Origin: Sipunculus nudus | Lineage: Eukaryota > Annelida > Sipuncula > Golfingiida > Sipunculidae | Reading direction: 5' to 3' | NCBI GenBank assembly: GCA_026874595.1 | Contig: CM049306.1 | Location: 57,418,019 to 57,482,018, forward strand | Length of the DNA stretch: 64,000 bases | In this document: piece by piece, positions 1 to 64,000 of the stretch | Numbering within the stretch: position 1 is the stretch's first letter | Layout: every line of letters begins with the position of its first letter | Notes under the pieces: generated by a model | The model's input: only the letters and a program-made list of their open reading frames with translations | Told to the model about the DNA's origin: nothing | The model's database searches: none | Program-made: the position numbers and the translations under genes

Positions 1-1820
1 AATGATTTAATATGAATGTATAACATTTAAGTGCATGAAATGAATTAGTAATAATTACTTTGGTATTTCTGTTGATTGCCATAAAAAAGTGTAGATAAAA
101 ATTTCAAGTTCAAAAGTTTTCTATACTCATATATATTGTCTTCCTGGTCCCCAAAAGTCAGGTTTCTTTGTCAAATAAAAAGAGTCTCATAGTTTGAATG
201 ATTGATTAGATTTATAAAGGTCAGACAGGCACTTCATATCAGGAGCCTTACAAAAAGTAGTAATCCTTGCGGCCACACAGCTGTGAACAAGGTGTTCTAC
301 AGTGTCTGTACACATTTTACTCTGAATAATACAGTGTAATGTTTCAATCTGAGGTTTCCATGACTGGTTTTGTAAACCTGATGTCGCATATTACAGATAT
401 TTACTAATGATAAAAACTAGTTGATGTTGTTGAGTGATGTGTGAGTATGAGATTTAGTCAAATGTCCCAGCAACAGATTTGACTTCTTTGTTTTTCCTGG
501 CCCTGTGCATATATAAGCTGAAATCACTTTCAATCCAAGGAAAATTGTCTGTCAGCCACGGTGAAAAATTGTGGGGGACAGTAAAAAAGTTAATAACTCA
601 TGTTCTTGTGGACAACCTGCATATGATTGCCATGAACACCGACCTAGTATGTAGCTCAGATCAATTACTGTTAATTCATCCAGTCAGTGGAAAGTATATA
701 CATGCTTGATGTAATGCACATTTGAGCTATCTGGGTGCAGTATCTAGTACAAGGGACTATGTGTGGCCTTTTAGTCCGTCTGCCATAAGGAAGGAGGACT
801 TCTAAAATGGTACAAGCCTGTCTCTCCATCCCTCTGTCTTTCCTGCTCCATCACTGATGCCACACTTTCCTAGTTAAACATATGGTGGTTGACTACATGT
901 ATTTGAGCCTCTAGTCTAGCCCCTAGTTTTGGGGACAAGGGCTGTGTGTTAGCTAATAAAATATTCATGTATAATATATATGAAATAAAGTTGAAGATGG
1001 GCAGAGGCAGACAAGTAAGTTGTAAAGGGCATCCATCCTCATGACTTGTGATTTGAAAGCATTTTCTGGCCCCTGTATAATAACATATATCATTAATCAT
1101 ATGCTTACCTTAATTCTCATTCAATAGAAAGTGCCTCATACAAATTATGGTCCTTCCTTATAAAAATGTTAATAAAACATAATGAGAATGGTCTATGAAT
1201 CAATTGTACAACTGTGATTTATGGGATGTTTATAATCAAAATTTAACGTACAAAGTGATACTAGTACTTACTACATTGTGAAAGATTTATGCGTGCGATT
1301 CCGGATTCTTACAGTGAGTGATCTTTGCACACAGATTAAGATTGCGCAGAGTGCTGTGGCAGTGGTTAATAGTTAGTTTTCAGTCCATACGTACAGCATC
1401 AATAATTCCAGCCAGTTGAGTAGCTGCTCATGATTTATCTGTAGAGAATAAATCTATGATGTTTGATGTAGTGTTTATAGATGCAAACAATAAGAGCTCA
1501 CCCCTAGATGTAAAGATCCCTGTATTCATGTCACACCTGTATAAAAACAAACACAGCTGGTGTAACAGACCAGAATATCCCCCCTTGATTGTATACCTTG
1601 GTATAATCTGGCCCAGACCAAACTATACCCAGGCATAAACTTGGCAGGGGGTATAAACTAGCCTGTTACACCGACTCTCAGGAGGGGTTACTAAGATATT
1701 GATACTGCTTTTATCTTCACATTCATGTTTTTTTTTAGATGCTTGTCATTTACACAGAACAGATTGATCTCTATGTTCAAATATTTTTGTGTATATATCT
1801 CTCTCTCTATCTATATAGTA
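1..1820. other. intron or upstream sequence, no feature seen
   Basis: AT-rich sequence upstream of exon A. I see no exon with consensus splice sites that would encode the missing N-terminal segment, and no clear repeat except a short CT-rich run near 1798-1808. Confidence 0.6.
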
Positions 1821-1930
1821 TACCGTGAAATGTGTAATAAGAAAACCTGTGGGACTGACCAAAAGTAGTCTTAATTCACAAGTACTAGTCAGGTCAGTTA
1901 TTACCAATGTGACTGCTTTCGGCTCATTTA
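1821..1930 (+). mobile_element. short TIR-type MITE fragment, same family as 34376
   Basis: It starts TACCGTGAAA and contains the 17-mer AGTAGTCTTAATTCACA, which recurs exactly in the better preserved copy at 34376-34482. Its right end is unclear. Confidence 0.5.
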
Positions 1931-2127
1931 ATTAAGGGTGGTTTTGATAGGTAGTACTTATTTGGACAGGTTCCAATGTCAGGTGTCTAGGTGTTTTAAT
2001 ATATAAACAGCATTGCATAAATTGACCCATAATTCAGGTCTGTATGGATGTGACAAGTATGGATGTGACATACACTTAGGTTTAAAACAGGTTTGTGATA
2101 AAAACCAAATGGACTGTCTTATTATGT

Positions 2128-2160
2128 CTCCCTTACCATAAGGGGGGGGGGGGGCGCATA
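2128..2160 (+). repeat. fragment with TGTCTCCC hairpin and a G tract
   Basis: TGTCTCCCTTACCATAAGGG runs into 13 consecutive G (2142-2154) and CGCATATTG. It resembles the hairpin that opens the element at 45013. It is probably a truncated 5' end. Confidence 0.35.
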
Positions 2161-2455
2161 TTGTTCCATGACAACTTCAGCTCTTTGTTTGGCAAATTCT
2201 ACATAATTTCTGCTATTTAATTTTTGACATTCCTGGTATGCTGGTACCAGGGTCTTTATATGTACACTGATACTACACAATAATCTAAAAGCAGGTCTCT
2301 GCTTACAGTGGAAATATACTACATTGATAATGGTTTGTAAATTTTATCAACACATAAGATTATTGAATATATTGGATATAACCTCTCTTGTGGAGACAAA
2401 TAAATACAGTCAGTCCCAAAAAATGTTGAAATAAATATGCTGACTGTCAAAGTGA

Positions 2456-2832
2456 TACTGTGGTTGGCTTTATTTTCGCGAGGCTGAAATTTCGCGATTT
2501 CTTCATTTTGACCGTTTCGCGAGGGTTTCATTTTCACGATTACACAAGAACATGTAAAATATAAGTAAAGCAGGATTTTACAATAGCTACCTCATTGCTG
2601 GTCTAGTCATTAAATTTGTATCATAATCGATATGTATCACAGTCTGTGTGTTCGGCTAATGCATGGGCGAATTACGAAACCAGGCACATGTTAGGATGCT
2701 GATCAGGTTGTTTTCAGAGGTCATCTTAGTTGATGGGGCATCTCATTCCCGAGGGTTTCATATTCGCGATTATTTCACATTCACGAATATCGCGAAATTA
2801 AAACCCTCCCGGATAAAAAGGCAACCACAGTA
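2456..2832. mobile_element. mariner-type MITE, TA target duplication, CGCGA-rich
   Basis: The ends are inverted: CTGTGGTTGGCTTT on the left and, read in reverse complement, CTGTGGTTGCCTTT on the right. TA flanks both ends. The interior repeats TTCGCGA and CGCGAAA motifs, which are rare elsewhere in the window. It has no coding capacity. Confidence 0.75.
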
Positions 2833-3045
2833 TGTTGTGGACTCAATCCCTTATTGCGCAGAGGTCATCTTTTGAAAATATAATGTACTGATAACACATC
2901 TGTATACATTGAGGCCATAGGTGAGATGTTTCATATGATGTGATAGCCTGTAATGGCTTTTTTATGTTATCATTAAATAACAAAAATTGTTTGTGTTAGA
3001 TGTTGCAAAATGAAGTTTGCTGAAGATATTTTATTATCTTTGCAG

Positions 3046-3136
3046 GAAATAAAGTTCAAGACTTTGACCACTAAAGGCAGAAGTCGTATCCATGGGCGTT
3101 CAATCTCAGCCTCGTCCACTGACAGCTACAGTTCAA
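3046..3136 (+). CDS. AHCYL: AHCYL/IRBIT exon A, serine-rich regulatory segment
   Basis: This internal coding exon belongs to the S-adenosylhomocysteine-hydrolase-like (AHCYL/IRBIT) gene. The acceptor is TTTGCAG and the donor is A|GTAAGC. It has 91 nt, 30 codons plus one base, and starts in phase 0. The peptide begins EIKFKTLTTKGRS and ends RSISASSTDSYSS. It matches the vertebrate AHCYL1/AHCYL2 segment around RSISQSSTDSYSS. In vertebrate IRBIT, Ser68, 71, 74 and 77 of this segment are phosphorylated, and this is needed to bind the IP3 receptor. The equivalents here, exon residues 21, 24, 27 and 30, are all serines, with Arg at -3 of the first. The upstream exon carrying the IQFAD-type segment and the start codon is not in the window. 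Joined to exon D, the split codon is ACA (Thr). Confidence 0.93.
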
Positions 3137-3797
3137 GTAAGCACTGACAGATTTTAACAGTTTCCCATCTGGAGCACCACCAAGGCATATGTCATGAACT
3201 AATCCATATCTATTTGTAGGCGTATGAAACACCACTCTAAAATGATGCCTGGGACTCCTTCATTTGGGCCCTATTCCTGATATCAGAGATGCATGTAACA
3301 GGTTTATTTTCAGTTTTAAACATTTCTAGAATGACTACCATAAATATTCTAAATTTCTTTTTCATTTGCATGAGAATACCTTCATGAATATGTGTCAAAT
3401 TGTAATCTTGTGCATGCCAGGGGCACATGGTGTGTCCTTTTGATGCTACACATGGATCTAGTGCTTAGTCCATATTATTAAACCTCCTTGGGTTTAATAA
3501 AGACCATTGCTTGGTGTAAAACCTTATCATAGCTTGCTTTGATTTATTTGTACACCATGAAAATCTGTTAGACATCTGGTAGCAAGCTACACAATGTCCC
3601 ACATATCCTTTGTACCACCAGCATATGTTAATCTGAGTATTAAAAACTCACCTGCAGTTCTTTTTCATTGATATTACTGTCTCTAGAAGAAGATCATGTA
3701 ACACATAAGCTGTGGATTAAAAAAAAATTGTAGGCTTACACTTAGGTTAAATTTGCTGAAATTTGTATTTAAAAGCAATTTTGGTGGGTTTTAAAAT
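3137..3797. other. intron sequence, nothing recognised
   Basis: AT-rich intron following exon A. I see no repeat or exon signature. Confidence 0.6.
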
Positions 3798-4964
3798 TCA
3801 TTTGTGTATTTCTTTCCGCCCAAACAAAGTTTTGCAGATACTGTGTTTTTGACCGGGTTCCGCCGCCTTGTTCTTTTCCGGAATAGCACGCTGAGACCAC
3901 TGGACAGATTTTTTCGAAACTTTACACGAATATCGGGACACATGTGAACTGGTGCCAAAATATTTTGCGTTGACCTCTGACCTTTCCTGCTTTCAGTGCG
4001 TCCATCTGTGCGTCTGTTTTGACACATTAACCCACATATCTCGATAACTGTTTGATAGATCAGGAAAAAATTTTTTGCACAAATGCAGCCCTTGGATAGC
4101 TTTATAACATACATAAAAATGGTGGCGCCACCTGCAACCATTTTTGCACAGCGTCCATCTGCTCATCTGCCTTGGGATAAAATCACTTATATCTCTGCAT
4201 TGGTTGGACTTATCCACCTGAAATTTTGCATGTGTATACATCCTTGACAGCTTTATTGATTTTAGGACAGGTGGTGCCACCTACATTCAGGTTTACACTG
4301 CAGACATCCAAGCTCATATCTCGGGAACCGTTTGACTGATTGGGCCAAAATTTCGCACAGGTCTAGATCTCACATAGCTCTTTATCATAGGCAAAACTGT
4401 TGGCGCTACCTGCAACTATTTTTGCACAGTGTCCGTCTGTTTGTCTGCAATGGGGAAAAATCACTCATACTTTGGCAGTGGTTTGACTTATCTGCCTCAA
4501 ATTTTGCAGGTTTTTACATCTTGGATAGCTTTCTGGATTTTGTGGCAGTTGGCTCCACCTACATTTATGTTTATGTGCAGACACCTAGGCTTATTTTTAG
4601 GGAACTGTTTGACCAATTGGGCCAAAATTTTGCATGTGTATAGATCTCACATAGTTCTTTATCATACGCAAAACTGGTGGCGCCGCCTGCAACCATTTTT
4701 GCACAGTGTCCGTCTGTTTTTCTGCTGTGGGATAAAATTACTCATATCTTGACTTTTTGCATATGTATACAACTTTTACAGCTTTCTGGATTTTGTGGTA
4801 GGTGACACAACCTACATACACATTTCAGCTGCAGACATCCATGCTAATATGCAACACACCTCACTCTATTTCCCCTTGCCACTCAATCCATGCCTAACTT
4901 CACCCATCCCATTCTGATTTCGGCAGATACACTTAGTCGCTTGTCGAGACTACCCGTATTCTAG
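3798..4964 (+). mobile_element. Helitron/Helentron-like non-autonomous element, copy 1
   Basis: The 5' hairpin is diverged (CCGCCCAAAC pairing with GTTTTGCAGATAC). It is followed by a CCGCCGC tract and about three degenerate 280-bp monomers carrying phrases such as AACCGTTTGACTGATT and GGTGGCGCCACCTGCAACC. The 3' end is TACCCGTATTCTAG followed by TT, with a TAGTCG hairpin just upstream. The left boundary is approximate. Open frames on both strands come from the monomers. Confidence 0.7.
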
Positions 4965-5306
4965 TTTTACATGGTGTTATACAAATTTGAGAAGAATGCA
5001 AAGAAATATTTAAAAATCAAAAAAATATTTAAAAAATTCAGTATCCATATCTGGAAAGATGAGTGTAGTGATGAGTGGAAGTGCTCTACAAGGTGAAAGT
5101 CCATCAATAATGAGTTATCATACCTGGAGCCATACAGGTTACTTTGGAGTCGAAACATAAATGAAAGCAGATAATCTAGTCTTGAAAACTATGCTTTTTA
5201 AAAGTTGTTTGCTATTTTCATATATTCATGGAAACTGGTCACTCATAAAAATTTTAAGCCACAGAAAAAAACAGACTCCACATTGTGCCATAGTTATCAT
5301 CTAATG

Positions 5307-5735
5307 GGGCTGTCTCACTAAGGCGACTGTTCAGGTGACTACTGGTGAGCAGGCTGTTGCCACATGGTTGTAAGGGTGTCACCTATATGGTTGGAAGTCT
5401 CCTGAAGGCACCCAAAGACTTCTGGCCTCTTTCCTGTTGCCACTGGATTTTCATAATGTTTCAGATTCCCAGGAGACAGCTTGTAGCAGGTGGATGTAGC
5501 ATGAATTCAGATCTCGAAAAGTTGTCACCAGCGTGGTCGTAAGTTGTTGTAGGTGTGGTCGTAGGTTGTTGTAGTGATTGTCCTTTGTCACATTGATTGT
5601 GTCGCTGGCAGCTTGACGTCAGATAAGCATCAAGTTGTTGTAGTTTGTCGTACCCTGTCGTAGCAGGAATCCTGTCACCGGTTTTTAAGTGACCTCCTAC
5701 AACCATGAAGATCTCCAGCAGTTGCCTTTAAAGTC
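5307..5735. mobile_element. element with long imperfect inverted repeats
   Basis: CATGGTTGTAAGGGTGTCACC near 5364 matches the reverse complement of sequence at 5687-5707 (AGTGACCTCCTACAACCATG). The outer arms AAGGCGACTG and, inverted, CAGTTGCCTT also pair. The interior is rich in GTTGT and GTCGTA. The exact ends and target duplication are not resolved. Confidence 0.45.
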
Positions 5736-7766
5736 GGCCACGTGTATACGCTCCTGAGGCAGCGGAAATCTTGCGCTTCTAAAGAAGCAACTGATTTTCA
5801 TGCTGCCAGCTTTGACCGTTTATGATATATTTAGACACCAGATGGCGGTTCGTTGTAAGCTGAAAAAAAACGTGTGTATGATGTGACAAGCAGCCAACCA
5901 GATGCTAATAAACAAATGAACATGATTGGCTCCGTGTATTCCTCGCTTGGCTGTGTCTTCCACCACAAGGTCTCATCTGATTGGACAAAAATTACAGTGC
6001 TCCCCTCTGGTGTAGCAATTCAGGATACGAGGTCTTAACAAACAGCGCTTATAGGTAGTAAGCCTATAGTTAAAGCGCTGTGTAAAGAGCGTAAAGTGGC
6101 ACAGCCCAAAAAGTGTTACAAACATGGTTGGATACAGGATCTAATAAGGGGAGGGGGGGCTGGGGGGGGGGGGGGGGGGTTCAGTACCCAAGCACAGGAA
6201 ATCAAGTGTGCCAGGAGTGCTGGTAGACCTTATACATAAAGAAAACAACACCAGAGACTTAATCAGGCACAGCTTTTCAGACTAAATCGGGCACTGCCTT
6301 TCAGTATTAATCATATATTATTGTATATTCCAGCTTTTATTTAAAAAAAAGAAGGGGTGTGCCCCCTGAGGCCCCCTCTAAACCTGCCCCTGACAAGATA
6401 CATTGTATTTTCTATATAATTCCCTCAATTAATGCAGTTTCCAGCTGATAGAGATACCCATCCTCGGAAAGAAAGAAAAATTCTAGTTTCTCTCACCCAG
6501 CTTTCTAAGAACACTTACTGTAGACTCAGAAATTTTCATTAGAGTGGAAATGTTGTTTTAGATAGATTGTTTACTTAGATTTGAAATAAATTTGTTTCCT
6601 TTAATATGCTTAAAGCTAGGTTCTTTGTCATTTTGTTATAAATTAGGTTCATTCATTACATTTACCCAGCCACTTACAAAAATTGTACCAAGGGAATAGT
6701 GAAACAATTAAGCTTGTTTCTTGCTTGAATGAGCTGGGTGCTTGTTTATAATAAAATTGAACATAAAGCATAAAATATTTACCGATGATCAATTTAGTAT
6801 TCATGTAATGGAAGCATAGAGTGTTTTTTTCCAGGCCACTGCTTGATAACTTTTCTCATTTCTGAGATATTTACAGAGATGGCAGAAATAGTACATTTCA
6901 TGCTCCCTAGATGGCAGCACCAGTGTGATCCCAATGTGAACTAACTGTCATTGATAATGCCCCATGGCAGGTGCTCTGTGGACCCTTTATAGGTTGGGAT
7001 GTAGATACTTAGAGCTCAGGGGATGATACATTGGTTTTAAGTGGACTTTGTAGATGTGATAGGTGAAAGTAATGAGAGGTGAGCCAGGATCTGGTGAGTG
7101 GTGTGGTCTGTCTTTACTGCCACCAGCATGCCTCAAGCTAGACGGCCAGTCCTCAGAGCTGATGATGGTATGTTTACCTGACATGTTACCTGTATAAAGT
7201 GTGACATGCTGGGGCCTTGAAACCCACAGAGTCATGCTCAGGTGTAGATCATAAAAAATGCTTCATGTTAACAATGTTGTATATATAAAAGTGTGAAGTG
7301 GAACTAATTAATGATACGTAAGTGTTAATTAGGATTGCTACTTTGAAATACACTTTGTTATCATGTACAGGTGAGGTGAAGGTAATCCAGTTTAGTACTA
7401 AATATAGCACTATGATGTGATTATGAAATGTCAGGCCTGAACTTTGTGACAATTACTTGTCTGTGACAGGCTCTGTTAACATATATAAAACAAAATGACC
7501 AGGCTATAGCTATCATACTGTAATCATGTTTAGTATATTCTGGTATCACTGTATGTATACACCTGATAGCCACAACAACTATTCCATAGGGCAGAATCCT
7601 ATCCCTTAACATCATCTCCCCATGCAGTGTTATTACCTGATTCATTATTGACTTATTAAAGTGTTTTAATACATCACATTCAGACAACAAATTAAAAAAA
7701 AAAAAAAAACAGCCTGACCACTTAAATATTCCAGTTTGCATGAGAGCTACATCTGGTTAGAACTTG
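5736..7766. other. intron with one hairpin and a G tract
   Basis: It holds a hairpin at 6042-6081 and G-rich runs at 6150-6179. Otherwise I see no gene, TIR element or tandem repeat. Confidence 0.5.
6042..6081. repeat. 40-nt two-step hairpin
   Basis: ACAGCGCTT pairs with AAGCGCTGT (9 bp), and inside it ATAGG pairs with CCTAT (5 bp), with a 5-nt bulge and a 7-nt loop. No function is assigned. Confidence 0.5.
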
Positions 7767-7946
7767 TACAGTGAACCCCGCCTTGCAACCACCCTGCAAT
7801 TTAGACCACCCCAACAATTACAACCACTTTTCTTGGTCCAGAATATACGATTCACGTAACTTACAGTTTCACAAATATGACCACTGCCAAATTACCACCA
7901 TTTTGGTCAGTCCCCAAGGTGGTCATAATTGTGGGGTTCCACTGTA
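7767..7946. mobile_element. Tc1/mariner- or pogo-like MITE (about 176 bp)
   Basis: TA|CAGTGAACCCC opens the element and GGGGTTCCACTG|TA closes it, giving matching inverted ends with TA duplications. The interior also shows inverted similarity (ACCACC against GGTGGT). It is non-coding. Confidence 0.75.
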
Positions 7947-8041
7947 TATTTTTTCCAGCCCTGTCGAAATAAAACCTAAAATCCAGAATGTTTAGTTATA
8001 AAATATCTGTTTTATTATTATACAGTTACATTCATCCACAT

Positions 8042-8043
8042 TC

Positions 8044-8077
<34 letters not shown>

Positions 8078-8105
8078 GCCCCCCCCCCAATGTCCCCCCC
8101 CCCCA
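8042..8105. repeat. TA microsatellite followed by C tracts
   Basis: (TA)n runs from about 8044 to 8077 and is followed by two runs of C at about 8079-8088 and 8094-8104. Confidence 0.9.
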
Positions 8106-8161
8106 ACTTTTAAGAACACACTGTAGCCTATGGAAACCTTTACTGCCCCCTCAGACTTTAC

Positions 8162-9817
8162 TACCGTAATGTCTACATCAGTTCGTATCCTTCATTAGTT
8201 CGCACACTATAAAATTCCTGAATCATATTTTTCAATATTACATATATGAATTCGTACACCAACATACTGACTGTGCCGATATTAGCTATTGCCGGTGACC
8301 ACCGGCAGTCTGTATAAACAGTAATTGTAGCTATGATTAAAACGGCTTTGCATGCGGAGATGAATCAAAGGTCTACGCTGTTCACCTGATAATAACACGT
8401 CTTTAGTGCGTGGCAGTAACATGATAATTTATCGGAACAATTTTATCAGATTTGCGACTTCATGTATGTAAACAGGAAAAACTGTCGCTTAACTGATACC
8501 GATGGGCCATCTTTGCTTCAGACTTGTTACAGCATGAATGTTATTTGAACAATAGAACTCAAGATAAAAATGTGTTTTTAATCGATAATATTTTGTTTAC
8601 TCAATAATAGAATAAGAAGGATTTGTAAGTGGGACATAAATCACATTAGCTGATGATCATATACTAGTAATCCACTTGGGACAAACCTCGCACAGACCAC
8701 TGATCACAAGCATGACCTGGTGCTACAAGACATCAAAGGTTAAATGGAGATCGTTAAGAGTGCTTTGAACTGCAGCTACAAAGGATATACTGCTGTCTTC
8801 TAGAGTTTTTATTTGATAAATCCCGGTAATGTCCGTGAAATAATTTATTTTTTTCCCGCTGTATAAATCTTATAATTATATCTCCCAAATAAAAACTTCC
8901 GTGTAATTCGTTGGTTGGTGTGGCCATTTAGTTAGAGGCGCAAGAACAGGTATAGTGTGAATTATGTGCCCCTGGTTCAAACCTATCAGTTTTTTCCCCC
9001 ATTTATTTTATTCCTCCGTCCCAGTTTAAAAATATGATAAACATATATTTTTTTTCATTTATTTCTTTCCACTGAAATTACCAAACAGGTAAAATAAACA
9101 TTTTATTTATTGAAATATATAAATAAATCTAGTGAGATTACATATTCACGGCTGTAATAAGTTCACTTGCCGCCAGGTGGCACCCTGAATAAATTTCATA
9201 AATGCCCTAAGAAAATCACCATTACCATTTTTTTAGAGCGTATTCTGCAATCCATACAAATAATGTTCGTAAATGAATTAAATGTTGCCATGAAGTAATA
9301 CAAAACAATAGCCCATTTTCTTACCGCTAATGATGTTACGCACCGCTGTACGCCGTGAGAGACCCCTGGCTAATGATGTTTTCCTTTCATGTCCAAACTG
9401 TGAAACACTTCGTTGCTTGTTTGTTTACCAATAATTTATTTGATGTGTAATATTAAGGTGATCAGTGACTCCTGTCAATTTTGTTTGCACCACAGCCGTG
9501 ATCAAATAAATGTGGTAACATACTAATGAGGTACAAATTTAACAGTTGGGGGTAATAAATTACTGAAGTTCTATTGCCGGTAGCTGGATTTTTGACGATC
9601 TTTATGATCTTTTGTGCCGGTCTGTTGGGCAAGTGTTAAATAATAATTAACATGAGAGTTGCCGTACATCCTCTATTATCGCCCATCACCGGTTCTCAGG
9701 CGTCAAATGATCTTCTCTCCTGCAATATTCTAATTTTTCATATTTTACATATAATAATTCACACACTGAGAAAAATAATTATTTTTTCCTGTACGAATTC
9801 AAGTAGACATTACGGTA
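8162..9817. mobile_element. 1.65-kb non-autonomous TIR element, TA target duplication
   Basis: TACCGTAATGTCTAC at 8162-8176 is exactly inverted at 9803-9817, and the match continues inward to TTCGTA (about 23 of 26). If TA is the duplication, the TIR begins CCGTAATG. No transposase frame of useful length lies inside. A tRNA-like stretch at 8927-8985 (B-box GGTTCAAACC) may be an embedded SINE head. Confidence 0.7.
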
Positions 9818-11598
9818 ATTGATTAAATAAGGCAACCACCCTACAGATGCTTCATGTCATTGCCTTTTACATATTTACAACTGGGCTAATGAGTGAATAA
9901 CATAACATGTATATCTGACACAGCATATGTGAGGACCTACATGTGTTTCTCCATATGTTCCAAGAAATACAAGATGTCACAAGTAATCAAAGAGCAATTT
10001 TGTTTTATAACCCTGTGTATGGTGAATTGATGTTGGAATGTTGATCAGGACAGTACAAATAAAGTGAGCCCATATACCTGTTAGATCCATAAAATTTATG
10101 CAGGCCAGGTTGAATTCCCCCATGTTGGAACTTAATTGGTAAATAGGGGACATTTTATACTCAAATAATAACAACATTTAATCATAAAAATTAATATTAT
10201 GGTATGTGCAAAATATACAAGAGCATTGTTGCTCTTCAACAAAATGTGTTTTCCACATGACCAACAGATCATTATTAGGGCATAATTCCTAATTGTAAGT
10301 CAAATTAAAATTAAATTGATCAGGCAAACACGCACTCCAAGACATCTAGTTTAAATTGATCAGACAATGGCCATGCAGAAACCGCTAGGGATGATTTTAT
10401 CTCGATATAAGACAAAAGGAGTACTTTGGTCCAAGTCATTTTTTCTAAGTACTCAAATAAGAAATCAGGACTTGTGTCCACATGTATTCTGAGATATTAT
10501 TAGTTATTCATGTAGCTGTTAGGTATGTCTGTTAATGTTTTAGATATTTAAGATAATTCTCATGCATGTATTAATTGTACATGTAACTATATGCAAGGTG
10601 TTCTTTACAATGATGTATAATGGTCTCACATTAATTACCAGATTAATTGTAAAACCATTACACCATCTTTTATACAAATACCAAATGGGAAGTAACAGAA
10701 AAAGATCGTTACTTTCTGATTTTGTAATATTTTCAATTTAAAAGTGTAGTCCATACTTGAGTCCTTTGTGAAACCCACTGGAACAAATAGTTAACTGCAT
10801 ACAGTATTTGGTTTAGGAATACAGTATTTGACATGCTTGTAGTATCAAATTGGCTTTAGCTATTACACCAGAAACATGATAAGTATATCAATTACCTAGG
10901 GTTGTTTGATTAGTGTTTTGATAATTTGTAAATTCCTGGAGTGTTCATTGTGGTGTGCCAGTGCACAGTTGCTTGAATCCCTGTTTATGGCTGTGATTTT
11001 TATAAAGAAATCAGTTAAAAAAAAAAACAAGAAATGGAAGAAACTGTCACAAAAGGGCAGAAATTCAACATAGGTTGTCTCTTCAACGTGGATTTCTTTT
11101 GGACCTTATTGGTTTCTTGTCATTTTCCCTAAAATAAGGATTCAAACAACTAGCTCTAGATATTGCAGTAAGAAGAGAGAAATGTACCTGTGTCATTATG
11201 ATTGGTGTCTATTGGCAGTAAATTCCTGTTGACTTCACTGTGGTATGTCACTGTCAGTGTAGTTAATTCTTCCCTTTATCATGATGTACTCCTTTTGAAG
11301 CTTTAGTTCAGGTGTTAAGGAGGTTATTCAATTGTTTCATACTGTATTTTAAAGATGTCAATTCATTTACCTGGCATATCAAGTATACATAGAATATAGC
11401 CTTCCATGTAAATGTAATAGTACCTGACCAAGATTTTGTTCTGAAGCCATTTCCTTATACCTGTACTCAGTTGAGTAGAAATGAACTTGCTCCAGGAATG
11501 ATCAGGGACACAAAAGAAGACAAAAACATAGAGTCTAGACTGCTGTCAAAATTCAAGACAATGACCAACAATGAAAAGATCTAATTTATTTGTGTACA
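9818..11598. other. intron, nothing recognised
   Basis: AT-rich sequence with scattered homopolymer runs. No exon, TIR or tandem array seen. Confidence 0.6.
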
Positions 11599-11766
11599 GA
11601 GAATGTTGGATATCAGATCATTTGTAAGATTGTTTCAGTATACTGAGAATGTTGGATATCAGATCATTTGTAAGATTGTTTCAGTATACTGAGAATGTTG
11701 GATATCAGATCATTTGTAAGATTGTTTCAGTATACTGAGAATGTTGGTATCAGATCATTTGTTTCA
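11599..11766 (+). repeat. 46-bp tandem repeat, about 3.6 copies
   Basis: Units starting GAGAATGTTGGATATCAGAT begin at 11599, 11645, 11691 and 11737. The first three are virtually identical and the fourth is shortened. The near-identity indicates a recent expansion. Confidence 0.95.
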
Positions 11767-12592
11767 GAGACTATTTCATTTGATCATTCTTGAAATCAGT
11801 GTGAAAACATTACTCCTCTATACACCAACTTATCTGACATGCATAATTTTGAATCTATCTGAAATCTGTGCTTACCTGAGTGACTCTTAAAGTTTAAAGT
11901 TGATATTTATGAAAATTAAATCTATATGTTCAACTGATATTCCTTAATAAAACCAAGTAACCATACCATAGTTATGATTAAATATGACTTATAATGCCCT
12001 CTCTTCATTATAGAAATGATTAACATTTCTCCTTTTGCAGCCATGACTTTAGATAGATTTTAGAGATGTAGATATTAATTTTCTCAGGCTACTTATTTAT
12101 CAGGCAGCTAGGTCAGATTGAAATAAAACAACCTGCTAAGTTGAAAAATGAAAATACATTGCATAGTTTTCTTGAAAAAAAAAAGTATTTTGACATATAA
12201 AATTTATGATATAAAAGGATACTTGAATGTTTAAGCATCAGGACTGCTGAATGCATGTGATTTCCCCTTCAGTAACCTTGACCATAGGTGTGGAGGTTGG
12301 AGACATACTAGTATTAATTTTCTCCTTGTTAATTAGTGTGGGATAAAATAAACTGAAGCCAAGTGTGAAGTCAGACAAAGAAATGGCAAGGTAGGTAAGC
12401 AATTAGAGGGAAAATTGTTGTACTAATCTGTGTCAAAACACAATTACCTTTCAGATGGTGTCTTCTTGAGACTTCAAACGTGTTGTAAGAGAAGTCTTCT
12501 GACTTCAGTCATATTGTAAGACAAATCTGGCCATGCCATCTGGATCAGTGGGACAATCAGAGATACATGGTCAGGGTTCACCACCGGACTAC
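11767..12592. other. intron upstream of exon B, nothing recognised
   Basis: AT-rich sequence. No exon or repeat seen. Confidence 0.55.
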
Positions 12593-12786
12593 TATATATA
12601 TCTAACCCTTATACAGAAGTGATAGGGATGTGTCATTAGTTCAGTTGATTGTATCTGAGTCAAGAGTGTAAACTATCCACAAATAGCAGGCTAGTGCCCT
12701 AAGAGTGAGGTATTCCTGGGTCAGACATGTAACGCGAGGACACTTAAGTGAGACCATTACTTTGATATACCTGGCGACAATTAAAC
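12593..12786 (+). promoter_or_regulatory. possible promoter and 5' leader for exon B
   Basis: A TATATATA run at 12593-12600 and a TCAGTT initiator-like motif at 12641 lie within 200 bp upstream of ATG 12787. The spacing between them (about 50 bp) is longer than usual. The support is weak and rests mainly on exon B itself. Confidence 0.2.
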
Positions 12787-12820
12787 ATGCCAGTGGATTA
12801 TTACGACAGTGATGACGAAG
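12787..12820 (+). CDS. AHCYL: AHCYL exon B, alternative first coding exon (short acidic N-terminus)
   Basis: A short exon opens with ATG in good context (A at -3) and runs into a consensus donor, GAAG|GTAAGA. It encodes MPVDYYDSDDE plus one base. Its phase fits exon D exactly: G plus CA gives Ala, the residue vertebrates have at this junction, followed by SYTGSSDEED. No acceptor directly precedes the ATG, so I read it as a first exon with its own promoter. The predicted isoform would begin with a short acidic, tyrosine-containing segment and would lack the serine cluster of exon A. Evidence is the ATG, the donor, the phase and the position upstream of D. I recognise no homologue of the 11 residues. 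A chance ATG beside a donor is the main alternative. Confidence 0.62.
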
Positions 12821-13541
12821 GTAAGATTTAATTACTTCATTTTACAACTTGTGTGCCTCCATCGTTTGTGCATTGTTTCATGTCAGCATCTAGTTTTGGA
12901 AAAGAACAAACAGTTCAAACTTCAGTCTCATTGAATATGGCTCTAATAGTTTTAATAGTTTATTGGTTTAATTCAATGAGGTCAGTGTGGGAGTGAATGT
13001 ATTAATTGATTACATGTATGTATGAAAAACATAACTGGTGCTACCACTTATTTACTTGTAACAAATTATTATGTACTTATTCTCTGAAAGTACTTTTATA
13101 CTCATTTTCATACTTTTTAGTTGAAATCAAAATCATAATTTTTATTTTCTCCAAAGCACCCTTCAAAATGGTGATTCTAGACCTCCGTTAAAAAATTGTG
13201 AAAAAGAGAGCTGTACTTAGTCAAAGTGTTAATTTTTGTGAATTTGTTGCATGGCTTGATGCCTTACTTTCATTGATCAGTGACAAAATGATGTTAACCT
13301 CTGGAGTTGTGTGCCAGGGCTCATCAAATAATTGCTGATTTTGTCCTAGGGCTTGTTGACAAGCATCTTGCACATTGCTTCACATGCAACACATGCCTAA
13401 TTTTATACTTCTTCATAAGTTGTATATGAAAGCTCACTGTAGTATCGTGAATAATTATTATAAGGGCTTGTCCCGAGCGATAATAGAGGATATTATGGGT
13501 GTAAACCGGAAGGCGTCATTAGCCTCGTGTTGAGTTCAAGC
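12821..13541. other. intron downstream of exon B
   Basis: No exon or clear repeat seen. The last 80 bases (GGCTTGTCCCGAGCG onward) are more GC-rich and may belong to the duplicated segment that follows. Confidence 0.5.
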
Positions 13542-13745
13542 TGGAGTGGAGATCGCCATGTTGGAACTGAAATAAACTTGTTATAGTTTTAATCTGAGTT
13601 GTCCGTCGCTTAGAGCGTGAACTGTGAACGGAACATATGGCGACAGGGTTGGAGTGGAGATCACCATGTTGGAACTGAAATAAACTTGTTATAGTTTTAA
13701 TCTGAGTTGTCCGTCGCTAAGAGCGTGAGCTGTGAAAGGAACACT
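13542..13745 (+). repeat. 108-bp direct duplication, possibly a worn LTR end
   Basis: Two near-identical units start at 13542 and 13650 (TGGAGTGGAGATCRCCATG). Each carries AATAAA, TTGTCCGTCGCT and GGAACA. Between them is GGAACATATGGCGACAGGG, which looks like an LTR end followed by a TGG-type primer-binding site. Only this suggests an LTR retroelement; no gag or pol sequence is present. Confidence 0.45.
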
Positions 13746-13989
13746 CACATGTTTTAAAATAAAATCCAGAGTACCAGCTCTGCATTCCTGCTTAGTCTGT
13801 GATAAGAATTTCTATTGGTGTCATAATCCAATTGATCAAATCCTTATCAGTAAGATATGGCTCCTCTATCAGAGTATTATCTGTTAATATCAGAAGTGAT
13901 ATTTTCAGTCTTAGACTGATGTTGAGGGAAAAAGTTTACAGTGTGCTTGTAATACTCATATTTTTTGCATTGTCAGTGTACATTTAGAC

Positions 13990-14355
13990 AATTTTTTATT
14001 ATACGCCCATCTATGACGGGACGTATTATGGTATACCCACCGTCTGTCAGTATGCTGACTGTTAGTGTCGCTTTGATAACTTGCTGGGGCTTTGATGGAT
14101 TTTCACAAAACTCACCATTACTACTAACCAATAGATTTCCAACAAAATCCACACATATTCAATGAGGTCAGGGGTCACTGCACTCTAGAGGCATTGTGGT
14201 GACTAACCAAAAATTTTATGGATTTTCAAAAAACTCATTATACCAATAGGGTTTCTTACCTCAATTGCACTTAAGAAAATTCATGCATATTTTATAAGGT
14301 CAGAGGTCACAAAATATAAAATGGGTGTATTATGCACTATTTGCGGTGCTCTCGT
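13990..14355 (+). repeat. dispersed repeat family 2, copy 1
   Basis: It starts with an imperfect hairpin (ATACGCCC against GGGACGTAT), followed by CACCGTCTGTCAGT and then two degenerate monomers with GATTTTCACAAAACTCA and AGGTCAGAGGTCAC. It ends GGGTGTATTATGCAC. Relatives lie at 48455 and 52451. It is probably a non-autonomous element; the ends are approximate. Confidence 0.65.
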
Positions 14356-14689
14356 TATGCATATCAAATGCAGTTTTTACCTATGTCTCTCAGTTCAAGG
14401 TACTTCTAACCATTGGGACATCAACCTGAAACCAGCATGTATTACAACACTTTTGCAGTTATCTGTTAATATGTTCTGGCCAGGTGATCCTGTTACTGTG
14501 GCATGTTTACCCATGACAGGTCCAGGCTGATCCTAACAAAACCTTTCTAACCTCACCCTGATCCCTCTATTCTCATTAGTAACTCCTTACCCCACCCTGA
14601 TCCCTGTCGCTCAATTTAGACCCCTATTTTGATCCACTTGTTCTTTGTAAGATGCCAACCAAGCTTCTCTCAGGCCAAGCTGATCCAAC

Positions 14690-15080
14690 TTGTCCCATCT
14701 TTCCCTGTACTGTGCTGATTGTATTATGCCTTAGCTTGCTGCTCCTATAAACCCACACATCCCATATTGTTTCCAACAACCCTATATATCCCCTTGTTCC
14801 CTATATGCCCATAAGTTTCACTGTGTTCCCTACATCCCACATGTTTACCTTGTTCCCTACAACCCCACGTTCCAATTTGTTCCCTACAACCCACATGTTC
14901 AACCTTGTTTACTACAACCCCACATGTTACACTTTGTTCCCCACAGTGTTTAACCTTCTTTCATACATCCCCATATGTGTCATCTTATTCCCACATTAAT
15001 CCACATTATTCCCTATAGCCCACTTAGTTATAGAGTTCCATCTTATTCCCTTTAGCCCTACATTACCCATCTTATTCCCC
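14690..15080 (+). repeat. degenerate minisatellite of about 26-30 bp
   Basis: TTGTTCCCTACAACCCCACA-like units repeat with many changes. The strand is strongly C and T rich. A 64-codon open frame here is a product of the repeat. Confidence 0.75.
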
Positions 15081-15151
15081 CTGCATGCCAAATTTATTTG
15101 TGTAAAGTGTAAAGCTGTAACACTTTTTATCATACATCCCCACGCCCTACA

Positions 15152-15525
15152 TAGTGTCCTGTATCCTCAGGTAGAGCACAGGATGCAAAGCCGGGAGATT
15201 GTGAATTTGAAATTCAGCCGAGGTGGTGAGTTTTTTCGCAGTTCAACCTCATCCAGGGTGAGCACTCTGCAGGCTTAAATGATTGCGCCTTTTGTGGGTT
15301 CCTAGGTGGTATGACCCAGCAATGGGGATAATTACACACCCAGGGCCCACAGGTGCAGTAGTCACCAGGCCTGGTTAATGCCAGGATAAAAATGAGAGGA
15401 AGTGTGTGATATTGCCCTGTCATGTAGTCGGAAACCAGAATGGAATTCTGCAGATGTACATTTGCGTAGTAAAGTTAGCATTAAAATGGGAGGCGGTTAC
15501 CTCCGCAAAAAATATAAATAAAAAG
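15152..15525 (+). mobile_element. tRNA-derived SINE
   Basis: The head resembles a tRNA: an A-box-like CTCAGGTAGAGCA at about 15166 and a B-box-like GTGAATTTGAAATTC at 15201-15215, with a T-arm that nearly pairs. A tRNA-unrelated body follows. A hairpin (GGAGG...CCTCC) sits at 15489-15504 just before an A-rich tail. It has no coding capacity. The family name is unknown. Confidence 0.6.
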
Positions 15526-17000
15526 AACTGATATAACACTCTTGGATTCAGACTCAAGAGCTTTTTGTTTCAAAGTATATTTGATCAGCTTTATATCATC
15601 TTATTAGTCAATGTGTGGTCAGTGTATATTGCCTGCCTTATTAGAAAGATTTATGAGTACCTCTGGCTCACTGTTTTTTACAGATTATTTAAGAAAAGGT
15701 GCTGGAGTTAACAATGCCTGACTCCTGATTGCTAAGTAAACACAACTGGCCAGTTCATTGACACAGCTCTCTGATGAAGGTTATTGTGAAGAGTCTGTGC
15801 AAGGTCAGAGTAAAGGCTTCAGGGTAATTAATGGCACAGGCCATGGCTTAATTAACCCTGGTGGCCTAATTAGCCTACCAGAGACCACCCTCAGTGAGCA
15901 GGAAGACCACCAGGGTGACCAGAAGTCTGCATACAGAACTTGATACCCCTAGAAATCTTCAGCAGTCTTGGTGTGTTTTACTTTACAAATCTTACTCACA
16001 AACTCCAGATGCTAGCTTTACCTTTGATGATAAGGCTGCTGAAGTGTGAAATGTCTTCCTTACTTCACTTATGGAGGAATTTATTATTTTCTTTCAAGTG
16101 TAGAGATATCTGGTACTCTTTTTGGTAAAAGGGTGGATCCAGGGTTTTGAGAAGGGAGGGCTTTAATACCTTAACTTAAAGAAAGGTTCAAAACTGCAGG
16201 AGGGGTAGGGATTACCTGAAAATTGGGGGGGAAATCTGCAAAAGGGGGCTTATACTCCTGTACCATCTCCCCCCTCTCCAGTCACCATAGTTTTCAAAAT
16301 TTTTTTTTAAATTTAATTTTACCATCAGTATGATTGACCTTATTGGTTTTACTTTCTATAAAAACCACCATTCTCTAATTTGATATTTCACATATGGTGA
16401 AATCACTTATAAGGCTATTATAAATCATTTCCTGCACATGAAAACTATTGTCCAGCCATCATGCAATATATTGCAATAATTAGCTGGATAGATATTGGAA
16501 GCAACTAAGATGTTAGTAGAGCTATTTACAGTATTAATTGGCATATAACAAAGAAGTTTATAATAGTCATATCAAGAATATTAAGCACAGCACATGACAT
16601 ATAAGTTTGTTATGTGACAGATATTACCAGAAATGTTACCAGTAAATGTGACAGCTGTTTGCTGATCACTGGTTAGTGGTAAGTATCAGCTGGGCAAAGA
16701 GGTGTTATTATTAAAGAAAGAGTAACAGAGTTTTGCCCAGGTACATGAAGGAATACAGTTACTTTGAAGATGGTCAGGTCCAGGTACAGAAACATGATTT
16801 GTGTACCAAGATACAGGATAATACAGTTCCAGGTACTTTAGATAGTACCTGGATACACGCGTCCATATTCAGAATCATACATGAACCTTGAGTACATTAT
16901 ACCCAATACAAACACCAGGTACCTGGTACTTCCCACTCATAAAATCCAGGTACAGGTACTCTGAATTAAGTACCTAGATGCTTCTATACCTAGATACAAG
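15526..17000. other. intron with a GGTACCTGG-rich stretch
   Basis: Nothing is seen to about 16735. From 16738 to 16998 the motifs CCAGGTAC, GTACCTGG and AGTACCT recur irregularly on both strands, a cryptic simple repeat. Confidence 0.5.
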
Positions 17001-18134
17001 TACAGTGAAGTCCAGATATAGTGAACAGGTTTGTTCCATGGGAATTAGTTCCGTAAATCAAATTTCCGTTACAATGAAATTTCTGAGTATGCCATTTATG
17101 TTGCATGGCAGAAAATTGATAAAAGCACACTTGTGAACATTCATCCCAAAAGAACGCAAAGTTCAAATCAAATCGTGTTTATTTCATAATGAACATATAT
17201 ACAAAACAAAATCCAGCACTGTGGCAGCATGCCAAAGATTCTCCAGTATTTTAGCTCTATCCTAGGTGTCTGGTTGCTGTTTGAAGAACCTGATTGGGGC
17301 CTGCAGACCATCTCTGGCATCAGCCCTCAGTACAAGTTCGACCAGTGAATCATTTATGTCTTCTTCTATGTCACCATCCTCCTCCTGGTCTGCTGTTGCT
17401 CGGATGATCAACAGAATACTTGTATCGTCCAACTCAGCTTCATTTTCTGCAGCTGAATCGACCGGGCATACTGCTCCGCCCCCATTGGCGTTTCCATCCC
17501 AAGACTCCTGATGTCTGCCTCCGTTGCCTGGACAAAGCAAGTGTTGTTCTCTTCGGGGGGGACCTCTTGGTTTTCTGGTGTGGCGCCTTGCAAAACAAGC
17601 ATTTCATTGTTGATGGCAGCCCCATGTGTTTGCTTGTCAGTCACCCACATGAAGAGTGCCTTGTCCAGTTCTCCATTCTTCACTCCGCGAAATTGGATCA
17701 CCTGGCTTGAATCGCTAGCGACACCTGACCACTTGTCTGCTGCGCTCAGGATATTGGAGACTGTTGAGATGTGAACACTGGTGTGCCCAACCGAGACCAT
17801 GGGTAAACAGTGGTGACAAAACCACTCGACTATGGCCTGGGTGTGAAAACCTGCCCTGTCATGTATTAATTAGCCTGTCATTGTCGGCTGGGTTAATCAA
17901 AGATCAAACGACTGGGGAAAGTTGGATCTGACAGCCGCCACTCAAGTTTGTTATAACGATTCTGACTGTATGGGCGAGGTTAATTTTGTTTCATGTAAGT
18001 CTGTTCGGATCCCGTGCTTGAGTTATCCATTATATCAAAGCCAATTTGAACTTTCACTCATTCATTCCCTAGAGATTTGTTCGTAACTTGAGTCTTCTGT
18101 TGTAACGGACCCGTTATAATGAGACTTCACTGTA
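17001..18134 (-). mobile_element. Tigger/pogo-type DNA transposon, internally deleted
   Basis: TA|CAGTGAAGTC at 17001 and GACTTCACTG|TA at 18134 form inverted ends with TA duplications. Inner arms TTCCGTTACAATGAAA and GTTGTAACGGACC also pair. It encloses a broken transposase on the minus strand. The type follows from CAGTG ends, TA target and the pogo-like HTH region. Confidence 0.8.
17262..17800 (-). pseudogene. Tigger/pogo transposase relic lacking the DDE core
   Basis: Two overlapping minus-strand frames remain. The first (17800 down to 17408) has ISTVSNILSAADKW, a recognition-helix-like motif of psq/CENP-B-type HTH domains, then ELDKALFMWVTDKQTHGAAI, typical of the second HTH of Tigger and jerky proteins. 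It passes directly into an acidic tail. The second frame (17540 down to 17262) continues that tail (ENEAELDDTSILLIIRATAD). The DDE catalytic domain, normally about 200 residues between HTH and tail, is absent, and a frameshift lies near 17460. The relic cannot encode an active transposase. Homology is judged by motif, not alignment. Confidence 0.7.
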
Positions 18135-18748
18135 CTTGGTCCCAGCCTTAAGAAAAGCCCATTATTACTTCATTAGAACAAGCAGTACTCTGTGGCAGAG
18201 TACGTACCTGCATGATCAGCTGTGTTATAGGAGCTTGAAGCACATGACCATGTACAATGACACATTTTGTACTGGTTTATGCACCTGTTATAGACACCTG
18301 TAGTTTACCATCTGTTGCACATTATGGTCATCAAGAGTGACTAATGGACAGTAAACTGAAGGTGTACATTTGGTCATGCTGAAAATACGGGATTGTTTTT
18401 TTTTTTTACCTATATAATATTTCATTTATGATGAAATACCAGGAACTGCCTTCAATATTAGAGGAACTTGTCTTTTATAAATATGCTTAAATAACATCTA
18501 GATATGGAGTGTGTATAGTTTCATCCCCATGTATAACATGGATTGCAATTTGCTAAAAGAAGAATTCATTTTTTCATTTCCTTTTTATTTAATCTCACTA
18601 AGTTAAAGACTCAGCTTTTATTCATGCTTGAACTTAATTAAGTATATTACCTAATTTACTTAGTTATATAATAACCTTAGTATTTGCTAGTACTTTAAGT
18701 ATACAGCACCTTTGCATCCTTTAAAGAGAATTCTATAAATCAATATGA

Positions 18749-18792
<44 letters not shown>

Positions 18793-19519
18793 TTTATTAA
18801 TATCGTTTATATTATATATTATGATAATTATTATTATTTCTTACCTTTCATGGTTTAATACTAAAGGGAGGGCAGTTTTCTATTCCTAGACAGGGTTGTT
18901 TAGTATGATTTACGTGGGATGCACTGACAACACTTCCAGGGACTGAATCCAGGTACAGATGCGAAGTACAGTATTTTCATTTTCTTTAACATTTGCCAGG
19001 ATGATCAATTTTGTCCGAGTTTTTCGTGAGCTTCAGCTGGTTCTTGTCATTCCCACACCTGCATCACTTATATTCAGTTTGTTTACAAAATGGCCACTAG
19101 GTGTCCTCACTGTAAAGCAACCCAGCACTTTTCAACCTGTTGTCACTGAGATGATCAAAATTGGTGTAGTCAGACAGGTTCAGGTTGTACACATCTGCAG
19201 GTGCATAAAGTAATTCTTTTTTTATTTTTTTAATTTATAAACTAATTTTTTGCCTCTGCAAGGAGGGTATGTTTTCATAGGGGTCAGGTATGTGTTTGTG
19301 TGTCTTTAAACTCACACACTAGTCAACAGAATTTCATGAAATTTTCAGACAGTTTGGGAGTGGGCCAATAGGAAGCAGATAATATTTTGGTGTGGATCTG
19401 GAAAATGATCAGGTTTCAGGAACATCATCAAGGAATATTCACAAATTTAAAGTCACTTATGTGTGAATGAACCTGAGAATATCTATTGGTCAAATAAGTG
19501 GTTGCAATAAACTTTTTCG
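18135..19519. other. intron with an ATT microsatellite
   Basis: (ATT)n at 18751-18792 continues into further TTA-rich sequence. Otherwise nothing is recognised. Confidence 0.6.
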
Positions 19520-19724
19520 GGACATCCCACAATAGGGACCACTGTTTGGACGTCCCACAATAGGGACCACTGTTGGGATGTCCCACAATAGGGACCACTG
19601 TTGGGACGTCCCACAAGTCAATAGGGACCACTGTTGGGACGTCCCACAAGTCAATAGGGACCACTCTTGGGACGTCCCACAATGGGGACTACTCATGGGA
19701 CGTCCCACAATAGGGACCACTCTC
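19520..19724 (+). repeat. GGACGTCC minisatellite, seven units of 28 or 33 bp
   Basis: Units start at 19520, 19548, 19576, 19604, 19637, 19670 and 19698. The core is GGACGTCCCACAATAGGGAC. Two units carry a 5-bp insertion (AGTCA) and so are 33 bp. The open frames on both strands here are repeat artefacts. Confidence 0.95.
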
Positions 19725-20789
19725 AACTTGATAGAGGCTTACATGTTGGAGAATGAAGATTTCTAGTTTGAATGGATTGTACAAATAGTAAATGTTACTA
19801 ATCTGGTAGTTAAGCGCTATCCATGGCTCAGGTGGTGGCAATCAGTAGTGTTTATTGCTACATGGTAATTTTTCAAGAGATCAGTCTTTGTTGTTTTAGT
19901 AGTAAACAAACATCAGACTTATTATAGATCAGCTGCTCATACTTATTATGAACAATGCAGCTTACTTTATGAATGATGCTGTAATCAGTGAATAAAGTAG
20001 ACCTGATATGGTGTTAGAACTCTGTCAGAGTTATCTGTTGTTTTATTGTCTGTAAGGGGACCAACTTTTATGACAGTGTCAGTGAGCTGTCAGCCTAATC
20101 TCTTACAGTCATGTATTATACCAGATCATAACAGTTATAGTCCAGTTATCTCAAGGTTAAGGTCTAAGCATTGTCATCAAGATAAATATCCCCAGCACAC
20201 ATAAACACACCCTTTGTGCTGTTTAGTGTAGATGTGTACTGACACAAAGGTTTGCATCATTAGCCAGCTTGACTGATTAATGAACATGATTGAATGACTC
20301 AGTTGGCATGAACTGACCAGGCCTACTTTGAGTTTGACTGTAGTCTTGCCAAAAAGTGTACTGCAGTGACATTTTATACTACATCACTCTATATAGACAA
20401 TTTACAAATTCAGTGTAAGGCTCTGACCAGTTCTGAGAACATTCTAAAAAAAAAAGAAAATTGCAAAAAAATTTAAAGCTCTTTATTGCTAAACTGTCAG
20501 TCAAGGATGGGGTTTGAGCTGTGCTTGTCAGCAATCAAAAGTCAACACCTTTTAGATTTACCAATAGGCTGCATTTTTGATAGGATCTTTTTCACATATG
20601 CCTGTCATCATTATAGAAATAAACAAAACTACTTAATAGCTAACTCTAATTTAATTCTAAGTGGGATAATACTGTGTCAAAGAAGACAACTTTCTAAAAT
20701 ATCAAACTGATAACTGTCATTCAGAATATTTCATGATGCCAGTTTCCTTTTAAATTATGTCTTGATTCATAATGGTAATTTTTTAGCGA
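19725..20789. other. intron, nothing recognised
   Basis: AT-rich sequence. No exon, TIR or array seen. Confidence 0.55.
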
Positions 20790-21800
20790 ACCTGTGAGCT
20801 AATGTAATGGTGTGGCGTTGTCTGGCATTGGTTTTCTGTTGTCCAGCGTCCAGCATCTGTATGTTAACCCATACTATCTCAAAAACAACAGGCACATGCA
20901 TCACAAAATTTTATGCAAAAAAATTAGCGATCTGAAAAACTATATAGGATTTTGCTTATTTTTTGGCTAACTGCATTTTCTTAGATTTTAAAAGAGAAAA
21001 AGCTAAAAACCTTTAAAAATCTTCTCCGAAGAAACGGTCTAGCCAAATTGTTCAATATTTCACAGAAATAATCTTTTTTACTATCTCTCTCAAGTTTGTT
21101 CGAATTGTTTTAGTTCGATGATTTTTGGCTGAGTTACAGGAAGTTGAACCTGGTCATCTGTCAAAAAAAGCATACAAAAATTTCAATCTCAGAAATGGCT
21201 GGATCTATCATCACCAAATTTTATGCAAATGTTGGTCACATGAGTCATGTCTGAAATTGAGATGTTGGTGGTGCCACCTGCATCAGCCTTTTTTTGTACG
21301 GGGGTTATCAGTGCCTGTATCATACTGAGGGCTACAAAGAACTTCTTCTCTGAAACCATATGGCCAAATTGTTTAATATCACACAGAAATGATCCTAGGG
21401 TAGTGTTTTCTGAAGTTTGTTCAAATGGTCTCTGTTTAGTGACTTTTGGCTGAGTTATGAGTACTTGAAATTAGTCATATGCCATAACAGCCCATTTTAG
21501 CTAAGGGGCTACAAAGATCTTCTTCTAAAAAAACACTTGGCCAAATTCTTAAATCTCACTCATTAAATATCCTCAGATGTTGATAATACAAGTTTGTAAA
21601 AATGGTTTTAGTTCAGTGCTTTTTAGCTGAGTTATGGGGAGCTGAACATAGCTAGTTTGCTGCAAAACCTTTTTTTTTTTGACTGATGCCACTTAAGCCA
21701 TTTGTTTAATATTTTACAAGAATATACCCACAATAATTCTTATAATAATTGTCATTAATGGTTCCATATGAATGATTTTTGGCGGAATTATGGCGATTGA
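20790..21800 (+). repeat. tandem-cored dispersed element, monomers of about 165 bp
   Basis: After GTTGTCCAGCGTCCAGC come degenerate monomers with TTTTTGGCTGAGTTAYRGG near 21121, 21444, 21620 and 21777, spaced at about 160-175 bp or twice that. One GGTGGTGCCACCTGCA motif lies near 21268. Boundaries are approximate. Confidence 0.55.
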
Positions 21801-21954
21801 ATTGAGTCATTTTACCATATATTTTGGCTGTGTGAAGCAGTTACATCTAGCCTGGCACCAGTTTATTAGCACCTATAACATCATGCCACTCGATTTCAGG
21901 TTAAATAGCTTGACAGACTGGCAACTATTTCAGATTTTGCAACAGGCCAAAGGT

Positions 21955-22215
21955 CAGCCTTGATCTATTTATAGCTTTGACAGACTAGCAACTGTGTCAG
22001 AATAGGCAACAGGTCAAGAGATCACTCAGTGCAGCCAGGTATAGGTCAAGAGTTCATTCAGTGCAATAGCTGGATTCTATTTATAGCTTTGGCAGACGGC
22101 CAACTGTGTCAGAGTATGCAGCAGGTCAAGAGTTCACTCAGTGCAGCCAGGTACAGGTCAAAAGTTCACTCAGTCTAGCCAGGTGCAGGTCCAGAGTTCA
22201 CTCAGTGATGTAGCT
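21955..22215 (+). repeat. nested tandem repeat with CAGGTCAAGAGTTCACTCAG
   Basis: A larger block (GCTTTGRCAGACNRSCAACTG to the CAGGTCA motifs) occurs twice. Within it, short units of AGGTCAAGAGTTCACTCAGT repeat five to six times with small changes. Confidence 0.7.
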
Positions 22216-22279
22216 TGAGCCAGCAATTTGTCACAGTTCACTTGGGGCAACTGCATTTCTCACCTAAGCCTGGTCAGCC

Positions 22280-22620
22280 CAGTGCATCAATTTGAGAAGT
22301 TTGATGTATTGGCCTGATATTTTGACCTGTCAATGCGTCTTTGATGGCTTTCATGTTCACAAGACAGGTGTCACCACCTACAATGACTTTTGCCCAGTGT
22401 ATGTGCCTGCTTATTTCTCCAGAGGAATTGGATATATCAGTCTGAAATTGGGCAAATTAATACATATTGTAATGCTTTGTCATAAGCAAGACTGGTGGCA
22501 CTACCTTCAATAATTTCTGCACAGTGTATGTCCCTGCTTATTTTTCAGGAGGGGATATCAGCCTGAAATTGGGCATATATATACATCTCTGATACCTTCG
22601 TCATATGCAAGATATGTAGG
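22280..22620 (+). repeat. diverged relic of the 280-bp Helitron-like monomers
   Basis: ACTGGTGGCACTACCTTCAA and TGCACAGTGTATGTCCCTGC, followed by CTGAAATTGGGCATATATAT, align by eye with the monomer phrases at 4670-4780. No termini are visible. Confidence 0.45.
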
Positions 22621-25600
22621 CCTACTTTAAAAGTAATGGTCCAGCACTGAAGCATCATACCTGGTGTATAAACCATTGCACAGGTTCGCACTAGGCCTGT
22701 AGGCCATGTTTATTTGTATAATCTGCCAAAAAATATATAAAATGATAAATGCCTGTCTCTGGTACAGACTATTAATATTGAATGATTATAAAAAAAAGTT
22801 GTAACCACTCAGACAGATCCATTAGGTGACTGCTGTGTATGTGATTAAATACTATTTTTGCTCTCAGGACTTTTATCAGCAAGCACCTGCAGTTGATATA
22901 CTGTAGCTGACTGGTCTCAGAGGTCTGATAAAGTGGTTCTATTTATATTCTGGCCATAATCTAAATGTATATATAGATGTACCTATATTGTGGTTATTGA
23001 ACTAAACATGTTGTCACAGGCAGGTTCACCTACCAGTGTCATATAAATATCAGGTACTTGCAGATGATAACAGCTTACCTGTATTATACCTCTCTTCTGT
23101 ATACTTGTATACTTCATAGTCCTGACCTACACTCAACTTTTGCTTTGTGCATGAAATAAATTTAAACTGGTCAAACATAAACATTTTGTGCATATTACCA
23201 TATATTTTTTCTTACCACTTCATATAAGATTACAAGAAAGATTAACTGTTGCCTCAATTCTAAAACCTCCTTAAGCATGTCAGTCCTAGTTTATGTACTT
23301 AAGTAAAAGGACTCTAATGTTATCAGTGTATGAGAATTAGTATCTACAGCCCTGTGTTCATTCATAGGAGCTGTTCACCCTGTCCTAGCATCGACACGCA
23401 ATATAAACAAAATCTGTGCTCAACTCCAGATTATGTTAAATAACTAGTTTAATTGACAATTATTTTTCATCTTGCAGTTTGCAATAATATATACCCATTC
23501 TTTTTAGTAATATATTGTGCAATAGTTATTGACAGGATACTGATTCAAATGCAGTTAAAAAGTAGATTCTCCAAGTAACAATGCAATATTTAATTACAGA
23601 CTTTACACTGGGTTACATGTAAAAAATTATATGATTAAAATAGCTGTTTAATAATTGTAAATGAACAGAAAAAAATACAGTTATTAAATTATGAATATTT
23701 CATGCTTTTCAGAATAATTTTGAGTACTTAAATAAGCTTTAGTTCTTTTCAGTTTCTTGAGACTTAAAATTGTTAGTGAACGATGCTGAGCACCAAAACA
23801 AAAGTTATACTTACATTTCCTATCTTTAGCCTCATTCACAATTTCAGACAGATTTCAGTCTTTGTTAGGCATGAGCTATAGTTTTATTTGGATGTATGCC
23901 AAAATTGTTTGAAACCTCCTGCAGATTAGTTTTGAAACTGTTTACTTTAACCAGATTGAAACTGGCACGAGAATGCACAAAATGATTGGTCTAAAAACAG
24001 TTTTTCATGTGAAAAAATTGATAAACATTAGTGAAAACATTGCCAGTATCAGCTTATGATATTTTTGCTTTCTTATTTTGTCAAATTTCTAATCAGACAT
24101 GTCATTGTAAATTTGTGGAAAAAGCTTGAATGCAAACCAATAATAAAATTTTGTATATTTTTGAAGTAAATGTAATAGCATGTGTAGAACATTTATGTAC
24201 AGCAACCCAGTAAAATTGTAGCAGCAATTTTGGCAGCACTCCAGTGTAGTAGCTGGAATAATCACTAGATGGCAGCACATGCCTTCTGATAGTGGTTACA
24301 GAATCTGTTCACATACTGTTACTTAAATAAGCAAAAGAAGGCAGGGTAAACATGAAAAAAGACAAGCCATTGTTTTGCCTTTAAGAACAGTAAGAGTGTA
24401 TTGGCCCCCATTATATATTTTCTAGATATTATATCAATAAACAGACAAAAAGATAGTTGAAGAGGCCTGTAGACTCATCCTGTGAAATGTGAGGAACCAT
24501 AGAATCAATTTAGTAATCAATGCTGATACCTTTTATTTAATTCTCAATTAAGTTATTTAATTTGGAGTAAATTTAAATCACTTTTAATTAAAAGCAAAAA
24601 AATTAATTGAAACAAGTTAATTCAGAAGATAAGAATCTGTTACAAATTAATTGAGGGGTTGCAGTTCAATGCAATGATTATTCAATGCATTTTGACACCC
24701 CTACTATAAACCCCAAATGATCACTGATTTATTTCTTATACTTCCCAGGATGCCACTGATTAGCAGAAGCATCACCTTAATTACAGGTTCAGGAATATTA
24801 CATCATATCTGTTGTTCAGAAATTAATACCATATGGTTGGTACATAACATTGAAACACCTTGAAAGTTACACTTTTCCAACAAGTTTCAGAAAGTCTATA
24901 AAGTTTGAAGGGGGGGAATATCACTCTGATTCTTCTTGAAGAGCCTCCCAGGAGTATGTTGCACCTTTGACACAAATATAAGGTAATATTCTGCACTGAC
25001 ACCACATGAAAGGTCCATGTGGCCACATATCTACCTGTCCTAATGGTATGAAAGTTGTAAACCGACCAGGTAATTGCTTGTCTAAAATGCCTGTTTTGTC
25101 CTACATGGCTTGTTGTTGTATGCCCAAGCACAATACTAATCTGGTTTGAAAATGACAAAATAGCCATTCAAAACAGCAAAGTTTATGGTAAATGCTGATA
25201 ATCCTGTTGTACACCTGGTTCTGGTTTTAGCATACAAGATTCAAAATCACAGCAAATATGTCAGATACATGGTTTTCTAGCAGAGTTAAATAGAAATAGA
25301 CACCTTTGATAGTTATGTTTAATTCTCATTACAAGTCGAGAATAATCTTTTAAATATATGCCAGTAAATCCTGTGAATAAATTAAATAAAAGTCATTATG
25401 TGACAGGCTTGTATGAGGCTGGTTAAGTAAAAGGGTTTCTTTATATAACTTATGTTTAGAAGTGAATAAGACATTCATTTTGTGGACTGAAATGTTCAAA
25501 AGCTGTGTAAATAAGGTCTTTGAAACATAAATATATAAATAGGTTCTTGGAAGTCCTTAAACTCCTTGAGATTTTATATTAAATAAGCATATAAATCCTG

Positions 25601-28600
25601 TACTGTTAATGGTACAGGTTGGTAATTTATATATGATTATTAAGTTGTAAATGTTATAATTTCAGTGATTATTTATTTACCATTTAAAATTGTTATATTT
25701 ATTATCAGTCTTATACTTCCTTCTATTGTTATTTATTTAATAAAACTTAACTTTACCAGAGTCATCAGTACAATATTTTAAAAGGTTACAATTTATTTGA
25801 TTTATATTTTATTAATAATTATTATTATTATAACTGTTATTATTATTATTATTATTATTATTTTATTATTATCATCATTATTATCATCTTTTTTATTTTT
25901 TTAATTATATATGGCTTCACCTAATTAGTTATATTCTGGACATTGTGGACAATAACGTCTCGTAACTGCACAGCTAACCAGACTGAGGATAGTTTGCCGC
26001 AGTTCAGGTTACATTAATCAGCCATGTAAACAAGGAGTGTATATTTGTTATATCAAAAATGTCTTATTGGAACACAAAATCACAAAATAGTATTAACAGG
26101 TAATAAAATTCTGAAAGTAAGATTTTAGATGTCAAGAATCAAAATGTCAACTTTAGGGATAAATCCATGAGTAATCCTTTCTTAGTTTGTTGAGGTAACT
26201 ACAAATATTGTTCTTAGTTTATTTATTAATGTTATTATTACAAATATGTTATTACCTCAGTTAGATATTTCAAATGACCAGTTCAGTATAATATAGCAAA
26301 CCAAGTATTTCACAGATTTAGCATTATAGCTATTATTATTGCAATTATGTTTTATTATGTGTCTGGAATCTTTTCATGGTTAAATGCATAAATGTTCATG
26401 TAAGAGATAATAAGTGAGAATGTCAAGGTAGTCTCTCAAGGATAAATGAATTAATTAATTGTCTTTGACACTTAGAACTTCCAGATTAGCCAAATGAGAG
26501 GAAGAATAATCATCATGATATAATTTACCTGAGAGAGAGAAATGTTCATTTTTAAATTAATTTTGTCTTTACTTTCCATATATATGAGTCACCTAGGACA
26601 GGTGCAGTCAGTAGGAGTTACAATTTGAGTTAGGGACTACATTTAGTTACATATAGTTACATTTAGTTAGAGGAGAAATTAAACATAGCTAGGATCATTG
26701 CCAGCAAGTGAAGTCAACATCACATGTTTTAATTAGTTGAATAACAGAAATATTTGTATATGAAGAAAAGGAATAATCAATTAATTTTTCATCACCAAGA
26801 AGTCTGCTGTTCCTGGAACCCACAACTACAACCATAAAATTCCAACCAGTGATAATAGCAATGGTGAAGTAATTATCACACAAACAATCATGATAACTTC
26901 AGTTTTCCAATACACTTGTGTGGATCTTATTCATGCTTCTAACCTGTAACCTCCAGATCAATTGAAATGGTGAAAAATACAATTTGGCATGATACCTGTT
27001 GTGTAATACATTTGAGGTGATGCCAGAGTTCCATGCACCCTGAAGGTTATTATGGCTTATTTGAAGACCTTTTTTCCCAAATCGCTGGTATCATGATCAG
27101 CACTGGTGCCACGTCAAAGAGATCAGTTCTATGTATTATTCAAAACGTTACCACCGTCAGGGATATCAGATAATTCAGCTCCGTCAGTGCTGTGAATAAA
27201 AAATGTTGGTCGTTTAGACTACCTGGCAGGCAGTTAAATAGGTAGGAACAAGGCTGGACCTGATATCAGCAGGGTTTTTTGGTTGATGCCATTGACATAA
27301 AGGAGATAAGTGCTGTGGTTCCAGCCAGGGTGCCATATCTGTAACTGTTAAGAAGTGATTGTGAGCTTTTGCTGCCACAGCTTAAGCAGCAACTGTCAGG
27401 AAGAGAAACAGCCAAGTAAACAGCCTTGGATATTATCTGAGGCTGTGAAGTTTTGTTGAAGGGCTGGAATTGTAATAGGGCTCAGGAGCCTATAGCTTCT
27501 GTAGCTAATGCATAACGCGATTGCATTGGTTCCTATTTCAGTGCCACCGGACGCTTACAGTTATTATTATTAACAGTCCTGCGCCACTTCGTTCTCACCA
27601 CCCCAGTTTGATCGAGGTATTGGTTCTTGCGTTCCTGGATTGCTGGGTTTAATTGACTACCACAGTCTTGTGCTCATACTATGTATGAGCTTAAACTGTA
27701 TGTGAAATTCATGATTCGACCAATATGTGTAAAGAATGAAATAACAGTACCAGTGGTCTCATCAACCTATTTGTAATCAAACAGTAGTCCGCCTTGAGTG
27801 GTCTGCCAAACATCGTTACTGCCAAGGTCCAGTGAATAATTGTAATAGCAGGCTTTACCATGAGTATAGATTTTATTTGTTTGCCAAGTAATCGGGAACA
27901 GTCAAGCATTAGTGCTCAGTAGGCTGTAAAGGTAGGTTTTTATAGCAGAGGTTCCTCAAGCACAAATTACCAGCCCAGGATCTATTAGACGATTACATTC
28001 CAGCATATTCTACTACATGAAAATACTCTTAGAACAAGATTGAATTTACTGTTCTAGTCTTGAATTATAAATACTGATCTTTACCATATAGATAAAACTG
28101 TTGTGCTGTATCTTTATATATCAAAATTGGTTATATGATTATTTCATATGTAAAAATATAAATATATAGTTTATAGCCTTATTGTATCACAAGTAATTAC
28201 AGACTTGTTATGGCTGGTGCCCTGGCGGGTTGTTTGTAGAGCATTCTTTTTAACGGATAAGTTAGTACGCCCAGTTTGTATCTGTATTGATCTGCTCTCC
28301 ATACAGGTAACAGCTGGTCCTAAATTCTAAATTTAGAGCACTGTAGAGCTGATTTTGTTTGTAGGGGTAACAGGATTTGTTTGTGGTGGACCACTGCATG
28401 CACACCTCTGCTGTGCCGTCTCTGATCAAAACGGACACGTTTGCATGTTTGGTGTAACGTTGATGTTCAGTGGAAATTGCATCAGTTGGATAAGCATCTC
28501 AGGGATTTGACAAGATTAAGTAAAAGTAAAGGTTAACCACTTACTTTTCCGTTCTGCTGTCTGTCTCTGTACTTTGGATTCCTTATATTCCATGGTGCTG

Positions 28601-29271
28601 ATTCTGGTCTGTCAGTACTGGTATTGGTGGTAAATCAACCGTTTTGATGAAATAACTCCCTGACACTGAAGGACTTTTAAGCAGGGGGCTTCATTTCTCT
28701 CATGGTATTGATGTTACAACACCAAGCGCTTCAGCAAATGGATTCCTCGACTGCTCAGCAGTAGCTGCCCCTGTTGATCACTGAATCCAGGTGAAAAACC
28801 AGAAAACAGGGACAAATTCACCGCAAGCATTCTAGTTCAGGATCTCAGAGGGAAATGAGCCCAACTGATAAACACAGTGAGGTTTTATACTCCAGCCAGC
28901 CTCGGCTCTCACTGAGGTGCTCTGTGTATCACAGACAGGTAGGGACCAGCGCTGGTGTAGGCAGCTCCTGCATTTGATATGTAATGTGTTGGTCAAGTGT
29001 CGGAGATCCTAACAGCTATCTGTAAGCTGTCTACTCCAATACAGTGGTAATTTTTATCATTACCACTGCTTATACAGGCTGTGTTGAGCTTATTAGGTTT
29101 CAGCTGTTTGATTGTGGTGAGCCTAACGGGATGTTACTGTCTGTACCAGCTGATCGGAGAATACATATCAATCAGTGCAGTAGCATTTATGGCAGCTTTG
29201 AATGCTGTGATCTTGTACGGTAGTAACATCTGACGATCATAATCGGGACACCTCCTCCTGGACTACAGACT
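22621..29271. other. long intron, ATT microsatellite only
   Basis: The only simple repeat I mark is (ATT)n with interruptions at 25814-25888. From about 27480 onward the sequence becomes less AT-rich as exon C is approached, which may reflect its promoter region. No exon, TIR element or array is otherwise supported. Confidence 0.45.
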
Positions 29272-29310
29272 TATAAAATGTGTTGCCGTTAATTACCTTT
29301 ACCTCAGACA
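29272..29310 (+). promoter_or_regulatory. candidate core promoter for exon C (TATA box and initiator)
   Basis: TATAAAA at 29272-29278 is followed about 34 bp later by TCAGACA, close to the animal initiator consensus. This would give a 5' leader of roughly 30 nt before ATG 29335. The spacing suits a TATA promoter. It is inferred from motifs only. Confidence 0.4.
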
Positions 29311-29334
29311 GTGTTTACCGACAAAACGTGATCA

Positions 29335-29536
29335 ATGAAAAAGTTCAAAGTAGGGTTTGGTGCCCTGGCTGTTAAAATGAGTGCACCCAGTCATAAGCCG
29401 GGGGACTCTGTGCCAGAAAAAATAATCGAGGAAGAGCAGGAAGAGTTTAAAAAGAGGCAAAGGAGAAGAAGTAGCATCGCAGTGCCGCAGATTTCCCGAC
29501 GTAGAAGTAGCATCTCTGGTGGTGACTCTGTTTGCT
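29335..29536 (+). CDS. AHCYL: AHCYL exon C, alternative first coding exon with twin RRRSSI motifs
   Basis: An open frame starts at ATG 29335 and ends at the consensus donor TGCT|GTAAGT, giving 67 codons plus one base. T plus CA gives Ser at the join to exon D, in frame. The peptide is highly charged: an acidic stretch (EEEQEE, residues 32-37) is followed by basic KKRQRRR and two copies of RRRSSI (residues 43-48 and 55-60). Both copies fit basophilic kinase sites of the RRxS type, so this N-terminus could replace the phospho-serine switch of exon A. The first ATG has T at -3. A second in-frame ATG at codon 15 (MSAPSHKPG) has A at -3 and may be used instead. A TATAAAA box lies about 60 bp upstream. 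The coding bias, donor and phase support it well; the isoform itself is inferred. Confidence 0.8.
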
Positions 29537-30815
29537 GTAAGTTTTATCTCCCAGATATTAATTCATCTTACCAGTAAAATAAATCATATATGATGTAACT
29601 TTTCAGTTTGCCTGAACAGGTAAAATAGATTATATGCTATAGATAGAAAGTGTAATTTTACAGTCACCTTACTTTGCTGAAAGGTAAAATTGATGTAATG
29701 TAAGTGTAATGTTTAATCATTACACCTGATTTACCTGAAAGGTAAAATTATATAGTTTGATGTAGATATAATCTTTTTCAAATTTAAATTGATAGATACA
29801 TTGTGATGAAAGTGTTATTTTCAGACAGCTGATTAGCCGACATATAATATAGGCTCAGTATTGTGTGAATGTAGTCTGCCAAACACCTGCTTTACCTAAA
29901 TCGATATACACACTTGGTGGGAGTACTCAACAGATGTGTCTCATAACTGACCACTTGCTGGTTAACAAGATTAGTTTTTAGTATCTAGTGCACTGAAACT
30001 AGTTAAGGTGGCGCCTTGAACTGATGAGTCTTGAATGATTATATATGTCACTATTATATGTGACCTTTTATTTTGTTTTCTGAACTTATATCATGAAGGC
30101 AAATGTATGACAAACATGAAAAGAGTTTCAACTCAAGATACAGAAGAGAGTGATTTACTTTTAATCTGATCCCAAATAATACTATATGTTTATTGTATCG
30201 GGGGTGAAGTATCACAATACCTATTATATTGTGAGATAATGTACAATTACAGTGCCAAATTAATAAACTATGATAGTTAATTGATAAATGAAAAATATTA
30301 AATCTTTCACTTTATTTGAAAAGATCCTTAGGTAATCATGTAAAAACGATAAAAAGTTTATCCTCTTGAAGTAGGTGACAATTTACTGATCAAAGATTTG
30401 CTTTGAATTTGCTGTACAGTGTATGTTAAAGTACTTAGGACATCACAGAATAGCTACAGACAGATCCACAGGTGCTGGATCTAACAGGCTTACTGTTTTG
30501 ATTTGTGGTTTGCCTGACAAGTTTCTTCTCTATTTATTTTGCAGTCTATCTAAAAGAAGCCGCCCCCATAAAGAATTAAACATGGTCTGTCTCTTTGTGC
30601 CTCTTGTCTGAACTGTTTATCAGCCACACAGACGTCATGTATAATGGATAGCCAGCACCAGGAGCTGGAGTATGGACTGAACTCCAGTGTCAGAAAGCCC
30701 AGTTTACTAATTTTTCCAGATTAAATAATGTCCTGTGAACTTTATCATGTAATATAAATGTAATGATGTTCATCAGCAATAAACACATGTAAATAAATGG
30801 CATTCACTGTCATAC
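29537..30815. other. intron after exon C, nothing recognised
   Basis: Short phrases such as ACCTGAAAGGTAAAAT recur three times at 29610-29750 but do not form an array. No exon seen. Confidence 0.5.
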
Positions 30816-30817
30816 CA

Positions 30818-31395
30818 GGCCTACAAGACCCTGAGTTTACCATGATCAGCCTAGGCCTATATGGCTCTGAGGTCACCTGGATCAGCCCAGGCCTACAACT
30901 TGTACAAGGTCATGAGGTCACCTGGATCAGCCCATGCCTATAATGCCCTGAGGTCACCTCTATCAGATCAGGCCTATAAGGCCTTGAGGTCACCTCTATC
31001 AGATCGGGCCTATAAGGCCCTGAGGTCACCTCTATCAGATCAGGCCTAGAAGTCCCTAAGGTCACCTCTATCAGATCAGGCCTAGAAGGCCCTGAGGTGA
31101 CCTCTATCAGATCAGGCATAGAAGGCCCTGAGGTCACCTCTATCAGATCAGGCCTAGAAGGCCTTGAGGTCTCCACTATCAGATCAGGCCTAGAAGGCCC
31201 TGAGGTCTCCTATCAGATCAGGCCTATAAGGCCCTGAGGTCACCTCTATCAGATCAGGCCTATAAGGCCCTGAGGTCACCTCTATCAGATCAGGCCTAAA
31301 AAACCCTGAGATCACTCAGGTCACCTGGTTTATACCATGCCAATAAGGCCCTCAGGTTACCTGGAAAAGCCCTGGCCTATAAGGCCCCCACCCAC
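30818..31395 (+). repeat. 36-bp minisatellite with a hairpin in each unit
   Basis: The core unit is 36 bp: CTGAGGTCACCTCTATCAGA plus TCAGGCCTATAAGGCC. About a dozen units lie between 30935 and 31310, with worn units on both sides. GGCCTATAAGGCC is an inverted repeat. Because 36 is divisible by three, frames stay open across the array on both strands, including an 88-codon one; I do not call it a gene. Confidence 0.92.
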
Positions 31396-33434
31396 TCCCC
31401 ACCATTCATCTGAATCAGAACTCTCCTGCAGGGCCATCATAATGTCAGTTTTAAATGATAGTGTTACAGATCAATGGTATTTGCATTTTCAGTGCTCTCC
31501 TGTATTTTAATCATATGTTCCTGTGATAAATTTGTTATACAAATGCAAAGCAAGATATTGGGACTTGCCAGGTGTCTCACAGCAGGGCCTGGTGGATCTT
31601 GATGAATAATGCTGAAAATTAACTGCCACAGTCTTGTAGCGTCATAACCTGATGGTTACTAAATACCACCCATATAAAGGTAGACTAAAGCTCTGCATCT
31701 GATCATGCCTGCATGTCATCAGTCATTGTGATATGTGAAAGGAGTATTCCATGTCCTTATTCCTGTAATCCACCATAGATGTCCTGCTGGGGCTCTTCCA
31801 GCGTTAATGGAAATGATGCATCCTGGGATAAAATGGCATATGGTTACAGAACCATAATCTGATCCACTCTCTCTAGATAATGCCGCCGTAACCTGAACCT
31901 CTGATGAACACCACACTGGGAGGGTTTGTAATGTCGGTATGCTCAGTTTTTGTTGGTGGAGTTGAAGAAATAATTTGGTTGATTACATCACAGAAAAGTG
32001 AGTTGCTAAATCTTAGTGTAAATTTAGAAACAAAAGAAAGAATGTAGATATCTTTAAAATCAATCCTTAAATGGCAAACTTGCATCTTTATGGGTATAAT
32101 CTAATACTTATAAAAGGAATTCGGTTAACATTTGTTGGCAATGTTCTCTAAAACCGCGTTGTGTACAATACTGTGCCAGAAATCATTGTAATGGTTATTA
32201 TCCCCTTAGAGACATAGGTGATATGAAAATAAACAATTTTTAATGTACATATAATTTTGAGTGATTTTTCCGTTTTTTTTCACTGAGCACAGCTGAACTG
32301 CCTTTGGCAATCACCGGAATGAGTGCATCTTGGTCACTCAACCTGTAACACTAAGGACTATTGTTCATATGAATAACGCTTGCTTTCAATGAGGGATTTG
32401 ACCCACGTGCGTGGTCAGTAAAAGAGAAAAACACATGTTTCTCGCTTTATGAAATGGAGAGTTCAACCCAGAAGGATTAATAAAAAAACCTAATTCAAGG
32501 TCCCAATTTCCGAAAAAAGGGATGGGGTTGGGTGGGGGGGTTGCGGGGGTTTCAGGCCTCAAAATTTGTCTGATACTATGAAAAAAAGGTTGCGCAGTGG
32601 GTGGCTGAAAAATGGGATACAGACCCACTGCATGGAGTCCTGTTTGGGTCCGCTTCTGCTACTTACGATGTATGCATATTTCTGTCCCTTCTTCAGGAAC
32701 AGTTTTCTTGCAACGTAAACCATCTTTGACCAGGTCTTCAAGGTAAACAACCTATGCTTTTGCCACAAGCACAGCGCCACAAAATAACAGTAAAAAAATA
32801 TCTGTACATATCGTATTCAGAGAGTATCCCACTAAAAATCTATATTTTCTTTTAACTTTATTATAAAAAATGAGCGCACATTCAACATCTCAGTAAATAT
32901 ATCTCCCAAACCCAGGTAAAAAGCCTGGTATACCGGGTTTATCAGCTAGTCTGTCATATTAGTTTTTATACTCTTGAGATTTAACTCATATATATTATGT
33001 ATAAAAAATATTTTTCTTAGTGTCAGGTATAAGTCAATAATAATAAAATGAATAAACAATAAAGTATTATATTTTCCCCTAGGTTCATTGGTTTGTTTGA
33101 CTGTCAGCAACTTTATGCAAAAAGTAATTATGAACAGGTTTTGATTAAATTTTCAGGAGGGTTAGAGTGACACCCAAGGAAATTTTATAGTTTAACTGGA
33201 TCTGGATATGTTCTTTCATTCAAAGTCTACATGTGCCTCAGGGTGAATCCTCTGTCCCCAGCTTCAAACTGCCAATTGACAGGAATTAGGGCCAGTGCAC
33301 GCTTTGCCAGTCACAAGGAGAACCCATGTTACAGAAGCATGGCACTGTGTACAAACATTAAAGTCTTTTAATTTTGTAGGGGGAGGGGGGAGTGGGGAAG
33401 GCTCCATCTACACTGTACACATTCTAGTTTTACT
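31396..33434. other. intron, nothing firmly recognised
   Basis: A G-rich run lies at 32521-32552. No exon or TIR element was found. Confidence 0.5.
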
Positions 33435-33707
33435 AAAGCCCCTTTCACACATTCACGGATAGCATCATGGATCATCCCGGATCATCGTTCCGGGATCATC
33501 CGTGTTAACTGCGTCATCACCTTGAAAACTCTGGGCATCATCGTGTTAACACCGTGTTGCATCAAAAGTGCTCCGGGATTATCCGTGTTGCTATCCGTGA
33601 ATATGTGAAAGCCCCATTTACGATATCGCACTGCTGTTCCCGGAACACCACCTATTAAGGTCCGGGATGATCCCTGTTGCTATCTGTGAATGTGTGAAAG
33701 GGGCTTA
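33435..33707. mobile_element. PIF/Harbinger-like MITE with TAA duplication
   Basis: TAA|AGCCCCTTTCACACATT opens the element and AATGTGTGAAAGGGGCT|TAA closes it. The inverted ends agree at 27 of 28 positions. A third, inner copy of the right end lies near 33590-33613. The interior is built of GGATCATCCGTG-type inverted motifs. The superfamily is assigned by the 3-bp TAA duplication. Confidence 0.82.
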
Positions 33708-34375
33708 AGGCTTTAATACAGTGCATTTAAATAAGAATTCATGAAAAATCTGGGTTAATAAATATATCTTCATTATTCATTCATGTGTTCCCCAACCTTT
33801 TTCCACCTGTTTTCTGTAATTATTTTTGTATGGACAATTTACCTCAAAGCTTCTGAAATCTGAACAGTAATTAACTAGAATGAAAGTAATACCTTGCCTT
33901 GTGTGACATTCTTGTGTTAACTGTTAATCAATTTTTGACAAAAAAGTGTACATATATTTGCCACTTTTAACATTCCATGCCACAAATAGTGGGCTTTAAG
34001 AATGAATGATGTCATATAATGGCCTATTTGTGGTCTCGCTGATGTCAGTCAAACTTTAATCCACGAATGGAGGAGGCCAGTCGAGGATTTTCTCATTTAG
34101 TTTTGGCTTATTATAGACCAAGTCACTGGAAAAGGGTACAGATGATGTAACACAATTATGTGGTATGGTATGACAGGTCTTATGAAATTTTTCCTGGTGT
34201 GATGCAGTAACCATAGTGATGATTTGTTATTGGTACATTTTATGAAGACTCAATTCATCAGTTTGACCAGAGTCTGCTCAAACACGTTCGTCAGATGAAT
34301 TTCGCAGGAGAGTCCATGCTTCCACAGTCCATGGTGCAAGGTAAAGAGTATCATTCACTTCACATAAAGTTTAGA

Positions 34376-34482
34376 TACAGTGAAACCTGTGAAATAAAAC
34401 TACCTGGAGGACTGGCCAGAAGTAGTCTTAATTCACAGGTGATCTTATTTGCGAGGTGGCCTGTCAAACAGGTTCTGCTATA
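34376..34482. mobile_element. about 105-bp mariner-type MITE
   Basis: TA|CAGTGAAACCTGT on the left and ACAGGTTCTGCTA|TA on the right form inverted ends with a small gap. It shares AGTAGTCTTAATTCACA with the copy at 1821. Confidence 0.6.
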
Positions 34483-37400
34483 TTTAAATATCAACTATGC
34501 AGAATTCATATATCTTGTTGATACCTTAATTGTGAGATTAGTTTAGTGTCAAGGTCCATCAGCATGAGATTCTCGACATCAGCTGCCTTTGCCAGACATT
34601 ACTAAGGCTCAGAGAGTACATACAATGTATCTGTAGATATAAAGGGTACATATAATCAGTGTTTTACTGATACAAGGTAGTAACACAGGATAGTTTTTGT
34701 CAGGTACATACATGTCATTTTGCTGTCTATTAATCTTTCATCTATGACCAGTCTTGTTACTCTTTTGGATTGTAAATAACTCTCTACGTTTAATGTTAAT
34801 TTGTTAAGATCAGATTGTGTTTTTCTTCATTGTTTTTCTTTAACATTGACATGTGGCTCTTGTGAACACAATAGTGCAGCAGTGTTCACAATTCACAATG
34901 TGCAAATACCTTATTTAGTAGGTATTCAGACCACCTCTATATATACTTTGGATCTCCAGGACAGATCAAAACTAGAGTAAATATGGCTGTAGAGTAAACT
35001 TTTGAGAGAGTATAATTTTGTATTTGATACCTCAACCATTGAATACTTGTGTATGTACAAGTATGTACATAACTGTAGTGACCTGACTCAACAGAAATGA
35101 CATGTTCCCTATGGCCATGGGACAGCCTTGCTGCACGATAAATAGACCATTGATTATTAGATGTATACAGTCAGACATACAAAGACTCGGGGGAACTGGA
35201 CATTAAATGATACATGTTGGATGTATAGACCACTGCACAGTCAATATGTGACCGCAGGGTGACTTTCCATATAGTGTACTGTAAACACCTGTTTCATAGT
35301 TCTATTGTCCTATTCATAACAAAATTATGACATGTGGAGACATCTTCAGGGGACAATGAAAACTTAAACACAGGCACTATAACATGTGGAGACATCTTCA
35401 AAGGAAAAATAAAAACCAAAACATATTGAGAAGGCAAGTGTGGAGATCATAGGAAGCTAAAATGACAAGAGCAGTAAGCATAAGGACATAAATTCTACAA
35501 ATTTACATATTCTATCAGTCCTCTGGCTGTAATAAATTGTTGGCTGTATTATGGAACATTTGCAGGTATTAACACTAGTCGTTTGGGGAAAGAGAAAAAA
35601 AGAAATGTATGAATATTCTATGATAATATTCCATAAAATTCTAATTTTTCATGAGATCTTATATGATAAAGATTACATAAATGGTTCTCAAGTTTGAATT
35701 TTTGAAATGAAGTTATAATATTTAAACAAACAATATTCACAGCTTTAACACTATGTCAATTGGTTAAACAACTGGTGGAGGGAACGATTGACATTGTTTT
35801 GGTGTCTGAATAATTCATGTTGAAAACTGTTGGATACCAGAGGATATTGGGTTACACTTGACACCCTCCAAGGTTATAACACTCAGGCTGATCATCTGAC
35901 TGTCACAGTGTTTTATGTTTTAATTTACTTTATCAGACATTTCGTTTTTGGTGTACTAACTGGAGCTGTGTGTAATTTAGCTTATTTTAGTAAATTTAAT
36001 TGTGCAAGAAAGTCAAAGCTGTGTGCTTCAAATAATGAGGACATGCTTTGCATATTATTGTGCATTATAATTTTACTGGATGGAAGTGCCTAGGATATAT
36101 ATAAAGCAGAACAAATGAGCAATATTTTATTGAAATAATTAACTTAATATTTTTCATATTCATTGTCATGACCCATACTTTACACTTGTAATCTTATTCA
36201 GCAACAAGGGCCAACCTGAAAGCTCTCTTATTAACAGTGATCATTTCCACATCATCTTTTAGAACCTACTATAATTGAGAGGATTTGGGTATGGTTCTAA
36301 ATAAATGTTATTCAACTCTAAACTTTGTCAATAGATGTCTACTTGCTACCAAACTTGCTGGATGCGGTTGTCGGAGTACTTTCTCCCATGTGGGTTGACA
36401 TTTTGCATTCACAGTAAAACCAGGTTGTAAAATTCACATTTTGAAATTATGGGTTCTTCAGTTCTTAATTTTTCTCAGGCATTTGTTGTTAAGATTCAAT
36501 GAGCATTAGGCAGGATTCATTCAAAGATAATACTAAGGGACAAATATTTAGCCAGTAGAAATGTTGGTCTGTCTATGCATTAAATCATCCTGTCAGATGA
36601 GACCAGACAGAATCCCCTCTGAATCGTAGGCAGTCAGATGAGCCGAGGGCTTGTGGGATACATGAAGCCAGTGTAACGATGTCTGCCAGTGATCCCCAGG
36701 TTTCACACCAGGGAATATCTTTGACACTTAGCGGATGATCCAGACTGCGATCACTCGGTTATATGGATTTAGCTTTTAATGTAAGTTATACAGCTGTTTC
36801 AAACAGGTATCCCCCCATAGTCAGACACAGGATGTCTTGTACATATTTGCATTTATTGGTAATTTTTGCATTTAATCATTCATGGAATAATGGATTATCA
36901 GTTTCAAGAGCCCAGTAAACTTTTTTTTTAAACATTTAAAATATTAATGTTAAGGAAGACTGGTCAGTCTTCATTACTTCCATATCAGTTTTGCAATTTG
37001 GAGTTATATCATAGTGTCACTTCTTGAAAATTTTATGAAATATCATCAAATGTACTTATAAAATCATGCCAGAATAACAAATAAGCACTAGATTCTAAAT
37101 ATGATGCTTCTTGGGCTTCATTGAAGGCTCAGGTTTGACACATGGAAATATTCTGCCTGTATCTTGTTAGTCTAACTCATTTGTATCTACCCATTAGTTT
37201 CTATCAGTTTCAAGTCCAGGTAATACAAAGTATTTTGTGCTTGCCTGTCTGAATGTGACAAAACATTTTCGCAAACAGCCAAACATGCTGTGGCCACTGC
37301 CCATGTTCATGGTGATCTGCATTTTCTATGTGCTATGAAAGCACGTTATTTAGATGCTTGACATATATAAAAATAAGTATAAATATATCTTTTAAGTATG

Positions 37401-37950
37401 TAAAGATTAACACAATTTCGCATGTTATAAATATAAAGGGAAGTGATATATGTTTGTGATAACTCAACTATAGTTAAAGCCTGCAAATATTGAAAGGGCT
37501 TGAGTTTTAGTGATTATATGCAGTGTCATTGTGCTGTAAACTGTCATTGTGACATTTGCTCATTGAGCCATTTGATCCTGTTGGGTCACAGTTAAAATTA
37601 GATTTCCTAGCCCAGCTGTAACCACAGATCTCTGTCATGGTAGGAAATAAATGCTGCTTACAGCAAACAAGATGTTATGGGTACACATTGAGAATACAAA
37701 CTTATGCATATAAGTTTACACTCACAATCATATACAAATACACACAACTTATCTTTGTTGGCAGCTATTTGTATTAGGCTCATCTCTGTTCCAAATAATA
37801 ATGACCAATGAAAAGTAGAATCTCACCTCATTTACTTTTCTGATATATATTCTGCACTCCACTTTAACAGACAGGAGAGTTCCATAGAAAAAAAATGATT
37901 ATACTAGATATATTATATCATATATGATTTCAAGTAATGTGAAGTGTTAG
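34483..37950. other. intron, nothing recognised apart from one short duplication
   Basis: CATGTGGAGACATCTTCA occurs at 35331 and again at 35384. No exon, TIR or array seen. Confidence 0.5.
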
Positions 37951-37951
37951 T

Positions 37952-37994
<43 letters not shown>

Positions 37995-38042
37995 AGAAAG
38001 AGGGAGACAGACAGACAAAAGACACAGAGAAAGAAAGAGATT
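37951..38042. repeat. GA-rich microsatellite
   Basis: (GA)n runs from about 37952 to 37990 and is followed by impure AGA/GACA repeats. Confidence 0.9.
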
Positions 38043-38513
38043 GAGATTTGTATATATGGGGTGGGCAAATGTTGACTTCATATTATTGCAGGTTATATTT
38101 TGAAAAAAAATTTCCATTGCTGTAACAAGTAAATGCACATATTTAAGGCTTCACCAAATTGTAAATATTGCACAGGTCTTGATAAAAGTGTTTCCTGCTG
38201 TTATTATCAGCAACCATATAAGTGCCACTTCTGTTGTTTTTTACATTCTTAATGTCAGGGACTTTAATTTGTGAAAGTATTCATGATGTCATAAAACACA
38301 TGATGTTTAAATTATTGTTACTTTTTCAAAATAAATAAAATTTCTAGGGCTTCCCATTTTCCCCATACTTTTCGTTGACAAAAGGTGACAGGTTTGGCGT
38401 TTGGAACCTCAAGCATTTTTATTTTTCTTATTTATTTCATCTTATTTATTTCAGAACAGAACATGTGATTGCATAATATAAAAGTAGATACACGTACTCA
38501 TAGATAGGTAGAT

Positions 38514-38687
38514 AGTTAGATAAATACAGATATATGGTTCATGTATTTCATGTGGTCATAAATATACTGCGTATAAAGATGTGCTTACTGCTTTAATTGT
38601 AGTTAGATAAATACAGGTATATGGTTCATGTATTTCATGTGGTCATAAATATACTGCGTATAAAGATGTGCTTACTGCTTTAATTGT
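38514..38687 (+). repeat. 87-bp direct duplication
   Basis: Two units start at 38514 and 38601 (AGTTAGATAAATACAGRTAT) and differ at only about one base, indicating a recent duplication. Confidence 0.95.
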
Positions 38688-39166
38688 AATATACTGTTCT
38701 CATACACTTAAAGTCTTGCTATGGACAGATCTTGCAAGGTCAAAGAGAAATTGACATTTCTTCATTATATATTTTGTATAGTATTGATGATGAATTGGTG
38801 TCAAAATGTATTAACATATTTGTGGATTTTCTGATTTTTCTGCAAAAGTTGAGTCAAAATTTATATGGCCAGTTTCACAAATAAATCAATGATTCATATT
38901 TATTTTTCTTTTCTGCACATATATTTCCCTTAAGTCTGTTAAGTTAATTGATTTTGCCCTTTTGAAGTTCAGCTGACTTCCTGCTGAACTTGAGTGATAG
39001 ATCTTTTTTGGTTGTATGTGCACTGTAACCAGACATATATATATTTCTGTCATATGACTAGGTTTTAACAAAATTGGCAAACATGTTTGTCTAAAATGTG
39101 ACTAAAAGTTATAAATTATAACCTGTTACATAATGCTATAGGCGAATGGTTGTCAGCTGAGCATCA

Positions 39167-39180
39167 TGACCCATGGGTCA
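39167..39180. repeat. TGACCCATGGGTCA palindrome, copy 1
   Basis: A perfect 14-bp palindrome preceded by CAGCTGAGCATCA. The same palindrome with similar flanks recurs at 47537. Confidence 0.7.
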
Positions 39181-39349
39181 CTTGTTTTTGTACTAATTGA
39201 TTTTCCTGTTGTCTACTCTTATTTTTTGTTATGCTAGTTGCTTACTAATTTTCGTAACTGTTAAATAGTTCATGATTTGGTATTTGTCCACCTTGTGTAG
39301 ATAATAGCAATAGCCCACTCTTTCATGATTTTGTCTTTTTATCTTGTAG

Positions 39350-39408
39350 CATCCTACACTGGGAGTTCATCAGATGAAGAAGATGTCAACCCACGAGACA
39401 AAGACCAG
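39350..39408 (+). CDS. AHCYL: AHCYL exon D, common exon joined by A, B or C
   Basis: The acceptor is TCTTGTAG and the donor CAG|GTAAAC. The exon has 59 nt: two bases completing a split codon, then 19 codons reading SYTGSSDEEDVNPRDKDQ after the shared junction residue. Vertebrate AHCYL2 has SYTDSSDDETSPRDKQQ at this place, so identity is clear. The segment is acidic and serine-rich and lies between the regulatory N-terminus and the SAHH-like domain. It is the first exon shared by all predicted isoforms. It ends in phase 0 and reads directly into exon E. Confidence 0.95.
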
Positions 39409-40954
39409 GTAAACATCAAATTAATGATGCTTGTAAATCCCATTTGTTTCTTACCAATGTGGATAAGATGTTCTCCTCATTAAACTGTTATACATACCTA
39501 AAAATTATGAGATTAAGTGTAACCCCATTTCTACCTTCTTTTATGTATGCAGCACAGGGGAGAATAGAAGTCCAATCTGCATTCTAAGGAATGCAAGCCT
39601 CCATAAATCTTCTAAAACTGTTTGCTTTCCTATTATTTTGCCCATATTCCCAGGTTCACTCATGCTTAAGTGTCTACATTTTTTAATATTCATTGATGAT
39701 GTTTCTGAATCCTGATCAATTTCTGGATCCACACGCTGGATGCTTCTAAGTCTAATGGAGTCTTCATTAGCCCATTCCCAAAATGCCCTGAATATTTCAT
39801 GAGACCCTTCATGATTGCTTGAATTATGTTGTGAATAAAAACAGAAACACACAAACATGAATGGCTGAGGTAATGACAGAGAAAAACAACTTAGAATTCT
39901 CATTTTGTTTTATGTACAATATAATGTATATTACATATATGAGTAATCCATTAAAGCTGTTTAGTGCATCCACTTTCTGCCACCCATTTCATCCAAAGCA
40001 GAAATATGCTTTGTAACAGACAAATAAAAGTAGAGTTGCTCTTTTTGAGTAAGGGATGCAAGATCCAGAGCTGTAGGATTGATACACCTTTTAAGGTGGA
40101 AAGGCCATGATGTTTTAATCTTCTGAAACACCTTTACCATTGATAATTTTTTGTTAAAGCTTGATTTGACCTCTGTAATATGATTCAGAGCCTTTCATTC
40201 AAAGATGTCATATTTTGAGACACCTGAGAACTTCGTCAATATCCAGGAAGTACCTAGACCATATATAAGAAATGAAGGCAAAATGTGCAATGGCTGTAAC
40301 AGATGTATAATGGCAGTTACAGTCACCAGGTACACATCTGCTGCAAGAGCCTGTTATCAGCAAATAGCACATGTATAAACACAGCAGGGGGTTTACTGCT
40401 GGGGAGCTGCGTGTTCAGTGGCTGTAAAACTTTTACTGCTGTAATGGCTTGTTCAACACAGCTTCTTCTCATGTTCAGTGTAAATACTCTTTCTTTTTTT
40501 GCCCCCTCTCATACCTGGCTATCAAAGTGTCCATGAGACCTAAGCACGCTTTTAATTACACCCAGGGTCAGGTCATTAATTTCCCCCCAGCAAACTTATA
40601 AATCATTTGACTTTTGGGCCTTTTTTCATCAATGAGCTTCAGCATGTTCCATCTGATCATTAAAGTCTTGGACCAGGCTTTTAGGAATGCGAGGATAAAC
40701 GTCTGTGATGCATGATATCTCTTTAGGACGTCCAGTCCTGGGCATCCAAGCATGCAATCAGATGCACAAATTTCTGGCTGTTGGACTTAAAGGGTCAAAA
40801 ACTGGCTCTTGTAGTAGTATCTGACCAATGTATGCTGTCAGTCTAACCATTGAGTTGTGTAAACACTGCTGACATTTGCCCTTAACATTTCATTTATATC
40901 AAATAACTATATAATGACAATATATACAATAAGACTATCATTATAATGACAATA
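39409..40954. other. intron between exons D and E, no supported gene
   Basis: A 120-codon open frame on the minus strand (39903 to 39541) has a protein-like composition but no recognised homology and no splice support; it is discussed under findings. Confidence 0.45.
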
Positions 40955-42157
40955 TCATTATAATTGTATCCGCCAAAACAAAGTTTTGCGGATACTATGT
41001 TTTTGACTGGGTTCCTCCGCTGCCGCTGCTTTTGTTTCCGGAGAACTCCTCTGAGACTACTAGACAGATTTTTTCCGAAACTTACACAAATTATCGGGTC
41101 ATATGTGAACTGGTGCCTAACCAAGTAACCTTGACCTCTGACCTTTCCTCTCTGCCCAGCGTCCGTTTGTGCGTCTGTTTCCACACATAAACCCACATAT
41201 CTCGGGAACCGGGAACCGTTTGACCGATCAGGAAAAAGTTTTACACAAATGTAGCCCTGGGATAGCTTTATAACATACACAAAAAAATGTGGCACAATCT
41301 GCAACCATGTTTGCACCGTGTCCATCTGTTCATCTGCCTAGGGTTAAAATCACTCATATCTCTGCAGTGGTTTGACTAATTCACCTAAAATTCGGCATGC
41401 GTATACATCCTAGATAGCTTTCTTGATTTTATGACAGGTGGCGCCACCTACATTCACGTTAACGCTGCAGACATCCAAGCTCATATCTCAGGAACCGTTT
41501 GACCAATCAGGAAAAAAACTTTTACACAAATGTAGCTCTTGGATAGCTTTATAACATACACAAAAATGGTGGCGCCACCTGCAGCTATTTTTGCACAGCG
41601 TCCATCTGTTTTTGCCTGACTTAGGTTAAAATCACTCGTATCTCTGCAGTGGTTTGACCAAATTACCTGTATTTGGCACGCGTAGACATCCTGGATAGCT
41701 TTCTTGATTTTATTACAGGTGGCGCCACCTACATTCATGTTCACGCTGCAGACATTAATGCTTATATCTCCGGAACCATTTGACCAATCAGGAAAAAGTT
41801 TTTACACAAATGTAGCCCTTGGATAGCTTTATAACATACACAAAAATGGTGGCGCCACCTGCAGCCATTTTTGTACAGCGTCCATCTGTTTGTCTGCTGA
41901 GGGATAAAATCACTCATATCTCTGCAGTGGTTTGACTTTTCCACATGAAATTTTGCATGTGTATACATCTTGGATAGTTTCTCATACAAATAACAGGTGG
42001 CGCCACCTACAATCATGTTTATGTGGCAGAGATCCATTCTAATATGTAACACGTGTAACTCTATATCCCCTTGCCACTCAATCCATGCCTCACTTCACCC
42101 GTCCTTCTCTGATTTTGGCGGATACACTTAGTCGCTTGTCGACTACCCGTATTCTAG
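40955..42157 (+). mobile_element. Helitron/Helentron-like non-autonomous element, copy 2
   Basis: The 5' end has TTGTATCCGCCAAAAC with the hairpin GTATCCGC/GCGGATAC, then CCTCCGCTGCCGCTGC. About three 280-bp monomers follow (repeats of GGAACCRTTTGACC near 41213, 41490 and 41772). The 3' end is GGCGGATACACTTAGTCGC, TTGTCGACTACCCG and TATTCTAG, followed by TT. TAGTCG and CGACTA form the 3' hairpin. The GTATCCGCC near the start and GGCGGATAC near the end are subterminal inverted repeats. Confidence 0.82.
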
Positions 42158-42339
42158 TTAAACAAGAATGATGTAAAATATTATCATGAAATATATTGAA
42201 TTGTACATCTCACTTCACAATTTGTCATAGATCGCCTCCCCTTGGAACGCTCCATAGTGCCATGTGTCCCCCTAAAATTTTGACCTGAGTATCCATGACT
42301 CTCCAATTTTCTTTCTGTTGAAAGCCCTGTGGATAGAAC

Positions 42340-43320
42340 ATGGTACATTATACTTTGAAGTTCAGAAAAGCAGAGAAGGGATGCTGTCTTTCTTGGGATA
42401 TAAAATATTCTCACACATTAGAGAAATGTATATTCCCAAAATGAATTTGATTCTCCTAATCTTGAGAAAAGGCATTCATCTCAAGAAAAACATTATTCTT
42501 ATAAAGTATAGAAAATCAGTCTTCTAAAGATAAATATTATTTTAAAGAGAAAGAGAGTCTTTTCAGGATTGACGTTTTCTTCCCAAAGTGTAGACAGAAA
42601 GTGTTCATTTCAATAGGAACATAATCCAATGGTGTGTTGAAAAGAAAATTGAGAGAATTTGGAGAGAATTTGAGTCATCTCAAGTACTTTTTTCTCCCAG
42701 AATGCCAAAATTGAATCATCTCAGGCTAAGAATTACTCTCACCAAATTGAGAAAAGTGAGTCTTCTCAAGACAAACTTGGCTTACCCAAACTGGAGAAAA
42801 GCAGGTGATTATTCTTTTCTGAGAAGAGGAGTAAAGTCAATCTTTTCAAGAAAATACTATCCTCAAAAAAGGGAACAGTGAAGATAGAAAAAAATAAACT
42901 CTTAAGTGTGTAGACTTGGCAGACTCCTCTCTAGGTAAGCAAAATTCTTCAAGAGTGGAGGATAGCAAAAGCAAGTGTCCTCTAAAGATCATCCTTTTGC
43001 TTGAAAAATTGAGGAAAGCAAGAATCCCCTCAGAATATGCAAAACTGTGCAAGAATGTAGAATACCCTCTAGATATACATTATACTCCAAGAGTGAGGAA
43101 TGGTAAGTCCTTTCAAAATCATCTTTCTTCTCAAAGACAGGAGAATAACAAGAGAACTCTCTCGTTAAAGGAAGAATCCTCTCAAGTGAAGCATTATCCT
43201 TCAAGAGTTGAGAATAGTGACTCCTCTCATTTTTCTCCAAGAGTGAAAATTGGCACAAGTTGTGTCAAGGTGAAATGTTTTCTCCAAGGGTGAAGCAAAG
43301 TGAGAGTTCTCTCAAGATGA
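42340..43320. repeat. old degenerate minisatellite of about 45-55 bp
   Basis: Motifs such as TCTYCAAGAGTGRGGAATRG and TCCTCTCAAG recur at irregular spacing, clearest at 42944, 43085, 43195, 43231 and 43280. A 125-codon frame lies inside on the + strand with weak echoes like SSRVED and PSRVEN. I regard the frame as a by-product of the repeat. Confidence 0.6.
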
Positions 43321-45000
43321 TAAGCCTCCCAGTGTGGAGGTTGAAGACTTCTTTTATGAGGGCTATGCATGTAATAAGTCTCAGTGTCACCTGAGTGTCT
43401 GTGGAGATCACCAGGTAATCCCTGCTGAGACATCCTGACATGGGGGTCTGACGGCTGAGGTAATTACACACTGTTACATAGAGAACTGCAGGATGATCAC
43501 CCACACAAAGACATGGGTGATGCGCCGGTCACATCATTAAGGTTTGCAGAAAAATCAATGACTTCAAGTAAAGGTCCTGCTACATTCGATTTTCTAGAAT
43601 TAGTGTTCAAGCACCAACATCAAATGTATTGATTCCATTCACACAAAATAACTTTTAAGTCTAGACGCAGCTCTCTTGACTTGTGTCTCTTTCAGGATTC
43701 GTTTCCTGATCTGATTTTTGAGCTTTGGTATGTACCAAGGATATATATTTTTTGATGCACCATTTCTGCATCAGCAGGGCTTTAACACAATTTCTGAATA
43801 TTATAGAAAAGTGCATTGGCCCTGAAAACCATGAGAAGCCATTGATTACTGGCTGGTTACATTGGAAATCTGGAAAACCTTAAAGCCAAAGTCTAAATGA
43901 CATAAAATATATGAGTTAGGTATGATTTAGGAAATTTGTGGACAATACATATCACTATTCATTTAAAGTAATACTCAATATTTTTGATTATGTGCTTTTA
44001 TTATCTTTGTTTTCCTGAATTAACTCTTGTTAGTTCCTATATATGATCATTTCTTGTTTATAAGGTGTGAGGTTAAACAAGTAAATTTAATGACTTATTT
44101 TATAGAGAATGTTATTTTGTTATTACATGCCATTTCAAGTTCTCATAGCTCATTTTAATATAAGAAAGGATGTTATACTTAAGTACTCATCGTTTAGCAA
44201 AGTACAAGCCAATAACCTTCAGTATAATCACTGAACATTAAAAATAGTAAAACTCCCATATAGTGTGATACAAAATGCAAAACATAACAGTGTTTTGATA
44301 TAATGTATATATTTCTGTTGCTTTAGGATGAAGAATAGATGATAGCATAGTGGTTAAATCCTTGAATTTTGCCACAGCTGGTCTCTGGTTCCCTACAGTT
44401 CAATAGGTTTCTTGTCATTAGATTATCTTCCCCTTCATCCAAAAGATATAGCCACCTAGCTTCAGGCCTTGGAACTGTCATGCAAACAATTTGAATAGTT
44501 TTAAATGTGTTCTATTAGTCTTTGAGTTAATGCATAAAAGGGGCCTACTCTCCTGTTATGAACTCAGCTGGATGTGAAACATTTGCAAACAAAAGTGTGA
44601 ATTGAAGTTTTGAAAATGAAATGCCTGCTGCAAAAAAGCACCTCTTCATATCAATAGCTGGCCTTGACTATGGAACCACCTGAAGAATGCCTCCTGAAAA
44701 TATAATCAGTTTAAGATTAAGAATGGTAGGACTGTCAGTTTAGAATGATCAGTAATCTTCCTTTGCTGACAGTTAAACAGCAGATGTGTGACAGTTATAT
44801 GTTCCCAGGCCCTCCTGTTTATTCAGCATGAGAAGATGTATGTTTGTAATATCCCCAGATATTGATCATGCCTGGCTGAGTAATGTACACATCAAGGACT
44901 GTCTCGTTACCGTACATCACCTTTCAGCTCATTAACTGGGAAGGCCATACAGATATTACACTGCAGGCCTTTTGTCTTCCTGTGTTAGTTAAGTCTGTGG
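43321..45000. other. intron, nothing recognised
   Basis: AT-rich sequence without exon, TIR or array. Confidence 0.55.
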
Positions 45001-45009
45001 CTTTCTCAT

Positions 45010-45772
45010 CATGTCTCCCCTCCCTCCCTCCCTCCAGGGGAGACGTAGTTTTCAGTGCTTGTGTCATCTGTCGTCTGTAGGATATCTTGTAAACGCAATA
45101 TCTTTTGAAGGCTGCATATTTTCCTCCAAAATTTTAAACACTCATTGTTCATACAAAATTTTGGAGATGTTCAAAGCTGGTGACCTTGACCATCATCATC
45201 AAGTCAAATCTGCCCAAATGTAAAATATTTGTGAACCCCTATAAATTTTGAAGTTTTTCAAATTTTGTCCTCAAATTTGGTACACCAATTGATCCTACCA
45301 TGTTCTCAGAGGATTTCAGAACCTGGTCACCTTGACCAGGATCTTCAAGCTCAAATTGGCCAAATTTAAGTTATTGTCTTGTGAAAGCAATAACTTTTGA
45401 AGAGTTGCATGTTTTCCTCCAAATTCTTAAACACTTATTATTTCTACCAAATGCTCAGAGGAGTTCGGAACCTGGTCACCTTCACCTTCAAGGTCAAATC
45501 TGCTGAAATGTAAAATTATTGCGAACCCCATAACTTTTGAAGTATTGCCCTTTTTGTCCTAAATTTTGGTACACCAATTGTTCCTACTAAGTTCTCGTGG
45601 GGAATTTGAAATTTAGTGACTTTGACATAATTGGCAGAATTATACCTTGACCTTCAAGGTCAAATCTGCTGAAATCTAGAATCATTGTTTTGAGATAGTG
45701 CATATTTACCCCCAATGTTTGGGGATTTCCATAAGGGGAAACATATATGTGTTTTTGCAATGCAAAAACAAA
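45010..45772 (+). mobile_element. tandem-cored element with perfect hairpins at both ends
   Basis: The 5' hairpin is GTCTCCCCT (45013-45021) pairing with AGGGGAGAC (45036-45044). CATCTGTCGTCTGT and four to five degenerate monomers of about 140-147 bp follow (CTTTTGAAG plus TTTTCCTCCAAA; CTTCAAGGTCAAATCTGC). The 3' hairpin is TGTTTTTGC/GCAAAAACA at 45750-45770. The ends are inferred from the hairpins. Confidence 0.65.
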
Positions 45773-46849
45773 GAAATCCCAGTTAATTTTGCTGTTAGTT
45801 CTAGGGTGGGGTATATATGAAAATCTTCAAACAACAAATAAGTCATATAGATTTATTTCTCTCAATATTAGACTGCTCTAACTTAACCAAAAAATCAAGT
45901 TCTTCATCAAAAGGAGATGTTATAATGGAGGCCAAATTGTTCAAACATAGCTTACACCTTTCTAACACAAAATCTGTATAAATAACTGCTAATACTGCTA
46001 ATGATTACAGAGAAATTATTTTTCTTTTTCAGAAGTAAATGAAGTGACAGTAAACATTTTCTGTATTCCACATGTTGAGGATTCTGAAATTGTTCATCAA
46101 GCTAAATCTAACCAACACCTACTTTCTCAATTGAAATTTAATATGTAATATACATTAAATCAGATTTATGAACCAATTTCATAGTCACACAGATTTTAAT
46201 TCTTCACTCTCTTTGCTGCTTTTAAAAAGGGTCTGTACAACAAAGTATAATGAGACTTCCTACATTTTAGGAATTATGAATTTTTCCCTTTTAAGTGAAA
46301 TCAGTACTGATATTTGAAATTGGTCCAAAATGTGGTTCTGTAATTTTAAACCAGGATAATGTTCTGAAACGTGGTATATATGGTAACAACAAGGGACTTA
46401 AATGTCTGGCTCAGTATTAGGTCACTTGAGGCTGTTATCGTCTCTCACAAGGGGGATCAGGTCACCCATCTTATTTGTGTGGCTGAGCAGTCACCTTATA
46501 CCAGCCATCAAACCAATAACCTCATCCCTGTCAAACCATGAGCTTTCTGATAAAATGTATGGACAGCGGTGCTGACACCAAACTTGATTTCCATGGCCAG
46601 AAGCCATGGGTGAAACGTGACGCCAGAAATGACCCAAGACAATGATTGCGGGTAATGCAGAGACCTGTGGAAAAGCATTCAAGCATGAATCAATAGGTTT
46701 ACCTGATAATGTATATGTCTGAGAACAACATCTGAAGGCTAAGCTATTTTGATTGGTCTTTGTCTGTGATCCTTCAGGCAGGTTATCCATATTGTTTTCA
46801 TCCATTAGTACTGGACACATGATGATGGTTAGATCTGTGTTGTAACTGT

Positions 46850-47330
46850 ACCACCTAAGTGGTTCTTCTAAAATCTCCTTAAAAAATGAAGTCATTGTGT
46901 CCTATTCTATAACAGTTGGATCCATGATGTTCTAACTTTACCACCTGATTGGTCAGGGTGAAATCTCCATCAAAAACAAAAATTAGGTCACTGTGTCCTA
47001 TATCCTGACGGTAAGATCAAAGATGTTGGGACTGTACCACCTAAGTGGTCCTTCTAAAATCTCCTTAAAAAAAAAAAAAAAATGAAGTCACTGTGTCCTA
47101 TTCTATAACAGTTGGATCTATGATGTTCTAACTTTACCACCTGAGTGGTCCTGGTGAAATCTCCATCAAAAACAAAAATTAGGACACTGTACCCTATATC
47201 TTGATGGTTAGACCCAAGATGTTGTAACTGTACCCCCTGAGTTAGACCCAATATGTTGTAACTGTATCCCCTGAGTGGTCCAGATGAAATCTCCATCAAA
47301 AACAAAAATTAGGTCGTATTGTCCTATATC
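46850..47330 (+). repeat. degenerate tandem repeat with GAAATCTCCATCAAAAAC
   Basis: The block from CACTGTGTCCTAT through ACCACCTGAGTGGTCC to CTCCATCAAAAACAAAAATT repeats about four times, with local shorter duplications near 47220-47260. Minus-strand open frames here (83 and 134 codons) derive from it. Confidence 0.75.
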
Positions 47331-47536
47331 ATTTTGAACAAATCTTTATGAAATTTGAATTTTATATTCACATATTTTGAAATGACCCTAAAAGTAAAAT
47401 GGAAATGGTTTGCTTAAGTCAAACATGCACCCTTGTCACCATTCAATTTATAAACTAAACCTGGCCAACCTATTTTAAAAGATGTCACTGATGTTAATCA
47501 ATTTCATTGTTGTTTACGGAGGCAGCTGAGTTTCCA

Positions 47537-47550
47537 TGACCCATGGGTCA
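47537..47550. repeat. TGACCCATGGGTCA palindrome, copy 2
   Basis: Identical to the palindrome at 39167, again preceded by CAGCTGAG and followed by CTT. Confidence 0.7.
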
Positions 47551-48073
47551 CTTCATGTGAATAAGTTTTAAATGTCAAGAGATCAGTTTCAAGTAAATGG
47601 TATCACTTGAAAAATGTATGCTGAAAATAATTATAAATTGTGTATAGGTACAAAGATAAATTATCAAATCTTTGGACCTTCAGATTTATGCACATCAATT
47701 TTCACTGTAGGTTCACTTCCCATTTACATTATTGCGTTTGTTTTTGATAAATATGTAATAAAATAAATTAATTTTCCTGAGATGGCTGGACAAGATATAA
47801 ATCTCAGATAATTAGTTAAATAAGCACAACCTGTGACAGTGTTAATCAGATATGAATCAAAATAATGGGTAGTCATGTGGGTGAACATGATAATTACTGG
47901 GTGAGATATTTTGTACTAAAAGCAGACTGATTGGTAGTAATGAATACTGACAAAAAAAGGGACCTTTTTTGGCGATAAGACAACACAGAGCCTTGAATTT
48001 TACTTTCCCTGCAGAAACATATTTATCCCTTGCATTTTACTTGACACCCCTTTTTTATACAAAATAATTATAA

Positions 48074-48220
<147 letters not shown>

Positions 48221-48454
48221 TAAAATGTTTTTGCTGTGCTTTGAAAGATAGCAAACTGTAACACAGGTAACATCACAACAAAATATCAGAAGACTGGTTC
48301 ACAATCTTGCCAGGAAAGATACATCCATTCCACCATCTGGAAACTGAAACCAGGTAAATAGTACACCTTACTTGGTGCATAAGATACCATTTACTAATGG
48401 TGAGGGATAATGTAGCCCAAGTCTAATTAGCGCATCTTCCTGGCTCCAATGAGT

Positions 48455-48830
48455 GGTCATTCTTTCCCAGCATATTTATAAGATCACAGGTCACTTGGCT
48501 ATTTTGTGGTGCTGCTGTGATAACTTATGAAGAATATGAAGGATTTTTAATAAAATTCATCAGAAATGTTAATCAATAAAATATCTCGATTTCTAGCCAA
48601 ATCCATGCATATTTAATAAGGTCAAGGGTCACCACACTTTGGAGGCACCTTGGTGACTTACCAAAGATCTAATGGATTTTCATGAAACTCATTTTACATA
48701 TTTACCAATTTAGTTTCTCACCTGTATTACCTTCTCATCAAAATTCACTCATATATAATGAGGTCAGAGGTCACCAAATACATGACGGGCATATTATGCA
48801 TGTTTGCTGTAATCGTGTAATCTTATGCTT
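48455..48830 (+). repeat. dispersed repeat family 2, copy 2 (5' end worn)
   Basis: Monomers carry AAGGTCAAGGGTCACC and AGGTCAGAGGTCACC, ending ACGGGCATATTATGCA, as at 14000. The opening hairpin is not recognisable. Confidence 0.6.
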
Positions 48831-49364
48831 GATAGCTGTTTAAAAACTGGGGAAAAAGCAAAAATAAATGTGAACATATAAAAAATCATGAAAATTTGGC
48901 CTTACCAACATGAAGCCAACCATGATACATCCTTTGTCTTTTATGAAGAATTTCGTTTTACTGTGAAGGGGCAGTGATCAGCTTGAAGAGACCAGGCAGG
49001 ATATGCAGTGTAATAAAGAATTGATTTACTGGCTGGTCCCTGTCAGGTAGTCCATGCTGTTGGCTAGTATTTCATTGAGGTTTTTCAGTTCTTTATGCAG
49101 TTTTTGTTAGTGTGAGTACATTGTTTTGAGTCCTCCCTCCTGATTTACAGCTGATTTAGTGAAGGAACTTCCCCTGTTAGCTTGCGAGCTGATCAGTTAT
49201 CAGTTTTTCTTTTGTTTTACAATGGGAAGCTGAAGTTGTTGTCATGTTTATGTCCTTACAATTTGCTCCCATTTAAAAACCAGAAATATTTTAAGAGTCC
49301 CTTTATTGCTTTCTGTATGGACTATTGCAAGCTATCAGATTTGCTTCATTCCAGATATTTCACA

Positions 49365-49515
49365 GAGCTTCCGCCAACTCCTATATTTCCCAAATATTCC
49401 TATATTTTCCATTAAAAAATAATCTCTTATAATTTCCTATATTTTCAGCATTTAGGCCCTAATATCCTACATTTTCCTATATTTTACCAATTCGCAATCA
49501 TGTTTTCAGTATAAT
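49365..49515 (+). repeat. TTTCCTATATTTTC dispersed repeat, copy 1
   Basis: TCTCTTATAATTTCCTA followed by ATTTTCA and ATTTAGGCC, with several TCCTATATTTTCC units, recurs at 61225-61385. Confidence 0.65.
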
Positions 49516-49550
49516 AGTGTTAAAATGGATACATTCAGCTTTTTTAAAGA

Positions 49551-49650
49551 TCTTTAATTGTATCTGCCAAAACAGTTTTGTGGATACTTATTTTTTTCCA
49601 GTCTCCACTGCAATGGCATTTATTCCCAGAGAACTCCTCTGAGATACTTG
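49551..49650 (+). mobile_element. Helitron-like element, 5' fragment only
   Basis: TCTTTAATTGTATCTGCCAA opens the fragment, directly after an A. The hairpin partner GTTTTGTGGATAC and GAGAACTCCTCTGAGA follow, as in copy 2. All monomers and the 3' end are missing. Confidence 0.7.
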
Positions 49651-50351
49651 GACCAAACTATGAATCAAAAATGAAAAGATATGAATTTAAAAAAATTGAA
49701 TTATTCAACTGCATAATCCAAAGTTTTACTGTTAGGTCATATTGCAATTAGGGTTACAAGGAAAACTTTATCATGATGGCCCTGTTCATGATGGTTTGTA
49801 TAGATGAAAACTGTACAATACAAATGCTGTGCTCAGGTGTTCTATACTGTGTCATCATCATTTTACCTGTGACAGGTTTACTCAGGTAACATCTTATGAC
49901 AGTTATTAATTTTTCATGGAGTTTACTAACTCATGAAATCCTCTTACGTAAAAATGATGGTGTCTGGTTGCCATAGATGAATACCTGCCTGCATTAATTT
50001 CCTTTTGAGAGCTTTTGTTAGGGCATGTTGATTCTCTATTGTTGGCTGTTATATTTTTGCCAAGTTTACATGCCCAGGCCAGGTGTCATTTTTTTTTAAG
50101 ACATATTTATCCAGACACATAAATCGTCTTTATGCCTGAATGGAAACTTCAGACGTGTTTCCTGTTATTGAGAATGATCAGCTTTGGTCATGCCTTTATA
50201 TAAAGAGGGTCTCGATATAAGATCGATCATGTGTGCACCTGACTTGAGAGGCAGCTTGTTGACAAAAAGTATGGTTGGCACCATTTGTTCATGTATTGAT
50301 TAATGCAGAAAGACTGATTTGATAATAAATCCCCTTGACAATATTTAGTAT

Positions 50352-50450
50352 GATAATCAGTGGCTCTGACAAGAACCTTATGATTAATAATGGCTCTGAC
50401 AAGAACCTTTTGATTAATTATGGTTCTGACATGAACCTTTTGATTAATTG
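50352..50450 (+). repeat. 30-bp tandem repeat, three units
   Basis: TGGCTCTGACAAGAACCTT plus TTGATTAATAA repeats at 50361, 50391 and 50421. The 78-codon minus-strand frame is a result of the 30-bp period. Confidence 0.9.
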
Positions 50451-52450
50451 ATTTATGAGCCAAGGATGATAACCAATTTTAAAGTGTCTGTGAGTGGCAA
50501 CGGTAGGGACTGTAACATTCAGTACCTACTGAGGATGCCTAAAACCAAAAGAGCAGTGAGGCCTGAGGATGAACTCACACCTGCTGAGGGATTGCGCTTG
50601 CTGTTCTCTGACAGCTGCTGTTCCAGCACCAGCTTGTACAGACAAACAGGAGCAGATCAGCACTTGTCCAACTCTTCCTGGAGTACACCTGCTGAAGAAG
50701 ATGACTTCAGGTTGTTCCCAACATCAGCAGCTTTTTTTTGCCCCTACATGCCCCAACAGCATTCATTTAACATATACTTGTTGTCTCTCATTTGTTTTGT
50801 TTTGTTTTCCTTCATATAACATATATTGTATTCCCAGAGTAAAAGTCCTGAATATTATTTTTCTGCACCTTTATCTTCAAGGTCAAGGTTGCATTGTGGG
50901 ATCATGAAAATGGAACCCTTGTCAAACATTGAAAAAGTGAAAATTTGCAAAATTTTAGCCCCATGAATATGAAGCCAACCACAGTATAAAAAACATTCAT
51001 GACCTTGACCCTGGTAGCCTTGACCTTGCAAAGTTCCATTATAAGCTTCATAAGAAGGATGCCTATTTTAAAGGGTGTATGCCCAGCTTGGAATATAATG
51101 GAATCTCCAAAGCCAGAATTTTTAGTTTCGGTTGTTTTCGGTGCAACTTTATTCACTTTATTTTAAGTTTATGAATTATGATCCGATTGTAGCAGTTAAC
51201 ATTATGAATTGTAGTTATTTACATATAAATAAGTTGTTGTTAAAAATAATTCATGAATAAGTATATTAATTAAATGCATAAAGGCATGCTTCAGTTATTT
51301 AGAAAAAGATAACTAATATGGATAGATTGTTGTTATTAATGTGTATGAAAAGTGGGATCTTTATAAAACTCTGTATGTTCATTGGCTAAGAGGATAAAGC
51401 CTTTCTAAAATAGGGTTATAACCTGTGCTATGAAAGCTACCTTGACATTGAAGTGTTCCACTTTGGATAAAGATCATACAGACATTAAACATCTCAAAAA
51501 AGGATTAATGGATTAGATTGAAAATTGGGATGACTGAAGATCATGGATAGCCTTGGTTAATTCAGTAGAAAGATGGTACCACCTGTAATTTTATTTCATT
51601 TTTTTGTGCTGTTAATAGTCCATCAATCCCACATGACAATGGTATGAGCAAAAAAACAGAAAAAAAATTATTGTACATTTCTTTCAGCTTTGATTCAAAA
51701 CTCAACAATTTCTGTTATTAACTGTTTACATTTATATTAACTAATGGATGAGAAAAACAAAAAGTAAATTTTACTTAGTCCAGGCATTTATAGATCCTAG
51801 GAAGAAGATTGAATTCAGCCGTAACATAAAATTCTCTATTTTTAATGCTTGGTAAGTGCTGTTTCTTTGTTCCTTAGCTTTCATATTTGTTACAGTCAAC
51901 CAGGTTGAATACTTAGTCAAATAAAGGTTACAAAGTTAATGCTTTGATCAGCAAGCCCAGCTTCTGCAGTGAGGATATCTGAGCCAGGTGTGACTGACAG
52001 TCAGACCTGTGACTGGTGCTGGGTCAGAAATGAAAGTCAGCGCTGTAGCAGCAATAACACAACTGTAACATCCAGAATGTAGTCAGGTGGAAACACATTT
52101 ATCTCGGGTATGAAACCAGCAACCAGTCATGATACGGAGGCTGCAGGGCTCAAGTAAACAAAAATGATCACTCCTGATCAGTTGAAGGGCATCCACTGAA
52201 TAAAGAAAAACAGAAAAAAAATAAAACAAGTTTAAGGCGATGTTACAATACAGGATCCTGAGATATTGATAACTGAAATTTTTATAAGCCATATTTTCAC
52301 CATGATGTTTGTAATGGGTTACTTTGGAAATGAAGAAGCGTCTACTTGTCTGTGTCCCACAGATTTTTAAACAATGTCAGTGTTTAAATTGGTTATGGTT
52401 CTCCAGGTTTTGGTTTGTCATTATTTAGTTTGGTTTAACATTGATCACAT
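50451..52450. other. intron, little recognised
   Basis: A stretch near 50875-51030 has CAAGGTCAAGG and GACCTTGACC phrases shared with the tandem-cored families but no ends. No exon seen. Confidence 0.45.
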
Positions 52451-52985
52451 TTTTATATGCCTGTCTATGACAAATTGACAAGATGAATTATGGTATAGCC
52501 TCAGTCAGTCCATTTGTCCATTAACTTTAAGTGTTGATCACTTATCAGGGATTTTACAGATTTTCACAAAACTCACCATACCATCTTCCCTTCCTAACAT
52601 CTTATCTGGACTGAGTTTGATTATAGCCCAAATCCACACATATTTTCTGTGGTCCGAGGTCCCAAAGCTACTTTAAGGTGTCGCCATGATAACATACTAG
52701 GAATATGATGGATTTTGATGAAACTCACCAGAAACATTAACCAATATTATATCATGCCTGAGTTAGATTTCTTGCAAAATCCATGCATATTTCATAAGGT
52801 CAGAGGATCTCATGAATATTCATGAAACTTATTATAAATATTAACAAATAGAGTTGCTTCCCTGAAGTAAATGTTTTGCAAAATTCACACATATATTATT
52901 TAATGAGGTCAGAGGTCACAAGACATACGAAGGGTGTATTATGCACCCTTGTTGTGCTCTGTTATATATTCTTATTAGATTGATA
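52451..52985 (+). repeat. dispersed repeat family 2, copy 3
   Basis: TATGCCTGTCTATGACAAATT to GGTGTATTATGCACCCTTG, with GATTTTCACAAAACTCACCA and AGGTCAGAGGTCACA inside. It is longer than copy 1, with three monomers. Confidence 0.65.
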
Positions 52986-53077
52986 TAATATGAGGTATAT
53001 CCTATAAATAGAACAGTGTGCCTATTAAACCTTTATCTTGTTACCATGCCTGGCCTGTGTTTGCTGTGTCTGTCAGA

Positions 53078-55620
53078 TTAGGCCAGACTTTTTTAATTCT
53101 TTGGTTTACGAACATGTTTGACAAAAGTGATAGGTAGGAGGTAGGAAAAAAAAAAAAAAAAAAATGGAACAAACCTGGATACTGGTGTTCGTGAATCCTG
53201 TATTGTTCAGTTGGGTTATAAAATTCATTTTTAAAAAGGCACTTTATAAACCTATATAAAAAATAAAATATGTAAAAATTAAAATATTATTATCATCCTC
53301 TTAAGTTTTCCACATGAATCATGCGTGTGCCATGTTATTTCAAGCCATTCAAATGTCATCGAAGGTAAAATAATGACAAATAAAAGTTTAAACAGTATAA
53401 CTTATATATGATTTCATACACACCTGAAATAAAACTTTAGTCACTGTCCCTGCCAAGTGAACTGCCTATTTTATAAAGTTTTACAAATTAAAGACCAGTC
53501 AAATACTTATACAAATACAAAATAATATATTTTTGTCAGATATGCAAGGAGAAAACTAAATATTCACTGCTAGCATGATAGACTGAAGTTTTATTTTTCA
53601 GTCGTAAATGACAATGTCAATGAGCAACTTGCAGCTATTCGCCTATTGTTTATCAAATGTCAACAACATGGAACTCGAGTTGTTTGATTCATAACCATGA
53701 CCTTTCCTTTTTGGTGTTGCGCATGTTTGATAGTCCTTTGATTATACAACAACTGCTAATAAAGTGAGGTTTCCATTGGAGATCACATTGAATGATTATA
53801 AAACAACTGCTAATAAAGTGAGGTTTCCATTGGAGATCACATTGAATAATCCAACTATTTTAAAAGTTTAAAAAAGTATTAATAATCTTTTAATATTTAT
53901 TAATAAAGATCTGCATTTCTTGCCACGGCCTTGCTGCAGTCTTGCAGCGCTGACATATATAGTAAACAATACAAGCGCTACAGCCTCTGGCGGGGAGAGT
54001 CTATACTATCTAAGTTTGTACGGATCCGTACAGACCCACAGACACGTGTATGCCTTGTGAAGCGTGAGGACACCAAACAAACCCCACATATTATAATTGT
54101 TACAGATGCTTAGACTCCGTTGGGACCAAAACTTTTGCTGGATGACCAGCATTAATAAAGTATGGGCACTTACTCTGGATGAAGTCAGATATTACATCGT
54201 CTCCGTCTGGCCGATGGCGCTTTCCGGTTGGAACAACCAATAGGAATTTAGCATCATTGACAACACGCGATGTATGATGGGAAGGACGCTTATGAAAATA
54301 TGGTCTATCCTAGTGCACGGCACTGGCATTCCTGGGAAAAGCCCCCCTGAATTCATCTTTTGCATAGATTGCCCACCTAATTTGCATAGGATTCCTTTTC
54401 CGGTGGTGTCTAGTTGGCATGCAGTTCAAAGGATAAAAAAACATTTACAGGCGCAAATAAAGGTGATATATCGGATAAAATTTGATACATAAAAAGTTTA
54501 TTTCTATATATAAATACAAGATTGTTTCTCTATCGCACAACAAGCAGTGGTAATTCATGTTACAGGTCCTTCCATGAACGGCAGGGTGAACTCTCACCGC
54601 CAGACGGTCGGACTCCGTATCACATAACGTGGCGGACTACCCACGGCCGTGACAGTACGTACCGTACTCGGTTTAAAATGCCGTCACTTGGCCACTGTCA
54701 GTCAGGTACTGCTTTTGGGCATCCATACACATTAAAGCTTCCAGCTTGGAACAATTAAATGAATCCTTTCAAAGTTTCTGAATTTTTAATGGCTTTGATT
54801 TTAGCTTGCTTTTGTTTTGATTATAAAAAAATACCCGCAAAGCCTATGCTTCAACCCGCGCCACTAAGACTACAGGTAGTTGGAAATCCTGCAGAAACCC
54901 TGAGAATTCCTGGAGTTTTCAAAGAATACATGACGACCTCCTGCAGTACATATAATTTCACCTGTTCAGTAATTTTCTTTTAAGCGTTAAGTTTAAAGTT
55001 TTGACAAGTTATAATTTTTTTTAAGAGTAAACTTGTGAAACTTAGCCAATTTGCAGTAGTAAATAGGGTCTGACTTTGAATGCAATATTTAGTCTTAAGA
55101 AGTAAATTTGTTTGTATATCCAGCAAGTTATTAACGGTGGCAAAGCTGGTAAAGCCGCTATGCAACCAAAATAATTTCCTTATCTCATTCACATCTATCT
55201 AAAACAAATATGTTTAACGAGGTAAATATGACATAAACGCTGCTTTGAAAATGCAACTGTTGTGCAGAAAACGAACTTTGAAAACTCTCCAAGAATTCTC
55301 ATTTTCCCTGCTGAATCTTTTGACTACTTGATGGCCAATCAATTGCATTTATGGCCCAAGGATACCCCACTGTGATTGGCTTATACCCGCCATCTGTCAT
55401 TACGAAAGTGACCTTATTAGCCAATCATAAGAGTTCTAACGTTTGAGGTGATCTAATACACATGGTCAATTAACGTATCATTTGTCAACAACCGTGTTGT
55501 ATACGGCGACGCAATATAGAAGAAAAAAAAAGTCAAATGCCAATTTTATTTTTTTTCTGAAATGAGTAAATCGGAGGTCGGCGGGTTCGTAAACCGAAAG
55601 ATTAAAAAAGTCTGGCCTTA
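53078..55620. mobile_element. 2.5-kb non-autonomous TIR element, TTA target duplication
   Basis: GGCCAGACTTTTTTAAT starts at 53081 and its inverted partner ends at 55617. The 33-bp ends agree at 30 positions and extend to GTTTACGAAC. TTA flanks both sides (53078-53080 and 55618-55620), as in PIF/Harbinger elements. Open frames inside are short and match no transposase that I know. A 54-bp duplication at 53740-53848 lies within. Confidence 0.82.
53740..53848 (+). repeat. 54-bp direct duplication
   Basis: The segment from GATTATAMAACAACTGCTAA to GATCACATTGAAT occurs at 53740 and again at 53794 with one difference. Confidence 0.95.
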
Positions 55621-56529
55621 TTTGAAGTTGAGCATTGCATTAGTGTGTTCTTCCCTTCTGTATTCTCCAGCCCTCTGAAGATGCTGTTCCATTCTTCCAT
55701 AGCAATCAGTCATCCGTGATTCAATATCTCCAACATCCTCTCTCAATTATCATCAAACAGTGCACTTCAAAAAGGGCTGAGTTGCTGCTTGATTTGGAAT
55801 TTGCATGTGCAGCCCAATCATTTGATTTAATTAATTGTGATGTTTTTCTATTTCTTCTTTCTCGTTCAGATTCCAATCAGGGTTATGAATTATGTGACCA
55901 GCAAAATGAAACTGGTGATTGGATAAAACAGGAAAACCTCTGCTTATGGGCACCTGTTTTTGTATTCTTAATGAACCTGGGCAGATTTGTACCTTTTGCT
56001 TGACCAGTAAATTTCCTAGAAAAAATGCAAGCTCCATGATTTTTACCCCATAGTCCATAGAACAATATACAATTTGTTTTGGCAACATCCTACTTCTTTT
56101 ATGGAGTGAGGATACTGAAGAGTTTAATGCTAATATCTCTGCTGATCATTATGGCATTTCTCCTTCTAGTTAATTAGATATAATGCCTGAATGGTTATTA
56201 CATGAACATGCATATCAATGAGGAAATGCCAACTGCCTCAGCCTAAAAACTTCAGTTCAGACCTAATGATGTGTTGGGCCTGCAGGTTGAATTGTTGCCA
56301 CATCAAAAGACAGCCTTTTATACTCAGCTATTAAGAACACAAAAATACAAAACTTGTATAATTAAAAAAAATGGGCTTGTAAGTACCCCCCAGAATAATA
56401 AAAAATTTGATACAAAACCTCCAATAACTTGATAATTAATGCATGGATTGTCATGAAACTTGCCTTGAATATTAACTATGACTAGTTTTGTCAGTTCCCG
56501 AAAAGTGGTGGCGCCACCTGTATTTTTTA
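55621..56529. other. intron, relic repeat near its end
   Basis: Nothing seen to about 56400. The last 120 bases hold CCAATAACTTGATAATTAAT, TGAAACTTGCCTTGAATATT and GGTGGCGCCACCTGTA, a relic of the tandem-cored type. Confidence 0.5.
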
Positions 56530-58205
56530 TGTTCTGCCACCAAGTGGCCGGGGCATATAGTTTTACCCATGTTCGTCCTTCCGTCATTCCGAAATCAAAC
56601 AGTTGTACGGACTTTTTTTTCGCAATGCCTGCAGATATTGGCCTAATTTTTGTGGTGCGGCCAAACATGACCAGTTACAGATCGAGTTCATGTTTCGTCC
56701 CGGTTGACCTACTTTTGACCGTTTTACGGCTCCTTAACTTAGAAAATTTTATGAAAAATAGAAACATTCATGACAAATACACATGTACAAATTTTTTTGC
56801 AATGCCTGCAGATATTGGCCTGATTTTTTATGTGTGGCCAGATAATGACCAGTTGCAGATCAAGTTTGCATTTGTCCCATTTGACCTACTTTTTACCGTT
56901 TTACGGCTCCTTAACTTAGAAAATTTCATGAAAAAAAAAAAAATTTCATGACAAATACACATGTACAGATTTTTTTTCCCAATGCCTGCAGATATTAGCC
57001 TGATTTTTGGTATGTGTGCAGATAATGACCAGTTACAGATCAAGTTCGTGTTTCTTCTCAGTTGACCTACTTTTGACAGTTTTACGGCTCCTAAACATAG
57101 AAAATTTCATAAAAATATTAATTTTCATGACATATGTACATGTACAGCCGTTTTTAGCCCTCAGCTCCTAGGCTGATGGGCTATTGTCATCACCCAAGCT
57201 GTCCGTCTGTCCGTCCGTCTGTCTGTCCGTCCGGCGTCCGTCTGTCCCGCATCTGTTAACTTTACCAGATGAGTGGGATATCTCTTAAAGGATCCACCAT
57301 TGGAATTTTATTTCATCAGTGAAGATGTATATCGATAAAATCTCAGTCAAGTTCGAAGGTGGGTGACCTTGACCTATTTTTCTACATCTTAGAGCTGATT
57401 ATAGAAAAACACTCAGAAGCCTATGTCTCAGGAACCATTGTGTGGATTTTCACAAAACTTACTATAATCATTGGGACAGATGGTCTGTACGTGCTGCACA
57501 GTTTTGGTGGCGCCACCTGCAATTTCTGATTTTTAATCAATTTTTATCAGATTTTTCAATTTTGGCCTTGTGAGCGGGATGTCTCTAAAAGGATTCACCG
57601 TTGGAATTTTATTTCATCAGTGAAGATGTATATCAACAAAGTATTGGTCAAGTGCAAAGATGGGCGACCTTGACCTATTTTTCTTTGTTTTAGAGCTGAT
57701 TATACAAAAACACTCGAAAGCTTACATCTCAGGAACCATTTGGTTGATTGTTATGAAACATGGTATATATCTCTCAAATTTAAATTTATAACTGATTATC
57801 AGCTTACGCTAATATTCTAGTTTCGCAATGCAATGCTTACAGATACTGGCCTAATGTTTGGTCTGTGGGCGCATAATGACCACTTACAGATCCAGTTCGC
57901 GTTTCGTCCCAGTCGACCTATTTTTGACCATATGACAGATCCTGAACATAGAAAATTATATGAAAGACAGAAATTTTTATGAAAAATGCACATGTATGGA
58001 CTTTTTTCACAATGCCTGCAGATATTGGCCTGATTTTTAGTGTGTAGCTTGATAATGACCCGTTACACATAGAGTTTGCATTTTGCCCTTGTTGACCTAC
58101 TTTTGACCAAACGACATCTCCTGATCTTAAAAAATGTTACAAAATTTAACAAATGTTTCTGATTTTCCCCAGGCGGGGGCATTCCTGTTGTTCCCACACA
58201 TCTAG
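56530..58205 (+). mobile_element. tandem-cored element, monomers of about 178 bp, interrupted by a second element
   Basis: It opens with the hairpin GCCAC/GTGGC (56536-56548) and CGTCCTTCCGTCATTCCG. Monomers carry AATGCCTGCAGATATTGGCC near 56624, 56800, 56979, 57832 and 58011, and TTGACCTACTTTTGACCG. The 3' end has CCCCAGGCGGGG and ACACATCTAG followed by TT. A separate element occupies about 57149-57820. Open frames inside are repeat artefacts. Confidence 0.7.
57149..57820 (+). mobile_element. nested element with 5' hairpin and CTAG end
   Basis: The hairpin TAGCCCTCAGC/GCTGATGGGCTA (57155-57183) is followed by a CCGTCTGTCCGTCCG tract and two monomers of about 300 bp with CTCAGGAACCATT and GGTGACCTTGACCTATTTTT. 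It ends AATATTCTAG followed by TTTCGCAATGC, where the outer 178-bp array resumes. Confidence 0.72.
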
Positions 58206-58269
58206 TTCTTATTTTACGAATATTTTTCTGTTTTTTTTTACTATAAAATGACAACAATCATGTCAGTTT

Positions 58270-59182
58270 CTCAGCTATGATTCCATCTAGTGTCCCAAAA
58301 CCTCATGTGTTTATTGATCACAAGTGGATGCCCTATATATTTATCACCCTGTAGTCTGTCTGTTCATCTGTCTGTCTGTCTGTGCATCCTTTTATCCACA
58401 TAAATTTGTTTCCAGATGATAACTCCATCTCGGATTGACATATAGATTTCAAACACGACTTACAAATGGTCCACCACTAAAGAAAGAACCTGTATGATTT
58501 TGGTCGTGAGGTCAAAGATAAGGGTCACAAGACTCATTTATTAAAAAAGATTATGGCTGCATTTTAAGCCAAGCTATTCATCCCAAACTTTCCATCTTGC
58601 ACATTTAGCTGACTTGCTAGTATGGGGAGAGGATAAATGAATTTGGGGTCGCAAGGTAAAAGGTCAAGGTCACAGGGGCCATCTGTTCACATGTTAGTTT
58701 CCAGATGATAACTCAAGTTTAGTTCGACATATTGGTCTCAAACTTAACTTAAAAATGGCCCACAACTAAAGATAGAACCCTGTTGATTTTGGTGTCCAAA
58801 GGTCAAGGTCACAGGACCCATTTCTTTAAAACGAATGTGTATGCATTTCAAGCCAAACTTTTCATCACAAACCTTCCATCTTCATGATATTACTCATATG
58901 CCAATAGCGGAAGATTGTTTTTTATTTGGGATCATAGGGTCAAAGGTCAAGGTCACAGGGCCCATCCATTCTTAAAGTTAGTTTATGAATGATAATTCTG
59001 CATTGGCTAGACAGATTGGCTTCAAACTTGATCTATTAATGACCCACCACTTAAGTAAGAAACGTTTTGACTTCCAGGTTCCATGGGTCAAAGGTGAAGG
59101 GCACAGGACCGTCATTCTGAAAAATTTCTTCAAAATATCCTATAGACAAATACAGCAAAGCGTTGAGCCCCTGGGTCCCTAG
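58270..59182 (+). mobile_element. tandem-cored element, monomers of about 285 bp
   Basis: CTGTCTGTTCATCTGTCTGT leads into three monomers with CCAGATGATAACTC, TTCAAACTT, CCACYACTAAAG and GGTCAAGGTCACAGG. It ends CCCCTGGGTCCCTAG followed by TT. I see no strong 5' hairpin, so the left boundary is uncertain. Confidence 0.6.
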
Positions 59183-60590
59183 TTGTTAAATGCACTAAAG
59201 CTCGTACCTTTTTAAAACCAGCCACAAATCAGACAAATGTCACACCTAGGTGATCATCATTACCAGTCTGCTCTTCATTGCAGCTCTTTCAAGAAAAGTC
59301 TGAATTGCCTTGGCATGATGAGTACACACATTTATTTCAAACTTCTTTGAATTATCATAAACCAGCAAATGGGGTACCTTTAAACAAGGTTATTGTTATT
59401 TACGGTAACTCCCACTTTTGCTTATCAGTGCCATCTTGTGTTCATTTAGTGAAACACATAACATTTGAGTAAGGCATTAAAACTGGCTAATTCCTTTGTT
59501 CATTATTATACATTTGAGTGGATCGCTAAAAGGAATCAGAAGCTTCACTATTTTGCATTGAAATATGATTAAGTTTACATTTAATCTAAAAGATAGATAT
59601 CTTCAACTTTAAATTGTTCAAAGTTTGAATACTAGATGGCGCTGATAAGCAAGTGCAGGAGTTACCGTAAGTAACAATAATCTTGTTCAAAGGTACCCTA
59701 TTTCCTTCTCTGAATCTTTGTAGCTAACAAAATAGGTTTTAGGAAAATATGCAAAATTAGATAGAGAGGGGTGTTGGAACATTTTATAGTTGTGACTATC
59801 TCTTTAGACACTGAGTAGATGTCAGTGAATAAAATAATAAAAAAATTCCTGTGAAATTTATTATCCATCATTTCCTGCCATGTGCCGTTTAATTATGTCA
59901 ACAGACTTGTAACCCCTGAAGGTGTTATCTGATTGAACACTCAGGGCCTGGTTTAATCAGATTGATTTTCAGAAAATGAAGCCAATATCCAACAGTCTGT
60001 TTACCCAATCGACCATTTGTATGAACTCGCTTCCCCAGGTTGATCAAATATTCAGTGGACAACTATAATTCTAAAATCAGTCAGAAGGTGGGGCAGAGTT
60101 TTGTCTTGATTTGCCGCGTCAATACAGTACAACCATGTTCTTATAAAGCTCCCAGGGCTAAACTACATTGAGGCATTTTACATGAAGTGTTTTATTAGAG
60201 TTGACTGTGCTTATAATTTCTTTGAATATTACAAACACACTGTTGCTTGTCTAGTTAAAATTGTATGATTTCACTTCTTAAGTTTGTTTTAGTTTTCTGA
60301 ATGCAGGGTTAAGTCATTAGTTCCGTTGCACAAATGTCCCTGGTCTGATTTAATATTTGATTCAGAAAACTTGCGTTAAAGTAGTCACAGGCTGGAGCCA
60401 AATTAATAACACGCTGAATTCACATTTAAAGTTGCCGGAGTAATGACATTTGAATTAAAAAGAGTATTATATGGCATATGCCAGCATTGATAATTCTTCA
60501 TGAAGAAACTTGTTTATAAATAGTTCATGACCTTACTATCTACTGGTGATGTACAAAAAAATACATTATGGCATGTAACATGTTTTAAGA
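59183..60590. other. intron, nothing recognised
   Basis: No exon, TIR or array seen. Confidence 0.5.
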
Positions 60591-60594
60591 CCCC

Positions 60595-61130
60595 TTTACA
60601 CAGCACGAAGATTGTTGGGTGACCATATTGTGCAATAAAAAATTAAACTTTTATGCCAATCTTTAGGGATCTTTGAGCAACCATGACGATCATTGAGCAC
60701 TCATTGAAACATCCTTGAGCGACCATTAAGAGTTTGTTGAGAGCTCGTTGTGCGAACAAGAGAGATCACTGTGAGATATACAAGATCACTGAGAGATCAG
60801 GTGTGACCAAGAGAGATCACTGAGAGACCATGAGAGATCATCTTCGGGGTGGAAAAATTTGGCGTTCATTGAAAGATTGCTGAGAGATCATAAGAAGATC
60901 GATGAGATTGTTGAGGGCTCCTTGAGCGCGCCTTGAACCTTCCTTGAGAGATCGCTTCCCTTGGCGATCATGGAAAGATTGTTTTGGACTGAGTCAAAAC
61001 TTTGAGGAGATTGTTGAGAGATCTTGGTGATCACTGGGTGCTCAATGAAAGATCATTGAGAGATCTGGACAATTTTTCATCGCTCAATAATCTCTCAAAG
61101 ATCGCCACCCCTTCGTAAAAGCCCTTTACT
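60595..61130. repeat. GAGAGATCA-rich cryptic repeat, possibly a MITE
   Basis: TTGAGAGATC, GAGAGATCACTG and their relatives recur more than a dozen times in both orientations. The outer parts CCCTTTACACAG near 60593 and, inverted, CTTTTACGAAGGGG near 61110 suggest terminal inverted repeats but pair poorly. Confidence 0.5.
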
Positions 61131-61224
61131 GACTGTATGATATACAGTAGAAAATGAGTAACATACATATTAATATAGTTTAGATGCTGTGCTTCCACTT
61201 TTCGTTCTTGTTAATATTTAGGGG

Positions 61225-61385
61225 GGCTTCTAGATCAGATGACTCCTACATTTCCTGTATGTTTCTATTTTCCTATGAAAAAATTGTCTCTTATAATTTC
61301 CTAAATTTTCAAGAATTTAGGCCTTAATCTACTATATTCTCCTACTTTTTTTGCACTGCACAATCATATTTTCAACATTATATAG
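61225..61385 (+). repeat. TTTCCTATATTTTC dispersed repeat, copy 2
   Basis: It matches the copy at 49365: TCTCTTATAATTTCCTA, then AATTTAGGCCTTAAT and TTTTGCACTGCACAATCAT. Confidence 0.6.
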
Positions 61386-62129
61386 TTCCCCTATTTTTGA
61401 AAATATGTTGCAATTTTGTAAAGTGTAGCAGTCCTACAGCTGTCTTATCTATTTAAACAAACATGTTGATGTTGCTTCAATAACTGATAGCCTTGGTACT
61501 TAAATGGGTTAAAACACAATTGTGCAGAGAATACTCCTTTATGTTTCCTATATTTCTGGCTGAAACTTCCTATAAACTATTTATTTAGCCATCAAGTGCT
61601 CCTGTAAGTTCCTGTATTTCTTCAGCAGCCTGATGGAAGCCCTGTGATAGATAATCAGACTTGGTTTAATTTCTTCGGCAAAGTGGTGAGGGTTATGTTT
61701 TTAGTGGCATTGGTTTGTCTGTGTGATTGTTTGTCTGTTAGCAACATCACTTAAAAAGTTATTGACAGATTTTAATGAAATTTCCAGGATAGCTCTGCAA
61801 TGATACAAGGAATGGTTGATTAAATGTTCGGGTGATCCATGCGTCAATAACCCTAAAATGAGTGTTTTATGGAGTTTATAGCACATTTGTTTATTCAGGG
61901 ACATAGAATGTAATGGTATGGCCATCTTTGGAGTGCGAGTAGTGACGAAACAGGTGTGACATCGCAGAAGACAGTGATGTTCTCCACATGAACATGCCTT
62001 TTCCCGGAGAGGTGTCAGTCAATCAATGTACAGCCAATGAGCCATTTTATAAGGATAACTGTTACATTTCTGACATCTCCATATGCGGGTATGAGCTGCC
62101 ATTGTGGGGGTCTGCGCTGTCTGTGCACA

Positions 62130-63864
62130 TCTCTAGTTGTATCCGCCAAAACAGAGTTTTGCGGATACTATGTTTTCAGCTGGTCGCCGCCGCCGCCGCC
62201 GCCGCCGCGGCCGCCGCCGCCGCGTAGGTGTCCGGAGAACTCCTCCGTAACCGCTGGGCGGAATTTTACGAAACCCGGGATTATGTTCGGGTCACATGTG
62301 AACTGCTGCGCCCCGATTTTGTTTTGACCTCTGACCTTTCCTCTGCGCTCTGCGTCCGTTTGTGCGTCTGTTTCCACACATAAACCCACATATCTCGGGA
62401 ACCGTTTGACCGATCAGGAAAATTTTTTTGCACAAATGTAGCCCTCGGAGAGCTTTATAACATACACCAAAAATGGTGGCGCCACCTGCAACCATGTTTG
62501 CACAGTGTCCATCTGTTCGTCTGCCTTGGGTTAAAATCACTCATATCTCTGCAGTGACTTGACTAATTCACCTGAAATTCGGCATGCGCAAACATCCTGG
62601 ATAGCTTTTCTGATTTTATGACAGGTGGCGCCACCTACATTCACGTTGACGCTGCAGACATCCAAGCTCATATCTCGGGAACCGTTTGACCGATCAGGAA
62701 AATTCTTTTGCACAAATGTAGCCCTTGGAGAGCTTTATAACATACACCAAAAATGGTGGCGCCACCTGCAACCATGTTTGCACAGTGTCCATCTGTTCGT
62801 CTGCCTTGGGTTAAAATCACTCATATCTCTGCAGTGACTTGACTAATTCACCTGAAATTTGGCATGCGTATACATCCTGGATAGCTTATCTGATTTTATG
62901 ACAGGTGGCGCCACCTACATTCACGTTTACGCTGCAGACATCCAAGCTCATATCTCGGGAACCGTTTGACCGATCAGGAAAATTCTTTTGCACAAATGTA
63001 GCCCTTGGAGAGCTTTATAACATACACCAAAAATGGTGCCGCTACCTGCAACCATGTTTGTACAGTGTCCATCTGTTTGTCTGCCTTGGGTTAAAATCAC
63101 TCATATCTCTGCAGTGACTTGACTAATTCACCTGAAATTTGGCATGCGTATACATCCTGGATAGCTTTTCTGATTTTATGACAGGTGGCGCCACCTACAT
63201 TCATGTTTACGCTGCAGACATCCAAGCTCATATCTCAGGAACCGTTTGATTGATCAGGAAAATTTTTTTGCACAAATGTAGCCCTTGGAGAGCTTTATAA
63301 CATACACAAAAAATGGTGGCGCCACCTGCAACCATGTTTGCACAGTGTCCAGCTGTTCGTCTGCCTTGGGTTAAAATCACTCATATCTCTGCAGTGGTTT
63401 GACTAATTCACCTGAAATTCTGCATGCTTATACATCCTGGATAGCTTTTCTGATTTTATGACAGGTGGCGCCACCTACAATCAAGTTTACGCTGCAGACA
63501 TCCAAGCTCATATCTAGGGAACCGTTTGACCAATTGGGCCAAAATTTTGCATGTGTATAGTTCTCACAAAGCTCTTTATCATACGCTAAACTGGTGGCGC
63601 CACCTGCAACCCTTTTTTGCACAGCGTCCATCTGTTTGTCTGCCAAGGGCAAAAATCACTCATATACAATATAGTGGTTTGACTTATCTGCCTTAAATTT
63701 TGCATATGTATACAACTTGGACGGCTTTCTGGATTTTTTGGTAGGTAGCGCAACCTACATACACAATTTGGCTGCAGACATCCATGCTGATATGCAACAC
63801 TTCACCCGTTCCACTCTGATTTAGGCGGATACAAGTAGTCGCTTGTCGACTACCCGTATTCTAG
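62130..63864 (+). mobile_element. Helitron/Helentron-like non-autonomous element, copy 3 (most complete)
   Basis: A|TCTCTAGTTGTATCCGCC opens the element, with the hairpin GTATCCGCCAAAAC/GTTTTGCGGATAC. A pure CCG tract follows, then five tandem 280-bp monomers: AACCGTTTGA recurs at exactly 62401, 62681, 62961, 63241 and 63521. Each of the first monomers carries two GGTGGCGCCACC palindromes. The 3' end is TTAGTCGC, TTGTCGACTACCCG and TATTCTAG followed by T. It encodes no Rep/helicase; frames inside are repeat artefacts. Confidence 0.85.
62185..62224 (+). repeat. CCG trinucleotide tract
   Basis: (CGC)n of about 40 bp with one CGG interruption, inside the Helitron-like element just after the 5' hairpin. 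Confidence 0.95.
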
Positions 63865-64000
63865 TTAAATTTTATTTTCTAATCATAAAAAGAAATCACC
63901 ATGTTCTTATTGGTATACTTTAGGTATAATCAATAATACATCTGAAACAGCCTTTTTATTGGTTCCCCCCATACTTTCCTTTTATTTTCCTGATTAGAAT

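What the first reader, a model, noticed from the sequence alone, without database searches (positions are those of the whole stretch)
3046..39408. Three interchangeable 5' coding exons of one AHCYL gene, all phase-matched to exon D
Exons A, B and C all stop after the first base of a codon, and exon D supplies the other two. The three joins give ACA, GCA or TCA (Thr, Ala, Ser), so each reads in frame into SYTGSSDEED. B and C have their own ATG and lie downstream of A. Seen directly: ATGs, donors and phases. Known: vertebrate AHCYL2 has N-terminal splice variants (long-IRBIT). Inferred: B and C are alternative first exons with their own promoters.
Basis: partly seen in the sequence, partly recalled or inferred. 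Interest (0 to 1): 0.7.

Follow-up and report, generated by a model that had tools for sequence, protein, structure and literature searches.

The report
Alternative first exons of AHCYL gene
An animal gene for an IRBIT-like calcium-signalling regulator appears to have two extra start exons inside one long intron, each giving the protein a different regulatory front end; this resembles a known vertebrate arrangement and still needs RNA evidence.

Summary
A (3046-3136), B (12787-12820) and C (29335-29536) each leave one codon base; D (39350-39408) supplies two, giving Thr, Ala or Ser, then SYTGSSSDEED (three Ser, not two). The gene is AHCYL-type: exon E (48125-48212) matches solved AHCYL chains best, and A carries IRBIT's RSIS plus S-x-x-S ladder. 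No further AHCY exon was found in the window.

Phase match alone is not evidence: eight ATG-to-GTRAG phase-1 candidates of 10+ codons exist where simulations give 8.7, and 49 of 300 simulations reach C's length. Peptide content supports B and C: among 3335 ATG-led sites in six strand/phase sets, B alone has an acidic tail with a usable donor, and C alone has length, paired RRxS and a usable donor. C encodes RRRSSI twice with four silent differences. These tests are post hoc.

Correction: A probably extends upstream; in-frame KMKFAED resembles IRBIT's PP1-docking stretch. Best reading: alternative N-termini, as in vertebrate long-IRBIT variants. No RNA or cross-species test was possible.

The parts
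3000..3136 (+).
3046..3136 (+).
12787..12820 (+). Exon B: MPVDYYDSDDE + G, candidate alternative first coding exon
   Evidence: highest donor score of 318 ATG-led phase-1 GT sites in 3138-39349; only acid-tailed candidate with a usable donor
12593..12601 (+). TATATAT-type sites about 190 nt before B's ATG; weak promoter candidate
29272..29278 (+). TATAAAA, 63 nt before C's ATG; candidate core promoter
   Evidence: 58 of 1411 window ATGs have one at -120..-20
29335..29536 (+). Exon C: 67-codon candidate alternative first coding exon with KVGF, a KKRQRRR basic run and two RRRSSI motifs. A second in-frame ATG in better context is at 29377.
29521..29536 (+). Two phase-1 donor-like sites of exon C, 15 nt apart (exon ends 29521 or 29536)
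   Evidence: scores 2.1 and 1.8 by a recalled weight matrix
39350..39408 (+). Exon D, shared: (x)CA SYTGSSSDEEDVNPRDKDQ, phase 0 at its 3' end
48125..48212 (+). Exon E, shared: [29 protein letters not shown] + one base; start of the AHCY-like part

Best explanation
This is the 5' part of an animal AHCYL (IRBIT-family) gene. Transcripts starting upstream of the window, or just before A, carry A and make the canonical N-terminus: PP1-docking-like stretch, RSIS priming site and S-x-x-S ladder. Two internal first exons in the 36-kb A-D intron, B and C, splice to D and replace that N-terminus. B gives a short acidic start without priming site or ladder, so it should not take part in the phosphorylation-gated binding (to IP3 receptor and others) described for vertebrate IRBIT. 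C gives a longer start with its own basophilic kinase sites (RRRSS twice), a possible KVGF phosphatase-docking motif and a partial S-x-x-S ladder that runs across the junction, so it should answer to a different kinase input. Shown: reading frames, donors, motifs, AHCYL identity. Inferred: transcription from B and C, splicing to D, and every effect on binding.
For: Joins in frame. AHCYL-specific match of exon E. A reproduces R-S-I-S and a four-rung ladder, as recalled human AHCYL1 has S68-S71-S74-S77(-S80) (these positions agree with passages of PMC5173324 and PMC4624786). B: first by donor score among 318 ATG-led phase-1 GT sites; the only acid-tailed open phase-1 site (1351 such open sites in 3138-39349); 2 of 3318 simulated candidates equal its acidity. 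C: 6-residue repeat RRRSSI with 4 silent differences in 18 bases, 0 of 4000 random open stretches and 3 of 20000 codon shuffles having the like; two or more [RK][RK]xS in 8 of 4000. Six-set control: acid tail plus usable donor only at B, and 50+ codons plus RRxS pair plus usable donor only at C, among 3335 ATG-led sites. TATAAAA before C. For B's predicted effect: IRBIT cut to residues 78-530, about where D starts, almost completely lost PIPK binding (PMC4624786, passage).
Against: No RNA, no second species. Anatomy alone is at chance. The content tests were chosen after seeing the peptides, and donor scores rest on a recalled human-like matrix. C's donor is mediocre (107 of 2284 GT sites, itself included, score at least as high) and its first ATG has T at -3. 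C shows no significant alignment to recalled human AHCYL1, AHCYL2 or to A (526, 471 and 1072 of 2000 shuffles score as high), and no PDB relative (best E 0.48, query one Ser short). KVGF-like motifs occur in 507 of 4000 random stretches. Neither B nor C is among the CpG peaks. Short vertebrate variants are not inert: PMC7966362 says V3 and V4 can mimic IRBIT function (passage).
Confidence: 0.55

Rival explanations
1. Only one of B and C is a real first exon of this gene; the other is a chance ATG-to-donor stretch.
For: Such stretches are common: 8 observed against 8.7 simulated. B is only 11 codons; C has a modest donor.
Against: Each is the single outlier for its own feature across six strand/phase sets.
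Confidence: 0.25
2. Neither B nor C is an exon; the reader picked two attractive peptides out of chance candidates.
For: Count and length are at chance (49 of 300 simulations reach 67 codons). Tests on content are post hoc.
Against: Silent-difference RRRSSI repeat in C; acidity plus top donor in B.
Confidence: 0.12
3. C is coding but belongs to another gene nested in the intron, not to AHCYL.
For: C has no significant similarity to recalled human AHCYL N-termini; its donor could join another acceptor. Joined C-D-E gives three weak Pfam matches other than AdoHcyase (Na_trans_cytopl E 0.038, MTBP_C 0.043, MOV-10_beta-barrel 0.074), all below their cut-offs.
Against: No other gene's domain reached its cut-off in the 7 open frames scanned, of the 85 listed. 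D is phase-matched, though that alone is about a one-in-three event.
Confidence: 0.08

Closest known systems
Vertebrate AHCYL2 (long-IRBIT) N-terminal splice variants V1-V4
   Same: One AHCYL gene giving proteins with different N-termini on one AHCY-like body; V3 and V4 are shorter than IRBIT (PMC7966362, passages), like B here.
   Different: The source paper (Kawaai 2017) is not held, so exon-by-exon homology could not be tested; I found no counterpart of C's RRRSS-type N-terminus in what I could search.
Vertebrate AHCYL1 (IRBIT) serine-rich region
   Same: Exon A keeps the RSIS priming site, S-x-x-S ladder and, if extended, an FA[DE][DE] stretch; D keeps the acidic run.
   Different: A lacks the LxRxxS form seen at Ser68 in recalled human AHCYL1; KMKF stands where the recalled human protein has QIQF.

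Membership tests
AHCYL (IRBIT) family | AHCYL-type start of the AHCY-like domain | tested here: met
   Exon E: 3gvp E 5.1e-8, 3mtg 1.1e-6, best ordinary SAH hydrolase 0.0025. Pfam PF05221 only at E 0.009-0.02 and 14.4-15.7 bits, below its cut-off of 25; 22 residues matched.
AHCYL (IRBIT) family | Serine-rich N-terminal region with priming RxxS and S-x-x-S ladder | tested here: met
   Exon A, four rungs. No PDB match for A-D; the solved IRBIT chain 3MTG lacks the N-terminal 100 residues (passage).
AHCYL (IRBIT) family | PP1-docking stretch before the serine-rich region | tested here: inconclusive
   KMKFAED in frame, unique in the window, but it may be intronic and M replaces I/V
AHCYL (IRBIT) family | Complete AHCY-like domain | not testable with these tools
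Alternative-first-exon gene (long-IRBIT type) | Alternative coding starts in frame with a shared exon | tested here: met
   not significant by itself
Alternative-first-exon gene (long-IRBIT type) | Transcripts from each start spliced to the shared exon | not testable with these tools
   No RNA data
Alternative-first-exon gene (long-IRBIT type) | Conservation of the alternative exons in related species | not tested
   No animal genome collection on hand. Scans of viral contigs and genome contigs with C, and of viral contigs with A-D-E, gave no relative; B was not scanned; the genome search unanswered

The most novel reading that the evidence does not exclude
One invertebrate AHCYL gene uses three starts to make IRBIT with different phospho-switches: ladder-bearing (A), ladder-free acidic (B), and a doubly basophilic-kinase-addressed form with its own docking motif (C). 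Isoform choice by promoter would then do in one gene what vertebrates do with AHCYL1, AHCYL2 and their variants.
Probability: 0.35. Interest if true: 0.5.

Novelty: new member of a known kind. Interest (0 to 1): 0.38.

Why it matters
Vertebrate IRBIT competes with IP3 at its receptor and acts on ion transporters, and its phosphorylated N-terminus decides most partners (passages). If B and C are used, N-terminal switching of IRBIT occurs in what is probably an invertebrate, within one gene, and the A, B and C forms make a natural test of which N-terminal features each partner needs.

Tried and rejected
Phase match as evidence: rejected, chance level. Homology of C to A or to human N-termini: not significant. 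CpG peaks as promoters: B and C are not among them; the peak before A (2301-2900) is a CGCGATT-rich stretch. Relatives in viral contigs (C: 24 pattern matches; A-D-E: 14) and genome contigs (C: 181): none confirmed. RNA families at gathering threshold and tRNAs: none. NCBIfam on the A-D-E peptide: one match, far below cut-off. Peptides as text in papers: 0 papers held any of five strings. Invertebrate AHCYL isoforms in print: searches (9 of 9 papers listed; 10 of 55 listed) show none by title or start of abstract; I opened none of those. Searches were further searches; of all papers listed I saw passages of three (PMC7966362, PMC5173324, PMC4624786). PMC5393198 and PMC4930912 are not held.

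Species: not established. That it is an animal is inferred from the AHCYL gene; a bivalve mollusc is my guess from the look of the repeats, from memory.

Full report
What is there. A 3046-3136, B 12787-12820 and C 29335-29536 each end after one codon base; D 39350-39408 supplies CA and reads TSYTG, ASYTG or SSYTG, then SSSDEEDVNPRDKDQ. In-frame stops sit 24 nt before B's ATG and 6 nt before C's ATG. No AG lies in either short gap (read by eye in that output), so B and C must be first coding exons or not exons.

Which gene. E matches 3gvp, 'Adenosylhomocysteinase 3' (AHCYL2, name recalled), at E 5.1e-8, and 3mtg (IRBIT, so named in PMC4624786) at 1.1e-6, far better than ordinary SAH hydrolases (0.0025 at best). 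Pfam AdoHcyase is only a sub-threshold match (E 0.009-0.02), as the fragment is short. The other tblastn hits have E of 4.7 or more, so the rest of the domain presumably lies beyond base 64000. The window shows only the N-terminal part of the gene.

Exon A corrected. In frame directly before A the sequence reads KMKFAEDILLSLQ. The pattern [KRQ][IVLM]xFA[DE][DE] occurs once in six frames of 64 kb, and FA[DE][DE] twice. Human IRBIT has KQIQFADD there (recalled), and PMC5173324 puts a PP1-binding site at residues 40-44 (passage), where my recalled sequence reads KQIQF. So the acceptor at 3045 may be false and A may begin at 3000 (after TTAG) or with ATG 3010. The acceptor at 3045 has the better pyrimidine run by eye, so this stays open. 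If ATG 3010 is used, all three exons carry their own ATG.

Chance. In 3138-39349 there are 54 GTRAG sites; 8 end a phase-1 ATG-led stretch of at least 10 codons. A third-order Markov model gives 8.7 (s.d. 2.8), and 49 of 300 simulations reach 67 codons. Phase match and ORF length therefore prove nothing. Two of the eight come from one 46-bp tandem repeat.

Content. B: its donor scores highest of 318 ATG-led phase-1 GT sites (7 of all 2284 GT sites, itself included, score at least as high); it is the only open phase-1 site with four or more acidic residues in its last six (over 1-39349; 1351 sites of 8+ open codons in 3138-39349); 2 of 3318 simulated candidates are as acidic. C: RRRSSI occurs twice, written AGGAGAAGAAGTAGCATC and CGACGTAGAAGTAGCATC, four differences, all silent; no 6-residue repeat at all in 4000 random open stretches of 67 codons, and 3 with as many differences in 20000 shuffles of C's own codons; two or more [RK][RK]xS in 8 of 4000. 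As a control I ran all phases and both strands of the whole window: among 3335 ATG-led sites of 10+ codons, acid tails are five (one at B, one inside D, one inside C in another phase, two at 50710-50713), and only B's has a usable donor (score 1.8 or more); stretches of 50+ codons with paired RRxS and a usable donor are two, both of them donors of C (29521 and 29536). These features were picked after reading the peptides, so the figures overstate the case somewhat. The donor scores use a recalled, human-like weight matrix.

Against. C does not align to A or to recalled human AHCYL N-termini better than its shuffles, and has no relative in PDB (best E 0.48). Its donor is matched or beaten by 106 other GT sites of 2284. 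KVGF-like motifs are common (507 of 4000). TATAAAA lies 63 nt before C's ATG, but 58 of 1411 ATGs have one in -120..-20; CpG observed/expected near C reaches only the 87th percentile and near B the 75th. The 500 bases before C are richer in G+C (0.446) than those after it (0.32), which fits a leader or promoter but proves neither.

How it would work. In vertebrate IRBIT, priming at Ser68 (by protein kinase D) leads to casein kinase I phosphorylation at Ser71, Ser74 and probably Ser77, needed for IP3-receptor binding; PP1 removes the Ser68 phosphate (PMC5173324 and PMC4624786, passages). A keeps R-S-I-S and four rungs, S34-S37-S40-S43 in the joined peptide counted from KMKF. B has no RxxS and no ladder; it joins D at about residue 79 of the recalled human protein, and IRBIT cut to residues 78-530 almost completely lost binding to two lipid kinases. 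C has RxxS at 46, 47, 58 and 59, an I-x-R-x-x-S site at 58, and a ladder S65-S68-T71-S74 whose second rung is the junction codon; that ladder is not in step with the RxxS sites, so the relay of A is not simply copied. Inference: choice of first exon swaps the phospho-switch while the AHCY-like body stays the same. Long-IRBIT splice variants are reported to differ in stability and targets, and the short ones, V3 and V4, can mimic IRBIT function and influence AE2 (PMC7966362, passages), so a B-type protein need not be inert.

Verdict. Observation right; interpretation likely, but for other reasons than those given; arrangement of a known kind.

Noticed in passing
window 17408-17869 (-): Open frame with a weak, sub-cut-off match to the Tc5 transposase DNA-binding domain (E 0.0077); perhaps a decayed DNA transposon in the A-D intron.
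   Followed up: partly
window 62375-63514, with relatives at 4021-4320 and 41188-41487: 280-bp tandem array at the right end, with related units in the A-D intron and in the D-E intron.
   Followed up: no
window 30867-31368: 36-bp tandem array; part of it (30910-31209) is an open frame on the minus strand repeating a 12-residue unit such as SGPSRPDLIEVT.
   Followed up: no
window 11592-11747: 46-bp tandem repeat that makes two of the eight ATG-to-donor candidates.
   Followed up: no
window 2301-2900: CpG-rich stretch (observed/expected about 1.1 against a median of 0.25) holding CGCGATT-type sequence just before exon A.
   Followed up: no
window 12727-12732: ATG directly followed by TAA 60 nt before B's ATG: a start-stop mini reading frame if B's leader is transcribed.
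   Followed up: no
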